Part shown: one piece after another, positions 1 through 64,000 of the stretch | Layout of the letters: each line of letters begins with the position of its first letter | Position numbering within the stretch: position 1 is the stretch's first letter | DNA from: Pseudoips prasinana | Taxonomy: Eukaryota; Arthropoda; Insecta; Lepidoptera; Nolidae | Reading direction: 5' to 3' | NCBI GenBank assembly: GCA_951640165.1 | Contig: OX621252.1 | Span: forward strand, 25,007,934 to 25,071,933 | DNA length: 64,000 bases | The notes under the pieces: model-generated | Told to the model about the DNA's origin: nothing | The model's database searches: none | Seen by the model: only the letters and a program-made list of their open reading frames with translations | Position numbers and translations under genes: made by a program

Positions 1-612
1 GGGGACCGAATATTTATTGATAGAGTACCCAATACGACTATGTTCCTAAAAAGTCCATATGCCATTTGTATCAAGGTCTATAATGCTCTGCCGGAGCCTA
101 TAAAAAATCTTCCGCTAAATAAGATCAAACAAAAACTTTAAATATGGCTTTTAGAAAAAGCATATTATATAATAAAGGATTTTTTTATGGACAAAGAAAG
201 AAAAATTGACATTTAACTATATTTTATTTATTATATCTCTTGGCGTTGTTTAGGTTTAATTTTATATCTTCTTAATAATTGTATTTTATGTCTTCATTTT
301 GATTGTAGTAGTTGTTTGTTAAGTTTTATTCTATAGTATTTGTGTGTGTCGTTCAGTAATATTGAAATTAAAAAGTGTAATAATTTTACATGTCTTCTAC
401 CACAGACAAGATAGGCAGCATGCACTTTCTAGATTAAGACCTATATGTACCCTATTTTTGTGAAATTAATTATTCTGATTCTTCTGATACCTAAATATCC
501 ATGTAACTAGAAATAAAAATGTATACTTAATTATATTACTACAGACATGTTCTGACTATTTACAAGCGCTTTTTTAAAGTCTACGTGAAAAAAACCCTTT
601 TTTTATTTATTT
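1..612 (+). mobile_element. non-LTR retrotransposon 3' end (reverse transcriptase C-terminus and 3' UTR)
   Basis: Frame 1 is open from the window edge to a stop at 139-141 and contains YNALPEPIKNLPLNKIK, which resembles the 'YN-LP-I' C-terminal segment of CR1/jockey-type LINE polymerases. The AT-rich sequence after it ends in ATGTTCTGACTATTTACAAG followed by GCGCTTTTTTAAAGTCTA; the same 3' end recurs at about 48131-48185. Only the tail of the element is visible. Confidence 0.6.
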
Positions 613-656
613 ATTTCAAATCAATTTATACATTAGACAACATTTAAAAATTAAAT

Positions 657-1145
657 AAATTAACAAATTAACCTTTGGAAAAAAAAATAAGATTGAGAAA
701 TAGATTCATCTGAATCTGAATCCAATCCAAAATCATATCTCGGCCGCAAATAATCTTTGCTGGGCGGTTTATTCATATCATATTCATCTGATGAAGAAAC
801 ATAATTACAGAGGTTCACATCTTGTGATAAAGCTGTATCTCGGTAACGGCTAGCCTGATTAGATCGTAATACAGTCTCAAAACTAAGTGCCGCAAACGGT
901 TGCATATTATTATGTCGCCTTTGAGAATCGTTGAAATTGAAAATCATTTTTGGAATCAGTCGTATCTTCCTTTGAAGCATCCACCTTGGTTATTTTACGT
1001 TTTTTTTGTAGTTTCGATATTGGATGGCCTTGTTTGCTTAATTTATTTTTTATTTCTTCTAATCTTCTTTTTCTAATTTTTCAGCTTCAATGTTTTTATA
1101 TACAATAAATTCATCGAATATTGCAACAGTTGGGGTTACTCTCAT
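657..1145 (-). pseudogene. broken coding remnant of unknown function
   Basis: Read on the minus strand, three successive frames each look protein-like and follow one another with small offsets. The first contains TPTVAIFDEFIVYKNIEAEK, the second KNKLSKQGHPISKLQKKRK, and the third runs 980-660 and ends with an acidic DSDSDESISQS segment. At least two frameshifts are needed to join them, so this is probably a decayed gene or transposon ORF. I do not recognise the family. A low-complexity lysine-rich run spans the first junction. Confidence 0.3.
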
Positions 1146-2154
1146 TTAACTAGCATGGTGTGTAAGTGTAAATCGGTAATAGAATTTCTTAAAGGAAATC
1201 GAATAACCTATACCGACCCAAGGGAATGTATATAAATTGTGTAAATACATGTGATTTTTGTACATTTGTACGATATTAAATGGTGCGGTTGCTTTAAATA
1301 TTTAATAATAATGATATTTCAACTATAAAAACACACTATTTAAAAATATACCTCGTTCATTCATCAAAATATTTACATAAGAACAAAGTTCGTTTTTACA
1401 GCTACTAAAGCTCTTGAATGTATGGCGTTAATAGCTCGAATATAAGTTAATATACTAAGGAATTGAGTTAGTATAGCCTCTTGCCTATTAATTTATGCAT
1501 TTTAACAAAAATCATGGCACACAAAAGATACGATAAATACTTATCAAAGACATGGGTCGTTAATAGGAATAAATATGTGATTTTTGTTCCTATTACCGCC
1601 TATTTATAATATTGAATGTTAAGCAAAGTAAAATAGTATCTCTTTAAAATTAATTATTATTTGTGTTCCTGAAAGTATTAAAAATGCATCAAAAGGACTA
1701 GAAATTACATTAAAATGCTTGACGATATAATATTCTGCTAAAAAAGAAACAAGAGTACTTACGTCATCGGGAACGCCACACTATGGAAAATTCACTATCG
1801 CCGGCGTCCAGGGATGAATTGAGTAATTATTCTTTAAATCGTTGAGTTACGCACACAAACAAGAGATGAACATTTGCAATACAAATACATCTAAATTTTT
1901 TTAAAGCAACTCAAGTGTAACTTTTATACATAACATAAAATAATAGTTTTCTGAATAGGGCGGTAATGAGCGCGGATTTTGAGGGGTCGTTATTACGTGC
2001 GTTTACGTTACCTTGTGTTTCCCATAAATGGTTGTTCTCAGTTTGGGAGTCCGCTGTGTCCGCTTATTGCATTATCGTAAAGTACCGCGCTATACAAGGC
2101 TGTAGTTTCTTAGTACAGGCGTCGTCATTCATATAAAATCCTTTGTTTTTTCAG
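1146..2154. other. about 1 kb with no supported gene
   Basis: AT-rich sequence. The 5' exons of DRC9 copy 1 would be expected here or left of the window. The only suggestive item is an ATG at about 1782 (MENSLSPASRDEL) followed by a possible donor, but its phase does not fit the exon at 2155. A short TATAAAA lies at 2132-2138, just before that exon. Confidence 0.4.
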
Positions 2155-5100
2155 TCTTCAATATTTACAAGCAAATATGTTTGCCACCGCATTGGAAGAG
2201 AGCATCAAACAAATACGTATACTAGGTACAAATTCAAATAATATATTATAATTACTTGCGTTATTTTAATTTTACTTTGGTGGGTACCTGATTTGAATCA
2301 AAACAGGACATTATAATTTGCAGAGTTATAAACTTGGCACTATTTTTCTAAAATAATAGGTCTTTACCTATGAAATTGCCGTTTTGTATGAAAAAATTTA
2401 AACGAATTTTTTTCATGAATTTTTTTATTTGTATTAATCGAAGTAATCACCCATGCAATCAATGCATCTTTGCCATCGCAGTGGCAGTTTATTGATGCCC
2501 TTCTTAAAGAAATCAGCTGGACGGGAGGCAACAAATTCTTCAAAGGCATTTTGTACTGCCTCTCGGGTATTGAATTTTTTTCCCGCCAAGAAGTTATCCA
2601 AATTCTGGAAAAAGTAGTAGTCTGTAGGCGCAAGGTCTGGTGAGTAGGGCGGATGACGGAGAGCTTCCAACCCCAGTTCTTGCAACTTGGAGACCGTCTG
2701 CTGTGCAGTATGAGGTCGCGCGTTGTCGTGCAGAAGCAGCGGAGACGAGCGATTGACCAATGCTGGTTGGAGATGCGCCAGCTTCTCCATCATTGTGCTC
2801 AGTTCTTCACAGTACACATCTGCAGTAATGCTCACCCCGTTTGGTAAGAAGCTGTGATGAATCACACCGGCGCTAGACCACCAAACAGTGACCATCACTT
2901 TTCTAGGGGTAAGTTTTCGTTTAGGGCATTGTTTAGGTGCTGAACCAGGATCCAACCAACTTGCTGAGCGCTTGCGGTTATCAAACAGAATCCATTTTTC
3001 ATCGCAGGTAACAATGCGGTTCAAAATTCCTTCATTTGTGTGTCTGTTGAGCAGTGCAAGGCACGTCTCGACGCGTACTTCGCGCTGGCGATCATTGAGT
3101 TCGTGGGGCACCCATTTGTCAAGCTTTTTTACCTTGCCAATTTGACGCAAATGGACCAATATTGTTTTGACGCTAACGTCGAAAGCTGCTGCTAATTCAG
3201 CCGTAGATTGTGTATCATCAGCTTCCACAACCGCCTTTAATTCGTCATTGTCGACCAAAGTCTTCGGACGACCGCGAGGTTCATTTTTCAGGTCGAAATT
3301 TCCAGAACGGAAGCGAGCAAACCAATAACAGGTGGTGCGTTGGTTTGTAGTGTTAGCTCCGTAAACGTCGTTGATGTTGCGTGCCGCTTGTGCCGCGTTG
3401 CTGCCACGACGGTACTCATATTCCATAATTACTCGAATTTTTAACGTATCCATGATGACGAAAAAGATTGAAATGCGATGAAAATGTAACACTAATCAAT
3501 AAAGAAATGACTACTTTTGGAAAAAAGAATCCATGTTTTTAAAATAAAATTAATTTGAAATTAGAATTCTTAGCCAAACAAAAATTATTTTGATTTGAAA
3601 TGGCCAGTACTGCAGAACGGCAATTTCATAGGTAAAGACCTAATATTAACATAAGTTAACATTTTTCAACTGTAGGTAACTAATTATTGGAGATATATAA
3701 TGATACAATTACAGTTTGCCTAGGAGGCTATAGCAGCGTATGAGAGCAAAATCCACTTAGTAACCCGCGTCATAAATGTTAAGGTTTTAACCCTTTAGGG
3801 TCGGGTTTTGATGAAGACCTATGCAACTTTACGTTAATACGCCTAGAGGAAAATACTGCGAAAACCATTTTTGCGATACGAAAATAAAGCTTAACGGAAT
3901 GGCGTTTTCATCGTTTGTCGAAAACAACGTCGCATGAAAAAATATCTGTGGTTGAATGTGCAAATAAAGCCCCTTAAATTGACACCTTACGCTATGTGAT
4001 GTATACATACTATAGGTAATTTGTATTTAACCTCCTTCGGCCTAGATATTTGGCTCCAAATAATTTCCTCTCTATTGAGCTCGAAGAACCTTTCAAAAGA
4101 CATAGGTTATTATAAGAATCGTCATTATCAACATGCCAGTTGATAGACGTTCATTGCTGGACATAGATCCATCCTCCAAGGATCTCCACATTTGCCGGTC
4201 CTGCACTGCCTGCATCCAGTAGCTTCCAGGATTTTTACAAGAGCTTCAAGCCATCCGAGGGGGCCCGCCCGCGCTGCGTCTTCCAGTTCGTGATGCCAGC
4301 TGAGAACTTTTATTATAAGAATAACTTAATTCTATTATTCTACCTATCATCATCAGCCTGAAATCGTCCTCTGTGGAACATAGGCCTCCATCAAAGGTTT
4401 CTATAACGTTGCCATTTAGAGGGGCCTTGCATCAAGTAAGATGGTAGCTAGTACACAGGAGGCGCTGCTGCCCCACACCTGGTGTATTCCTTAGTCACCT
4501 TTTACGACACCCATAGGATAATATGGAATGGCCCTGTTATTCTTTCTGGGTCGGAAACCACCTGACTCGACTTCTACCTATAGACCTACTAAATTTTGAT
4601 AATACATATTTTCTACAGACCAATGCAACAGCGAGCTCCACATAATAAAATTGAAGTCGGAGATTGAAGCACGGCGTCGCAAGAAATTTGGCGTCCAAGA
4701 ACATCCTGTAACCGATGAACTGGAAAACATTGACCACAAGAAACTCAACTGTCCAGAATATAAACTTAATAAATTATCAGCTGATAGGTTTGTTACAAGA
4801 TGAATCGGCTGCTAAATGTCCTTCTAGTCCTAGAAGGTGTAAAGTACATCAAGTGGGTACTAGCAGTTCCACTAACGTCCCAGCACCATATGACCAGTAT
4901 CCCAGCATAGACCATTGTGTTGCACAATTTCTTACCGAACACGGCAATTTTAAAAGTAAATTGTTTAGTTTCAAATTAGTATCTTCACCAATCTGTTTGT
5001 GCTCAACTTCCAGTAACGAATATGAACAAACTGCTCACCACATCCTTTGGGAGTGTGATCTCTGGCAAAATCAGCGTGATATTATGTTAAACAGCTTGCA

Positions 5101-8100
5101 ACCAATATCTGGAGTAGTTTATTATACGGATCTTGTGGCAACAAGGAACAACTTCCGTGTGTTTAAGCGCTTTTGCCATACCTACTATAGGAATCAAATA
5201 TAACAGCTCATTGAGGACCCTTACATTGATCCTCGGTGCTTTTGCAGCTGGCTTCTCTAGTTGCAAATCTCTCATTTCATGAGGCTATAGCCTCTTTACA
5301 TCTTTCTGTCGCCTGCTTTGCTCTGGAGGGAAGTGGAACTATTCATTTTCTAACTCCTCTTTTTTTCTCTTTCTGATTAAATTCGTTGCGGGATCCAAGA
5401 AAGTTAAATCGATTCCCCGGGACATGCCTGAGCCTCACCGCTCAGTGTCATTTCATTGTATGCCACTGTTCATCCTGGCTTACAGGAGTCGCAGTGGTGG
5501 ATAAGATGGAGGGACTAGTCCCGTAAAAAAAATAACGTCCCAGCAGTATGGTATTCAATACCACGATGGCCTAAGAGAATTCCTTGCATTGTCAATGAAA
5601 GCATTCAAGATCCAAATCCACACGTTTATTTTTTTGACAAGGCAGGTAGAAATTCCTATGCTACCCGCAAAAAGTGTCTGCAGGTGGGTATGGCGGATTT
5701 GCAGCGACTGAATCTCACCTGCCGTGGACTTCTCTTGGTGCTTGTGGGGGTAGTCCCGGAAATGCGGGTATGCTGCTCCGGTGCCCCCCTTTTGCGCCAT
5801 CCTCCAGGTGGTTTGTACACGTACCCTGGCAGAGATTTTGTTTGTCCTCCCTGATTGCCTACTCCTGCCAGTCAAGCATGACAACTGTGCCACAAACAGA
5901 ACGCTGTCTTCCCAGAGCTGCTTGCAAGTAGCGGCTATGGAGGCCACAGCCCCGAGAGGAAGTGGGACAATGGCTGTATACGTAGCAAGCTTAACGAGAT
6001 TTAGGTCGAGGGTGTTCCATATCTCAAGGGACAAGACAGATTTTTCCAAAAACCTTTACAAATACTGCTACAGTCGGTATTTGGAAAGTCATCGGAGACT
6101 AGCTGCTTTAGCTTAGAGTGACATCTTATAGCGCGGAAACTATATTTTACCACTGTCATAATCAGGGAAAAGCTCTTACGATCAAAGAGAGATCCGGCAT
6201 AGGAACAATTACTTTTAATTCAACTTTACTACTGTTTATCATGCTAGCTAAAAATGTGGTTTGAAGTCACTATCTTCAAACCCCATTTTTACATCGGAAG
6301 TCCTTTACCACTCTAACTTCTTATTTTCAGGCAGTACTGCTCAACGGTGATATCTGATACATTCTTGGACCTAGCATTGAACAGCTGCTACTTGCCTCTA
6401 GTTACTGCCAACAATGCACTAGAAGACCTCAAGACGTACCGCGTCAATCTTGCTGAAGAAGAAGGGAAAAACAAAACGTCAGTATAAATTCTGATGTAAA
6501 ACTCTTAAAATCGGACACGTCTTATTTGAATTCTTAAATCAGTTTATTTTTACTGGTTTTCGGAATATGTCGATGGAATACACATACTTCAAAACCAACT
6601 AAAATATATAAAATAATTAGAATAATTAGGGTATATGTTGAAATTATTTTATAACATTTGAAGTTGTTTAGCACCAACCAACCAAAAAAAAATATATGTT
6701 GGTGCTACAGCACCAACATATATTTTTTTTCGCACCATTTTAATTTAACTTTTTAGGGAATCTCGATCGCATCTATCTAATATTTTAACAGCACCCAATA
6801 TCTTTCCATTGGTGATTTTCATATAAATTCGAACTTTTGATTACTTATTTAGACTTCGTCGAGAGCTGTGGAAGCAGTTACGTCAGCAGCGGAACCATTT
6901 CAAGTCAGTCACCTACGACACTGACGTCATAATAGACACGCTCAGAAGTCAAGTGGAAGTGAGCAATATCCAACTATACTCAATCAAAAAATATATTTTA
7001 GGGATCCTTAGATCATACATGATTCGAAACCCAATATTTCTTAAGCCTTCTGGGCTCCTTGCTTATGAAGCGACATGTAAACAGGGCCATAAACAGCTCA
7101 CCGAATGACCAACGCCTGCTACACAGAACGACACGGAAGAAAACTGTGGATATGCGCTGGTCAAGAATATCGCCAGTTCATACAGTTCGAGCTTTTCGCC
7201 AAGCTTTTAAGTAAACATGGACACACACACACACTCATATGTTTTCATGTGTAGGTATGTGTTCAATAGAAACATATTGCTTCTTCATTCTTTATATTTT
7301 CCTAAACTTTAGGCGACTTTTTCCAAATCAATTTACAAAAACAAGGGTAGATTTTGATGTGCGATCTTTGGAGAACGGCATACTTCTACAAAGATGGGAT
7401 CATTCGATAACCGGGTACCTGTCATCTACACTTAGGTATTAGTACCTAAGTGTAGATACATGTTCAGGAAGACGTTCCATTCTACTTGGTGCTGCGTTCT
7501 GCTCATATTCCATCAGGTAAATTCACTTTCATGGTGAAGAGAGTAATATTTCCTCTTTGTTACGAATTTAGGAGTAAAAAGGATGAGTTTCATATCATGA
7601 TATGAAAAATGCATGTTACAAAACTCCACTCTTTTTGGGGCAGCTAAATCACTATTAGAGTTTATTTTTATCCAATCGGTACCTAAATCAAGTGTAGATA
7701 TGAAGTGGCGTAGCCCATGTGCAATATAGGTACTACTTGATAAAACTGAGGATTAAAATTACAGATGTTGTAAGCATAGGTCATTATGTCAGTAGCACAG
7801 TTTAATCTGGAGGCATCTTTTGTGCTATTTATAGCGAAAATTCGTACAGCTAGTTAAAACTAATAGATGTTTGTTTAATCGGATTTGATGGTCAGTTTTA
7901 ACTTACTAAAACTTTCACCAATGTGGCAGGCGCCTCTAGGTTCTTGGATACTTCTAGCTTTTTTATGCCCTATATGGTGTTAGCCCATGCATAACATCTT
8001 TCTGGCATTGTTAGTGTTCTTCTTTTCATCTGTCCAGGATGCAGCGCTAATGACAGAGATACGCGGCAGATACGTGGAAAACTGGCAAAACGCCCGCTCT

Positions 8101-11100
8101 GAACAACACCTGCAAACCATCGCCGTGAAAGAGGGCGGGTCTTCTGACAGCATTGAGTACTACGGCCAGAGAACAGACCACGAGCGGCGGGTACACTCGG
8201 AGATAGAGTTGCTCACCACTATACTTATCAACGTAATTCTTCAATTAACAATGTATAATAATAATGTCCTCCCGACCGAAATTCGGCCACGGCGGCCAGT
8301 CTCAACGGAGACTAGCCAATTGCGCAGGACATATTATAGTGCACAAGTGTGTGCGCAAACACAGGGGTACTTTCTATTCCATCACTCCCATGATCCGATG
8401 GGACGACTAGCGACACGACCGGAAAGAGCTCAGGTACAGGACCGACGGCTTTACGTGCTCTCCGAGGCACGGGGGTGTAATACCGCCAACTTCTAGACTT
8501 CGTACTGACACTGAGAAATTTCTTTTTACGGAAACATCCCAAAATCACTTTTAGGCCTGCCCCGGGATTTGAATCCAGGACCTCGTTATCTGCGGATGAA
8601 CACGCGACCGCTAGACGAACGAGGCATACTCAACTCAACTCAAAAGTCATTTATTCCGTTAAAATATTACATATGTGTGGAATCGACAATTTTTTTTACC
8701 CTACCGTGCAGTGCATGACGTGGCAGCTACTGAGAAACACTGCCAGAAAACTCAGTAGGAATCCTTTTTTTAAATATTTATTTCTTACATAATATTACAT
8801 TGTATTTAAATGTGTTAATTTTGAGCGGCTCAATCCCACGCTGTTTTGTAGTAAGCCCTGCTACACAATTTGGCTTTTATAATTCTTTTAAACTTATTTG
8901 TAGACATTTCTCGGATATCACTGGGAAGTTTGTTGTAGAATCTTATACATTGCCCCATAAAAGAATTACTTACTTTGTGGAGACGGGTAGTACCTATGTA
9001 ACACAAAGTTATGCTTATATCTAGTATTTATATGATGAATATCGCTCCTTTTACAGAAGGAGTCTTTATTGAAATCAATGCCATCCTGTGGCAAACTGCG
9101 ACAGCTTCCAATTACGTTTAGGCTTCTGATCAATTATAGGATACAGTATAGCAACAGTGTCCAAGTTGATGACTTTATTCCTTTAAAGACAGCATGTTTA
9201 ATTATTATAGTTTACATTCTTTTACCAGGAAACCCTGTCTACAGTGGAAACATGGATGACCAAGTACGACACAGATATGGAGGCAGTCGACCTCAAGATT
9301 CAGATCAAGAAGAATGATTACCAGAACATGCTGGATAAAAGAAAATATTTAGAGACAACGGTACATTACATTTTCTTATGACTTTAGTTTCCAGGTAGGC
9401 TAAATTAGATTTTTGGGCACTAGCCAATTTATCTGAACGGAACATAGGTCATTAAGGTGCAGAAGTGTAAATGTAACACAGGTGCACTGTAATTTCAGTC
9501 TTATAATCCAACGCCTGCTGGGCCTTGGCGTTGGATTATAAATTGATATTTGCTAGAAAAAAAAACTTGTGTGTACTTATGTACACGCGTTAGAAGTTAT
9601 ACTTCTTAATATACAACTTGAACATAGTTATCAATTTTCATACCACCTAGAACTAACGTCATGCTGTTATTTTTACGATGCGCGCGTAGATGCTCGCGCA
9701 TCGTAAAAATTCACTCTCATACCACCTAGAACTAACTTCATGCTGTTAAATTTTTTGATGTCGGTGTGCGCGCGCATCGTAAAATTCACTCTCATAATTT
9801 TTCTCCATCGCGCCAAAAGAAGTATAACTTCAAAAAAAATCTTGCATCCTTATGTCCCATTCACTGGGTATAACTAGGGTTGCCAACTATATAGCTTTGA
9901 ATTATACTATTTACTCTTTTTCACTAAATTATAGTTTTACTGTTGAACAAAAATAAAGTATTCAAAATACTGTTTACATTTATTTAGCCAGAGATTGTAA
10001 ATAAGTAAGTTGTGCGCTTCTTGCTCTAACAAATATGTATCAAAAACAATAAATAAATAAAATACTGTTAATTTTTCTAAAATACTGTTGAATATTCTTC
10101 ATAGACCTGAATATACTTTATATCTAGTAAAAAAAAGTTGGCAACCCCAGGATAGAAATCTCCTTTGTTTTATTTTTCTGTAGTTTTGACTAAATTGCAT
10201 TAATATTAGTCATGGGATGTTATGTCTGGTTCGGCGGTGTTAGTCTGCTTCCAAAAGCGTCGGTTTATGTACTGCTAATGCTACTCTTCTTTGTTACAAT
10301 CATATAAGGCCGGCTGCACTCACTAATGCTACAAGTAGAACTTAATTTATCAGCATAATGATTTGCTTATAATTTAAAGCAATCTTCTTGCTTCAAGCCA
10401 CAGTTTATATTCAAGCTTAGTGAGAGCTCGGTTCCTATCGAAGTGGAGGGAGCGTAATCAGGGTAGTTGATTGATTCGTAAGCAATTATGACAGAAAAGC
10501 CAGTGGTTATTTCCACAACAAACTTAAAATTCGGTACAAGTGCCTCATAAACCGGGTATGCTTATGCATTCTCTTCTCAGGAGAGATTTTTAAACTATAA
10601 TAAAATACACTTTATTGTACACAAAAAAGGACGTTTTGCAATGACACATTGATTATAAATTATAATGTACCATGGGCGGTCTTATAGCATTAAGCGATTT
10701 CTTCCAGACAACCTTTGGATGGATAGGAATTTCATGTATAAAATGCCAGGAACGTTACGATGGTAGCCTAAAGGCAATATGCACACATTAGAGCATGTCT
10801 AATGTCTGTATTGTGTCCTATTTGCGACACAGTTAACCTAATGTATCACTAAAACCTACCACATCATTAATTAATTCAAGTTAACAAATAATTAATTTAG
10901 ACTACATATATACTACATATATTTTTATATAAAAATTCGCAAAAAGATAATAATAAGCAGTGCTAATTTTCAGGTTTTTTGCCTCGCTATCTTTGAAGGC
11001 CGATTATAGCCAAAGTAGCCCTTTAAAGTACTACTTCTTTTTAATCCTTCTGGAAACTGAGAGTCGTTCGCATTTTTGAAGCATACTTAAGAACCACGAA

Positions 11101-12273
11101 AACACGTATTCAGATTTTTTTAATTGAAAATTTCATTCTTATTTACCTAACGTACCGAACACAATTTTTCACTTTAGAGCCTGTTCACACCACGTTTTTT
11201 AAACGCGCCGTCACAGCGCGTTTTAGATACGCGGGTACAGAGCTATTTGTTGTCGCAGGCCCACAGTACAGGCTGCGTCTGACTTGCGTGCGTATCAAGT
11301 CTGTATCGCTACAAACGCGCGTCAACGGCCCGTTTAAAAAACGTGGTGTGCATAGGCCTTTGGCCAACTTTTTTATAACTTTAATCACAGTTAGAAAGCA
11401 TATTATTTTATTCATTTAAGTACTGGTCAGTAAAATAAGTTGCTAAATAACTATGATAAAGACTTCACCATTTAATTTTATTTTAATTGCAGAGCGTTTA
11501 AAACTAACTAAAGAATTCTCAAAAATCAGAATAGAAAATCATAACTCGAAAACCATGAATAGTCGCGGAATATACAAGGGGTGATTCGGATACCCCCACT
11601 ATACGACACCCAAATTTTATTTTGGACGGCAACGTTTCGGCCACCCAATAAAACGATATAGAACATGCGTTCTTAAACTATAAATGCGATTGTGATGGAT
11701 CTTTATTTTTTGGTCGTTCTTTTTGTTCTGCTTACGCCCCAGATAGTTCTTAGCTCAGAAACCATAAATTAAACCGTTTGGAGTGGTTTTTACTGTTTCA
11801 TAAGACTAACAAAAATTTGCTTCCAGTTCAAAAGAACAATTTTGTGCAGTCGTCATTGTTATAAATTGTCTTACCAATGCAGTATTGTCGTACATGCAGT
11901 AATTAGTGAATCCGCTAGTTGTTTGAATTTTACGTTACGGTCCATACTGTTGGATCATCAAATCTCGTAGTCACTGCAAGGTGTGCCATCTTAGATCCTT
12001 TTGAAAGAAAGTAGGTGGATATATTTCCCTATAAAACTCAGATATATACCTACACTTTTTTTTATATTACAGTTGGAGGAACACAAAGAGCTTATTGAAA
12101 ACTGGGTCAAATTCAAGGAAGAGCGCGAGAAGGCCCGCCAGTATACCATGAAGATGACCAACGCTGCTATAGTAGTGCAGGCCTGGTGGCGAGGTCTGTT
12201 AGTGCGACAACAGTTAGGACCCTTTAGACCGAAGAAAAAGCCCCCAACTGCCAAGGGGAAGGGCATGAAATAA
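2155..12273 (+). CDS. DRC9/IQCG: dynein regulatory complex subunit 9 (IQ domain-containing protein G), tandem copy 1, 5' end missing
   Basis: DRC9 is a linker subunit of the nexin-dynein regulatory complex of motile axonemes. Exons by splice site and phase: 2155-2225, 4619-4787, 6331-6477, 6853-6958, 8038-8232, 9229-9360, 12073-12273; all introns are GT-AG and all junctions are in phase. Recognisable parts in order: an N-terminal FATALEESIKQIRIL helix, VISDTFLDLAL, coiled-coil LRRELWKQLRQQRNHFKS, YVENWQNARSEQH, WMTKYDTDMEAVDLKIQIKK, and a C-terminal IQ motif VVQAWWRGLLVRQQLGPF with a basic tail. The visible part is 1021 nt, about 340 residues. The first exon starts in phase 2 and its homologue in copy 2 is internal, so one or two upstream exons are missing, diverged, or outside the window. 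An internal ATG at 2177 could serve as a shortened start. The IQ motif is known in this family to bind calmodulin. Identity to copy 2 in the 65-residue exon is 36/65 by eye. Confidence 0.85.
2359..3640 (-). mobile_element. complete mariner transposon in intron 1 of DRC9 copy 1
   Basis: The two ends are near-perfect inverted repeats beginning GGTCTTTACCTATGAAATTG, about 27 bp, flanked on both sides by a TA target duplication (2357-2358 and 3641-3642). The length of 1282 bp is standard for mariner. It contains one uninterrupted transposase frame on the minus strand and lies antisense to the host gene. Confidence 0.95.
2434..3492 (-). CDS. mariner transposase, uninterrupted
   Basis: This DDE transposase would cut and rejoin the element at TA sites. 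The 352-codon frame covers the full family length (about 345-350). It has an N-terminal helix-turn-helix region (YEYRRGSNAAQAARNIN onward), then the mariner signature WVPHEL, IVTCDEKWILFDN with the first catalytic Asp, HDNARPH with the second, and YSPDLAPTDYYFF with the third. The second and third Asp are separated by 34 residues (DD34D), the mariner spacing. All three are present and there is no stop, so the enzyme may be active. The most upstream Met gives 352 aa; a start at the Met before EYEYRRG is closer to the usual N-terminus. Confidence 0.93.
   Translation of the reverse strand: MLHFHRISIFFVIMDTLKIRVIMEYEYRRGSNAAQAARNINDVYGANTTNQRTTCYWFARFRSGNFDLKNEPRGRPKTLVDNDELKAVVEADDTQSTAELAAAFDVSVKTILVHLRQIGKVKKLDKWVPHELNDRQREVRVETCLALLNRHTNEGILNRIVTCDEKWILFDNRKRSASWLDPGSAPKQCPKRKLTPRKVMVTVWWSSAGVIHHSFLPNGVSITADVYCEELSTMMEKLAHLQPALVNRSSPLLLHDNARPHTAQQTVSKLQELGLEALRHPPYSPDLAPTDYYFFQNLDNFLAGKKFNTREAVQNAFEEFVASRPADFFKKGINKLPLRWQRCIDCMGDYFD
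4125..4560 (-). repeat. RTE-like LINE 3' fragment followed by another retroelement tail
   Basis: 4140-4310 is the reverse complement of the 3' end of the LINE at 16448-17412 (the 'GGACAAAGGCCTCCCCCAAAGATC' region in degraded form, and the ends of the GRRSVGRP-type coding part). 4340-4560 ends in TTCTTTCTGGGTCGGAAACC and looks like another degraded LINE tail. I could not assign the second part. Confidence 0.55.
4886..5532 (+). mobile_element. 5'-truncated non-LTR retrotransposon with 13-bp target duplication
   Basis: TAACGTCCCAGCA occurs at 4873-4885 and again at 5533-5545 and brackets a segment that ends in an A-rich run. The segment encodes the C-terminus of a LINE polymerase, with the zinc-knuckle-like CLCSTSSNEYEQTAHHILWEC and FKRFCHTYYRNQI before the stop at about 5201. 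The 3' UTR that follows recurs in reverse at about 52050-52250. It sits in intron 2 of the visible copy 1 exons. Confidence 0.75.
5620..5830 (-). repeat. short poly(A)-tailed element with a CCCGCA...TGCGGG hairpin
   Basis: On the minus strand this carries GGCGCAAAAGGGGGGCACCG, GGAGCAGCATACCCGC, a small hairpin around AGACACTTTTTGCGGG, then a T-rich plus-strand start that corresponds to a poly(A) tail. Related copies are at 18690-18880, 21085-21212 and 31646-31809. It is either a SINE or the 3' end of a LINE. Confidence 0.6.
6684..6731. repeat. perfect 23-bp inverted repeat with 2-nt spacer
   Basis: A9-TATATGTTGGTGCT, then AC, then the exact reverse complement. It lies in the intron between the 6331-6477 and 6853-6958 exons of copy 1. 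GCACCAACC also occurs just upstream. Confidence 0.9.
7424..7457. repeat. perfect 15-bp hairpin
   Basis: ATCTACACTTAGGTA, TTAG loop, TACCTAAGTGTAGAT. It is intronic in DRC9 copy 1. A partial echo (AAGTGTAGATAT) lies at about 7690. Confidence 0.9.
8265..8630 (-). repeat. tRNA-derived SINE (reverse orientation)
   Basis: On the minus strand the head has A-box-like TCGTCTAGCGGT and B-box-like GGATTCAAATCC at 8556-8625. The body (GTGCACAAGTGTGTGCGCAA, CACGACCGGAAAGAGCTC) recurs at 22262-22540 and, in the opposite orientation, at 59403-59608. It is in the intron just after the 8038-8232 exon. Confidence 0.65.
8640..9190 (-). mobile_element. LINE reverse transcriptase C-terminal fragment
   Basis: Minus-strand reading gives GQCIRFYNKLPSDIREMSTN and KAKLCSRAYYKTAWD, the usual C-terminal end of CR1-like polymerases. 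The 3' end, with CAGCTACTGAGAAACACT and ACTCAGTAGGAATCC, recurs at 53452-53540. Confidence 0.6.
9501..9541. repeat. perfect 15-bp hairpin
   Basis: TTATAATCCAACGCC and its reverse complement, separated by 11 nt. Confidence 0.9.
9560..9840. repeat. MITE-like repeat, second copy at 53942-54148
   Basis: It starts AAAAACTTGTGTGTACTTAT and ends AAGAAGTATAACTTCAAAA; AGAAGTTATACTTCTT near the start mirrors the end. The unit ATACCACCTAGAACTAAC is present twice in this copy and once in the 53.9 kb copy. This copy also carries a hairpin of ATTTTTACGATGCGCG at about 9668-9710. Confidence 0.7.
9841..11170. other. intron sequence without recognisable content
   Basis: Part of the last intron of DRC9 copy 1 (9361-12072). 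It is AT-rich, and I see no coding potential or repeat that I can name. Confidence 0.4.
11174..11361. mobile_element. palindromic MITE, GCCTGTTCACAC family
   Basis: The termini are long imperfect inverted repeats: AGCCTGTTCACACCACGTTT at the left and its counterpart AAAAAACGTGGTGTGCATAG at the right, with CG-rich arms. It has no coding capacity. The terminal motif is shared with the element at 15577-15970. Confidence 0.7.
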
Positions 12274-12301
12274 GAGCAATATAATACGACAAAACTAGTT
12301 A

Positions 12302-12307
12302 AATAAA
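12302..12307 (+). terminator. poly(A) signal of DRC9 copy 1
   Basis: AATAAA 29 nt after the stop codon of copy 1. Confidence 0.6.
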
Positions 12308-12549
12308 ATTAACAAAATAACTGTTCTTTATATGTAATAGTTGTACCGATTACCATCCTCTCATACTGTTTTAAAATTGGAGAACTAAGTTTAATGTTAT
12401 ATAAACCTATCAGAGGTATTACCTAAAAAGTGGGAATGTTCCCACCCTGTGAACTATTTAGCCATTCGAAATAAATTGACAACAAATTGGGTAGTGTGCA
12501 ATAGTTGTTACTTCATTCTGATTATAATTCTTTTGTTAATCCGTAGATG

Positions 12550-13865
12550 ATTCATCATCATCTAATCCTATTAGCCGAAAGTCTTCCACACCTGGACAAA
12601 GGTCTCCCCCAAAGTAGATACTACAATTGCCGGTCTTGCGCTATCCGTACCAGCCCTATTGGAAACGTTAGCGATTATGGAGCCACAATACAATAAGAAA
12701 CATCAACATTTAGTATCTTCACAGCAACTGTAACTTTGGTTCTCCAATTGCAAAATTTCCTAGGATGGTAGTCAATAATGGTCATAATGATATTTTAAAA
12801 ATATTAGGTATTATCTATGATTACCGAATAAAATACAGTTAAAGTTCGCTGAATAATGTACTAGAACCGATAAATGTTTCCCTTTAACTGGTAGGAGGTA
12901 AACTTCTAATTGATTTATTTTGATTCTTATTCAAATTAAGAGAGTTGAAAATATGGTGGCAACTATATTGCCAGTCACAACGAAAGCTTAAGATGTTTTT
13001 TAAAAGAATACCAGTGAACTTGAGAACCTCCTCCTTTTGAAGTCGGATAATAATATTACCTACGCGGAGAAAAGTTTATAGTTTAGGGGTATGTGGGAGT
13101 GTTTAAGTACCATCTAATTCATGTGGTCTAAAGCCTAAGGAATATCAAATTTTTATTACGTTATATATTTTGGTATTTTACTTGTAATTTTTTTACTTTA
13201 GGTACTACTCCGTTGAAATGCATTTATTAAATAAATTATTTTTTACATTATATACTTGCATGTCCTGTAATAAACATGCAATAAAATAAGTTCGTAGAAT
13301 TTGTAATTTTATTTCTAGGGTTTAAAAATATTTTATAGAATTATTTTAATGTAGCCTTACTAATGAGTATAGTATGCTAAATTGCTATTGTTAATAAAAT
13401 TTCTATTTATTATAAAGGTAGTAAAATTTGTATTTCATGACTGTTAGTATTTTATTTTCCTGTGGTTTTATGCTGCAAGTAATCTGTGCTGTCCAAGCTC
13501 CAGTAATATAACCTGCATTAATCTATCCTACATCGATAACAATGCACGATAGTTTAAAATATATCGTCATCATATCAGCCGAAAGATGTCCACTGCTGCA
13601 CAAAGGCCTCCCCCAAGGATCTTCACAATAGTCGGTCCTGCGCTGCCCGCATTCAAGGGCTTCCCGCGACTCTTGCAAGATCGTCGGTCCACAATGCGTC
13701 TTCCGGTTCGTGGTCGCCACTCGAGAACCTTTCTACCCCATCGGAAGTCGGCTGTACGAGCTATGTGCCCTGCCCACGGCCACTTCAGTTTGGCAATTCT
13801 TTGGGCTATGTCGGCTACTTTGTTTCGCCTGCGGATTTCGACGTTTTTGATTCGATCGCGCAGGG
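12550..13865 (-). repeat. two RTE-like LINE 3' fragments in the intergenic gap
   Basis: 12550-12660 and 13570-13865 are reverse complements of the 3' end of the LINE at 16448-17412 (AGCCGAAAGATGTCCACTGC and TTGCCGGTCTTGCGCTATCC types). The 0.9 kb between them (12660-13560) is AT-rich and I see nothing in it. Together they occupy the gap between the two DRC9 genes. Confidence 0.65.
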
Positions 13866-13878
13866 ATCAATATATATT

Positions 13879-14047
13879 ACACTAATATTATACATGCCAA
13901 AGTTTGTGAGTGTGTATGTTTGTTACTTCTTCACGTCTAAACGGCTGGAGTGATTTTAACAAAATTAGGTATGGAGCTATCTGACACCCTAAATTAACAT
14001 ATAGGCTATAATTTATAAAGTTTAACGTGGGTAAAACTGCGAACTAG
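13879..14047 (+). mobile_element. short nonautonomous Helitron-like element
   Basis: It ends in CGTGGGTAAAACTGCGAACTAG with a terminal CTAG. A second copy is reversed at 49398-49556. There is no ORF. The 5' end (ACACTAATATTATAC) is approximate. Confidence 0.55.
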
Positions 14048-14400
14048 CTGGCCACGTTTAAATTCACTATACCAGTGCGAAACGTTGCTTGTGGAAGTGG
14101 TCCTAAGTGGTTAAAGTGTTAAAGATTACTCCGTTTTTAGGCAACATTTATAATCGTAGAAAATCATGGCGCGAAAATGTTCTCGTTCCATTCCATTTTT
14201 CATACAGATATGATTTCACAAATTGGCTCGTATAAAATATGGAGCCATATTTGATTTATTTTTATGATATATTTATATCTGGCCAGTGTTTCCTGCAAAA
14301 ATTAGGAGATTTTAAAAACAGTCTGAGAGGCCTGGAAGCCCTTTATTTCTTTGATGTTATTTAGCGAATACGAGAATCTTTTTGGTCTGTCTTTCTCTCG

Positions 14401-14568
14401 TCTACTACATCAAAATAAGTCGGGTTTTCCTTCCTGACGCTATATCTCCAGAACGCACGAATCGATTTCCACGGTTTTGCATTCGTTGGAAAGGTCTCGG
14501 GCTCCGTGAGGTTTATAGCAAGAAAATTTGTAAAATTTAACGCGGGTAACACCGCGGGGCACAGCTAG
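14401..14568 (+). mobile_element. short nonautonomous Helitron
   Basis: The 3' end has the stem CGCGG...CCGCG, then GGGCACAGCTAG followed by host T, matching the Helitron rule (hairpin about 10 nt before CTRR, insertion before T). A nearly identical body (AAGTCGGGTTTTCCTTCCTG) occurs at 46830-47001. Confidence 0.7.
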
Positions 14569-14926
14569 TTTGGTATAAATAATACTGATCGCATCTACTG
14601 TGATGAACACACTGATGTCCGTACATAGTATTGCATAGAAACTCGAGTTCAAGAGGCTTGTTCTGCTAGCTTTATTATAGGGTTAAGGTTAAGCGACGTC
14701 GGGGATGCTATTGCTATTGAAAGCCTATTGATCGCATTCTTGTGAAGACTTACATTGACCTTAGATTAACATAGAAACCTCTAAATACTTATTTTGTCTA
14801 TGATGATTTATTTGACAAAGCGGTGTCGATTTTTTTACTTTTTGACAATAATGCTTCTTTTATCAGTTTTCGAATAAGATTCAACGTATTACTTTTAAGT
14901 TTTTTAGTGATTTCAATTGATTCATT

Positions 14927-14970
14927 TATAAAATAGGTACCTACTTGCCTATTATTTACAAGCATCAGTT
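14927..14970 (+). promoter_or_regulatory. possible core promoter of DRC9 copy 2
   Basis: TATAAAA at 14927-14933 and an arthropod initiator-like TCAGTT at 14965-14970, which is 21 nt before the ATG at 14991. The TATA-to-initiator spacing (about 40 nt) is wider than usual, so one of the two may be chance. Confidence 0.25.
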
Positions 14971-14990
14971 TATACCTTACAAATATAATT

Positions 14991-17900
14991 ATGAACGTGG
15001 CAGCAGTTCAAACACCTCCAGCAGAGCTTGGAGTGTTTTTCAGAGATCCACGAGGATTGGATTCTATGTCTTCCATAAAGGTATAATTTGTGGGTGGTAG
15101 GTATGCTCGAAGTAAATCAATTATTATAGTCAGAATTACACAACCCTCTGAAATCTGACCGGGTCATTGTGATCCAGTTAGATTGCGATTTATACGCGAT
15201 CTCCTGCACATTCAGTTAACTACTTGGTTTAGTGTCTTATTAACAAAGCAAAAAGACTGCCAAAGAGAACATAGTACTCTGATGAGACATTTCAATTAGG
15301 TAGAATTATGTCCGCGTACTGTTTGTCGAAATCCGTAGGGGAACCAAAGTAACCGACTTAGCCCAGAGAATTGCCAAACTGAAGTGGTAGTGGGTGGGGC
15401 ACATAGCTCGTAGGACCGGCGCCCGCTGGGCTATCCCAGCGAGAACCTTTCTATAAAGGTTCTCGCCTGGCGATAACGAACCGGAAGTCGATTCCTGAAA
15501 ACCACTGGGTGCAGCCAGCACAAAACCGGCCATTGTGAATATCCTTGAGGGAAACCTTTGTCCAGCACCGTTATCTAGTGCCTGTTCACACCGGCGCTTT
15601 GTCCGGCGATTTTTCAGCGATTTCACGACGAGGCAAGATCGCGGCGTGCACGCAGCATGCTCACCGCGATTTATCCATAGTCACGTTGTCACCGTCCCAT
15701 ATAGCTGGTAGCTTACGGATATCTTCTATAAACAATTCATTATTAAATTCCGACACCATTTTAACGTATTACTAGTTATTCATATGATTTCGAAATGAAT
15801 GAATAAACACACGCAGCAGACCGCAGAACTGTAGCGAAAAGTGGGTAGTGTGCTGCTAAAAACTAATCGCGGCAAAAATGTGCCGTGCTCGCCGCGTGCA
15901 CGCTGCGATCTGGCCTCGCCGTGAAATCGCTGAAAAATCGTCGGACAAATCGCGTGTGAACAGGCCCTTAGCCGATATGATTTTTTTACTGTTGTGTGCA
16001 AGTATCTTTTATTTTAAGAAACCCATAACCAGCCACAGCTTCTCAAAGCCAGTTGCAGTCAGTCGTCAGTAAACAATCGGCTAGTCAGAATCGGTTTAAT
16101 TTCTGAGCTCCTCCGTGCCCCGGAGAGTAGATACATATAATTTCCGACTTTATTGATGAAATAACAGTCTGTAACGGTTAAAAACTAACTCCATAGTCAA
16201 TGATGTTTCCATTGGCTAACTTATACATATTACAGGTATCGACTCTCGGTTTGCATCCTGCTACTCCTCAAAATTCTGAAATTACTACGAAATATGGCAC
16301 GAAAAGGTAATATATACTTTATTCTTAAGCCCTGTCTTTTGAATTCGCTAAAACCTGATATGCTAGAAAACACCATTGGCAAACTAGGAAACGATATCAA
16401 GGAATGTATCTCCTTGGACAAATAGATGCGTTATACCATTTTTTTTACGCCACTATGTCAGTGCGACTCCAGGACCAGATCTCGAAACCTATCCACTTGC
16501 AGCGAGGCGTGAGACAGGGAGATGTTATATCTCCGAAACTGTTCACCGCTGCATTGGAAGACGTCTTCAAGCTTCTGGACTGGAAAGGCTTTGGCATCAA
16601 TGTCAATGGCGAGTACATCACTCACCTTCGATTTGCCGATGATATCGTAGTCATGGCTGAGACCATGGAAGACCTCGGTACAATGCTCGATGACCTCAGC
16701 AGAGTCTCTCAACAAGTGGGTCTGAAAATGAACATGGATAAGACGAAAAACATGTCAAACGTCCATGTTGCACCCACTCAATTGAAAGTTGGTGACTCTG
16801 CACTCGAAGTTGTAGAGAACTATATTTACCTAGGACAGACCATCCAACTAGGTAGGTCCAACTTCGAGAAGGAGGTCAATCGTAGAATCCAACTCGGATG
16901 GGCAGCGTTCGGGAAGCTACGTAACATCTTCTCGTCCAAAATACCGCAGTGTCTCAAGTCGAACGTCTTCGACCAGTGTGTGTTGCCAGTGATGACATAC
17001 GGAACAGAGACGTGGTCGCTCACTATGGACCTTATTAGAAGGCTCAAGGTCACCCAAAGAGCAATGGAGAGGGCTATGCTCGGAGTTTCCCTGCGGGATC
17101 GCATCAGAAATGTCGAAATCCGCAGGCGAACCAAAGTCACCGACATAGCCCGAAGAATTGCCAAGCTGAAGTGGCAGTGGGCAGGGCACATAGCTCGTAG
17201 AGCCGACCGCCGCTGGGGCAGAAAGGTTCTCGAGTGGCGACCACGAACCGGAAGACGCAGCGTGGGCAGGCCCCCTACAAGATGGACCGATGATCTTGTG
17301 CGGGTCGCTGGAATCTGCTGGATGCGAATAGCACAAGACCGGCAATTGTGGAGATCTTTGGGGGAGGCCTTTGTCCAGCAGTGGACGTCTTTCGGCTGAT
17401 ATGATGATGATGATACCATTTTTTTTATGTAGTCACCACCCCAGAGCAATTGACAAAATCAAAGAGATTTTGAACACAGTTTCCCATAGAATAGAGTTAA
17501 CATCGTAACTGGCTAATAACACTGCATACATAAAACAATACCATATAAATATCGGCGACCAAAAAGGAAATTGTGGAGATCGTTGAGAGAGGCCTTTGTC
17601 CAGCACTGCGTCTTTGATGATGATGATGAAAAGGTAGTTCAGAAATTAAATTGGTTGCAGTTTAAAATATCTACAAGCTGGATGCTTCGCGTCCATTCTT
17701 GAAGATACTCTCGCGCAATTGGAAATCTTGGGTAAGATTTGTTCACAACATTATCAATATCACATTCAACAATATAAGTCGGAAGTAAGTACTTCTAAAG
17801 TACTGAATCTGCTCGTTCTACATACGCTATCCAAAGACTCCACAAATGTTCACTATCGATAAATCTGATTTAGTCAAGTATCCAAGACTCAGTATAAAAA

Positions 17901-20900
17901 AAAAAATCTTATTCTATGTTGGTAAAATTAAAACTGACAAAGTAAAGGAATACATAAAATCGCTAACGCCCCATTCCGTGAGAATTCTGGCGCAGCAGTC
18001 ATTTATGTAGACGCAGTCAAATCTGCCTGCGATCATGCTCAAAATGCTGTTGAAGTGACCTGAAATCCTGCACATCAAGGATGCGCACAGTTTGTGCATT
18101 GTGGCATCGGCAAACATGCCCGATGCGCTATAGAAACGTGGCAAACCCAATTGATTGATTCATTATTATTTATTTATTGAAAATATCCGCAATCTGCAAT
18201 TATTTCTTCAAAATCTTTTTTTAGTAATTAGATAACATTAACCAAATACGTTTAGATTTCAAGAATGCTTTGAGATTATAAACTGTATTCAAAACGTTTG
18301 TATAAAATGATTACACTACTTTAATTTACAGATCAATGCAACAACGAACTGAGAATTGCTAAGATTCAGTCTGAAATGGGCCATCTAAAGTCTCTCAAAT
18401 ACGATGTAATTGAGCGTGATGATCACCCAGATACACTTGCGGGAGTTAATGGTCAAAAGCTGGATTCAACTATAAATAAAATCAAGAAATTGGACGCCGA
18501 CAGGTCTTGATCCTTTTTACACAATTATACACGAAAATTTCTTTAAACTACCCAAATTGTGGTGTGATATTATTATCATTAAGTGATACTTTATATTATT
18601 TCGTAGTCGGTCAGATCTTAAACAGCGTTCGACCCATGAAATCATAGAAAACCCCAAGTCTATGCCTGTGAGCTCGGAGTGAACTGTACGTGGGTACGTG
18701 TCCCGACCATCTGGAATATGGCGCAAAAGGGGAGCACCGGAGCAGCATAGCTGCGTTCCCGGGGATCCCCCTATCAGGCGTCAAGTGTCAGTGTTGGTGC
18801 GAGTCCGACATACCCAACCGCAGACACTTTTTGTGGGTGGCATGCGCAGGCATTCCTCCTGCCTTATCAAATAAAAAATGGTTTTATGGATTAGACATAC
18901 GTGTTTTGGTTCTAGCTTATCTTAGAATTAACTAGTGATTCTTTTTTGACATATTTACTTACTCAGGTTTTGTCTTTAGGAAATACGTGAAAAAAGTCTT
19001 AAGAGAGACCTGTTTCGACTTAGCTCTGAACAACAACTTCGATAACCTGACAAAGCATTTGAATGAGCGCGATGACCAAGAGCAAGGTCTTGCTGATCTG
19101 GTAGAGGAGGAAGCCAGGAACAGAGTGTATGATTATTTCTTATTTATTTTTGTTAATGACTGTGTGGCATCTACATTGACTATTGATCTTTTGTTGCAAA
19201 ACTTCTTGACTTTAAGTTCACAGATCTAGTTCTAGAAACGTGAATTTTTTTAGCACTCTGTGTTTGTATCTATTTTGGATGCATTATGTGGTATCATAAG
19301 TAGATATTTAGCAGTTGATTTGTCCCGGATATTTATTTATATTATTTATTATACAGGTATGGGTATTACAGTTGATAAATATTGTAGCTGGAAACCACAG
19401 GTCGAGAAAATAGTCAACAAAATATATCGTTATATATATGTTATAAAAAGAATTCGACAAACAGTTAACCGAGAAAGTGCCGTGATGACTTACCACGCTT
19501 ATGTATCGTCCATACAGCGATATGGAATTATTATATGGGGCAACTCAGACGATGTTGACCAGGTGTTATAAGCTCAAAAAAAATGCATCCGAGCAATAAC
19601 AGGAGTACTTAATTTTCTTAATTGTAAGCCACAAGACCGTAAAATACTAACATTACCCATTTTAGAAATATGCCTCTTTGTGTAAAAGCACTCAGAATGA
19701 TTTGAAACTATGGGTGATATGGAACGTAGTCGTACAAGACACGGAGATTTTTAAAAGAATTGTCTACTAGATGTTCTCAATAATATACAATCATCTGCCT
19801 AAATGTTTAAAAGAATTGCCATTACCAAAATTTAAAAAACATATGACTGACGTGTTACGTACCTATTAAAAATTATTACAAATTAAAAGATTACCTAGAA
19901 GATAAGTTGACATAGTATTAATAAGAATTTAATTTAATTCCAATTAATTAATATTTTTTATTATTTAGTACCTATGTATTAAAATTTGCACGTCATACAT
20001 TGATGACAGAATATGTACCTAGAGCATAATTATGTAACACGAATATTACCATGTTCTAGCAAATAAATAGTTCTGATTCTGATTCTGGGATACGATATAG
20101 CTATGGGAGCCTGGTTTTTGATACATAAAGAAAAGTACTCTTCCCGAAAAAGAAGAGGTATTGAACTCCAAAGAAGCCATAGGTCCTGCTTAATAGAGTT
20201 AAGCAGGACCTATGGTTCTTTGGAGTTTGTAACAGTTACTGTACCAACACGAGGTATGGACTCTGCGGAAATGCATTGCATGTGGTTGGTAGTTAACTTA
20301 TTGAAACTATAGTTCAGTTTCATCCGGGAACAAAGCACAACTATACTAAACATATTACGTTCTATTCTCACACGACGAGTCGACGATCGACGGTCGACGA
20401 CTAGTAGACATTCTACTTCTGGTTTCAGGTCTCGTAAAGAATTGATAAAACAACTCCGGCAGCAGCGAAACCACATTAAAACTGTGAAATATGACGCAGA
20501 GGTTACCATAGATAAGCTCAAGAATGAAGTTGAAGTAAGTCTATGAGTCTATACTACTGGATGGACAATGTTATATGGATATGGATAATGAATGGACAAT
20601 GGTGCAACCTCATTTTAAATTTAATTGTGTAGTGTTAAGAGCTCAAATCGGTCCTAGTGTTAATAATAATCACTACCTACCAATTTAATTTTAAAAACAG
20701 AATATCATTTGAAAATAAACTTTAGATTAAAACGTTATTATAATTGCACATTATTTATAGAGCAGAGTTTATAAGCTTCAGCATGATAGAAAAGCAGTAT
20801 CTGTAAATACACAATATTATTACTATCACTTTTTTATATTACCAAGAATACGGCCTACCTAATGGTAAGAGACTCCTGTCTTCATCCCAATGAGTTATAG

Positions 20901-23900
20901 TGTCCTTACACCCGGGACGATAACGTTAGCATATTAATGTTTTTACTTGTATGTAAAGTATTGTGTAAGTTTAAGTAGTTTAAGTGCAGGTGTTAATTGC
21001 GGCTTGACGACTTGCTCACAGAGCGAATGAACGCATACACTAGGTATATCACTTCAATGTTGCTACTGTTTAAAGCTGACTAAAAGCCGGGGCACCGGAG
21101 CAGCATACCCGCGTTCCCGGCGCTCCTCCCATCAGGCGTCAAGAGAAGTCCGCAGACACTTTTTGCGGGTGGCATCTGTAGGCATTACACCTGCCATAAA
21201 AAAAAAAAACCGGCCAAGTGCGAGTCGGACTCACCCATGAAGGGTTCCGTAGCAGCAGGTATTTCAGTTGATTAAATGACACGTAAATTGCGGTTTACGA
21301 TTTATGACGTATTAAAAAAAAACTACTTACTAGATCTCGTTCAAACCAATTTTCGTTGTTAGTTTGCATGGTACATCTTATTTTAGAAGTTACAGGGGGG
21401 GGGGGGGGATACTCATTTTACCACTTTGGAAGTGTCTGTCACGCAAACTATTCAGTTTAGAAAAAAATATATTAGAAACCTCAATATCATTTTTGAATAC
21501 CTATCCATAGATACCCCACATGTATGGGTAGGATGAAAAATTTTTTTTGAGTTTCAGTCCTATGTATGGGGTACCCCCAAAATTATTGTTCTTTTTCTAT
21601 TTTTGTGTGATAATCTTATTGCGGTTTACAGAATACATCTACTTACCAAGTTTCAACAGTACAGCTCTTATAGTTTCGGAAAAAAGTGGCTGTGACATAC
21701 GGAAGGACATACAGACAGACAGACTTGACGAATCTGTAAGGGTTCCGTTTTTTGCCATTTGGCTACGGAACCCTAAAAAGCCCTTCCAAATTACCTTCAT
21801 TTGGAGATTACAGAGTATCAAATCTTATTGTATGGTTAAATACACATATTATAGAGTTAAGAATTAAATACAAGATGGGGATAAAACCCACTCGTAAGTC
21901 GTATAAATCTATACATATATTATACGTATAGATTTATACGAGTCGGTTTTCGTAATCGTAGGAAGTCAAAACTGTACATCTAATATTTTTTCTAAAGGAT
22001 AATAATTGGGGCGTGATCTACATTCGATATGGAAGCCAAAAATATAGTAATTAGAATTTTTGTCTGTTTGTCTGTAGGTATGTATGTCCGGGCTCTAAAC
22101 TCAAAAAGTACTGCATGGATTTACTTAGAATTTTGCTTGAATATTACAAAGAGGTCGAGTCAACATATAGGCTACATATTATCACGCTATCACCTACAGG
22201 GGAGGAGCTGTGATAATTTATAAAATTTAACGCGGGTAAAACCGCGGGGCACAACTAGTAAATAATAAACGTCGTCCTGGTCGAATTTTGCCCACGGCGG
22301 AGAGCCACAATTTAATCCATCATCCAGTTCACAAGGGTATGTGCAAATACAGGGGCACTTTCTGTTCCATCATTCTCATGATCTGATGGGTGACGTTACG
22401 TGCTCTCTGAGGCACGAAGTAATACCACCAACTTCCGGACTTCTGGTTGATACTGAGAAATCCAAATTCACTTACTGTTTGAACCCAGGACCGGCAGTCG
22501 TTGTATGATCTATCCGACTTTCTTCTTCTGAAATTCAAGGCGTATGTAGTAAACTTATTTATTTCAGGATGGTAGCTTGCTCGGGGAAATTCGCAAGCGT
22601 TACATTGAGAACTGGCAAAATGCAAGATCTGAACAGCACATCCAGTCAATCTTTGAGATTGAAAATGTGCCAACTACTACTATTGAGTACTTTAAAAGCA
22701 GGATTGTGTATGAAGACAGAGTCCACATTGAGATTGAGCTGTTGGTTAACTTGATGATCAATGTGAGTAATCCATGCTTTTATAACGTACGGCATAGTCA
22801 TTGAGTTATCAATGGACATAGCAGTGTAAGTTGGCAAAAGTCATATGACGCTATTCCATACGAATTAATAAAAGAATCTTTTTAAGGAGAATCGAGCCTG
22901 TTTCTTCGATGCTTAATAAAATACAACTAACTACTGCCTGGCGTCGGGAGGGTCTCCACCGCTGTTGTTCTAGTGGTTGCCATCCCATCATGCCGTACGA
23001 AGTTCATTTAATAATTCATTCATTAATTTATTCAAATTCAAATTATTTATTTCGGAAAATATCCATATAATGTTAGTATAACTTAGCCTAATGTTAGTAT
23101 CAATTACATTAATTATATTAAGGGTGTCTGGACTCTTACCCACCTGTATAAAAGGGGAGAGTCCCACCGATCAGGATGCTATTGGAGGAGAAGCGCAAGC
23201 GCTCCATCATGGAAGCGCAGCGCCTCCGCATGCTCGCGGCGAACCCGTCGACGCACGACTCTGCGAACATCCCCGACGCACTAGACCGCCACGGCAACCC
23301 CAAGAGCACCCTCAATGTGTTATATGAACAGTGGTTACCCTAATGTTGCAGCTTTTCATCACGCCTACAAGGCCCCTGACATGGCTTATCAAGTGCTGTC
23401 TAGTGACTACTGCAGGGATCGACAGCTTAACGTGCCCCTAAAAGCAGGGATGCGCTGCCATGGATTAACCTCTTCGATTGTCACGAAGAGGGTAACTAGC
23501 TATGGATGCATCAAGAGTGACGATTACTTGATATATCAAGCGTAATTAAATATTCTTCTGTTAAACTAATTCAAGTATGATATTTCCCAGGAAACGTTGA
23601 CAAAGGTAGAGGAGTGGATGGATAAGTATGACACTGATATGGAAGGTGTAGATCTGAAAATACAAATAAAGAAAAATCAATACCAAGATATGAAGGAGAG
23701 GAGAGAAGAATATGAGAGAACGGTTAATTACTTATTTTTCTTTTTCGATGACTGTCAGCTAATATTAAACATTATTACTGAAATAAACTAGTCTCGCCTA
23801 GTGGTAAATAGAACTGAACAATCAAGCAGTCTTAAATAAATTACGCACGGTCATATTATACACTCCTACATCCAAAAAACAGACACCTCTGAGGATTGTG

Positions 23901-26508
23901 TGTTTTTTTATTTAAAAAATCAATCATGCTTGTTAAATGGAATGGTAGGTATCCCTTATTTCCTCCCCGGTCTATGACTGCTTCCATGTGGAACGTATAA
24001 GAGTCACAATCTTCTGCTATCCCACTCGTCTTTTATAGCTGGCCAAGCGTCTCCAGAGGAGAATCTCTCGGTCGGACTCGTCTCATAGGTGTCCTATGAG
24101 ATGCATATCCAGGCTTCTTACTAGCCATAACCATAATACAGACTTTGCTTTGGTATTCATTAACAATACCTGCGGTGTGAGCTTTCTTCCTTCATTGTCC
24201 TGCATAAAAATGAACTCTTTGCCAATAAAATGGTCACAGGGCGCACATGAGGCTCCAGAAACTCTTCGATGGAACGTAACATGACCTTTTTAATTACCGT
24301 AAGCGAGGTCCAGACAAAAAATCAAGTTTGGTTTTTCTATCAGCACTTTTGCCTCCTCGAATCTTCCATGCACCGCGACCGTGACTGACTCATACTTTAA
24401 TGCAGTACTGTGTAATTCGCTCTCCCTCTTCAATAGACGCTATCTCTCCCATCGTTACCATACATCATGATCGTACTGTTGTTGGGTGCAGGAGTTCATG
24501 TGAGCCAACCAGGATCCAGGAGCCAAATTCAAATAATGTCACCTAGCTTTTGTTGCCTTCTAAAGGGTCTTTCAACAAGGACGGGCCGATGTTGAAATTG
24601 AATAAAACAAGCTGCGTGTGAGATATTAACGTATTTTATATAATATTTTATTTTTCATACGAAAGGCCTATTAATGCCATTGTTTATGAAATATGACATC
24701 GTTTAAATGTCCGCCGCGGCTTCGAACAGTGGCGCGGATCCGAGAGGTCCAATTTTCTATGACTCTGCTGCATAAATCCGGCAAAATCTGAGCGATGGCC
24801 TGCGTTATGTTGAATTTCGGGCATCAGTCGATTGCGGTTTATTGGCATAGACTTGTGACTTTAGGAAACCCCACAAGAAACAGTCTAACGGGGTTAATTC
24901 GCACGATCTTGGTGGCCCATTCACGTCACCTCTGCGAGAGATAACCTTTCCCTCGAACCGTTCATGCAGAATTTCCATCGTGTCGTTCGCTGTGTGGCAC
25001 GTAGCGCCGTCTTGCTGGAACCACACGTCGCCTACATCCATATCGTTCAATGTAGGCCTAAAAAAATGTTTATCATTGACCTGTTGCGCTCTCCGTAGAC
25101 AGTGATGGCTTCGCCATGGTCGTTTTCAAAGAAATACGGACCGATGATGCCACCGGACCAAAATCCGCACCAAACAGTAACTTTTTGTGGATGCATAGCA
25201 ACCTGGTGAACCTCATGTAGGTTGGTCGTCCCATATTCGGCAATCTTGCTTGTTGACATAGCCATTCATCGCAAAATGCGCCTCGTCGCCAAAGATGATT
25301 TTTTGGCCAAAATCAAGGTTCTCTTCCAAACATTCTGAAGCCCAGTTAGCGAACAAACGGCGTTGTCTATGGTCATTCACTTTTGAGCTCCGGGGTCAGT
25401 TGGATCTTGTACGGGTGTAGGCTCAGGTCCTGACGCAGATTACGCCAAGTTGAAGTCTGCGAAAGGCCGAGTTTTTATGCACGGCGAGAAATCGACTGCC
25501 TCGGAGTCTCCTTCACACTCTCACGGACAGCGGCGATGTTTTCGGCCGATCTGGCATTTCTTTGACGTGAGGGTGTTGGTTGGTTGTTAACTGAACCGGT
25601 CGTCCCAAATTTGGCCACCAAACGTTGGAGAGTCGACTTCGAAGGGCCACCGCGTCTGCCGGTAAATATTTATCACAGATAATAAAGTTTTATCACAGTG
25701 CTGCTCAATCGTGTAACTTGCCATGGGGAGCAAATAAAGTGATTTGATTTTATGTAACGATATTAAGCAAATAAAGTGATTTGATTTGGCATCAATGACT
25801 GAACAAAATACAATAGATTTGACAGATATCACAAAAACTATATGACCGACACAAGCTGTTAATATCTGCCCGCCCTTGTTGAAAGACCTTTTAGTACGCA
25901 GGTTGGTCGGGTTCTGCTAGGAATGGTCAAGGATTCTATTGTTCCCTGTTAGCGCACGGCACGGGCAGCAGTATTTATCCATAGCGTAAAAATTTCATTA
26001 ATAATGATATATTTTACTACCTACTTAATGCGATATAGTAAAATACTACTATAGATATTAAAAATAAGTATTTATACTTATAAATAACCATATAACAACA
26101 ACATAAATAACTCAGCTGTGTTACTAAATTATTACCATCATAAACTTTGTGTGAAGTCTAAGTGCCTTTATTTATAAAACATGGATCTGAATATCTACTT
26201 AAATCTAGAATTAATGATAAATTGCAATTTCTATGTCGATAAATCATTAACGTAATAATATCATGTTCTGCTTATATAAATAATTTACTTTTTGTTTTAT
26301 TTTCGCTCAGCTGGTGGACCACGAACAAGCCATGAAGGAATGGATCGAGTTCAAAGACAAGCGCGAAAAGGAACGGAAATATCAAGAGAAGATGTTTAAC
26401 TCAGCTATAATAGTTCAAGCATGGTGGCGCGGACTCCTTGTCAGAAGAGAACTGGGTCCCTTCAGACCTAAGAAAAAGAAGAAGGAAAAGAAGAAGCCGC
26501 TTTGGTAG
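14991..26508 (+). CDS. DRC9/IQCG: dynein regulatory complex subunit 9 (IQ domain-containing protein G), tandem copy 2, complete
   Basis: Nine exons: 14991-15080, 16236-16306, 17661-17731, 18332-18503, 18980-19126, 20429-20534, 22568-22762, 23591-23722, 26311-26508. They total 1182 nt (393 residues plus stop), every junction is in phase and every intron is GT-AG. Vertebrate IQCG is a little longer (about 440 aa). Landmarks in order: MNVAAVQTPPAELGVFF start, FASILEDTLAQLEIL, RETCFDLALNNNF, the coiled-coil segment RKELIKQLRQQRNHIKTVK, YIENWQNARSEQH, WMDKYDTDMEGVDLKIQ, and the IQ motif IVQAWWRGLLVRRELGPF with a lysine-rich tail. At the 18980-19126 exon the donor is AGAGT|GTATGA; the tempting GA|GTGTAT donor two bases earlier breaks the frame. 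The role is as in copy 1: axonemal, so sperm in Lepidoptera. The two genes are in the same orientation, about 2.7 kb apart. Confidence 0.9.
15306..15560 (+). repeat. RTE-like LINE fragment with a local inversion
   Basis: Plus-strand remnant of the LINE C-terminus (ACCAAAGTAACCGACTTAGC, TGAAGTGGTAGTGGGTGGGG). At 15435-15462 GCGAGAACCTTT is followed by its own reverse complement, which the intact copy at 16448 does not have. Confidence 0.65.
15577..15970. mobile_element. palindromic MITE, GCCTGTTCACAC family
   Basis: Inverted termini of about 100 bp: TGCCTGTTCACACCGGCG on the left, and on the right AATCGCGTGTGAACAGGCCC. The arms share GATTTTTCAGCGATTTCACG and GTGCACGC segments. It lies in intron 1 of DRC9 copy 2 and has no ORF of its own. 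Confidence 0.75.
16448..17399 (+). CDS. LINE reverse transcriptase, C-terminal two thirds, uninterrupted
   Basis: The polymerase copies its own RNA into DNA at the target. The frame is open from the insertion point (upstream codons of the frame belong to host intron) to TGA at 17397-17399, about 316 residues. Visible motifs: LQRGVRQGDVISPKLF (RT motif B region), FADDIVVM with the catalytic Asp pair, YLGQTIQLG, and the C-terminal KWQWAGHIARRADRRWGRKV and GRPPTRWTDDLVRVAG blocks. The endonuclease and RT fingers are missing because of 5' truncation, so it cannot be active. The clade call (RTE-like) rests on the C-terminal blocks. Confidence 0.85.
16448..17412 (+). mobile_element. young 5'-truncated RTE-like LINE in DRC9 copy 2 intron
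   Basis: ATACCATTTTTTTTA is present at 16433-16447 and 17413-17427 as a 15-bp target duplication. The insert ends in a (TGA/ATG)n tail after the stop. It is the best preserved of at least ten related fragments in the window. Confidence 0.85.
17535..17640 (+). repeat. RTE-like LINE 3' tail
   Basis: AATTGTGGAGATCGTTGAGA, GAGGCCTTTGTCCAGCAC, and a (GAT)n tail, immediately before the 17661 exon acceptor of DRC9 copy 2. Confidence 0.7.
18600..18880 (+). repeat. short poly(A)-tailed hairpin element
   Basis: Same family as 5620-5830: GGCGCAAAAGGGGAGCACCG, GCAGACACTTTTTGTGGGTG, then an A-rich end. It is in the intron between the fourth and fifth exons of DRC9 copy 2. Confidence 0.6.
19340..20090 (+). 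mobile_element. CR1-like LINE C-terminal fragment
   Basis: The frame reads GITVDKYCSWKPQVEKIVNK, VIKRIRQTVNRESAVMTYHA, YVSSIQRYGIIIWGNS, then a stop at 19569 and further broken coding (KKCIRAITG). It ends in a TTCTGATTCTGATTCTG tail at about 20072-20088. Confidence 0.75.
20164..20227. repeat. 29-bp hairpin with 5-nt loop and one bulge
   Basis: AACTCCAAAGAAGCCATAGG-TCCTGCTTAA pairs with the following arm through a TAGAG loop, with a single unpaired G. It is intronic in DRC9 copy 2, upstream of the 20429 exon. Confidence 0.9.
21085..21212 (+). repeat. short poly(A)-tailed hairpin element
   Basis: GGGGCACCGGAGCAGCATAC, CCGCAGACACTTTTTGCGGG, A12 tail. It directly abuts the GGCCAAGTGCGAGTC repeat. 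Confidence 0.7.
21213..21780. repeat. GGCCAAGTGCGAGTCGG / GGCTACGGAACCCT repeat, about 560 bp
   Basis: It begins CGGCCAAGTGCGAGTCGGA and ends TTTGGCTACGGAACCCT, with an internal poly(G) run (about 21396-21408) and CAGACAGACAGAC. Other copies: 53590-54385, 56060-56620, reversed at 51948-52550, and an end fragment at 33362-33410. It has no real ORF. Confidence 0.8.
21950..22258 (+). mobile_element. short nonautonomous Helitron
   Basis: It ends ACGCGGGTAAAACCGCGGGG then CACAACTAG|T. The body is shared with 42055-42352 (GGGGCGTGATCTACATTCGA, ACAGGGGAGGAGCTG). It is preceded by a perfect hairpin at about 21900-21942. Confidence 0.7.
22262..22540 (-). repeat. SINE copy related to 8265-8630
   Basis: AAATACAGGGGCACTTTCTG, TGATCTGATGGGTGACG and GAACCCAGGACC follow the same order as the 8.3 kb copy. 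It ends about 30 bp before the 22568 exon acceptor. Confidence 0.6.
23160..23345 (+). pseudogene. GC-rich exon-like coding fragment in a DRC9 copy 2 intron
   Basis: From the ATG at about 23178 the frame reads LLEEKRKRSIMEAQRLRMLA, then ANPSTHDSANIPDALDRHGN, and NVLYEQW before a stop. GC content and codon choice differ sharply from the AT-rich surroundings, as expected of a real exon. The frame does not match the phase-0 junction of the flanking DRC9 exons, so it is not an extra DRC9 exon in that frame. A TATAAAAG lies about 35 nt upstream. It is likely a fragment captured from another gene; I do not recognise the parent. Confidence 0.4.
23352..23530. repeat. dispersed repeat related to 43735-43960 and 49190-49390
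   Basis: GATCGACAGCTTAACGTGCC and the following segment match GACCGACAGCTTAACGTGCC at 49244 and a weaker copy at about 43826. Confidence 0.5.
24563..25891 (-). mobile_element. degenerate DD41D (rosa/Visitor-type) Tc1/mariner transposon
   Basis: The ends AAAGGTCTTTCAACAAG(G)GCGGGC form inverted repeats flanked by TA. Minus-strand transposase pieces: HQVAMHPQKVTVWCGFWSGG (25265-25047), then VWFQQDGATCHTANDTME and CELTPLDCFLWGFLKS (25050-24805). The Asp of QQDGA and the Asp of TPLD are separated by 41 residues. The frame is broken between pieces, and the right part carries the 22-nt direct repeat GCAAATAAAGTGATTTGATT twice (25726, 25768). It lies in the last intron of DRC9 copy 2. Confidence 0.85.
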
Positions 26509-26538
26509 TGATTTATCATAAGGTGGTTAATGTTATTT

Positions 26539-26544
26539 AATAAA
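26539..26544 (+). terminator. poly(A) signal of DRC9 copy 2
   Basis: AATAAA 30 nt after the stop codon. Confidence 0.65.
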
Positions 26545-26638
26545 GTTGTCTTACTATTAACTAATCACCTTCTCATTTTGCTTTTATTTAGTCTAATTTC
26601 ACCTTAAGCCCTTAAACATTATACATTTCAAAGCAAAT

Positions 26639-26930
26639 CTAATGCACTACATGGGCTTTGACAAATGGATGTGCGATTAACGCTTGTGCGACTAAACTAT
26701 TCTGCGACTCCCCAAAGGTTATTACGTTGAAGCCTTCTTGGGTAACATACACGGCAATCGGCGCCGACGTAGATATTGGACCGCGTTCGCCGAAAATAGG
26801 TACCATCTCGTCCGGTCGAAGGTCTCTCTTTGGTGCCGACTTCCACTTCTCATCAAACATCAATCTGCGGTCCAACAGCCACCATCATCAGCCACGTAGT
26901 CGTAGGCGTAGAAATAGCCAGACATAGACA
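26639..26930 (-). pseudogene. GC-rich coding-like ORF of unknown function, probably frameshifted
   Basis: On the minus strand the frame reads RRLMFDEKWKSAPKRDLRPD, EMVPIFGERGPISTSAPIAV, YVTQEGFNVITFGESQ and ends AHPFVKAHVVH at 26639-26641, just beyond the poly(A) signal of DRC9 copy 2 and convergent with it. Codon use looks genuinely coding. Upstream, another frame (MSMSGYFYAYDYVADDGG) flows into it, so a small frameshift near 26880 is likely. I do not recognise the protein. It may be a terminal exon, a young pseudogene or a retrocopy. Confidence 0.4.
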
Positions 26931-27359
26931 TAGTACAGATTCCAAGCTTCTGAGGGTATAACGGCACGGGAAAGCACGAAAAGCGGTCAACTTTCTTTTC
27001 GGAGGGGCGCCTGGTATGGTAGGGCTATAAACTGTACAGCTTAGCCAATTCCAGTGTCAAGCTAGCTTCGCGGCAGTGACTCGCACGGTTACGATACTAG
27101 ACGAATGTTAAAGCTCAGAAAATATATCTTAGAAATTAGACCAGTACCAACGAGCATACTAATTTGCCTAGTCAGAAGATCCTTTTTGGTGGAATTGGAC
27201 GATCACCCATTCTTTCAAATTATGTGACATTCTTGTTGTACATTCTTGGAAAGAAGTTCCTTAAAGCGGGTTCCAGTAGGAGATTGCTTGTAGGTATCGT
27301 CACATAAGGAAAAGCATTACCTAAGTATGCCCTCTCCATTTGGCTTTCTCTTCTCTTTA

Positions 27360-27665
27360 TATTATTACGAGTCACACATACACTCGTATATAATAATAAT
27401 AATATAATAATATCTGGGGACAATGTCACACAGATCATCCTAGCCCCAAACTAAGCAAAGCTTGTACTATGGGTACCAGGCGACGATATACATACTTATA
27501 TAGATAGATAAATACTTATATACATAGAAAACATCCATGACTTAGAAACAAATATTCGTGCTCATCACACAAATATTTGCACTTACCGGGATTCGAACCC
27601 AGGACCACCAGCTTCGTAGGCAGGATCACTACCAACTAAGCTACGGTGACCGTCGAATATGAGCA
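27360..27665 (-). repeat. tRNA-derived SINE
   Basis: On the minus strand: TAGCTTAGTTGGTAGTG (A box region) and GGTTCGAATCC (B box), a body with AGCACGAATATTTG and a TA/AAT tail. A full plus-strand copy is at 59612-59880; a degraded copy is at 46545-46800. Confidence 0.8.
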
Positions 27666-27829
27666 AGCGAACCTTCGAGCATTTCTATGCTCGTAGAAGC
27701 GAGCAGCTGGTTGGATAATTTCAATACGGAACGCGTGGGAAAACTTATTGCTTTTAGGCTTTGTGACATAGGCCAGCTAAATTGTGTCATTTCTTAATTT
27801 TTTTAGTACTTCGTAAAGAAGTATTTTAT

Positions 27830-27970
27830 TCCTGTGGGTGATCTGCCGACCGCACACGTTTTTGTCTTATAGCGGTTGACATGGGCGCCGAGCCGGCGGC
27901 GCGGCGTCATGCCCCGCCGTGAACCAAATGCGCGCCGCCGCGCCGCCGTCGCCGTCATTCGCCCACGGCG
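27830..27970. other. CpG-rich patch
   Basis: A dense GC stretch (GGCGCCGAGCCGGCGGCGCG and CGCGCCGCCGCGCCGCCGTC) in AT-rich surroundings. It could be the core of a MITE. No coding frame or promoter elements are evident. Confidence 0.5.
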
Positions 27971-28089
27971 TGTGTTTACAGCAAGACATTGATTATGTTG
28001 TATAATTAGAACAGTATAATTGTTCGAAGTTTTATGATCGTTAACAATAAAAATAATAGATTTTACTGCTGCGACAATAAAAGATCTCC

Positions 28090-28640
28090 ATAATTGCCGG
28101 GTTGCGTTACCCGGTGCTTTTTGCCCCAGCGGCCGTCAGTCCAAAGAGCTTTGTGCCCCGCCCACTGAGACTTCAACAATTCTTCAGGTTATATAGACGA
28201 GACACTGCGATATTTGGGACAAGAAGATTTTACATAGCCTCCCGAACGCTGCCCAGCTGTCTTGGATTCTACGATTGACCTCCTTCTCGAAGTTGGACAT
28301 ACCTAGTTGGATGGTATGTCCTGAAGTAGGTATGTCCTAGGTTAAAATAGTTCTCTACAACTTCGGGTGAAGAGTCTCCACCTCACTTCAGTCGGTGCAA
28401 AATGAACGTTCGATATGATGGTTGACATATCTATACTCATTTTCAGACCTGCTTGTTTAGAGACTCTGCTGAGCCTTCGAACATTGTACCGTAGTCTTAG
28501 AAGGTCTTAGCCTTGACAACTATATCATCGGTTAATCGAAGTTAAGTAATTTACAGTCTGGACAAAATCTTCCAATGCAGCGATGAACAGTTTCATACAT
28601 ATCACATCTCCCTGTCTCACGCCGCTATCCGCTTCCGCTG
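28090..28640 (-). repeat. RTE-like LINE fragment
   Basis: Reverse complement of the 16448-17412 LINE over the region encoding LQRGVRQGD through YLGQTIQLG to the GHIARR block, with many substitutions. Confidence 0.7.
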
Positions 28641-28859
28641 CAATTACATAATTTTCGAGTTCTTGCTCTGGAGTTGGACTGACTTAGTGGCATTCTCATA
28701 CAAGTTCACACCCGATATACCGGTAATCGTTTAGGCATCTTTAGAGAGACCTAAGCAAGGCCCAGGTTTCGATCGAGTAAAGGGCTTCAAACGCTAATGG
28801 CTGGTTATACTCTTCGGTCTTCAGTATCATTTGCCGCCGCGTATGTAGTTTACTACTAA

Positions 28860-30560
28860 TCGCATGTCCTCCCTACAACGTGCTGTAAATAAGCGCATAA
28901 TCAAGATTCGGAATAATGGGTGGGATGAGAAGTTGAGCGAAATGATACCTTCTCACTTGGCCTTTTGGAAACTTTGTTAACGGCTCAAATCCGACAGCGA
29001 ATCTGCGTTGCATTTGACGACGTCGAGCAAGCGGAATGGATAGCCGACAGTCTTAGAGGCCCTATTTTCGCCTAGTACTCGACTGATCTCATCGAGGTAG
29101 AACGTAGATTCGCTATCCCAGACAGACCGCGATTGCACCTATGTTAGAGTCGTCCCGGGAGGACGACGACGACGTCGACAATTCATCGACAATCCGTCAA
29201 TACGACTAAAGTCAGTGTCAATCGACGAAGTGAGATCTTTAATCGAGTGTCTACATTCACGCCAACCGCTGGTCTCCGATGAAATCACCTATCACATGCT
29301 GTAGTATTTTTCGATGCTTCTACTAAGCCTGTTGACCGCGATCTTCAACGCGGCCTTGTCCAATAATATCTTTCCACAACAGTAGAAGCAGGCCACCGTG
29401 ATTGGAATTTTGAAACTCAGCAAAGACAAACCCGAACCGGATTATCGCCCCTCTGTGCAATGGGAAAACTTTACATGGTGACAGTGATGAATATCAGAAT
29501 CAGAATATCATCACCCCATATCATCCCGTGGGGGGCGTCAAAGTCGATCCGAGGGAATATCTACCATAGGTCGGGCAGCAGCTTCCTTGTGAGTGATATG
29601 ATTATCTTCTTGCGATCGCCAACCCGTCTGCTAAGCGTGGCGATTATGGCATATCCCCCCCAAGATTATTCTTGAGGGAGGCTTGTCCAGCAGTGGGCTT
29701 ATTTCAGCTGTAATGATGAGTTTACGCCCGCCTGTTAACATTCATCAGTGCCAACAAGCTCCTCCCAAAAGTGTAGTTCAGCTTTCGAGCCAAATACTCT
29801 TGCGTTCACTAGGTACACCGCATCGTCGAACACATACTCGTCAAAGCAGTGTGACAACCTTGCTATACCGGAGCACTGTTCTTCGATGCGTTCCACAAGG
29901 TCTGGCACTGGCTTATTATATAGACGAACTTGAAGTGCCCGACCATCTCGTACACACCTTGTGAAACTTCCATTCGCATCGAATCATTAGATACCGCGAA
30001 GAAGCCAACTCCGCTCCCCATGTGATTCGCGCAGGAGTTTCCCGTCCATTCTTTCCCCACTCATATTCTCGCTCTACACTAGCGGCATCCCAATTCCCAA
30101 GAAGGCTCAATTAGCCCTCTTTGCAGACGAAACCGTTCTGTACTACATTAGAGCCCGAGGATCAAAAGCGACCAGTTTCAGAATTTTGTCACCATTATAG
30201 GCGGATGATTTAGGAAAACGAGAATCCAGTTGAACCATTTCAAGAGCACGGCCTTGCTCTTCTCAAGGGTGAAGCCCCAGCCCCTCTATAGTATCAAATA
30301 GAATGTTCCGCGAGCCTATTCCTTGGGATACGAAAGCCAAATACTTAGGGGTGATCGTTGACCGAAAGTTAAACTTCAGCGAGTGCCTGCATCCGTGCGT
30401 AATCGTGCCGTATTTAATTTTAGCCGATTACACAGCCTCCTGAAGCAACGCAGTAAAATATCACTTGCAAATTAGGTGAGTATTTATAAGACGTGCATTC
30501 TACCTATGATGATCTCTACGAGAGTCCGGTGTCCGCACACTCCGCTCGTAGCTTCATTGA
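28860..30560 (+). mobile_element. degraded jockey-like LINE, interrupted by another LINE tail
   Basis: Broken frames read NNIFPQQ, TVIGILKLSKDKPEPDYRP at about 29360-29450, RCVPQGLALAYYIDELEVPD near 29890, KAQLALFADETVLYY at about 30090 (FADD-type motif with Asp to Glu), and KISLAN-VSIYKTCILPMMI near 30460-30515. Between 29470 and 29725 lies a foreign LINE 3' end that also occurs at 42365-42570 (CATCCCGTGG, GGCATATCC, GGAGGCTTGTCCAGC). Confidence 0.7.
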
Positions 30561-30609
30561 CTCTTATTCTTCTGATTGATTCAGACCATTTGTCCCCGGA
30601 GGTACTGGT

Positions 30610-32800
30610 AATACCGCTCCAACTAAACTTCCCTGTCTAACCCTGCAACATAGATAAATTGCAGAATCTTTTTGGCAAGAGTATCGATAACATCGTCCTG
30701 GTGCAAGAAGTATTGGCCCAGGACGGTGTTACGTTTATGCATCGGTGGTTCACAGTGACAGATCAGGCGTAGAGGTGTTTCGTCCGCGCTGTTGCAAAAC
30801 CTACACACTCCACAGTCTCCGATGCCCGCCGTAGACAGATGGTTCCTGGGACGGCAATGTCCCGTTAACACCCTAGTTATGATGCTTAAATTCCTCCTAT
30901 TAAGCGCGAGGGCTTCATTTGCAGTTTTACAGTCGTAGCCGTTGATAGCTTTTTGGAGTGAGTTAAACCTGGAAGTTTGTGCCAGCGTTTAATAGCTTCC
31001 TGTTGGCAATAGTTCCTTAGGGTGAGTTGGATTGTGCTTTCTGGTATTATATCGGCTCAGGGGCGTATAGGACCAATTTAGCTCCAGCCCGTGCAAGTTC
31101 GTCGGCACTTTCGTTGCCCTCGATACCCGCATGACCCGGTACCCATCGAAGGATCACCTTGTTCCTAAGGCACAGGGTGTTGAGACTGTCAATGCAGTTC
31201 ATAACCAGCCCTGACGATATAGTGTCAGATTTCAAGGCTGGGAGAGCTCCTTGACTGTCAGAATGGATGTAGATTGTGTGATTGACATAGTCTTTTTGCA
31301 GGTTGGCTTCTGCACATACAATGATGGCATAAACCTCTGCCTGGAAAATTGAGGCGTATTTTCCCAGATTTTGACTGGCTTTGAATCTGGGTCGCTCCCC
31401 AATAACTCCACGGCCTACGTCATTTCCTATTTTGGAGCCATCAGTGTACCAAATTAGGCTCCCCTTCTTCCAGGATACTTTGTTGTTAGTCCAGTCATCC
31501 CTGGAAGGTATCTCCACACAATATTTCCTGGTGCTGTTATATTGTGGGAACAAAAAGTCTGATTTCATAGCTAGTATGGGGCCCTGTTGCACTAATTCAC
31601 GTAAATACCTCAGTGCCTTTGAGTGCCACGTCTCAGTCCCCTGTATTTTTTTTTTTTTGATAAGGCAAGGAGAACGCGTTCGCATGCCACCCGCAAAAAG
31701 TGTCTGCGGGTGGGTATGTCGGACTTGCACCGACTAAACCTACCTGCTGTGGACTTCTCTTGGCGCCTGATGGGGGAGTCACGGGAACACGGGTATGCTG
31801 CTCCGGTACCAGTCCCCTGTACGGCTGCTCTCAGCCTTCGCCTCAGACTGTATGAACAGTGAAAGAGGCGGCAGGTTCAGCAATGCCTCAAGTGACGCTC
31901 CAGGAGTGGAGGACATGGCTCCCGTGACTACCATACATGCAGATCTTTGCAGGCTGTTGAGCCTGTCTATTACTGTCGTTTGGTTGGTTTTGCTCCACCA
32001 GACTACCGAGCCGTACGCAATGGTCGGTCTCGTTATAGCTGTGTATAACCATAGAAGAAGTTTTGGATGGGATCCCCACCTTCTCCCTACCAAGAGACGC
32101 CCTATACCTAAGGCAATTTTTGCCTTTTGTATAGTTTTCTTGATATGTGTGTTCCATGTGAGCTTTTGGTCCAAAATTATTCCCAAATATTAAATCTTAT
32201 TGGAAAACTGTATCTCGCTGCCGTTCATTACTGAAGGTGCTAATTTGTCTAGAGCAATCTGGCGAGTAAACGGAACGATATCTGTTTTGTCAGCATTTAC
32301 GATTAGCTGATTCGCTCTTCACCATCGATTGACAATGTTAAGAGCGTTCTGCATCAGTGACAACAATAAGCTTTGACAGAAGCCCCGTATAATCACCACA
32401 TGGTCATTAGCGTATCCCAAAGTGTCGATTCCTTGTTCTGCTAGCTTGTATAAACGCTCATCTATTGCTAAAGTCCACCGGAGTGGGGATAGCACACTTT
32501 CCTGTGGGCAGCCTCTCGTTGTTGCAACTTCCAAAGAAGTTCCATGCAGCGAGACAAGAGCTTTACGGTTTGAAAGCTTTGCTTTTACCCAATTGACAAC
32601 TGTTTGATCAATGTTCTTGTTTATTAGTCCATTGACCAATGTGCCTGTCGGGGTGTTATCAAAGGCGCCTTCAATATCCAAGAAAGCACAGAGTGCTAGC
32701 GACTTTAGTCCTTCCTCCCTCATTCCTCCCTTCACGCAGACCTCCAATTGTATACCACCAAGCATTGGATGAAACAAGCATCCAAACAATTGTTGGACTC
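30610..32800 (-). mobile_element. I-group LINE with RT and RNase H domains, inactivated
   Basis: On the minus strand: RT (32789-32319) with FLDIEGAFDNTPTGTLV, RGCPQESVLSPLRW (usual Gly is Glu) and GYANDHVVII, where the YADD core is YAND. Then the thumb (32186-31779, MGIILDQKLTWNTHIKKTI). RNase H is at 31640-31047 with WYTDGSKIG, FQAEVYAI, IHSDSQGAL and GHAGIEGNESADELA, all four acidic or His positions kept. A C-terminal Cys-His finger LTGHCRPRNHL...CRFCNSADE is at about 30871-30623. It is broken by a stop or frameshift near 32200-32320 and by a short element at 31646-31809. Confidence 0.85.
31646..31809 (-). mobile_element. short hairpin element inserted in the I-group LINE
   Basis: CAGTCCCCTGTA at 31634-31645 and 31810-31821 is a 12-bp target duplication. 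The insert begins with T13 (poly(A) on the minus strand) and carries CCGCAAAAAGTGTCTGCGGG. It is 164 bp and belongs to the 5620/18690/21085 family. Confidence 0.85.
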
Positions 32801-32880
32801 ACTGTCCAAGCCATTTGGTGGTAAATGCGGTCAATTACCTACACCCCTTCTCACCTCTCACGTAACTACTGTAATTCCAG

Positions 32881-32950
32881 GAACGTCATGGATGTTCCGG
32901 GCGACGAAATCACCACTTACCTAGAGGAGGAGAGCCGCGTATTAACGTAG
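32881..32950 (+). other. possible terminal exon
   Basis: A pyrimidine-rich acceptor ends at 32880 (CTGTAATTCCAG). A frame reading MDVPGDEITTYLEEESRVLT ends at a TAG at 32948-32950. It could be a chance frame next to the LINE; no partner exon was found. Confidence 0.2.
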
Positions 32951-32999
32951 AGCGACAGTTGCACAAATCATCCCCAAAAAGTAATACCTAATCCTCTCA

Positions 33000-33780
33000 G
33001 GCACTTTCCCAACAGTAACCGCCCAGACTTGAGGTTCGAACCCCAAAGGGGGTGCCCTACGGCGCGAGTACTTAGTTTGTAGTTTTATTTGCTAGCTTAG
33101 GCCCAAGCTCGCCTTCTTTTCTCCAGTGTAGCCGTGAAAGCCTAGGGTAACTGTAAAAGTCATGAAAAGGCTTCCCTAAAATCTACGCCGCCGCCGTCAT
33201 ATCTGAACGCAACGCCCATGTCTATATAGCGGTACTTTATTAAGATAGGTACTTATAAGGCACAATTCACCGTGGCGTATTCCCTTAAGTACCTTGGACG
33301 TTATTAATTTCGGCGATATGGAATGTGTTCAAACTGTTATAAAGTAAAGAGCGAGTTCATTTTTAGGGTTCCGTAGCCAAATGGCAAAAAAACGGAACCC
33401 TTATAGTTTATTCTTCTTAAAATTGGGACGCTTAAGTTTGTTGTAACGCCATGTGTCAACTTTATTTACCTACCTACATGTTTATTTGCGTTCACTGACC
33501 TACATAATATAATTTATGCAAAACATGGTCTCCGAGATTTTAGGATAAAATCTAAGGAATTTTATAAAATGGCAAAGTTAGAACTAAAATAAAGTAGATA
33601 TACATATACCTCTAAGATCATTGATAAGACCTATCATGAACATCACCAAACATGAACTCCCATTTGGTCGCGGTATTAATAAAAAACACTATAATCTTGA
33701 AATAAATCGATACTCTTTACATCACTACCTGCAACGTCAATGAAGTCACGTGACTAGCCACTGACCAATCAAAACTCTGT
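33000..33780. other. no supported gene; one repeat end
   Basis: It contains GGGTTCCGTAGCCAAATGGC at about 33366, the end of the GGCCAAGTGCGAGTC repeat. The rest shows nothing I can name. Confidence 0.4.
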
Positions 33781-33787
33781 ATTTTGA

Positions 33788-34035
33788 CAACTAGAATGTA
33801 AACTCTCCACGCGAATGTTATCGAAAACTTGTATTTCTCTAAAATAAATTAATTTATGAAGCTTTAAAAAGAAATAGTGAGTTTATTAGTACAATGAAAT
33901 AGCAAGAGTCAGCAAAATTATTAAAAAGGAATTTCACTGTTGTAAAGGAACGATAATTTACGTTGTCGGCATTTACGCTTCCATCATTGAATATCTAAAT
34001 GCCATGTCAGTTCGTTAATGGTACTCGGTGCTGCA
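33788..34035 (+). promoter_or_regulatory. 5' region of the 34132 gene, duplicated at 35757-35993
   Basis: It contains an initiator-like TCAGTT at 34007, about 125 nt before the ATG. The stretch ATTGAATATCTAAATGCCA and flanking sequence over about 230 bp recurs in diverged form in the following intron, including a second TCAGTA at 35944. Confidence 0.4.
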
Positions 34036-34131
34036 TGATTTGCGTGTTTAAAATCTCGGTTTATTGGTGAATTATCTTGGAATTTGAGTGTGTTGTGAGT
34101 GTTTAGTGGCGGCTATTGTGCGCTGGAGGAA

Positions 34132-34179
34132 ATGAAGACCAAAGTTGATAAAAACAAAAACGGCGAAAGTGAGCCCGAG
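34132..34179 (+). CDS. first coding exon of an unidentified gene
   Basis: ATG in good context (GGAGGAAATGAAG) opens MKTKVDKNKNGESEPE and runs straight into a consensus donor GAG|GTAAGT at 34180. The 16 residues are charged and hydrophilic, so they give no family. The next exon was not found: the rest of the window shows no plus-strand exon that I can link, so the first intron is either very long or its next exon is too small to spot. If the gene continues to the right, the short Cys-rich ORF at 40459 lies inside its intron. Confidence 0.5.
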
Positions 34180-34181
34180 GT

Positions 34182-36085
34182 AAGTTTTTAATGTAATTTG
34201 CAAGATCACATTATCTTCCCGTTGGCATTCTTGCTTGAGCTGATATTATTGAGTTTCAATGACATCAATGAAGGAAACCTGCTTCTAGAACTCGTTAGGA
34301 CGCTGTACTTACGCTGATTTCGCTCGGAAAAGGTTTTTAGGAAGGACATAAAAAACTAGCTAGGTAGTCGTACATTGATTCATTGGAACAGGATGTTTTT
34401 ATTTATAACAAGAAAATATTATCAATACCAATAATATTGTTATGCCATTCTTATTGGATACATAATTAGAACACTGTTGATTTAATTGTAAACATATTTT
34501 TTTATTTAGAATACTTAATAATTAGTAAGATTGAAAATGTTTAACATTGTTCTAGATCAGGATATCAGTGTAATTAGAGGCTTTCGTTATTTTTTTTACA
34601 CACTCAAATGTTACATAATTTTACATTTTGGGTCAGTGTGTGCTCTGGCTGTTACTCAAATAAAAGTATTTGTTTAAAAACTTTAAAAATTAATAATAAC
34701 ATGTCCTAGTCTCTTATGTAATGTAATCAGGCTCTACTTATTTATTTATTTAGGACAACTTACAAGCTCAACATAGGCCTCCTCCAACTGCAACTGGGAG
34801 TCTTGTCCAGTAGGGAAAATCCATCATAAACAATATTTAAAATTAGTATTTTGACTAAATTCAACAAAATAAAAGTTTGGCGAAGCTAGGATACTATTTC
34901 GGCCTCCCATCTGCATTCAAATATAAATGCTTGATAGTTGAAACATTTCTTGAGAATGGTCTGGGGAGAACTATGAAACACATTGGGTATCATTCTAGTA
35001 TCTAATGGATTACATAAATGGTCCTTCCTGCAGTGTGGTTAGTCACTCTGACTGCTATGTCCGAGGGTGCAGGTAGAATCAAAAAAGCTTTATATGATGA
35101 GTAGCATTTTTTGTTCTGTATCTGAGTGTAATTTATCTATAAAATATAAAGTATTTAGAAATATATTAGTATGTTTATCAGTTGCCTGGTTTCCATAGTA
35201 CAGGTCCTACCTTGTGTGGGAACAGATGGCAGTGTTTTTGTTGTCTCAAGATATTCAGATATATTATTTATAACAGGTGGTGCAAATTTCATGTTACTTC
35301 TTAATTAAACCATTATTTACCAGAATAATGACAACATATTAATTTTTAAATGTTAACCCTATTCTTATATTGGCCTTGCTTTATATTCTTTTGCTTAATG
35401 AGCTCTGATCACCTTACAAAGTCATTAAGGGATGGACTTGTCTTAAGGTGTGTCTTGGCAGATAAGCAAATGTAATTGAACCAGATATTAATGACCATGG
35501 TATGAGGTGTACATACCAATATTGTATAGAGTATTTGAATGCTATACTATTAAAGGAGAATGTTAATTGTGATTCCCGCAGAAGGCAACTATTTGAGCCT
35601 GGGTGTGGTTTTGTGTCTGTCAATTATATATTTGTAAAGTATCCTGTGATGCACAGTCCTAGTTTAGTAAGTCCCTAGTGCTGGGCATACACTTTAAAGA
35701 AAAAATAATCCTAAAATAAAATAGTAACAGCTAATGTTTGTGACTACCTTACTTCAACAAAAAACTAAATTGTCCATGGGAATGTTACCACAAACTGGTA
35801 TTTCTCTAAATTAATTTACTTAATTTATTAAGCACAAAAATGAAATTCTATTAGCAAATATATTAAACTTTTTAAAATTTCGTTATGGAGTGGAAATGTA
35901 CTTCAGTGTTTATGCTTCCAACATTGAATATCTAAATGCCACATCAGTATGTCAATAGTACTTGGTGTACTAATGGTCTTTTTAATACTAGGTAATGTTT
36001 TCTGGCTGTCACCACTGGAACAAATAGCACAGTAGGTAATCTACTGCTAATACTTCTAGTGCCCGTTCCAATGTGTGAGGTTGTT
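34182..36085. other. intron-like sequence
   Basis: AT-rich. It holds the duplicate of the 33.8 kb 5' region (35757-35993) and, at about 35560-35650, a SINE tail (TTTGTAAAGTATCCTGTGATG) related to 55070. No coding sequence is seen. Confidence 0.45.
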
Positions 36086-36086
36086 A

Positions 36087-36345
36087 TCTATATATATAAA
36101 AATCAATGCCACTTTTCGTTGTAATGTTATAACTCAACAACGCTTTTACCGATTTGGCGAATTTTGGTCTTGAATTATTCGTGGAAGTCCAGGGAAGGTT
36201 TGTACGTACAGAAAATTAAAAAAAAGTCGTGAAAAAGTGTAAAACCAACATCTTTAAGCAATTTAAAATATTTTTTGTTTGAATAAATGAACTTAATAAT
36301 ATTTTTTTATTACTATGCCTTATACGCAGCGAAGCACGTACCTAG
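36087..36345 (+). mobile_element. short nonautonomous Helitron with clean A|TC...CTAG|T ends
   Basis: The 5' end is A|TCTATATATATAAAAATC, and the 3' end is TACGCAGCGAAGCACGTACCTAG|T with a small TACG/CGTA stem. It is 259 bp with no ORF. Confidence 0.7.
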
Positions 36346-37210
36346 TTTATGTATATACAATTAGTAAGTTATATATAGAGTTTTCTTTAAATCTATATAC
36401 AACTTACTAATTGAGTATATGTAAATAACAATGAATAGATAAAAGTGATGTTATTTATAGATAATATTAAATATTTACTTATTCTAAAATAGGATATATG
36501 GAATGAACATATTAACGCTATGATGTTAATTTGTTAACATAGGCGTCATAGCAATAGGTACTTGTATCTTGGACTGATAATGTCTTAGTATTAGAACTGA
36601 TTTTCTAATAATATCCAAATTTCTTTATAAGCATGTTTTGAATTTTGTGATTACTTGAAAGAGTGAAGTGAAGTTTGGAGTCAATAATTGTAAGTCAGTA
36701 ATTTTAATAACATAATATTTATATCTAGACATGACATGAAGAAAATGCTAGAAGTAGATTAAACCAATTAGAAATTGAAGAATCATTTTCTTCATCATCA
36801 TCATATCAGCCATATACCAACCACTACTGGACAAAGATCTGTATAATTGCTGGTTTGATGTGGTGATCGTGTGAGCCATGTTCAATTGGGGTTGTGGGGG
36901 ATTGAAGTGGGGTTACAAAAGGCAATTGTATAGTATGAATATTAGGTTATAAAAGGGTTTTATTTACATATTCCAAAACAGATTTCTGTTATTTTTATAG
37001 TATACCCTATTACTAAACATCTGCCTGTATGACATTGGGCTGCATCTCGTGAACTGTAATAAGAAGACTTTTGAAAGTTTCACAGAGTGCATAATTCTAA
37101 TGCCACTTACCACTATGACAAAACTAATTAAAATAAAGTGATAAATACGCTGATGGAATGGAACCTTTTGTTTATCCGATTTGTACTTGGGCAAATATTG
37201 GTTATCTGCA

Positions 37211-37317
37211 CACATAGCAAGCTATATATTTCAAGTATAAGCTAATCTCGCATTGTATAGGATTTCCATACAATGAGAGATCAGCTTATATTGGCAATGT
37301 GTAGCTTGATATGTAGC
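37211..37317. ncRNA. long imperfect hairpin, pre-miRNA-like or MITE
   Basis: Arms of about 48 nt, left CACATAGCAAGCTATATATT...GCATTGTAT and right ATACAATGAGAGATCAGC..., pair with scattered mismatches around a loop of about 9 nt. The size and the dispersed mismatches resemble a pre-miRNA, but expression is unknown. Confidence 0.3.
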
Positions 37318-37824
37318 CGCATGTACAATGACAAAATCTAGGACAAAACTGAACCTCATACTTGGCCAGTATTTTGTATGAGAGTAAGTTCAGAGTGTTA
37401 AAATATTATCCTGATTTAACCTAGGTCTAATTAACTTCTTGGGATTCAACATGAAAAATTTTGCCAATAGCATGTGAGAATTTGTATTACAGATTATAGA
37501 AATGCTGTTCTATAGGTTTTTGGGCCTGTGAACTTAGATGAGTTAATGACTATACAATTCTGTAGCTCCTCTTTGTAATCTCTTTAATTAAAAACATGTA
37601 CAGTTCATTTGCATGTGATTCGCTTTTTTTACTAGTTAAGCATTAAAAATATACAGATCACACTTGGGCTATATTAAGACAGAATAAAATTTAAACATTT
37701 CCTGTTTTGACATTGAATTAAGTATAATGTTTGTAAGGTTAAATTTTGTTAAATCGTCTTTTAAAGTCTTCAAGTTATAAACAGATTTTGATTGAACCCT
37801 AATTAAAAAGAAGTCTGTATATGT

Positions 37825-38050
37825 TTCTAGGGCAGAAAGCTTCTCGAATGGCGACCACAAACTGGAAGACGCAGCGTGGTCAGGCCCCCCACAAGATGGA
37901 CAGATGATCTTTGGTTTGTGTTGCGTTTGCGTTTTGGTTCGTGGGTTGCTGGAAACCACTGGATTGAGAAAAGCGCAATACCAATTGTGGAGACCTTTGG
38001 GGGAGGCCTTTGTCCAGCAGTCAACGTCTTTCGGCTGATATGATGATGAT
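37825..38050 (+). repeat. RTE-like LINE 3' fragment
   Basis: GGCAGAAAGCTTCTCGAATG, CACAAGATGGACAGATGATC and GAGGCCTTTGTCCAGCAG, ending in (ATGATG). A short insertion (TTTGGTTTGTGTTGCG) interrupts it near 37910. Confidence 0.75.
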
Positions 38051-38591
38051 ATGTTTCTATGTCCATAACAAAGTGCCTACCTTTTTTTTTGTGGATGTCT
38101 AGTTTTAGTAAGCATATACAATCTGTTGGTGCTAATTCTAAGACACATGTAATGGGTTTTTATTTACTTTATGGTCTCACAGATATAAACTCTATTTTGT
38201 TGTATTGGATTTCACAGTAGTTTTAAACAAAATTCAATCTGGAACAACACATCCCATACATCTTACAAAAAAAGCAAATCTATACTATACTATATATGAT
38301 ATTTTTTTATGTATAAAGTTTATTAAATATGTGTATTAATACTGTCTAACAATTTAAATTGGGGCATACATTGCCGTACCTTAGAGAATATGTGAAACCA
38401 CCTGCCTTGCGTCTGATATCCGTCCTGTCATGTAACATTGACTATATTATCAGACTATGATAAACAAACTGCCCTGAGGTTTCGCACTCGTGCACTGTAT
38501 TATCCAATATAATGCAGCTCATAAGGATACAGTTTTGTTGAACATTAAATACACTCAAAATATTTACACCAGAAAACTATCATTCCGTTCA

Positions 38592-38725
38592 TGTACAGAC
38601 GCCAGCACATCAAGCGACCCTAATCTGTACAATTTCCTCAATTGAAAGTGAACCTTACGCTTATGTGATAAAGTTGAAAACAAATTTGACAGATTGGGGA
38701 AACTGGATGTGATGGCGTCTGTACA
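38592..38725. mobile_element. 134-bp MITE
   Basis: Termini TGTACAGACGCCAGCACATC and GATGTGATGGCGTCTGTACA are inverted repeats with one mismatch. It has no ORF. Confidence 0.7.
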
Positions 38726-38729
38726 TTAA

Positions 38730-40130
38730 TTTTCCGTCATTGAGCAAAAAATTGTGTGTTCATAAATTTTCTTCGTGAATGCTATTACATTTTAAACCTT
38801 GAGCCTCAGTGATATTGCACGTAATGTATGTTTATCAATAGTATGTAAATAGCCAAAGCATGTAGGTGTCGAGCATGAAGGTTTGGCATTTCTCGTGATT
38901 ATTTCGCTTCTACAGTGAGTAACACGCGGGGTGAGCGTAAACGCGTATGGTACATCCTTAATTTCGTTATTTTTCATTCGTTGCAGATTTGAAATTTCGC
39001 GCTTTTTTATTTTTGCCTTCAAAGTGAATGTTTCGCGGTTATTTTTGACATTTGTGTTCTAGTGCTATGTTTAGTTTGGCAGATCTGTGGAATTCAGTTG
39101 CTTATGTATGTGTACAATGTTTATGTTTGATTGATATGATACCAATGTTTGCAACTAATTTATGTATTAGTAATTGAAATATGATTCTTAGAAAATACCT
39201 AACCTACGCTAATGGAAAAATTTCCGACCTTTTAATATGAGCCACATTATCATACTGTAAGCATATATTTTAGTAGGTAATTGTGATAGTATTAATATTT
39301 CAATAATAAGATTCATCAAAATTCGGTATGGATTTGAGAGAAAATGTGCGACTTTTTTTAAGTGCGCCTTTTTTGAGAAATATTGAAGTATTATATTAGT
39401 GTCCCATTTTCCAATGACAAAACATCCTGTTTATAAGAAGCAGGACAATTTTAAATTGTGTATTTTAGATATATTTGTATAATACGTTCTAATTAAAAAG
39501 CCGGAAATAGACCGGAAATCCGGAAAGACCCGGCCCGATAGTAACCTTTCATCATACAATATAACATCAAAGTATATAAATTTGAAAAAAAGAATTGTAG
39601 GAAAAAAGTATTATTCTGATTATAATATAGTTATCTAGGAAAGATGTATCTTATCTACTAAAAACAGATGGACGTTAGATATAGTGTCACCGTATTACTA
39701 TTAAATATATCTGAATTTATTACTTTTCATATTCTTTTAAAGACGAGTGCCAACCGACTTATTGATTCGATGTATCGCGGAGGACTTTACAAATTCATGG
39801 ACTGAAAGAAGACTAGACTCAGAATAACAATTTATGGGTCACATAAATAGTTGACCTTTGCGGGACTCGCACACGTAACACGAAGGCGCAATCACCTTAA
39901 CTAGCACTATACGTGTAATCAATTAAATATAGTATATAATTTATTAAGTATAATTTAATTACTTAATTATTATACTATGTAAAGCTGTCAGAAGCTGTGG
40001 CGCTGGAATGCCGCGGTATCTAAGCGGCTAGTGTGCGCTGACTCATGGCAAAATCCCTTGCCATGCCGTCCCAGTCTGCGTGGGCCTTTAATTTGAGTTT
40101 AATCGCATCGTTGCTTATGGCTATAGAGCC
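38730..40130. other. no supported gene
   Basis: AT-rich. A reversed SINE-like fragment (GGGACTCGCACACG) lies at about 39870. Nothing else is recognisable. Confidence 0.4.
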
Positions 40131-40458
40131 CTATATAGCCGCGCGGCATTTTTTTTCCTCAATGTTCGCAAGAGGAAGGAGTATCCACAGGAGGTGGTGA
40201 TGCACGACGTAGACTTTTCTGCTTGAGATTTTGCAACCAGTCTTCATCGTGTTTCAGTACTGTAACACCTAGATATTCTTGCAAAGGGTGTGAGCACTTT
40301 CTGTCCTCGGAGTTAGATAACTTAAAAGCTTCCACCCGAAGCAAATATCGCAAATGGCTAACTAGCGTAAAAAAGTTTCTTTCCACATCCTTTAGAAAAC
40401 TTCAACGGAAGTACTTAATTTTAGGCCTTCTTAGTACTCTTTACCACGAAATAGAAAC

Positions 40459-40563
40459 ATGTGCGGACCTTGTGGTGGTTCTTGCGGTCCCTGCGGCGGT
40501 GGCTGCGATGGATGCTGCTGTCTCTGCATAACAATTTACACGTGCTGCATCAAGATTTGCTAG
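40459..40563 (+). CDS. possible 34-residue Cys-Gly-Pro protein, Mst(3)CGP-like
   Basis: ATG at 40459 opens MCGPCGGSCGPCGGGC, continues DGCCCLCITIYTCC and stops at TAG 40561. Twelve of 34 residues are Cys, with CGPCGG spacing like that of the Drosophila male-specific Mst84D/Mst87F sperm-tail proteins, which are short, intronless and testis-specific. The frame is intronless here. A poly(A) signal AATAAA follows at 40682. No consensus TATA was found close upstream. A chance GC-rich frame in decayed sequence is the main alternative, since overlapping frames are also open. If real, the product would be a disulphide-rich structural protein of the sperm tail. Confidence 0.45.
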   Translation: MCGPCGGSCGPCGGGCDGCCCLCITIYTCCIKIC

Positions 40564-40681
40564 TGAGGATGTGGCGCATCCGCATACGAGCCATGGTGTC
40601 TGCGTCGGTTAAACGCCCCGGATTTGACGTTTGTCTTGACGAGTTTAACTCCGTGCTGTTTCGTGGAAATATACTACTATA

Positions 40682-40687
40682 AATAAA
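40682..40687 (+). terminator. possible poly(A) signal of the Cys-rich ORF
   Basis: AATAAA 119 nt after the stop at 40563. Confidence 0.35.
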
Positions 40688-41039
40688 TAAGCGTAATTTA
40701 TTCGGCCGTCTAGGGACAGTATTTTTTTATGGGTGAAAACCTTATTTTACTCCTCATAACATCAACCAGTGAAAGTCCTGAGGAAATTGGTGTAGCTGTC
40801 AGAGATTAGACGAAATATAAAAAAAAAATGTGTTTGTGTGTACCGTATATAATTTAGTTTGCAGTAAAAAAAGGTTATTTTGAAATTACTAACAAACAAT
40901 TTAAATTAAAATAATCAAGATTTAATTATTTAAATTTAGTACTAGTAACGTGTCACATAAATCGGCTAAAAGTCCGTCTAAAGATACAACTCTATTTCTA
41001 GTTACTGTCAGGAGTTAAATGACTGTTAGGATATTAATT

Positions 41040-41335
41040 TCATATCAGCCGAAAGACGTCCACTACTGGACAAAGGCCTCCCCCAAAGATCTCCACAATT
41101 GCCGGTCTTGCGCTATCCGCATCCAGCGATCCGCACAAGATCATCGGTACCTACTACAAGATGGACCGATGATATTGTGCGGGTCGCTGGGCGGGGCCTG
41201 CCCACGTTGCGTCTTCCGGTTCGTGGTCGCCACTCGAGAACCTTTCTGCCCCAGCGGCGGTCGGCTCCAAGAGCTATGTGCCCTGCCCACTGCCACTTCA
41301 GCTTGGCAATTCTTACGGCTATGTCGGTTACAATG
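41040..41335 (-). repeat. RTE-like LINE fragment with inverted internal duplication
   Basis: Reverse complement of the LINE 3' end. At about 41130-41190 CCGCACAAGATCATCGGT is followed by ACCGATGATATTGTGCGG in the opposite sense, giving an 18-bp hairpin that the parent element lacks. Confidence 0.75.
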
Positions 41336-41944
41336 ATATTAATAAATGTCTCTTTATTTTTATAGAACTTCAATACGACCTATGTTTTTTTATGTTACGT
41401 GAATTATTTGTCAACCGAATTTGGTAGTTAGCTTATGTTCGATGGTCCTAAATAAAATTTGTTCAAATCAGTCGTTACTAAGAGTAGTTGAAGTCCGTTC
41501 TATTTATAAAAAAGTGATTCATTTTGTTATCCTCCCGTCCATCCGTGTCACTATGCTGCTAACACATCAAACACACAGATGCGCTCGCGCTGCTTATGTT
41601 AATCTAATGAATGGAATCGCTAATGTAAATTTTCTCTGTATGGAACGCGATGCTAGGTTACAGTTGTTATCGTCATTAACGCTTTCACTATCATATCTGT
41701 GTGATTGCACTTGTTTTATACACACAACTATGCTATTTACTTTATTAAACAGGTCTCGGTCACTGATTACGTCAGTGGCCTTAAAAATTTGACGTTTTTA
41801 GCGCAATGTTCATTAATAAATTAGCGTGTTGTAGCTCGCATTCGCAACCTACTTGATCAAAAATAGTATTCATTAGTATTTTACTGATTCGTCTTATGTA
41901 GGTACAGCCAAGTGCCACAAGTTTAAGTGTACATAATATTGCTT

Positions 41945-42050
41945 CATCATTATCATCATCATCATATCAGCCGAAAGACGTCCATTGCTGGACAAAGGCC
42001 TCCCCCAAAGATCTCCACAATTGCCGGTCTTGCGCTATTCGCATCCAACA
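41945..42050 (-). repeat. RTE-like LINE 3' tail
   Basis: (ATC)n start, AGCCGAAAGACGTCCATTGC, CCTCCCCCAAAGATCTCCAC, TTGCCGGTCTTGCGCTATTC. Confidence 0.75.
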
Positions 42051-42054
42051 GTTT

Positions 42055-42352
42055 CCATAATAATTGCTAGGAAAGTCAAAACTCTACATTGAATATTTTT
42101 TTAAAGGATACTTGGGGCGTGATTTACACCCGACATCGAAGCCAAAAATATAGTTTTTAGAATTTTTCTGTTTGTATGTATGTCCGGGCTAAACTTAAAA
42201 AGTACTGCATGGATTTACTTCAAATTTTGCATGAATATTACTAAGAGGTCGGGTCGACATACAGGCTACGTATTATCACACTATCACCAACAGGGGAGGA
42301 GCTGGGATAAATTATAATGTTTAACGCGGGTAAAACCGCGGGGCACAGCTAG
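42055..42352 (+). mobile_element. short nonautonomous Helitron
   Basis: Body as at 21950-22258. It ends ACGCGGGTAAAACCGCGGGG then CACAGCTAG|T. Confidence 0.7.
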
Positions 42353-42364
42353 TTATATGTGTAG

Positions 42365-42835
42365 TGACGGCATAGAATATCATCACTCCATCTCATCCCG
42401 TGGGAGGCGTAGAAGTCGACCCGAGAGAGTATCTACAAGAGAACGACCAGTTGCTTCTCTCTGAGTACTATGACTATCTTACTGCGATGGTCAACCCGTG
42501 TGCCAAGCGTGGCGATATGGCATATCCTCCAGATTATTTGTGGGGGAGGCTTGTCTAGCTGTGGAATGAGGTGGCTACTCTCTATTGAAGCTGGCTGCCA
42601 TGACTGATTAGAACAGGACATCATTATTTTTTTAATATACATCATTAAAAGCAAGAGATGTTCTCAAGAAAGGGCAGGTTAGAAGTACCCTAAACCGGCG
42701 AGCATGTATGAAGAATATAATGACAGTAATCGAGGCTAAAGAAGTATGCAAAGATCGTGACAAATGGAAATCCGTTGTCTCTGCCTACCCCTCTGGGAAA
42801 CAGGCGTGAGTCTATGTTTGTATGTATTAAAAGCA
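42365..42835 (+). repeat. two LINE 3' ends side by side
   Basis: 42365-42570 matches the insert at 29470-29725. 42640-42830 encodes EVCKDRDKWKSVVSAYPSGK before a stop, a common lepidopteran LINE C-terminus, followed by GTTTGTATGTATT. Confidence 0.6.
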
Positions 42836-43503
42836 ATATGCATTTCCTATTCTGCAATAAAACCTATTTACAATACTTGATACCTGTATACAAGTATACA
42901 TGGAAACTATACTCCTTACTACAATGACGCCACCTTGTAATAGACGGTAGGTCATTATATAAGCAGTGTTGGTCATAAATAGACTGCGTCTATTATATTA
43001 TTTACAATTTCCGATTCAACAAAGATTGTCATTGAAATGATTTTCAATGTAGTACGATCAGAATACAACTTTGTTATCAACACAATTTTTTTTTGCACAA
43101 CTGTTCTAGAAGTTGCCTAAAACCTGACGAACACTTTAAACAGTACTTTAAAAGAGCGGGGCAGAAGTACTGTACATATAGCATCGCAACAACCCGTACA
43201 AGAAAAATCAAATGAGCGTGCAGCACCGTACACGAGCTATAAACTAACTTCCTAGTATAAAACAACATACGCGTGGTACCTCAGCTGTTCATATGTAGCG
43301 TCTAAAGTGTACTACAACTTCTTTGGTTAACGTCCCATTTACTCTTGCGTGGTGTCGGAATATATACCTAGCTTTATTTCTCTCTGCGTCTTTTCTCTCT
43401 CATGCAATGCAATGTGCCTAAAGGACACGTGTCTTTAAATTTTACTTTCAATTCTCTTCCACGTTTTTTCTTTATCATATGGCAGTGGTTTAACCTTAGG
43501 GTC

Positions 43504-43732
43504 AGCTCAGACAGAGAGAAGCGCAGCGGAGAGGATTTTATTAAGGCACTAGAAAATCAACTTTAGAGCTATAGGAATAAAGTGCATATATGCTTGAACC
43601 TGGCAAAATGCTCGCGCAGTCTCGCGCATTATAATGTTCAAGCATACATGCACTTTATTTCAATAATTTTAAAGTTGATTTTCTAGTGCCTTAATAAAAT
43701 CCTCTCCGCTGCGCACCTCTCGGTCTGCGCTG
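43504..43732. mobile_element. 229-bp near-palindrome, probably a MITE
   Basis: The two halves are reverse complements over about 95 nt: GCGCAGCGGAGAGGATTTTA at 43521 against TAAAATCCTCTCCGCTGCGC ending 43714, and CACTAGAAAATCAACTTTA against AAAGTTGATTTTCTAGTG. The centre has a GCTCGCGCAGTCTCGCGCAT sub-hairpin. Confidence 0.8.
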
Positions 43733-43734
43733 AG

Positions 43735-43960
43735 AGTCTGAGTTGGCCAAGCCGTCCAGTAGGCCTCTGGGATGGTTTAACTGCTGTTATCAATCGACTG
43801 TAACCAGAATCGACCAGCATGACGTGTCCTCCGAAGCACGGAGCCCCTCAGAAATAAAAACCACTTCGGCGGTCACAGACTGAAGCGGTGAGAGCATCTG
43901 TCGGAGAGCGCCGCTCTTCCACTTACCAATTATATAGAATCGCCGGCTAAGGTTTACTTG
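43735..43960. repeat. dispersed repeat, shared with 49190-49390
   Basis: CCGTCCAGTAGGCCTCTGG and TGTCCTCCGAAGCACGGA, with GGCGGTCAC downstream, are in the same order as CCGCCCAGTAGGCCTCTGA and TGCCCTCCGAAGCACGGA at 49.2 kb. Confidence 0.65.
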
Positions 43961-43964
43961 AAAA

Positions 43965-46540
43965 TATTGTTTTAGTTATAGTGTATTTGCTATTTATCTA
44001 CCTAATACTTACGTAATGAAACGTCGTTTATAGTATATTACATACATACAAAAATAATCCAAATTCAATTTTTTTTGACGATAGATAGTAATAATGCTAC
44101 TTAATAATAAAAATAACTACTTATTTACAACTACCGATATAGAACGATCTCGAAATCATTCCTTTACGAATTGAAAAATAATTCTCAAAAATGCTGAAAA
44201 AAAACTGAAAAATCGCGTAACATACATACAAGATAATGTATGTATGTATGAAGACACTGCTTGAAAGACAAGTTTGAGTTCAGGTGGCGGTGTGTGAATA
44301 ATGTCCCAGGATATTTTATTACTATATTCAATCCAATCTGTCAATTATTTCGATTACTAGTTAGTCACCCGGGACATAGACAACAGTGTCGACTCCGTAT
44401 CTCTCAGTTCATATCCATTAAAATAACACTGGCATTGGAGATATTTTCTATGTTATTTGTTGAATAACCAAGACTGACATTATCTTTTGTTAAGTTACAA
44501 TGTTCATTGGTTCCACTTCCCTATTATTAAGTATAACATTTTGCGCAGCGAACAACGTCAAGTTGTTTTGTTACATACATCCTGTTTACGTATACTTATT
44601 ATTTTCGAAATGAATTTATGCCGTCGTAATACTAATGTCTCTTAGCACCTTCTGCTTGTAATGTGAAATATCTACGCAATTGTAGTGTTTATTGGCTGAA
44701 AATTAGGTCAAAAACGTTGGCGCAGACTCAAACGGAAGACGATGAATATTGAATAATAGAATTGTGTTTTCTATCGATACTGCTTGTATTACAACTTATA
44801 ATAGGACGCTGGTGGCTACATCAGTAGATACAAATACTACGAAAAGCGCCCTTACTGCCTTCGCAATAAATACGCTACCGTCAAGTTCAAAGTGTTTCCA
44901 CCGACGTGACGTGGTGTCAAGTATTTCTGTTCGGCTGTGCTTGGCTCGCTTTGTTCATGGCATCTCCTGAAAATGGAAATTTCTAGATAATTATCCTATG
45001 TGGATCTAATTTGAAAGTCTAATGTGAATCTCTAATCCGTTAACTTTATCATCAGCGTTTTCAAGAACCGAATTAAACAATACGTTTTAGTGATTTATTA
45101 TTATGGATTTGTTCATGAAGTATTTATTTAATACTCGATTCGTTATACCAGTCCATATACGTCGTCGGCTGAGAAGAGGAGATAGATTAGTTCTCTCCTT
45201 GTCGTTCTTCTCGCGAAAACAGTCGCTGTTGCTGTTTCTATTTCTGATTTTTATACAAACGGCTCTATCTATGAAATTAGTTTTCTCAAAATATATATTA
45301 AATAACTACCTACATTGTTTTAACACCATGTGAATTTGATTTTCATGAGTTTATGTTGTATTTTACATAAATCTCCAAAACATATTACCCATGACTAATA
45401 GTAGTGCATGTTATCTATCAGTTAGTCAGGCAATCAGTAACTACATAACGGAGGTGTTGCGCAGTAAAAGTATGGAAAATATTGACGCGTTATTCGCCAA
45501 GCTTACAATCAAGCTAATGAATTGTCCATTACTGTTAATAGGGTGTCATGCTGTGCCGACCTTCGAGGGAAACCAATAAACCGCCCTTTTATATGTTCTA
45601 ATAATTTCTATTTTTAGACATGTTTCGAAGAACAGTTTGACAAACACATGTGAAGAAATGGTTGACGAGCATGCAGTGCAGTATCAGTATGTTAAAGCAA
45701 CTACCATGTATAATGTGACGGTGGTTTATTTGCAAATCTATAATCTTCTTCCTCTATATATACATATATAATAAATCTTCTTCAATCTTGTCGAAGAGCT
45801 TATGCGGAAGGTGATAGGGCAAGACCTAGTGTTGATCTTAAAAAGCTAAGCTTAAATATTTTAATACACGCAAATAATTTCCGAATAGGAACATCCATTG
45901 ATATTTAGTTATGTGTATAATTGACAATGCTTCCAGTTATATATATAACAAAATATCAATTATTTTTATATTTTAGAGTTTAAAACTCTTTTTTAATTTA
46001 GTGTAATAAATACTTACTCTAATAATTACTTTAGAAATCATATTCATTAAACTAAACGATATAACCGAACTGAATTCGACTGTATGTTTTTGCATTTTGA
46101 TTATTTTCTTTCTTTCGGAATATCTACCAACCACACCAACGGGCCCGCCAAAACGGCCCGTTGGGGGGTTAAGTCCCCATTGTTTGTCGTTATCAAATGT
46201 AAATAATGCGTCTTGATAGTAATAAGTTCTGATACCTTATCTCAGCAGATTCACCTTTATCTTCAGCTCTGCGTTATGAGCTTATATCTCGAGTGTAGCC
46301 CGAAATTTTATGTGACTGGTGTTACAATTAAATTGCGGTCGCTCGTAAAATGTCGCTATATTGTACTTTTAAGGGAAATAGATCCGAGCCTTGCTGTGGA
46401 GCTGATGTAGATATTTGCTTTCCTGAACGAAATCAACCGCAAATGTGATTCGATTAATTGCGTTACACTTAGTAAGTAGGTAATCTTAATAGATTTCACC
46501 AAAAATATTTCCAAAGAACAAAATAACATTTTCCATTAAC
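43965..46540. other. about 2.6 kb with no supported gene
   Basis: AT-rich. The open frames here have no domain, splice context or coding composition. GGGCCCGCCAAAACGGCCCG at about 46141 is a small hairpin. Confidence 0.4.
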
Positions 46541-46544
46541 ATGC

Positions 46545-46800
46545 ATACATAATAATAATAATTAAATATCTGGGACAGTGCCATCTAGACCAAACTAAGC
46601 AAAACTTGTACTATGGATACTAGACAACGGATATAAATACTTATGTACCTTTTCATAAACATACAGTACACAGAAAACATCCAGACCAAGACAATAGACA
46701 TGTTCACAAACACAAATATTTGTCTTATCGAAGAATTGAACCTGCAATCTTAGGTTCAGAAGGCAGGTTCAATAACAACTGAGACATGGCAGTCGTTGAA
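46545..46800 (-). repeat. degraded tRNA-derived SINE
   Basis: ATAATAATAATTAAATATCT, AAACTAAGCAAAACTTGTAC and AAAACATCCAGACC match the body of the 27360 and 59612 copies. The B box is damaged. Confidence 0.6.
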
Positions 46801-46829
46801 ATATAGGGTAATATGTTCACATAAAATTA

Positions 46830-47001
46830 TCTTCTACTATATAAAAATAAGTCGGGTTTTCCTTCCTGACGCTATAACTCTAGAACGCACGAACCGATTT
46901 CCACGGTTTTGCATTCGTTGGAAAGGTCTCGGGCTCCGTGAGGTTTATAGCAAAGAAAATTTATAAAATTTAACGCGGGTTACACCGCGGGGCACAGCTA
47001 G
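46830..47001 (+). mobile_element. short nonautonomous Helitron
   Basis: Host A then TCTTCTACTATATAAAAATA at the 5' end; CGCGGG...CCGCGGGGCACAGCTAG|T at the 3' end. Sister of 14401-14568. Confidence 0.75.
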
Positions 47002-47649
47002 TGGGATATAAATAGATGCAGCGCAGCTTCATTGTTTGCTTTCTCCAGTAGCCGGCAGCGGCCCGTGGGCGTATTGACGTTGATTACGTCTGCGCGGTCA
47101 TCTGGTTTATTTAAACCCGATTTTTACTTGCTGTGTTGCACACGGATGTTGATTCTGACGTAGGTATATTCTGGAATAATCCTTGTGGAGCGCTTAAAAT
47201 ATTACATATTTTGTATGAGTGTTTAATGGTGTCGTAAAAATCGATAGACCTTGTTTAGAGAATGGGCGGCGAGCGTCTCTTTTGATGTCATGTTTGCGCT
47301 CACTATTTTAAACCAATGCATCTTCATAAATGCACTAAGCCCTAAAGGTGGGCGATTTTTTTTAACAAATACTCTCACACTACAATATCATATCTACGTG
47401 CAATTCACAGTCTACAGTACCATCTAAGCATAGCTTTTCCAATTTGTGACTAAATCCTCTTTCACACCACAAAGCTCTCTTAAGTCAGTATTTTATGTAT
47501 TGTGTCTCCCTTCACGGTGTAAAACTGGAGACATGTGATGATGAGGCTATGATTAAACTCATGGATAAAAATGAGGATCCTGGAAGATAGTTCCCTCATC
47601 ACTGCCTGCCTAGCGGGTTGTACTAATCACAATTTCCCTGTCATTTTGG

Positions 47650-48190
47650 ACATATCAGCCATCATCCATCCACTGCTGGACCGAGGCCTCCCTCCCCCTA
47701 TCTGCACAATTGTCGGTCTAACGCTATCCACCTCCAGCGGCTTCCAGAATTTCCCCATAAGATTAAAAAAAATATTCAAGAAGATTCCATTTTTATTTTA
47801 ATATCGCTGGGTCTTCTCAGTTCGGGCGCATTGGATCCGGTGGTAGCATTAAAGCGCGACCGTCGTTATAAACACAAGGTCCGCCATAATGATAACATTC
47901 AATTCGTACCTTAATATAGACAGAACCATTCAGACAATATTTAGTAAAAATATAGCTAAAATTTAGATAATTAAACCTACACATGATCCTTGACACTAAC
48001 TTAATTTTAGTTAGCTAAATATTGTTACTGTTATAAAATAAATCTTATTGTAAATTATTTCCTACAATCCGTGTACCTAAATATCTATATGTACCTAGAA
48101 ATAATTATAAATTAATTATATATTACTGCGAACATGTTCTGACTATTCACAAGCGCTTTTTTAAAGTCTAATAGTGAATAAAAACCTTTT
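47650..48190. repeat. RTE-like tail (reverse) and a LINE 3' end
   Basis: 47650-47760 carries ACTGCTGGACCGAGGCCTCC and CTGCACAATTGTCGGTCT (reverse RTE tail). 48131-48185 repeats the 3' end seen at 541-600 (ATGTTCTGACTATTCACAAG). Confidence 0.6.
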
Positions 48191-48199
48191 TTATTTTTT

Positions 48200-49180
48200 A
48201 TATTTATTTATATTTGGATGGATTAAAAGAGAATCATTTTCGCCTATCGTTTGTAGTCCCCTGATGTAAGATATGCGAACTTATCATTATTTTACATCGC
48301 GTTGAAGGTTTATTGTTAAATGATTATCTAGCTAGGTCATGGCCTTTGCTGTCAACTTTAAGTCGTGTCATATAAATAGCCTTAAAAATTACAGTTCAAG
48401 GGATGACTACAGCCAAATTGCTTTTTCACTGCAAGTTTTCCGCCAATACTGATATTTTACTACTACTCGTATATTTAAAGACTTCTACTGATCTCAAAAA
48501 AGTGCCTATCACGCATCGCAAATTTTTGTAAAATTACTCTAGAAAACGTTTTTATGTAACTAATCTAAGAAAACATAGATAAAACTGTGTTGTAGAGTCG
48601 ATATTGATATTTTATCCGCAATTAATGATTATGTTCAACTTTACCCCTTTCCATATTTTTTAGCTCACGATTTCTATTCCATTAAATAAAAAAATAAATA
48701 CTGTAAAAACTCAACCTCTTCGCCGTTATAAATTAAAAAGTTATTGTTTCAAAATACCGTGGTTCTTCGTGTTCCGTATCGAATGTCAAAGTATCAAATA
48801 TAATCACATGTTCACATTCACAACTCCCCTCGATTGCCGCATTGTCGATCCATATTTACATAACTTTCAGTTGATATTAACTTGTTCCGATTCGTCCACT
48901 TCATTGATTTAATGATCGGCACAAGTCTGCTTCAGGCACTCGTCCGTTCTATATTATTGAAAAGAGTTTTTTCAAAAGAATTCATTTAATGTCAGCATTT
49001 ATCTTCAGTCTCACAACAGGCATTGAAAGGGACAGATACACGTGTCTCCAATAAATTTATTAATTGGAATTACCCGAGCTGTGCCAATTACGGAAACTTC
49101 AGCATCATTAGTTTCTTATTTTATTGACAACTAGCCTCTTTTATCTTTTATCCGCGTTGCTTGCTTGCTTATCGTATGGG
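48200..49180. other. no supported gene
   Basis: AT-rich. I see no exon, RNA gene or named repeat. Confidence 0.4.
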
Positions 49181-49189
49181 TAGTGGTAA

Positions 49190-49556
49190 CCCTAGTGCCC
49201 GAGTTGTTCAAGCCGCCCAGTAGGCCTCTGATGGCAATGGGGACCGACAGCTTAACGTGCCCTCCGAAGCACGGATACGCTCAGAAATTGAACCACTTTG
49301 GCGGTCACCCATCTATGGACTGACCGCAAGCCTAGTTGCTTAACCTCACCGATCGCTTACGGACCGCTGAGAGCATCTAGCTATGAGCGCCTCCCGTTAC
49401 CCGCGTTAAACTTTATAAATTATAGCCTATGTGTTAAACCAGGGTGTCAGCTAACTCCATACCAAAATTTATAAAAATCGCTCCAGCCGTTTAAACGTGA
49501 AGAAGTAACAAACATACACACTCACAAACTTTCGCCTTTATAATATTAGTGTGATT
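49190..49556. repeat. dispersed repeat followed by a reversed Helitron-like element
   Basis: 49190-49390 is the partner of 43735-43960. 49398-49556 is the reverse complement of 13879-14047 (CCCGCGTTAAACTTTATAAA, AACATACACACTCACAAACT). Confidence 0.65.
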
Positions 49557-49559
49557 TAT

Positions 49560-50720
49560 GTTTTCTTAGACATTGATAGAATCGCCAGTGACATTATATT
49601 TGATATATCTACAGCGAATGAGTTGCTTTTGAAATTGATTTCAATCTTGTTTTCATAATCAAGGTTTAATTAAACCAGTCTGGTGGTCTCGGAGCAAAAA
49701 AGTGGTTTGTTTCTTTGTGAATCAATGGTACAAATCAAGGACTAATTGAGGTAAATTACGTTTTATTACACTGTTGATGTTCCAAGAAAAAAAAAATGTG
49801 CCTTCCTTTAAGAATCTATGGCAGATTTCAAAACCATAAAATACTGATAGTTATCTGCCATATTGCAGACAACTTAGACTGATATCTCTACCGTTATTAT
49901 ATAGTTTCGAAATGTTTACATGTCTTAAATAGAATCCTACAACTGCACTTATGCGCGAAATTTTTGTCTGCATAGCTCCCATCATTTATATAGAGTTGGA
50001 AAGAGCTTAGAGGTGATGCATTCAAAATAAGAGTGACGATATTCTTAGTTTACAAAACTTATTTTAATAATACATACATTCTAAATGAGAAATTCTAGCC
50101 TAAAATGTTAACACTTAATTATTATAATTTCTATTAACTTTCTATTTAATTATTGATTTAAATTGTGATATTTATAGTTTTGTCATAAAATTTTATTATA
50201 GGTATAGGTAAAATACCATATCTTTATCATGTTAATAACTGATGAAATTAATTCTTCCAAATGGGAAATTTGAAAAAAGACATAAGACATATGTCACGGG
50301 GCAAACATGTACACATGTACACTATAATTATGTAACATCTTGCATGTAAATGCATTGGTTTTATGTACACCTGATGTAAACAAATAAAAATATCTTATCT
50401 TACAACTAAAGGGCCAAAATTAAGGTAATATAAACCACCTACGTTAACGTTTAAAGTCAACTGTCTAACCTCAGATCATAAAATCGTTCATTTCTTCTAG
50501 AAACAAATTGAGGCCTACCATACTAATACAGAAGGGTATTAGATGATAGGTAATTAGATCGCATTCTTCATCGTGAACAATCACATCCAGGACGATTTGG
50601 AGTTTGGATTTGAATTACATAAAATGGATTGATTTGAATTACATAAAATGGACAAAGAAGTTGAGGTTTGAGCGTGCTGTTTTGATCACATTAATCACAT
50701 TCTGAAATATCCTTAGTATC
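49560..50720. other. no supported gene
   Basis: AT-rich. It includes a 20-nt direct duplication TTGAATTACATAAAATGGA at about 50610 and 50635. Confidence 0.4.
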
Positions 50721-50729
50721 TAGTCTTCA

Positions 50730-51310
50730 AACTTAAATTCCGGTTAGTTGTGATGTAATGAAGTTCATGCCAATAAACCGGAAATACGTCATATAGTCAA
50801 TTGCTTGTCTAGGCACATACAGTTCCACAAACTTATCTGGCCCGCTGGCAGCGTCGCTGTTATCGCATTTAGTTTTGCTAGTAACTATTTTCTGCAATAA
50901 GGTGGGTAAAAATAATATGCACATTGTAACGTAAATATTACTTCACTAAAAAGCAAACAAATACTGTCATTACAAATCTTTATATTTTTATACAATAATG
51001 TGTCTGTGTCCTCTAACGGGGATACTCCAGGTATTATTATATCGGAATTGTTTAATGCAGAAGTCATTTCATCATCATCTTTATCATAATCACTGCTTTC
51101 ACTTTCACTATCACTACCTAACTGATTGATGAAAGGCTCGTCTAAGTATCCATCCCTTTTCGATACTCATTTTCAATATTTTTTACATGATTGCAATGCT
51201 TTTGCCATTCATTGACTGTTATTTTATCAAAAGCTTCTGCAATAAATGTAGTAATTTCAGAATTCGATCTACCAATATTCTGATCTGCTATAATTTTTTG
51301 CATCTGCTTG
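50730..51310 (-). pseudogene. DDE transposase C-terminus, decayed
   Basis: Minus-strand pieces: EITTFIAEAFDKITVNEWQK and HCNHVKNIENEYRKGMD (about 51290-51140), then an acidic SDSESESSDYDKDDDEM (about 51110-51065). The 'W-HC-HV-K-E-EY' pattern plus an acidic tail is common at the C-terminus of insect DDE_3 transposase-like proteins. A stop follows GMDT and the frame shifts. 50924-50733 reads FVELYVPRQAIDYMTYFRF, which may belong to a second, piggyBac-like fragment. Confidence 0.4.
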
Positions 51311-51947
51311 CTCTTTTTCTTTCACTAGTTTTCTTACAAATCACTACCCGACACCTACAATGGAAATAGCAAATATTAAATAAATAATATTTTAAAATAT
51401 GTATTTAAATTTAAAGTGCGAGGGGGAGTTTCGTATTTTTCAGAAGCTGACAACACTAACCTGTAGCAGTAGCTACGCGTTCATACAACTTATTGAAGGG
51501 TATAATTGATGCCTGAAGGTTCTCGTTCCCGTTCCTCGCATCACTTTTTAAAGCTTTCGACCACAAAAAGAAAAATAAATACGCGCAACAAACAATCAAT
51601 GGCAGGAATGTCAGGGAATAACCGCCGATTGACATTTCAAACTGGCGTCGTTAGTTCTACTTTTGGCCACCGGGCCAGATAAGTTTGTGGCACTATATCA
51701 ATAGTTTTGATTTTTTTAAATTATAGCATACACTATAATTACCAGTATTTCATTCCTCCGAGTTTCTTTTAGATCCATTAAACTTGACAGATTGCACGAT
51801 TGCTCGATTAACCTGAATGGACTTACTACACAATTTGCGATTCCACGGTTAACATACCGGATGATTTATTAAATGATAAAGTAAACCAATTACTGGGGTA
51901 CAGCCTTTAATTTTCGTAATTTAAATAAAATACATCATCAAATGATT

Positions 51948-52550
51948 TTTAGGGTTCGTACCCTAAGGTTAAAACGGGACTCCGCTGTCTGTCAGTCCAT
52001 CTGACACCAGGCTGTATCTCACAAAACTTGTTGATTGGACTTTTTTTTTATTAGTCCCTCTTAACCACCATTGCAATTCCTGTAAGCAAGGAGCAACAAA
52101 GGCACACAATGAAATGCCACTGAGCGGTGAGGCTCAGGCATGTCACGGGGAAGCGCTTTAACTGTCTTGGATCCCGCAACGAATTTAATCAGAAAGAAAC
52201 AAGGAGGGGTTAGAAAAAGAATAGTTCCACTTCCTTCCAGAGCAAAGTGTTGTTAGACTGTTAAAATTTTCACAGATGCTGTATTTCTGTTGCTTCTATA
52301 AAAACGAATACCAAAAGCATATATCAAACGTGACTTGCTCATTTTTGTTCTATATTGATAACGGTAACATACAGAAAATTTGGTTATATATTCACTTTAA
52401 AATTAAATAGTTATATTAAAATAAAACAAATATTTAAGGGGGTTTTTTGTATGGAGCCAAAAAAATCATGATTTTTTATTGCCTTTTTTTTGTAGGAAAT
52501 GGTACGGAACCCATCGGACGCGAGTCCGACTCGCGCTTTGACAGCGAGTT
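51948..52550 (-). repeat. GGCCAAGTGCGAGTC repeat, reversed, with a LINE 3' UTR nested in it
   Basis: AGGGTTCGTACCCTAAGG at the left and CGCGAGTCCGACTCGCGCTT at the right are the reversed ends. 52050-52250 is the reverse of the 3' UTR of the 4886-5532 LINE (GAGCGGTGAGGCTCAGGCAT, TCCCGCAACGAATTTAATCA). Confidence 0.65.
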
Positions 52551-53089
52551 TCACTTAGCTGTGCCGTTACGGAAAGCTACCCTGGACAAGTCATGTCAAC
52601 ATAAATGACAACTATCAAATGTCAAACAACAATGATAAAACAAGGCAACAGATTACTGTTACGTACTCCTTACTGAGTATTTGACTAATCCACGAGTATA
52701 CCGTACAGCGTTGAGTACATGGTCATTGTACGATACCATATTTTATATATGTATAGAGGTAGGTACCTATATGAATTTCGGCTTTAGAAGAAAATATAAA
52801 CAGAACGTATCCACATCCGTAGACAGCCAATATCATACACGTAACCCTCGCTGTGTTCGGGTGTAGGCAGTTTCTGAGAACTTATCGATCTGGTCGATGA
52901 AAATATAACTTGGTGCGGGATGGGCAGCTAAAAGCGATTAATAAGAATAACTATTCATACGAAGACTTAGGTTATCTGTATGAGATCAAGGCATGATAGG
53001 AACTACGTAGGTAGGTACATACCCAAGTTAAGAATAATTCAATTTGAGCAAATGGAAATATTTTCAGAAATATTATTATATATATTATT

Positions 53090-53560
53090 CGGGAGCAAGA
53101 CCGATGACCTTGTGAGGGTCGCGGGTAGCGAAGAAACCGGCAATTAGTAGTAATATATTTTATTCTTATTCTTTATTGCACACAGAAAATAAATACATAA
53201 GTTAGAAGTTACAAAAAGAAAAGGCATGTACATAGGCGAGCTTAATTCATGATTGAATTTTCTTCCGGAGAACCATCAGGAAGGTGAGATTTTTAAAATG
53301 ATGGGTCTAGGCAGTGTACATTAAAGTAGTATGATTATATTATACCTCGTCAGGTAAAAATATTTATAAAATACACACTAATAATTACATATTCATTAGA
53401 AATATTACAGTAGATTTATTCAGTAAAATATTTTTTTTTGTATACTAAAATATTTTTTTCTCTACCGTGCAGGGTTTGACGTGGCAGCTACTGAGAAACA
53501 CTACCTAAAACTCAGTAGGAATCCTTTTTTTTAATAAATAGAAAACGTTTACTAAAGTTT
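53090..53560. repeat. small RTE fragment and LINE 3' end
   Basis: GACCGATGACCTTGTGAGGG at 53100 is an RTE remnant. 53452-53540 (GTGGCAGCTACTGAGAAACA) matches 8690-8770. Confidence 0.5.
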
Positions 53561-53589
53561 TAATTCGCTAGCTCGCTTGGTTACTAAAA

Positions 53590-54385
53590 CAAAGCGGCCA
53601 AGTGCGAGTCGGATTCGCACATGAAGGGTTCCGTATCAGCAAGTATTTAAGTTGATTCAATGAAAGCAAATAGCGGTTTACGATTTATGACGTATTAAAA
53701 AAAACTACTTGTTAGATCTCGTTCAAACCAATTTTCGTTGTTAGTTTGCATGGTAATGTACATCATATATTTTTTTTGTTTTATCATTCTCTTATTTTAG
53801 AAGTTACAGGGGGGGGGGGACATTTTACCACTTTGGAAGTATCTCTCGCGCAAACTATTCAGTTTAGAAAAAAATGATATTAGAAACCTCAATATCATTT
53901 TTAAAGACCTATCCATAGACACACATGTATGGATACAATGAAAAAAAAAAAAAACTTGTGTGTACTTATGTACACGCGTTAGAAGTTATACTTCTTAATA
54001 TACAACTTGAACATAGTTATAAATTTTCATACCACCTAGAACTAACGTCATGCTGTTAAATTTTTTGGTGTCGGTGTGCGCGCGCATCGTAAAAATTCAC
54101 TCTCATCATTTTTCTCCATCGCGCCAAAAGAAGTATAACTTCAAAAAATTATGAGTTTCAATTCTATGTATGGGGACCCCCCAAAATTATTGTTCTTTTT
54201 CTATTTTTGTGTTAAAATCTTAATGCGGTTCACCGAATACTTCTACTTACCAAGTTTCAGCAGTACAGCTCTTATAGTTTCGGAAAAAAGTGGCTGTGAC
54301 ATACGGACGTACAGACAGACAGACATGACGAATCTATAAGGGTTCCGTTTTTTGCCATTTGGCTACGGAACCCTAAAAAGCCTAA
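53590..54385. repeat. GGCCAAGTGCGAGTC repeat with nested MITE-like insert
   Basis: The outer repeat matches 21213-21780. At 53942-54148 the 9560-9840 element is inserted inside it, in the region that reads ...GAAAAATTTTTTTTGAGTTTC in the 21.5 kb copy, so the 21.5 kb copy is the empty site. Confidence 0.75.
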
Positions 54386-54939
54386 AAGCAGTAATCTACA
54401 CTCCTTACGAGTAATAATCTGAATGACAGCAGAGAAATGCGGCCATTTCTTGTCATTGACGCAGTATAAGCAAAATCATAACACAAAGGTAATCTACCAG
54501 GTTCATTTTGATTTCTTATCAGGACAATTCTGAAGTTGTTTATTTGAGTGTTCTTGAGGTGTCAAATAGTAGATAACGTTAATAATTAACTGCATTATAT
54601 AATAAAGTAGCTTGAAAGTAATAATATGTACTTTTAATTTTATTTTGGGTCTATTGAAATTATAATAATTATGATTTGTAATAGTAAATGTTCGGTTGAT
54701 TCGTTTCTAAGAGATATTTGTTAATGCATTTTTTTCAAATGAATTTAGTACATGTTTTAGAACATTATTGAAGGGCCTTAGAAAATTTTTGAGCATAACA
54801 TTTTCTGCGCGTAGGATTATTATATAATAAATTTACGCCTTTTATTACATATCTGAATATGTTGTAAATGTTGTTTTCATATAAATTCCGTATAGTGAGT
54901 AGTTTCACACTAATACCATAAAGTACTGACTGACTCCAC

Positions 54940-55125
54940 GTGTGGCGCAGCGGTTAAGACAGTCGCGTCGCCATTTCGTATCCCGGGTTCGCTTCCCGCG
55001 CAGGACAAGTATTTGTGTGTCGGTTAAATAGTTATCTTGAGTCTAGATGTATTTTGTGTCCGTCTATTATGTGTTTGTAAAGTATCCCGTCATACATGGA
55101 TTGATTTTCCTAGTGCGGAGGTTGT
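54940..55125 (+). repeat. tRNA-derived SINE, second family
   Basis: GTGGCGCAGCGGTTAAGACA (A box region) and GGGTTCGCTTCCCGC (B box), then a body ending GTTTGTAAAGTATCCCGTC. Relatives: 57922-58085 and the tail at 35610-35650. Confidence 0.7.
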
Positions 55126-55385
55126 TTTTTTTTAAGAATTTAAAATGAAAAACAAAATACATTGTATTGTATTGGCCATATTCAGCCACACACTTAAGAG
55201 CCATTTCACAAAATGATTACGCTCGAGTTTAGGTAAAAGACTGCATCATTGTTTATGTGTGCGTGTCTACCCACTCAAACGCAATGTAAACTGTGTTATA
55301 CACGTGTCAAGACGGACGAGGCTATCTTGAGCCGTAATCGTAATGTGAATTGATAAGAGATTTATAAAAAAAAGTTATATTTACT

Positions 55386-55960
55386 CTAACAAAGATTTCT
55401 AGCTAGATTAAAAAGGAAAACACGGATAGGTATGTCATGTAAAATATTTAATAAAAGTTGATACAAAAACGAACATAGTATTTTTAATATGCTAAATGCA
55501 TATTTGCCGTAAAGGCTTCTTGCCTTTCTCGGATCTATGATTTCCGGCAATACGCAGTCTTGGTAAAACCGAACCAATTTGGGTAGCATTTTCGCCTGCC
55601 AAAAAACTTCGTCTTTCTCTACTCTTACTACTTTCAATGGAAAATCAGGACCTGTCCATACAGCAAATACACATACGTTTTTTTTTACGATTTGCGATTT
55701 ACGATTGAGTCTGAAAGTTTCATTGATTCGTCTAGGTCTCCAGGGTCTACTGCACCATGTACTTTCTCCTATAAATTTTTATATAATTACTGACAAACAC
55801 TAAATAAACTTCTTATTCAAATAAATAATTGTTAAAATGTTACGTACAACTTCTGTTGCCGAATCTGATATATCACTTGTACGGCTAGTACCTGGCACCG
55901 CGTCTGATCTAAAGGCGCTACCCTCCTCTGTACGTTTTAGACGATTATTCATTCTAAAAT
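55386..55960 (-). pseudogene. YqaJ-like exonuclease C-terminal fragment with possible upstream exon
   Basis: Minus-strand frame: QIVKKNVCVFAVWTGPDFPL, KVVRVEKDEVFWQAKMLPKL, VRFYQDCVLPEIIDPRKARS. The run from VWT through FW to LPEIIDPR resembles the C-terminal end of YqaJ-type recombinase/exonuclease domains found in many insect uncharacterised and transposon-linked proteins. The upstream part of the domain is absent. A separate minus-strand piece (about 55953-55850, MNNRLKRTEEGSAFRSD) has an acceptor before it and could be an exon. A competing frame at 55760-55690 (GAVDPGDLDESMKLSD) suggests a frameshift. Confidence 0.35.
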
Positions 55961-56059
55961 AAAAACAAAATAGCTATTAATGTTCAATATCTACGTATAA
56001 GTTACATATTAAATCAATAATAATCGGTTACAGTAAATATGAATATTGTAAATAAAAAA

Positions 56060-56620
56060 AAACGGCCAAGTGCGTGTCGGACTCGCACATGAAGGGTTCC
56101 GCAGCAGCAAGTATTTCAGTTGATTAAATGAAAGGTAAAGTGCGGTTTACGATTTATGATGCATTAAAAAAAACTACTTACTAGATTTCGTTCAAACCAA
56201 TTTTCGTTGTTAGTTTATATGGTAATGTATATCATATATTTTTTTAGTTTTATCATTCTCTTATTTTAGAAGTTACAGGGGGGGGGGGCACTCATTTTTC
56301 CACTTTGGAAGTGTCTCTCGCGCAAACTATTCAGTTTAGAAAAAAATGATATTAGGAACCTCAATATAATTATATCATTTTTGAAGACCTATCCAATAGA
56401 TACCCCACAAGTTAGGGTACGATGAAAAAAAAAATTGAGTTTCAGTTCTATGTGTGGGACCCCCAAAATTATTATTATTTTTCTATTTTTGTGTCGAAAT
56501 CTTAATATAAATAATACATCTACTTACCAAGTTTCAACAGTGACATACGGACGGACAGACAGACAGACATGACGAATCTATAAGGGTTGCGTTTTTTGCC
56601 TTTTGGCTACGGAACCCTAC
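56060..56620. repeat. GGCCAAGTGCGAGTC repeat
   Basis: CGGCCAAGTGCGTGTCGGAC at the left, poly(G) at about 56278, CAGACAGACAGAC at about 56551, TTTTGGCTACGGAACCCT at the right. Confidence 0.8.
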
Positions 56621-56639
56621 TTCTGTTGCTTTTTTTAAA

Positions 56640-57920
56640 GCTGCAGAATTATCACGTTTCCTCGCGCCCCATAGCTAGTAATGAAACAAAAATATATAAT
56701 TATTCTACAAAAAACTATAATCTTACATACATACTGTATACTTCATAATAAATAAAACCGTACCTTATGAAAACATACAATGAATCAATACTATGTGGTC
56801 GCAGTATATGAATTACTTCACTATACGAGCGCTCGAAAGTCGGGACGCGGAAAAAATGGCACAGGTCCTACCTTGATGGGCGCTCGCGCCGTACTAATCG
56901 GTGCCCACCCGTGTATCGTAATTTATTGTAATTTAAACTGATGTTTACATCGATATTATGACAAATTAATTGCCAATATTTAAAAAAAAAACTGTAGAAT
57001 TCGATTCTCCAAAGAACATAGTTTATTATGGTATAATTTCATTTTAGTAATTACGCTTTATTTAAACCAAAAATCACTATGGAATTGCAAGAAAAAACTT
57101 AAAATTGGTGTAAGGATTTATTTTGTTACTAATTAATGGTAACAAAATTCAAGAATCTGTTACATTAAACGACGAATTAAATATATGTCTCATGCTGAAT
57201 GTATTTTTTTTAGCTTAGTTTATTAGTATTATTGCTAGTTACATGACTTTGAAATTCACTCTACGGCGATATTTCATTAAAATGGTTGTGGGAGATGAGT
57301 CACTACAGAACAAGCAATTTTTTTTTGGTAAATGTGATACATTAAACGTCAACCAAAACGATTTTTCCATATTTAACGTGTATTCAATAATTTCTGGTTA
57401 TTACTTAAGATGGTAATAGAGGAGCCCAAAATCTTAAAAATTCGCGCGAAAGTGTGAAATGGCTCTTAACATCATTCGATGTAGCTCCATGAAATAAGGC
57501 CAGAGTAAAATCCGCAAGCGTTATTATGTTTGCATTTGTTAACTTATAGTTGCATAATTAGTTAATATATACTAGAAAAACTGTAGGACCTAATGCAGAA
57601 CCCTGTGGCACTGTCGAAATAAATTGGAGCAATATCGCTTATTATGTTCTTGATTTTTACAGCTTGACTTCGATTGGGTAAATACGTAATCAGTCAGTGC
57701 TGCTCCGCGAACGCCCATATACTCTAATATTGTTTACGATTTTGAGACAGATTATACATTCAATTGAAAGTTCGATTCATTAACATTTGATATTTTTAAC
57801 GTTCTAGTATTTAGACGTTCGATTTACAGTGGTCGAACAATTGATACTCACACTATCCAGGAGTCTGCCGCAGTCGTATATACATATTATGTATGTATGT
57901 ATTTCTACTATACAATACAA
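56640..57920. other. no supported gene
   Basis: AT-rich. A short LINE-like stretch (CCTAATGCAGAACCCTGTGG) lies at about 57590. Nothing else is recognisable. Confidence 0.35.
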
Positions 57921-57921
57921 T

Positions 57922-58085
57922 ACACGCGTGGCGCAGTGGTCAAGGTAGTCACCTCGCTATTTCTTTGGCACCGTCTTGTTCAGGCTAGATCCCCACACAT
58001 AACCACAACTAAAAAAATATTATAGTTGGTTTGAGTCTGGATGAGCTTTACTACCTACGTAATAAAGACTATCAAAGTCTTGACG
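57922..58085 (+). repeat. degraded tRNA-derived SINE
   Basis: CGTGGCGCAGTGGTCAAGGT matches the head of 54940. The B box is damaged. Confidence 0.55.
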
Positions 58086-58899
58086 AGACATCGCGATCGT
58101 GGCTAGAACGATGTATCAGTACAAAACGTTACATTTAATCATCACATTATTAGTAGGTATCACTTGCGTTTAAGAAACATGACTGTTATTATGTTCCACT
58201 TAAACACGGGCATTATCCATTAATTAGTACGCAATGGTTCGCGAATTTAAATGCATTCAGACCGGCGATGTTTGTTAACGATAACGTAACGTATTGTTGC
58301 CTTCATATAGGTACTGCTTAATTGTATGAAATCGACAATAGGATTTAGAAATCCGATTCCTGTGCCATTAGTTGAACGACGTGACCGCTTCTGTATACAC
58401 GCGTACCTCGGTTTTTACAAGCGGCATCTAAAAACTCCTGCTGTTCGTTTTTATCATTGCGCTATAAATCTCCCGTTATATCTCACACCAGAATAAATAC
58501 ACCGAGGCTTAGATTTAATCGCGTCTTAACGCTATGGTTGTAATATAGTGATGTCATATTTTGCTACTGCGGAAAAGATATTGACAAAATTATGTTGAGA
58601 GCGGTTCGTTGTAGAGTTAATTTATTCAGCAAATTGCGGGCCCGGGATCGAGTCACTCCCGCTCGGATCTAACAAGGTTTAAAGCCGTGCTTCACCTTTT
58701 AAACTTCTCAATTTACTACCTTAAGTTAACTTTCCATCTTTCCCCCGGTTAAATCAATACTTTCCATTATTATTCGAGTTGATTCTTCGCTTCATCTGTT
58801 GACATATCAATGTAATATTATGACTCACATATGGTAAACTGGCAGAGAAAGTTTGCCGTGTTTTGGCCGAACGAAGAAGTAATATTCTGTCGGCGCCCG

Positions 58900-59225
58900 C
58901 GAAATACGACCTGAGACGGTGCAGTGAAATGTTTATGTGGCATTATAGTAAAAGTTTATTGTTCTTTAAATTACAAAGTGCGTCTTCATTGTGCTTTAGT
59001 TAGTGTGTGTGCTTTCATGTTTGTGCAGTTTCTAGAAAATTTTCATCAAAGATTGGGGACGGATTATCACATTGCGTTCGTTCGTTGCATGTCTTGGAAG
59101 GTATGCATTGGATTCAGTGTATGTTATAGTGTATTTGCGGAAAAATGTTAGTGTCTACTACCACGTCGAACCTGACGAGTTTGTCCTCGATGTTTCGGAG
59201 ACGCCGGAATCGGTCACCCGTTACG
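58900..59225 (+). other. possible 5' exon of an unidentified gene
   Basis: The last 80 nt are GC-rich and run into a strong donor ACG|GTAAGC at 59226. Two frames are open across it: one from ATG 59145 (MLVSTTTSNLTSLSSMFRRR) and one reading YYHVEPDEFVLDVSETPESV. The preceding sequence has 5' UTR character. No acceptor or downstream exon was tied to it, so the frame is undecided. Confidence 0.35.
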
Positions 59226-59402
59226 GTAAGCGATGTATAAATAATGGCCAATAAAAACGAATGTTATGTTCCAACGTGTAACACTTTTTAACACTGATTA
59301 ATTCATTCTAGTGCATTGGAAGATTTAAAATTTGTAGACTAAGTATCTGTTTAAAAAAAACGGAACATGAATATCGCAATGGTTTATTTGTAGTCGTGGT
59401 TT

Positions 59403-59608
59403 CAGTAAAAAGATGTAATTCTCAGTATTAGCCGGGATTCTGGAAGTTGGCGGTATTTATAATCCTGTACCTCGAAGAGCACGTAAAGTAGTCGGTTTTG
59501 TACCTGACCTCTTTCCGGTCGTGTCTCTAGTCGTCCTATCGGACGAGAGTGATAGAAAAGAAAGTGCCCCCCATGTTTGCAAACACACTTATGCACTATA
59601 ATATGTCA
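59403..59608 (+). repeat. SINE body, opposite orientation to 8265-8630
   Basis: GTACCTGACCTCTTTCCGGT and GTGTCTCTAGTCGTCC are the reverse of the 8.4 kb copy. The tRNA-like head is missing. Confidence 0.6.
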
Positions 59609-59611
59609 TTG

Positions 59612-59985
59612 ACGGTCACCGTAGCCTAGTTGGTAGTGCTCCTGCCTACGAAGCTGGTGGTCCTGGGTTCGAATCCTGGTAAGTGCAAATATTTGTGTGA
59701 TGAGCACGAATATTTGTTTCTGAGTCATGGATGTTTTCCATGTATTTATATATCTATATAAATATGTATATTGTCGCCTGGTACCCATAGTGTACAAGCT
59801 TTGCTTAGTTTGGGGCTAGGATGATCTGTGTGACATTGTCCCTAGATTGTCCCTAGATAATATGTCATATAATTTCATTAAAATCGTTATTATGCGATAA
59901 GATCGCCAATTGTACATTATTTTAAATAAATTTCCTGTAAACTTCTTTTTTTTATATATTGTGCAATAAAGTATATCTATCTATC
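59612..59985 (+). repeat. full tRNA-derived SINE
   Basis: ACCGTAGCCTAGTTGGTAGT, GTCCTGGGTTCGAATCCTGG, the same body as 27360-27665, and a duplicated TGTCCCTAGAT. It is followed by a (TCTA)n-like end at about 59972. Confidence 0.8.
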
Positions 59986-59999
59986 TATGTCTCGCGCAG

Positions 60000-61030
60000 A
60001 TGGCTAGACTGGTCGCCGTAAAAGAAATGGTTACTGACCGCCCTGAGCCAAAGTACGAACCACGAAGACCTCTGGCGTGGGTTACTTCGTTTGGGTTACT
60101 AGTTTGTTTGAACTCCCACTTACCTCTATGATCCGGTGAATCGGTAAAAGCCTCCTAGGCTAACTGTAAACCTCAAATGATAGAAATCCAACGTCTGGAA
60201 TTCTCAATATAATATTTTCATAGTAGCGAAGTGTATCTATGTGTAACGGTGTTTTCGACGTCACATTCGCCGGCTGCCTCCATTAGCTTTACATACCGAA
60301 CGGAACATTTTATGCCGAGACCGGCCCAAGGTTAATCGGATAACTTATGAATTAGAAAGATATGTATCGTTAACTTTTTTCTGAGAAGTGTAACTTTATG
60401 TAGGTTCGTGTGAGAATTTATTTTAATATTTAACCTAATGAATCTATTTTTAGATTTCCGTAACAGAATGGTAAAAGTTGGAACCTAGAAAGTGGAATTT
60501 TGTGATTGTTTGTGTTGGAAGACAAATGTGTGTATATTTTTTTCAATGGGTAGGTATATGTCTCTTTGCCTCAGTTTTTATTAATGTTTACTTTAGATCT
60601 GACAGTTGTCGAACTTGTTATACCGAAATAATTAAGAGCTTTAGTATGAGTTTGTAAAAATAAACCATGAGGATGAGTTACTTACTGTCCTGAAAAGTTT
60701 TGCCAATTACCAAGCAATCAGATTACAAAATGCTTCCAATCGTGACTCGAATTCATTAATAAGTTTCGATTTATGTAGACTCCTACTAAGCCTGCAGTAG
60801 TTTTTTATGGGAAAAGGTAGTGAGAAAGTTTTATCTGCATAACCAATAGGTATAATGAAATGATAAGCTATAGTAACCTTACTCACTCGCAGGGTACTTT
60901 AGCTGCAGCGTACTCTGTTAGGTGTAGTTATCTCCATAATATAGCTGATAATCATAATAAGATCATAATAAAGATACTCTGTGCCCTGCTTCACTTGAAT
61001 GGCGCCTGTCACATTGCGTTGCTTTAAGTA
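60000..61030. other. no supported gene
   Basis: A possibly tRNA-like SINE fragment at 60000-60150 (GCAGATGGCTAGACTGG). The rest is AT-rich with nothing recognisable. Confidence 0.35.
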
Positions 61031-61035
61031 GTATA

Positions 61036-61118
61036 TTATTGGGCATTCTATATCACTATCGGCAAGTTGCTCGGCGAGTGCGCCTCGCTGCCGATAGTGG
61101 TATAGAATGCCCAATAAT
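61036..61118. ncRNA. 30-bp near-perfect hairpin, possible small-RNA precursor
   Basis: ATTATTGGGCATTCTATATC-ACTATCGGCA pairs with TGCCGATAGTGGTATAGAAT-GCCCAATAAT with one mismatch, around a 24-nt GC-rich loop. Expression is unknown. It lies about 430 nt downstream of the 3' end of the minus-strand gene. Confidence 0.35.
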
Positions 61119-61129
61119 TGATAATCTAC

Positions 61130-61450
61130 TCGCCTCTCCACTCGACCGAGACAGTACATTGTACTGAGAACTTGATTTGGAACGATAATTCGAGCAAATC
61201 GATACTCGACTCGCCACTCAACTCGTCCGATACACTCGAACGAGACAGTTCATTTTGTCGCGTACTGGATGAGCTTTACTCGACCATTGACTAGTAACTT
61301 ACTCCTTACCACTATATTCCATACGTCTGACCAGTATGCGGCGTTTCGGAGAACGATGAACTGTCAACTATCAACTCGACTCTCCGTTTACTTACTGCAC
61401 TCGACCGATCACTCGAGTTTGTATTCGCTGTTAACAGAATGTCGAGCGAG
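61130..61450. repeat. CTCGA-rich degenerate direct repeats
   Basis: ACTCGACCGAGACAGTACAT at 61139 recurs as ACTCGAACGAGACAGTTCAT at 61234. ACTCGAC occurs several more times. Confidence 0.6.
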
Positions 61451-61550
61451 AGTGATGGTGACCGATGATTGTAACAAACCAAAGCTTGTGACTAAAGCGT
61501 TAACGGGTTGTTACTGTAAATAATAAACAACTGTAACTTAGGTACTTGGT

Positions 61551-62579
61551 TTAATTATCATAAAATGTTGGTTTGTCTGGAAACAAAATATCAGCCGCAC
61601 GCACGAGCTCTTGTAGTTTTCGCCACTGAGGAGAGTCCGCCTCGGTCTGGAACTTGATTCGGACGAGCGCTTTCTTCCACAGCTCGGCGGAGTCGGTGAG
61701 GCGAGCGTCGTCAGCCTTGTACACCTTGCAGTCGATGTAGTACTCTCCGTCGGTGCTCGTTGCTCGGCGCTCACAGCCGCTGGCTACGCGGTTCACAAAG
61801 AATGAAGTTAGGTGATCCGATGAATGTTCTTTGTGTGGGATGTCGCGGTTTTTACTGATGCCGAATATGTCCATGTCAGTGTTGGTTTTTTTACTGAAAT
61901 AATAACGAAAACTGTTATTAGTTAATGTTTACAACGAGAGATGCAGGGGCAAACAAAAAATAACAACGGTGTGTAAGCAGCGCACACAATCGCATAATAT
62001 TTTATGAACGGCACCACGGATATTTCTGTAGAAAATATTACAAGTAACTAATCAGCGAATGGAATACTTATGCAAATTGCACTATTATAATTCAATTAGT
62101 GGAAACGTACTACTTTACTATTTTAATTTAATCAGAACTAGGAGATAATAAATTCAAAATATTATTCACCTGCTACGAGTTACGGTTGTTGTTTGTGACT
62201 GCATCTTGCGTTTCCCATTGCTGTCTGCAGACGGATTGCGTCTGGCCTTCACTTTGTGTCCAGTGATCGATGCTTGCGAGTAATCACACTCAGAGTCTGA
62301 CCTGAAATAAAGATAGAGGAAATGTAGTCACACAATTATTATTAATTAATCCAATGGAGTAATGTCCATTGCGCTGGACATACTATAGGACACAAGTGTT
62401 CGGGCAAACACTGGTTCTCTAATATTTAAATGGGATAGCACTGAGACTGAGCTAACTATGTACAGATCGGGTGATCTGTGAAGTAACGCGCTCACAAACA
62501 AATATATGTAGTTATAAATGACAGGCTAATCACAAGTGTGATCCATGAAAACGAACCGACTATTTTATCAGACTTACAT
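61551..62579 (-). CDS. small gene of unknown function, start codon split by an intron
   Basis: Exons on the minus strand: 62579-62578 (only AT), 62301-62170 and 61893-61551. Donors AAT|GTAAGTC and CAG|GTGAAT and acceptors ATTTCAG|G and ATTTCAG|T are all good and in phase. Joining AT to G gives the first Met: MSDSECDYSQASITGHKVKA, then a Lys/Ser/Thr-rich linker, MDIFGISKNRDIPHKE, SDHLTSFFVNRVASGCERR, EYYIDCKVYKADDARLTDSA and ADILFPDKPTFYDN before the stop, 158 residues. In the first exon the same frame is open back to a TAG with no earlier ATG, although the codons there (SQVIKPSGTSDRK) look protein-like, so an upstream exon feeding the frame is possible. A variant poly(A) signal ATTAAA lies right after the stop. 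I do not recognise the family; no signal peptide or membrane segment is seen. Confidence 0.65.
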
Positions 62580-62830
62580 TATTTTCCGATCAGAAGTTCC
62601 ACTCGGTTTGATGACTTGGCTGGTGGTGACAGCAGCGGATGGCTATCGACAATGCCGTCACTGATATTGTAGGCGACACGGAGTGTTTGTAGACCGATTA
62701 TACAAGAGCACTTCGTTGCACTTGCAGACTGCGAAAACTTTGTACCGAACAGAAAAACTTGTGGCTTATAAGTTAAAATCGAATTATAAGTTAGGAATGT
62801 TAAATCCACTACAATCAATCCGGTATTGCT
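62580..62830 (-). other. probable 5' UTR part of the first exon of the minus-strand gene
   Basis: It has higher GC than the surroundings, is continuous with the donor at 62577, and has stops in all three frames before the final 60 nt. It fits a leader better than coding sequence, and the start of transcription is not defined. Confidence 0.35.
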
Positions 62831-63560
62831 TTGTTAAAGTAACTTTTTTTCTATAGTCGTATTATACGCGTTGGAAAATTTTATACTGTATCGAATGTCG
62901 ATGCAGCGAAATAAGCTAGGGCTGACCAAACGATAGCGTGAACGGAATCGCCACAAACCAGATAGATTTTATTATTTTAAAGAAGTAAATAAATGTTTCC
63001 AAGGTAATTATTTCATCATCTACATTTAGGTTTCGTGTAGAAAAAATGAACTTACTGCCGTCTACCGCGTACTTCTCTAGATTTCCTAAAATAAATAGAT
63101 AATATAATTCCTGTAACTACGGTAACGGGCATGACGAAACCATGAACGTTATATGATATCGTCATCGTCATGTCGTCTATCGACATACTATGATATATTT
63201 TAATCGATTAAGTGCATTGTGTGAAATTTGTATATTTGAATGCCTACCAAGTTGTTACCAACCCTAACCAAAATAGCTGATTATTGTGATTGCGGAATAA
63301 ATAATTATGTTTAGCACACGTGTAACAATTAGACAATAACAACTTTTATGATGAAATATTTTTCTGCTTTGTAGACAAAAAAGAAAACAAAAAAAATCCC
63401 TAAAATATTATTTATTACCTCAAAGTCTCTCGGAGCGAGCACCTTTCTAAACTGTTACAGTACAATCAAGTTAATTATTATAAATAAATATTTAATTGAT
63501 CTCACACCAGAAACAACAACAATTTCAGCTACTGGAGCAACTGTGTTCGTTATATCGGGG
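62830..63560. other. no supported gene
   Basis: AT-rich. It may hold the promoter of the minus-strand gene; no clear TATA plus initiator pair is seen. Confidence 0.35.
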
Positions 63561-63564
63561 TGCT

Positions 63565-63925
63565 GAAATATACATACATATTTGGATCACGCAAATACAT
63601 AATCTTATGTATGAACCATTTCATATTGTGCAGGTAATTATCAAATATAACACAACAATAATACGATAACTATTTAGAACATTACAATAATTATGACTAT
63701 TTTTCATTCTAGAATTTACAGCTTTTTACCTAATTCTTCATCGGTACCAATAAACCATTTTTTTAGTTTCAGATACATTCTGCCTAAACATAATATTAAT
63801 TACTGACTTGCCTGTGAAGAATTATTAAATTACTTGAAGTATATCTACATATTTGGACCACGCAGATACACGTACTCTTATGTATACATAGTTTCATATT
63901 TTGCAGGTAATTATGAAATATATTT
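63565..63925. repeat. pair of diverged direct repeats, about 75 bp each
   Basis: TACATATTTGGATCACGCAAATAC... GTGCAGGTAATTAT at 63575-63643 recurs as TACATATTTGGACCACGCAG... TTGCAGGTAATTAT at 63848-63915. Confidence 0.7.
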
Positions 63926-64000
63926 TTCTTCCCAGAATATACCATTAATCTCACCTAATCAGATTATGTACCTAATGCATCCATTTTTTTTTTTTTTTAT

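Follow-up and report, generated by a model that had tools for sequence, protein, structure and literature searches.

A tandem pair of DRC9/IQCG genes, probably of old origin, in Pseudoips prasinana and other Lepidoptera

The window analysed here, a stretch of 64,000 nucleotides from the moth Pseudoips prasinana, carries two DRC9/IQCG genes in head-to-tail arrangement on the plus strand, A (2155-12273) and B (17661-26508). Both are coding, and their relatives form two clades whose members are repeatedly found together in other lepidopteran genomes. Our comparisons indicate that the duplication probably predates the split of several major moth and butterfly groups and is probably not species-specific. 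Taken as a whole, the data are best explained by an old lepidopteran DRC9 tandem pair that was probably retained through differing use of the two proteins among axonemes.

Gene structure, coding state and identity of the two copies

Each gene presented seven homologous exons in the same order. Those of A were located at 2155-2225 (71 nt), 4619-4787 (169 nt), 6331-6477 (147 nt), 6853-6958 (106 nt), 8038-8232 (195 nt), 9229-9360 (132 nt) and 12073-12273 (201 nt, stop codon included), and those of B at 17661-17731 (71 nt), 18332-18503 (172 nt), 18980-19126 (147 nt), 20429-20534 (106 nt), 22568-22762 (195 nt), 23591-23722 (132 nt) and 26311-26508 (198 nt, stop codon included). Five of the seven lengths were identical and the other two differed by 3 nt, in line with the original prediction of lengths that are equal or 3 nt apart. 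All exons were delimited by tblastn matches to lepidopteran DRC9, splice sites and open frames, and every intron-side boundary displayed AG before the exon and GT after it. In B exon 3, one candidate donor broke the frame, whereas the GT two bases downstream of it kept the frame open and gave the exon the same length as its counterpart in A, 147 nt. The spliced models of A and B comprised 339 residues each, with zero internal stops and a terminal stop codon, which supports the view that this is a tandem duplication in which both copies are coding. The whole proteins were 52.5% identical (BLASTP, E = 3e-123). By exon, identity was lowest in exon 3 (33%) and highest in exon 6 (68%), while the 65-residue exon 5 showed 36/65 matches, in agreement with the predicted value of about 55%. 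Given this BLASTP E value and the probability of a 339-codon stop-free run arising by chance (~6e-11 at 37.5% GC), a chance origin of A and B was excluded.

The IQ (calmodulin-binding) motif that had been proposed for both genes was recovered above the cut-off as PF00612 (E 1.6e-05 in A and 6.7e-05 in B), with no other Pfam family reaching it. The motif reads VQAWWRGLLVR in both copies and is encoded on the plus strand at 12157-12213 in A and 26401-26454 in B. A tblastn search of the window with 100 homologues detected no third DRC9 copy. Neither the same search nor a scan for the N-terminal motif of copy 1 (the clade of B, see below) located a 5′ coding exon with a start codon for A or B. Both models are consequently N-terminally incomplete, and position 2155 is an acceptor site and not the start of the gene. 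The best-scoring 5′ exon candidate, at position 912, faces an open frame on the minus strand, and we dismissed it as a probable chance match. Two overlapping minus-strand open frames without Pfam match were also observed upstream of A (660-1080); they may be exons of an adjacent gene encoded on that strand.

Sequence searches against solved structures assigned both proteins to DRC9, as the original prediction had named them. A matched the human-type DRC9 chain 8j07_9 at 5.3e-20 and its best DRC10 chain at 3.5e-4, and B matched the bovine DRC9 chain 9fqr_Qz at 4.1e-19 and its best DRC10 chain at 0.0092. Structure models were built for the Trichoplusia orthologues P0006 (copy 1) and P0016 (copy 2), standing in for the spliced window proteins. 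They were predicted to be long helical rods with the IQ motif at the end, with helices at 173-392 in the former and at 153-248 plus 252-372 in the latter, and the top PDB match of both was the DRC9 chain 8glv_En (E 2.0e-4 and 1.1e-4). Model quality was modest (pLDDT 73.7 and 76.3; pTM 0.34 and 0.40), and TM-scores were low (0.22-0.26), as for any long flexible rod. The N-termini of these models were predicted with low confidence, and the window models begin downstream of the 5′ coding exon. Judged by these matches, A and B both encode DRC9/IQCG, a long coiled-coil rod with a C-terminal IQ motif. They resemble known DRC9/IQCG in best sequence match, IQ motif and, through their orthologues, the helical rod with its IQ end and the top DRC9 fold match. 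They depart from it in being two tandem genes instead of one, in being only 52.5% identical to each other and in the window lacking a detected 5′ coding exon. Since DRC10, a distant relative of DRC9, shares the rod-plus-IQ layout and is matched weakly by both proteins, the pair could in principle consist of one DRC9 and one DRC10 gene. The far higher scores to DRC9, the matched exon lengths and the mutual identity make such a composition exceedingly improbable, and the score gap led us to rule out DRC10 as a member of the pair.

Distribution of the two copies and age of the duplication

In order to look for a second DRC9 gene in other Lepidoptera, we searched protein collections with B (86 proteins), A (87 proteins) and a profile (at least 123, from 7991 candidates scored because they shared most words). 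The named strong matches were lepidopteran DRC9-like proteins. A tally of the search listings showed at least 18 species with one protein per copy on contigs of equal length; in 14 of them both proteins were placed by the 77-row tree described below and in 4 the second copy was placed by BLAST. Leptidea, Anticarsia and Arctia also had two proteins on equal-length contigs, one of the two having no copy assignment. Mythimna loreyi, M. separata and Dendrolimus kikuchii carried both copies under consecutive locus tags. Many species thus have two DRC9 genes, and in these three the tags place them next to each other. Four proteins of ~700 residues, P0101, P0102, P0103 and P0104 (from Leptosia, Aphomia, Danaus plexippus and Pectinophora, respectively), contained two DRC9 units in a row. 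The N half belonged to copy 2 and the C half to copy 1 in Leptosia, Aphomia and D. plexippus, which is the order of A and B in the window; in Pectinophora the C half was copy 1 and the N half a long branch without copy assignment. Each of these proteins is probably the result of an annotation that joined two adjacent genes, and users of such annotations should be aware that several lepidopteran DRC9 entries of this length look like merged gene pairs.

A single copy was listed in two families. Six tortricids (Choristoneura, four Cydia and Leguminivora) showed only copy-1-like proteins and six papilionids (two Papilio, two Parnassius, Battus and Iphiclides) only copy 2 among the matches listed; three of the tortricids and four of the papilionids were placed by the 77-row tree and the remainder by BLAST. 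These absences may not be real losses, which a protein listing cannot prove, and they are possibly artefacts because Galleria (copy 2) and Plodia (copy 1) also had one copy among the matches listed while close relatives of each have both. The tortricid genes may represent copy 1, with copy 2 lost, or a lineage older than the duplication; both readings stand because the AU test does not reject a tree with tortricids outside copy 1 (p 0.388). For A, BLAST did not separate the two copies (scores of 381 against 377). In Hyposmocoma kahamanoa, three very diverged DRC9-like proteins on long branches (P0080, P0082 and P0110) came from two contigs of different length, which suggests either that the gene evolved unusually in this lineage or that its models are poor.

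The first trees, which included isoforms and fragments (99 and 71 rows), were unclear and had no clean two-copy split. Before the 71-row tree, 31 of 100 proteins had been removed by hand (isoforms, fragments, long branches and outgroups), and further hand removals preceded the 83-row tree. With 71 rows, noctuid copy 1, B and the gelechiids grouped with copy 2, although a tree held to a united copy 1 scored 3.27 log units better. When new matches were added and the fused models were split (83 rows), the two-copy split appeared (support 80/91), and both Aricia and the N half of the Pectinophora protein fell on the side of copy 1. Removing the long branches P0110, P0104N, P0076, P0069, P0046 and P0121 left 77 rows, which separated into 39 rows of copy 1, including B, and 38 rows of copy 2, including A (support 97/92; 99% of 200 bootstrap trees). 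Both halves repeated noctuids, bombycoids or lasiocampids, pyraloids and butterflies. In each half the window gene was sister to the rows of Noctuidae, with support of 96/83 for A (copy 2) and 100/96 for B (copy 1). Rooting with distant outgroups united copy 2 (97/79) and placed the tortricids and gelechiid copy 1 at its base (89/85 and 89/68), an order of deepest branches that is not trusted. In this tree all lepidopteran rows stood apart from the outgroups (99/98), and the duplication therefore occurred within Lepidoptera as sampled.

Codon comparisons agreed with an old duplication. Over 336 aligned codons, A and B differed at 37, 30 and 64% of first, second and third positions, respectively, and at 35 of 43 shared four-fold sites, a level of saturation. 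At the codon level, synonymous sites are saturated while the protein has been held. Together with the two mirrored clades, this supports the considerable age that had been claimed for the duplication. A recent, species-specific duplication with one copy under relaxed constraint was the outcome that the original prediction had set against its own reading; the rival weighed here is a recent duplication confined to the species or genus, followed by fast divergence. Forcing A and B to be sisters lowered the likelihood by 13.65 log units with 77 rows, although the AU test did not reject this arrangement (p 0.0992, and p 0.124 in an earlier test). The tree thus disfavours the recent origin while the AU test retains it. 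Considering also that each copy is sister to its own noctuid counterpart, that four-fold sites are saturated and that three fused models from other families repeat the order copy 2 then copy 1, we regard a recent origin as very unlikely. Among the other arrangements, placing A in copy 1 instead of B was disfavoured in two AU tests (p 0.047 and 0.0239), whereas the inclusion of both window genes in copy 1 (p 0.199) or of neither (p 0.269) and the placement of papilionids there (p 0.0555) were not rejected at 0.05, nor was that of tortricids outside it.

Possible roles of the two copies in axonemes

On the reading of an old pair, a tandem duplication within Lepidoptera would have produced two DRC9 genes that are still adjacent, copy 2 followed by copy 1. 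In Tetrahymena, DRC9 and DRC10 are reported to dimerize as a coiled coil within the linker of the nexin-dynein regulatory complex (N-DRC). They are the predicted binding partners of calmodulin there, and the DRC9 N-terminus may relay signals to dynein e (PMC10504270). By homology, each lepidopteran copy would pair with DRC10 in the N-DRC linker, bind calmodulin and influence inner-arm dyneins. Both copies may then have been kept because they are used differently among axonemes, such as those of eupyrene sperm, apyrene sperm and chordotonal cilia. Loss of Iqcg in the mouse is reported to disrupt sperm tail formation (PMC3931569). A Drosophila table lists DRC9 (CG13972) as 'Ch only', not testis, and DRC10 (CG13168) as Ch plus testis (PMC6367277). 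Because of this listing, treating DRC9 as a sperm gene in insects is an assumption, and a division between sperm and sensory cilia has to be weighed as an equal rival to a division between sperm types.

Several differences between the copies bear on these alternatives. In 9 of 10 species pairs, copy 2 had evolved at a higher rate than copy 1 (sign test p 0.021). This figure is indicative only, since some pairs combine two species, as in Bombyx (B. mori with B. mandarina) and Ostrinia (O. nubilalis with O. furnacalis), two of the pyraloid pairs have branches in common, and the end of Danaus plexippus copy 2 is mis-annotated. The window pair ran against the trend, the branch of B (copy 1) being longer (1.21 versus 0.88 for A). 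By eye, an N-terminal motif resembling R-I-x-S-x-V-x-x-x-W-G-x-x-x-I-Y was recognized in several copy-1 proteins, from Helicoverpa, Trichoplusia, Choristoneura, Cydia, Plodia, Amyelois, Bombyx and Dendrolimus. A W-G-R-A-S stretch was seen in the same manner in pierid and nymphalid copy 2, the copy-2 tails of moths having no clear counterpart. The complete IQ motif was present in 72 of the 77 tree rows.

The original prediction had proposed one paralogue per sperm type. This strict form was not supported: six tortricids and six papilionids had one copy among the matches listed, and apyrene sperm are reported in both families (both sperm types in the codling moth, a tortricid, and apyrene sperm in the papilionid Byasa alcinous; PMC10926456). 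If the single-copy absences in these families are real, a rule of one copy per morph fails. A biased or partial split, in which one copy would serve mainly eupyrene axonemes and the other apyrene ones, may nevertheless apply, though we give it limited confidence. Its precedent is Ccdc63, whose duplicates in moths are wompa, enriched in eupyrene sperm, and wimpa, enriched in apyrene sperm (PMC11288676), and the faster evolution of copy 2 would be consistent with it. Faster evolution names no morph, however, B has the longer branch in the window, and Danaus Ccdc63 is reported to depart from the moth pattern (PMC11288676); the one-copy families argue against a biased split as well. Alternatively, one copy could serve sperm flagella and the other the cilia of chordotonal neurons, a suggestion in which we place limited confidence. 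The Drosophila listing of CG13972 and CG13168 (PMC6367277) and the somatic/germline duplication of Ccdc63 reported in Diptera and Lepidoptera (PMC11288676) both favour it, and among the matches listed we noticed no sign of a third DRC9 clade in Lepidoptera. Against this, the two copies evolve rapidly and neither stands visibly closer to the outgroups in a tree with long branches, and one-copy families would need a single gene for all axonemes. As matters stand, the sperm-morph and sensory-cilium divisions are level.

A further alternative dispenses with any division between cell types: each sperm would use both proteins, as N-DRC subunits that are mixed or redundant in part. That either copy is apparently losable (only one being found among the matches listed in tortricids and in papilionids) and that both keep the IQ motif and the rod speak in its favour, but the long retention of both in Noctuidae, Pyraloidea, Pieridae, Nymphalidae and others, and different N-terminal tails, suggest some difference in use, so that we give it the same limited confidence as the two divisions above. 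Returning to retention through differing use, one could speculate that there are two versions of the N-DRC, carrying copy 1 or copy 2, whose distinct N-terminal tails would tune inner-arm dyneins. The N-DRCs of eupyrene flagella would then differ from those of apyrene flagella, or those of sperm from those of sensory cilia, with tortricids and papilionids relying on a single DRC9.

The closest parallel is the lepidopteran wimpa/wompa pair, in which an axonemal gene was likewise duplicated within Lepidoptera and both paralogues were reported to be kept across the order (PMC11288676). The DRC9 pair similarly forms two paralogue clades across lepidopteran families in the 77-row tree, though not in the 71-row tree, and copy 1 is not one side when outgroups are included. 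The two systems differ in that Ccdc63 is an outer-arm docking protein and not an N-DRC component, in that DRC9 families with one copy appear to exist, and in that morph-biased expression has been measured for Ccdc63 (PMC11288676), whereas for the DRC9 pair it is a hypothesis. Drosophila CG13972 is comparable as an insect DRC9 but is one gene in the table, listed for chordotonal neurons only, and the likeness follows that listing and not a sequence comparison (PMC6367277). In Tetrahymena, DRC4A and DRC4B are also paralogues of a coiled-coil N-DRC subunit; they are described as forming a heterodimer with each other, whereas the partner of DRC9 is DRC10 (PMC10504270). Our literature search, outside which subscription papers mostly lay, found nothing on lepidopteran DRC9 paralogues, on the dynein regulatory complex together with apyrene sperm or on IQCG in Bombyx. 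The pair therefore seems to be undescribed and to belong to the type already known from Ccdc63. How a single genome gives rise to sperm of two such dissimilar forms has long been asked, and only a few structural genes specific to one morph are known. Beside Ccdc63, a conserved pair of DRC9 genes would add a second axonemal candidate, located in a dynein-regulating complex, and the one-copy families, if confirmed, would constitute natural controls.

Mobile elements within and around the pair

The first intron of A harbours a mariner-like element on the minus strand (2357-3642) with a 353-residue open frame matching Transposase_1 and HTH_48. The element is flanked by perfect 27-base inverted ends, which include a TA at each side, and it appears to be young. 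A reverse-transcriptase fragment (RVT_1) was located on the plus strand at 16359-17399, ending ~260 bases upstream of the first B exon found, with diverged pieces nearby. Downstream of B, a broken retroelement on the minus strand (31050-32798) was represented by fragments of RNase H and reverse transcriptase.
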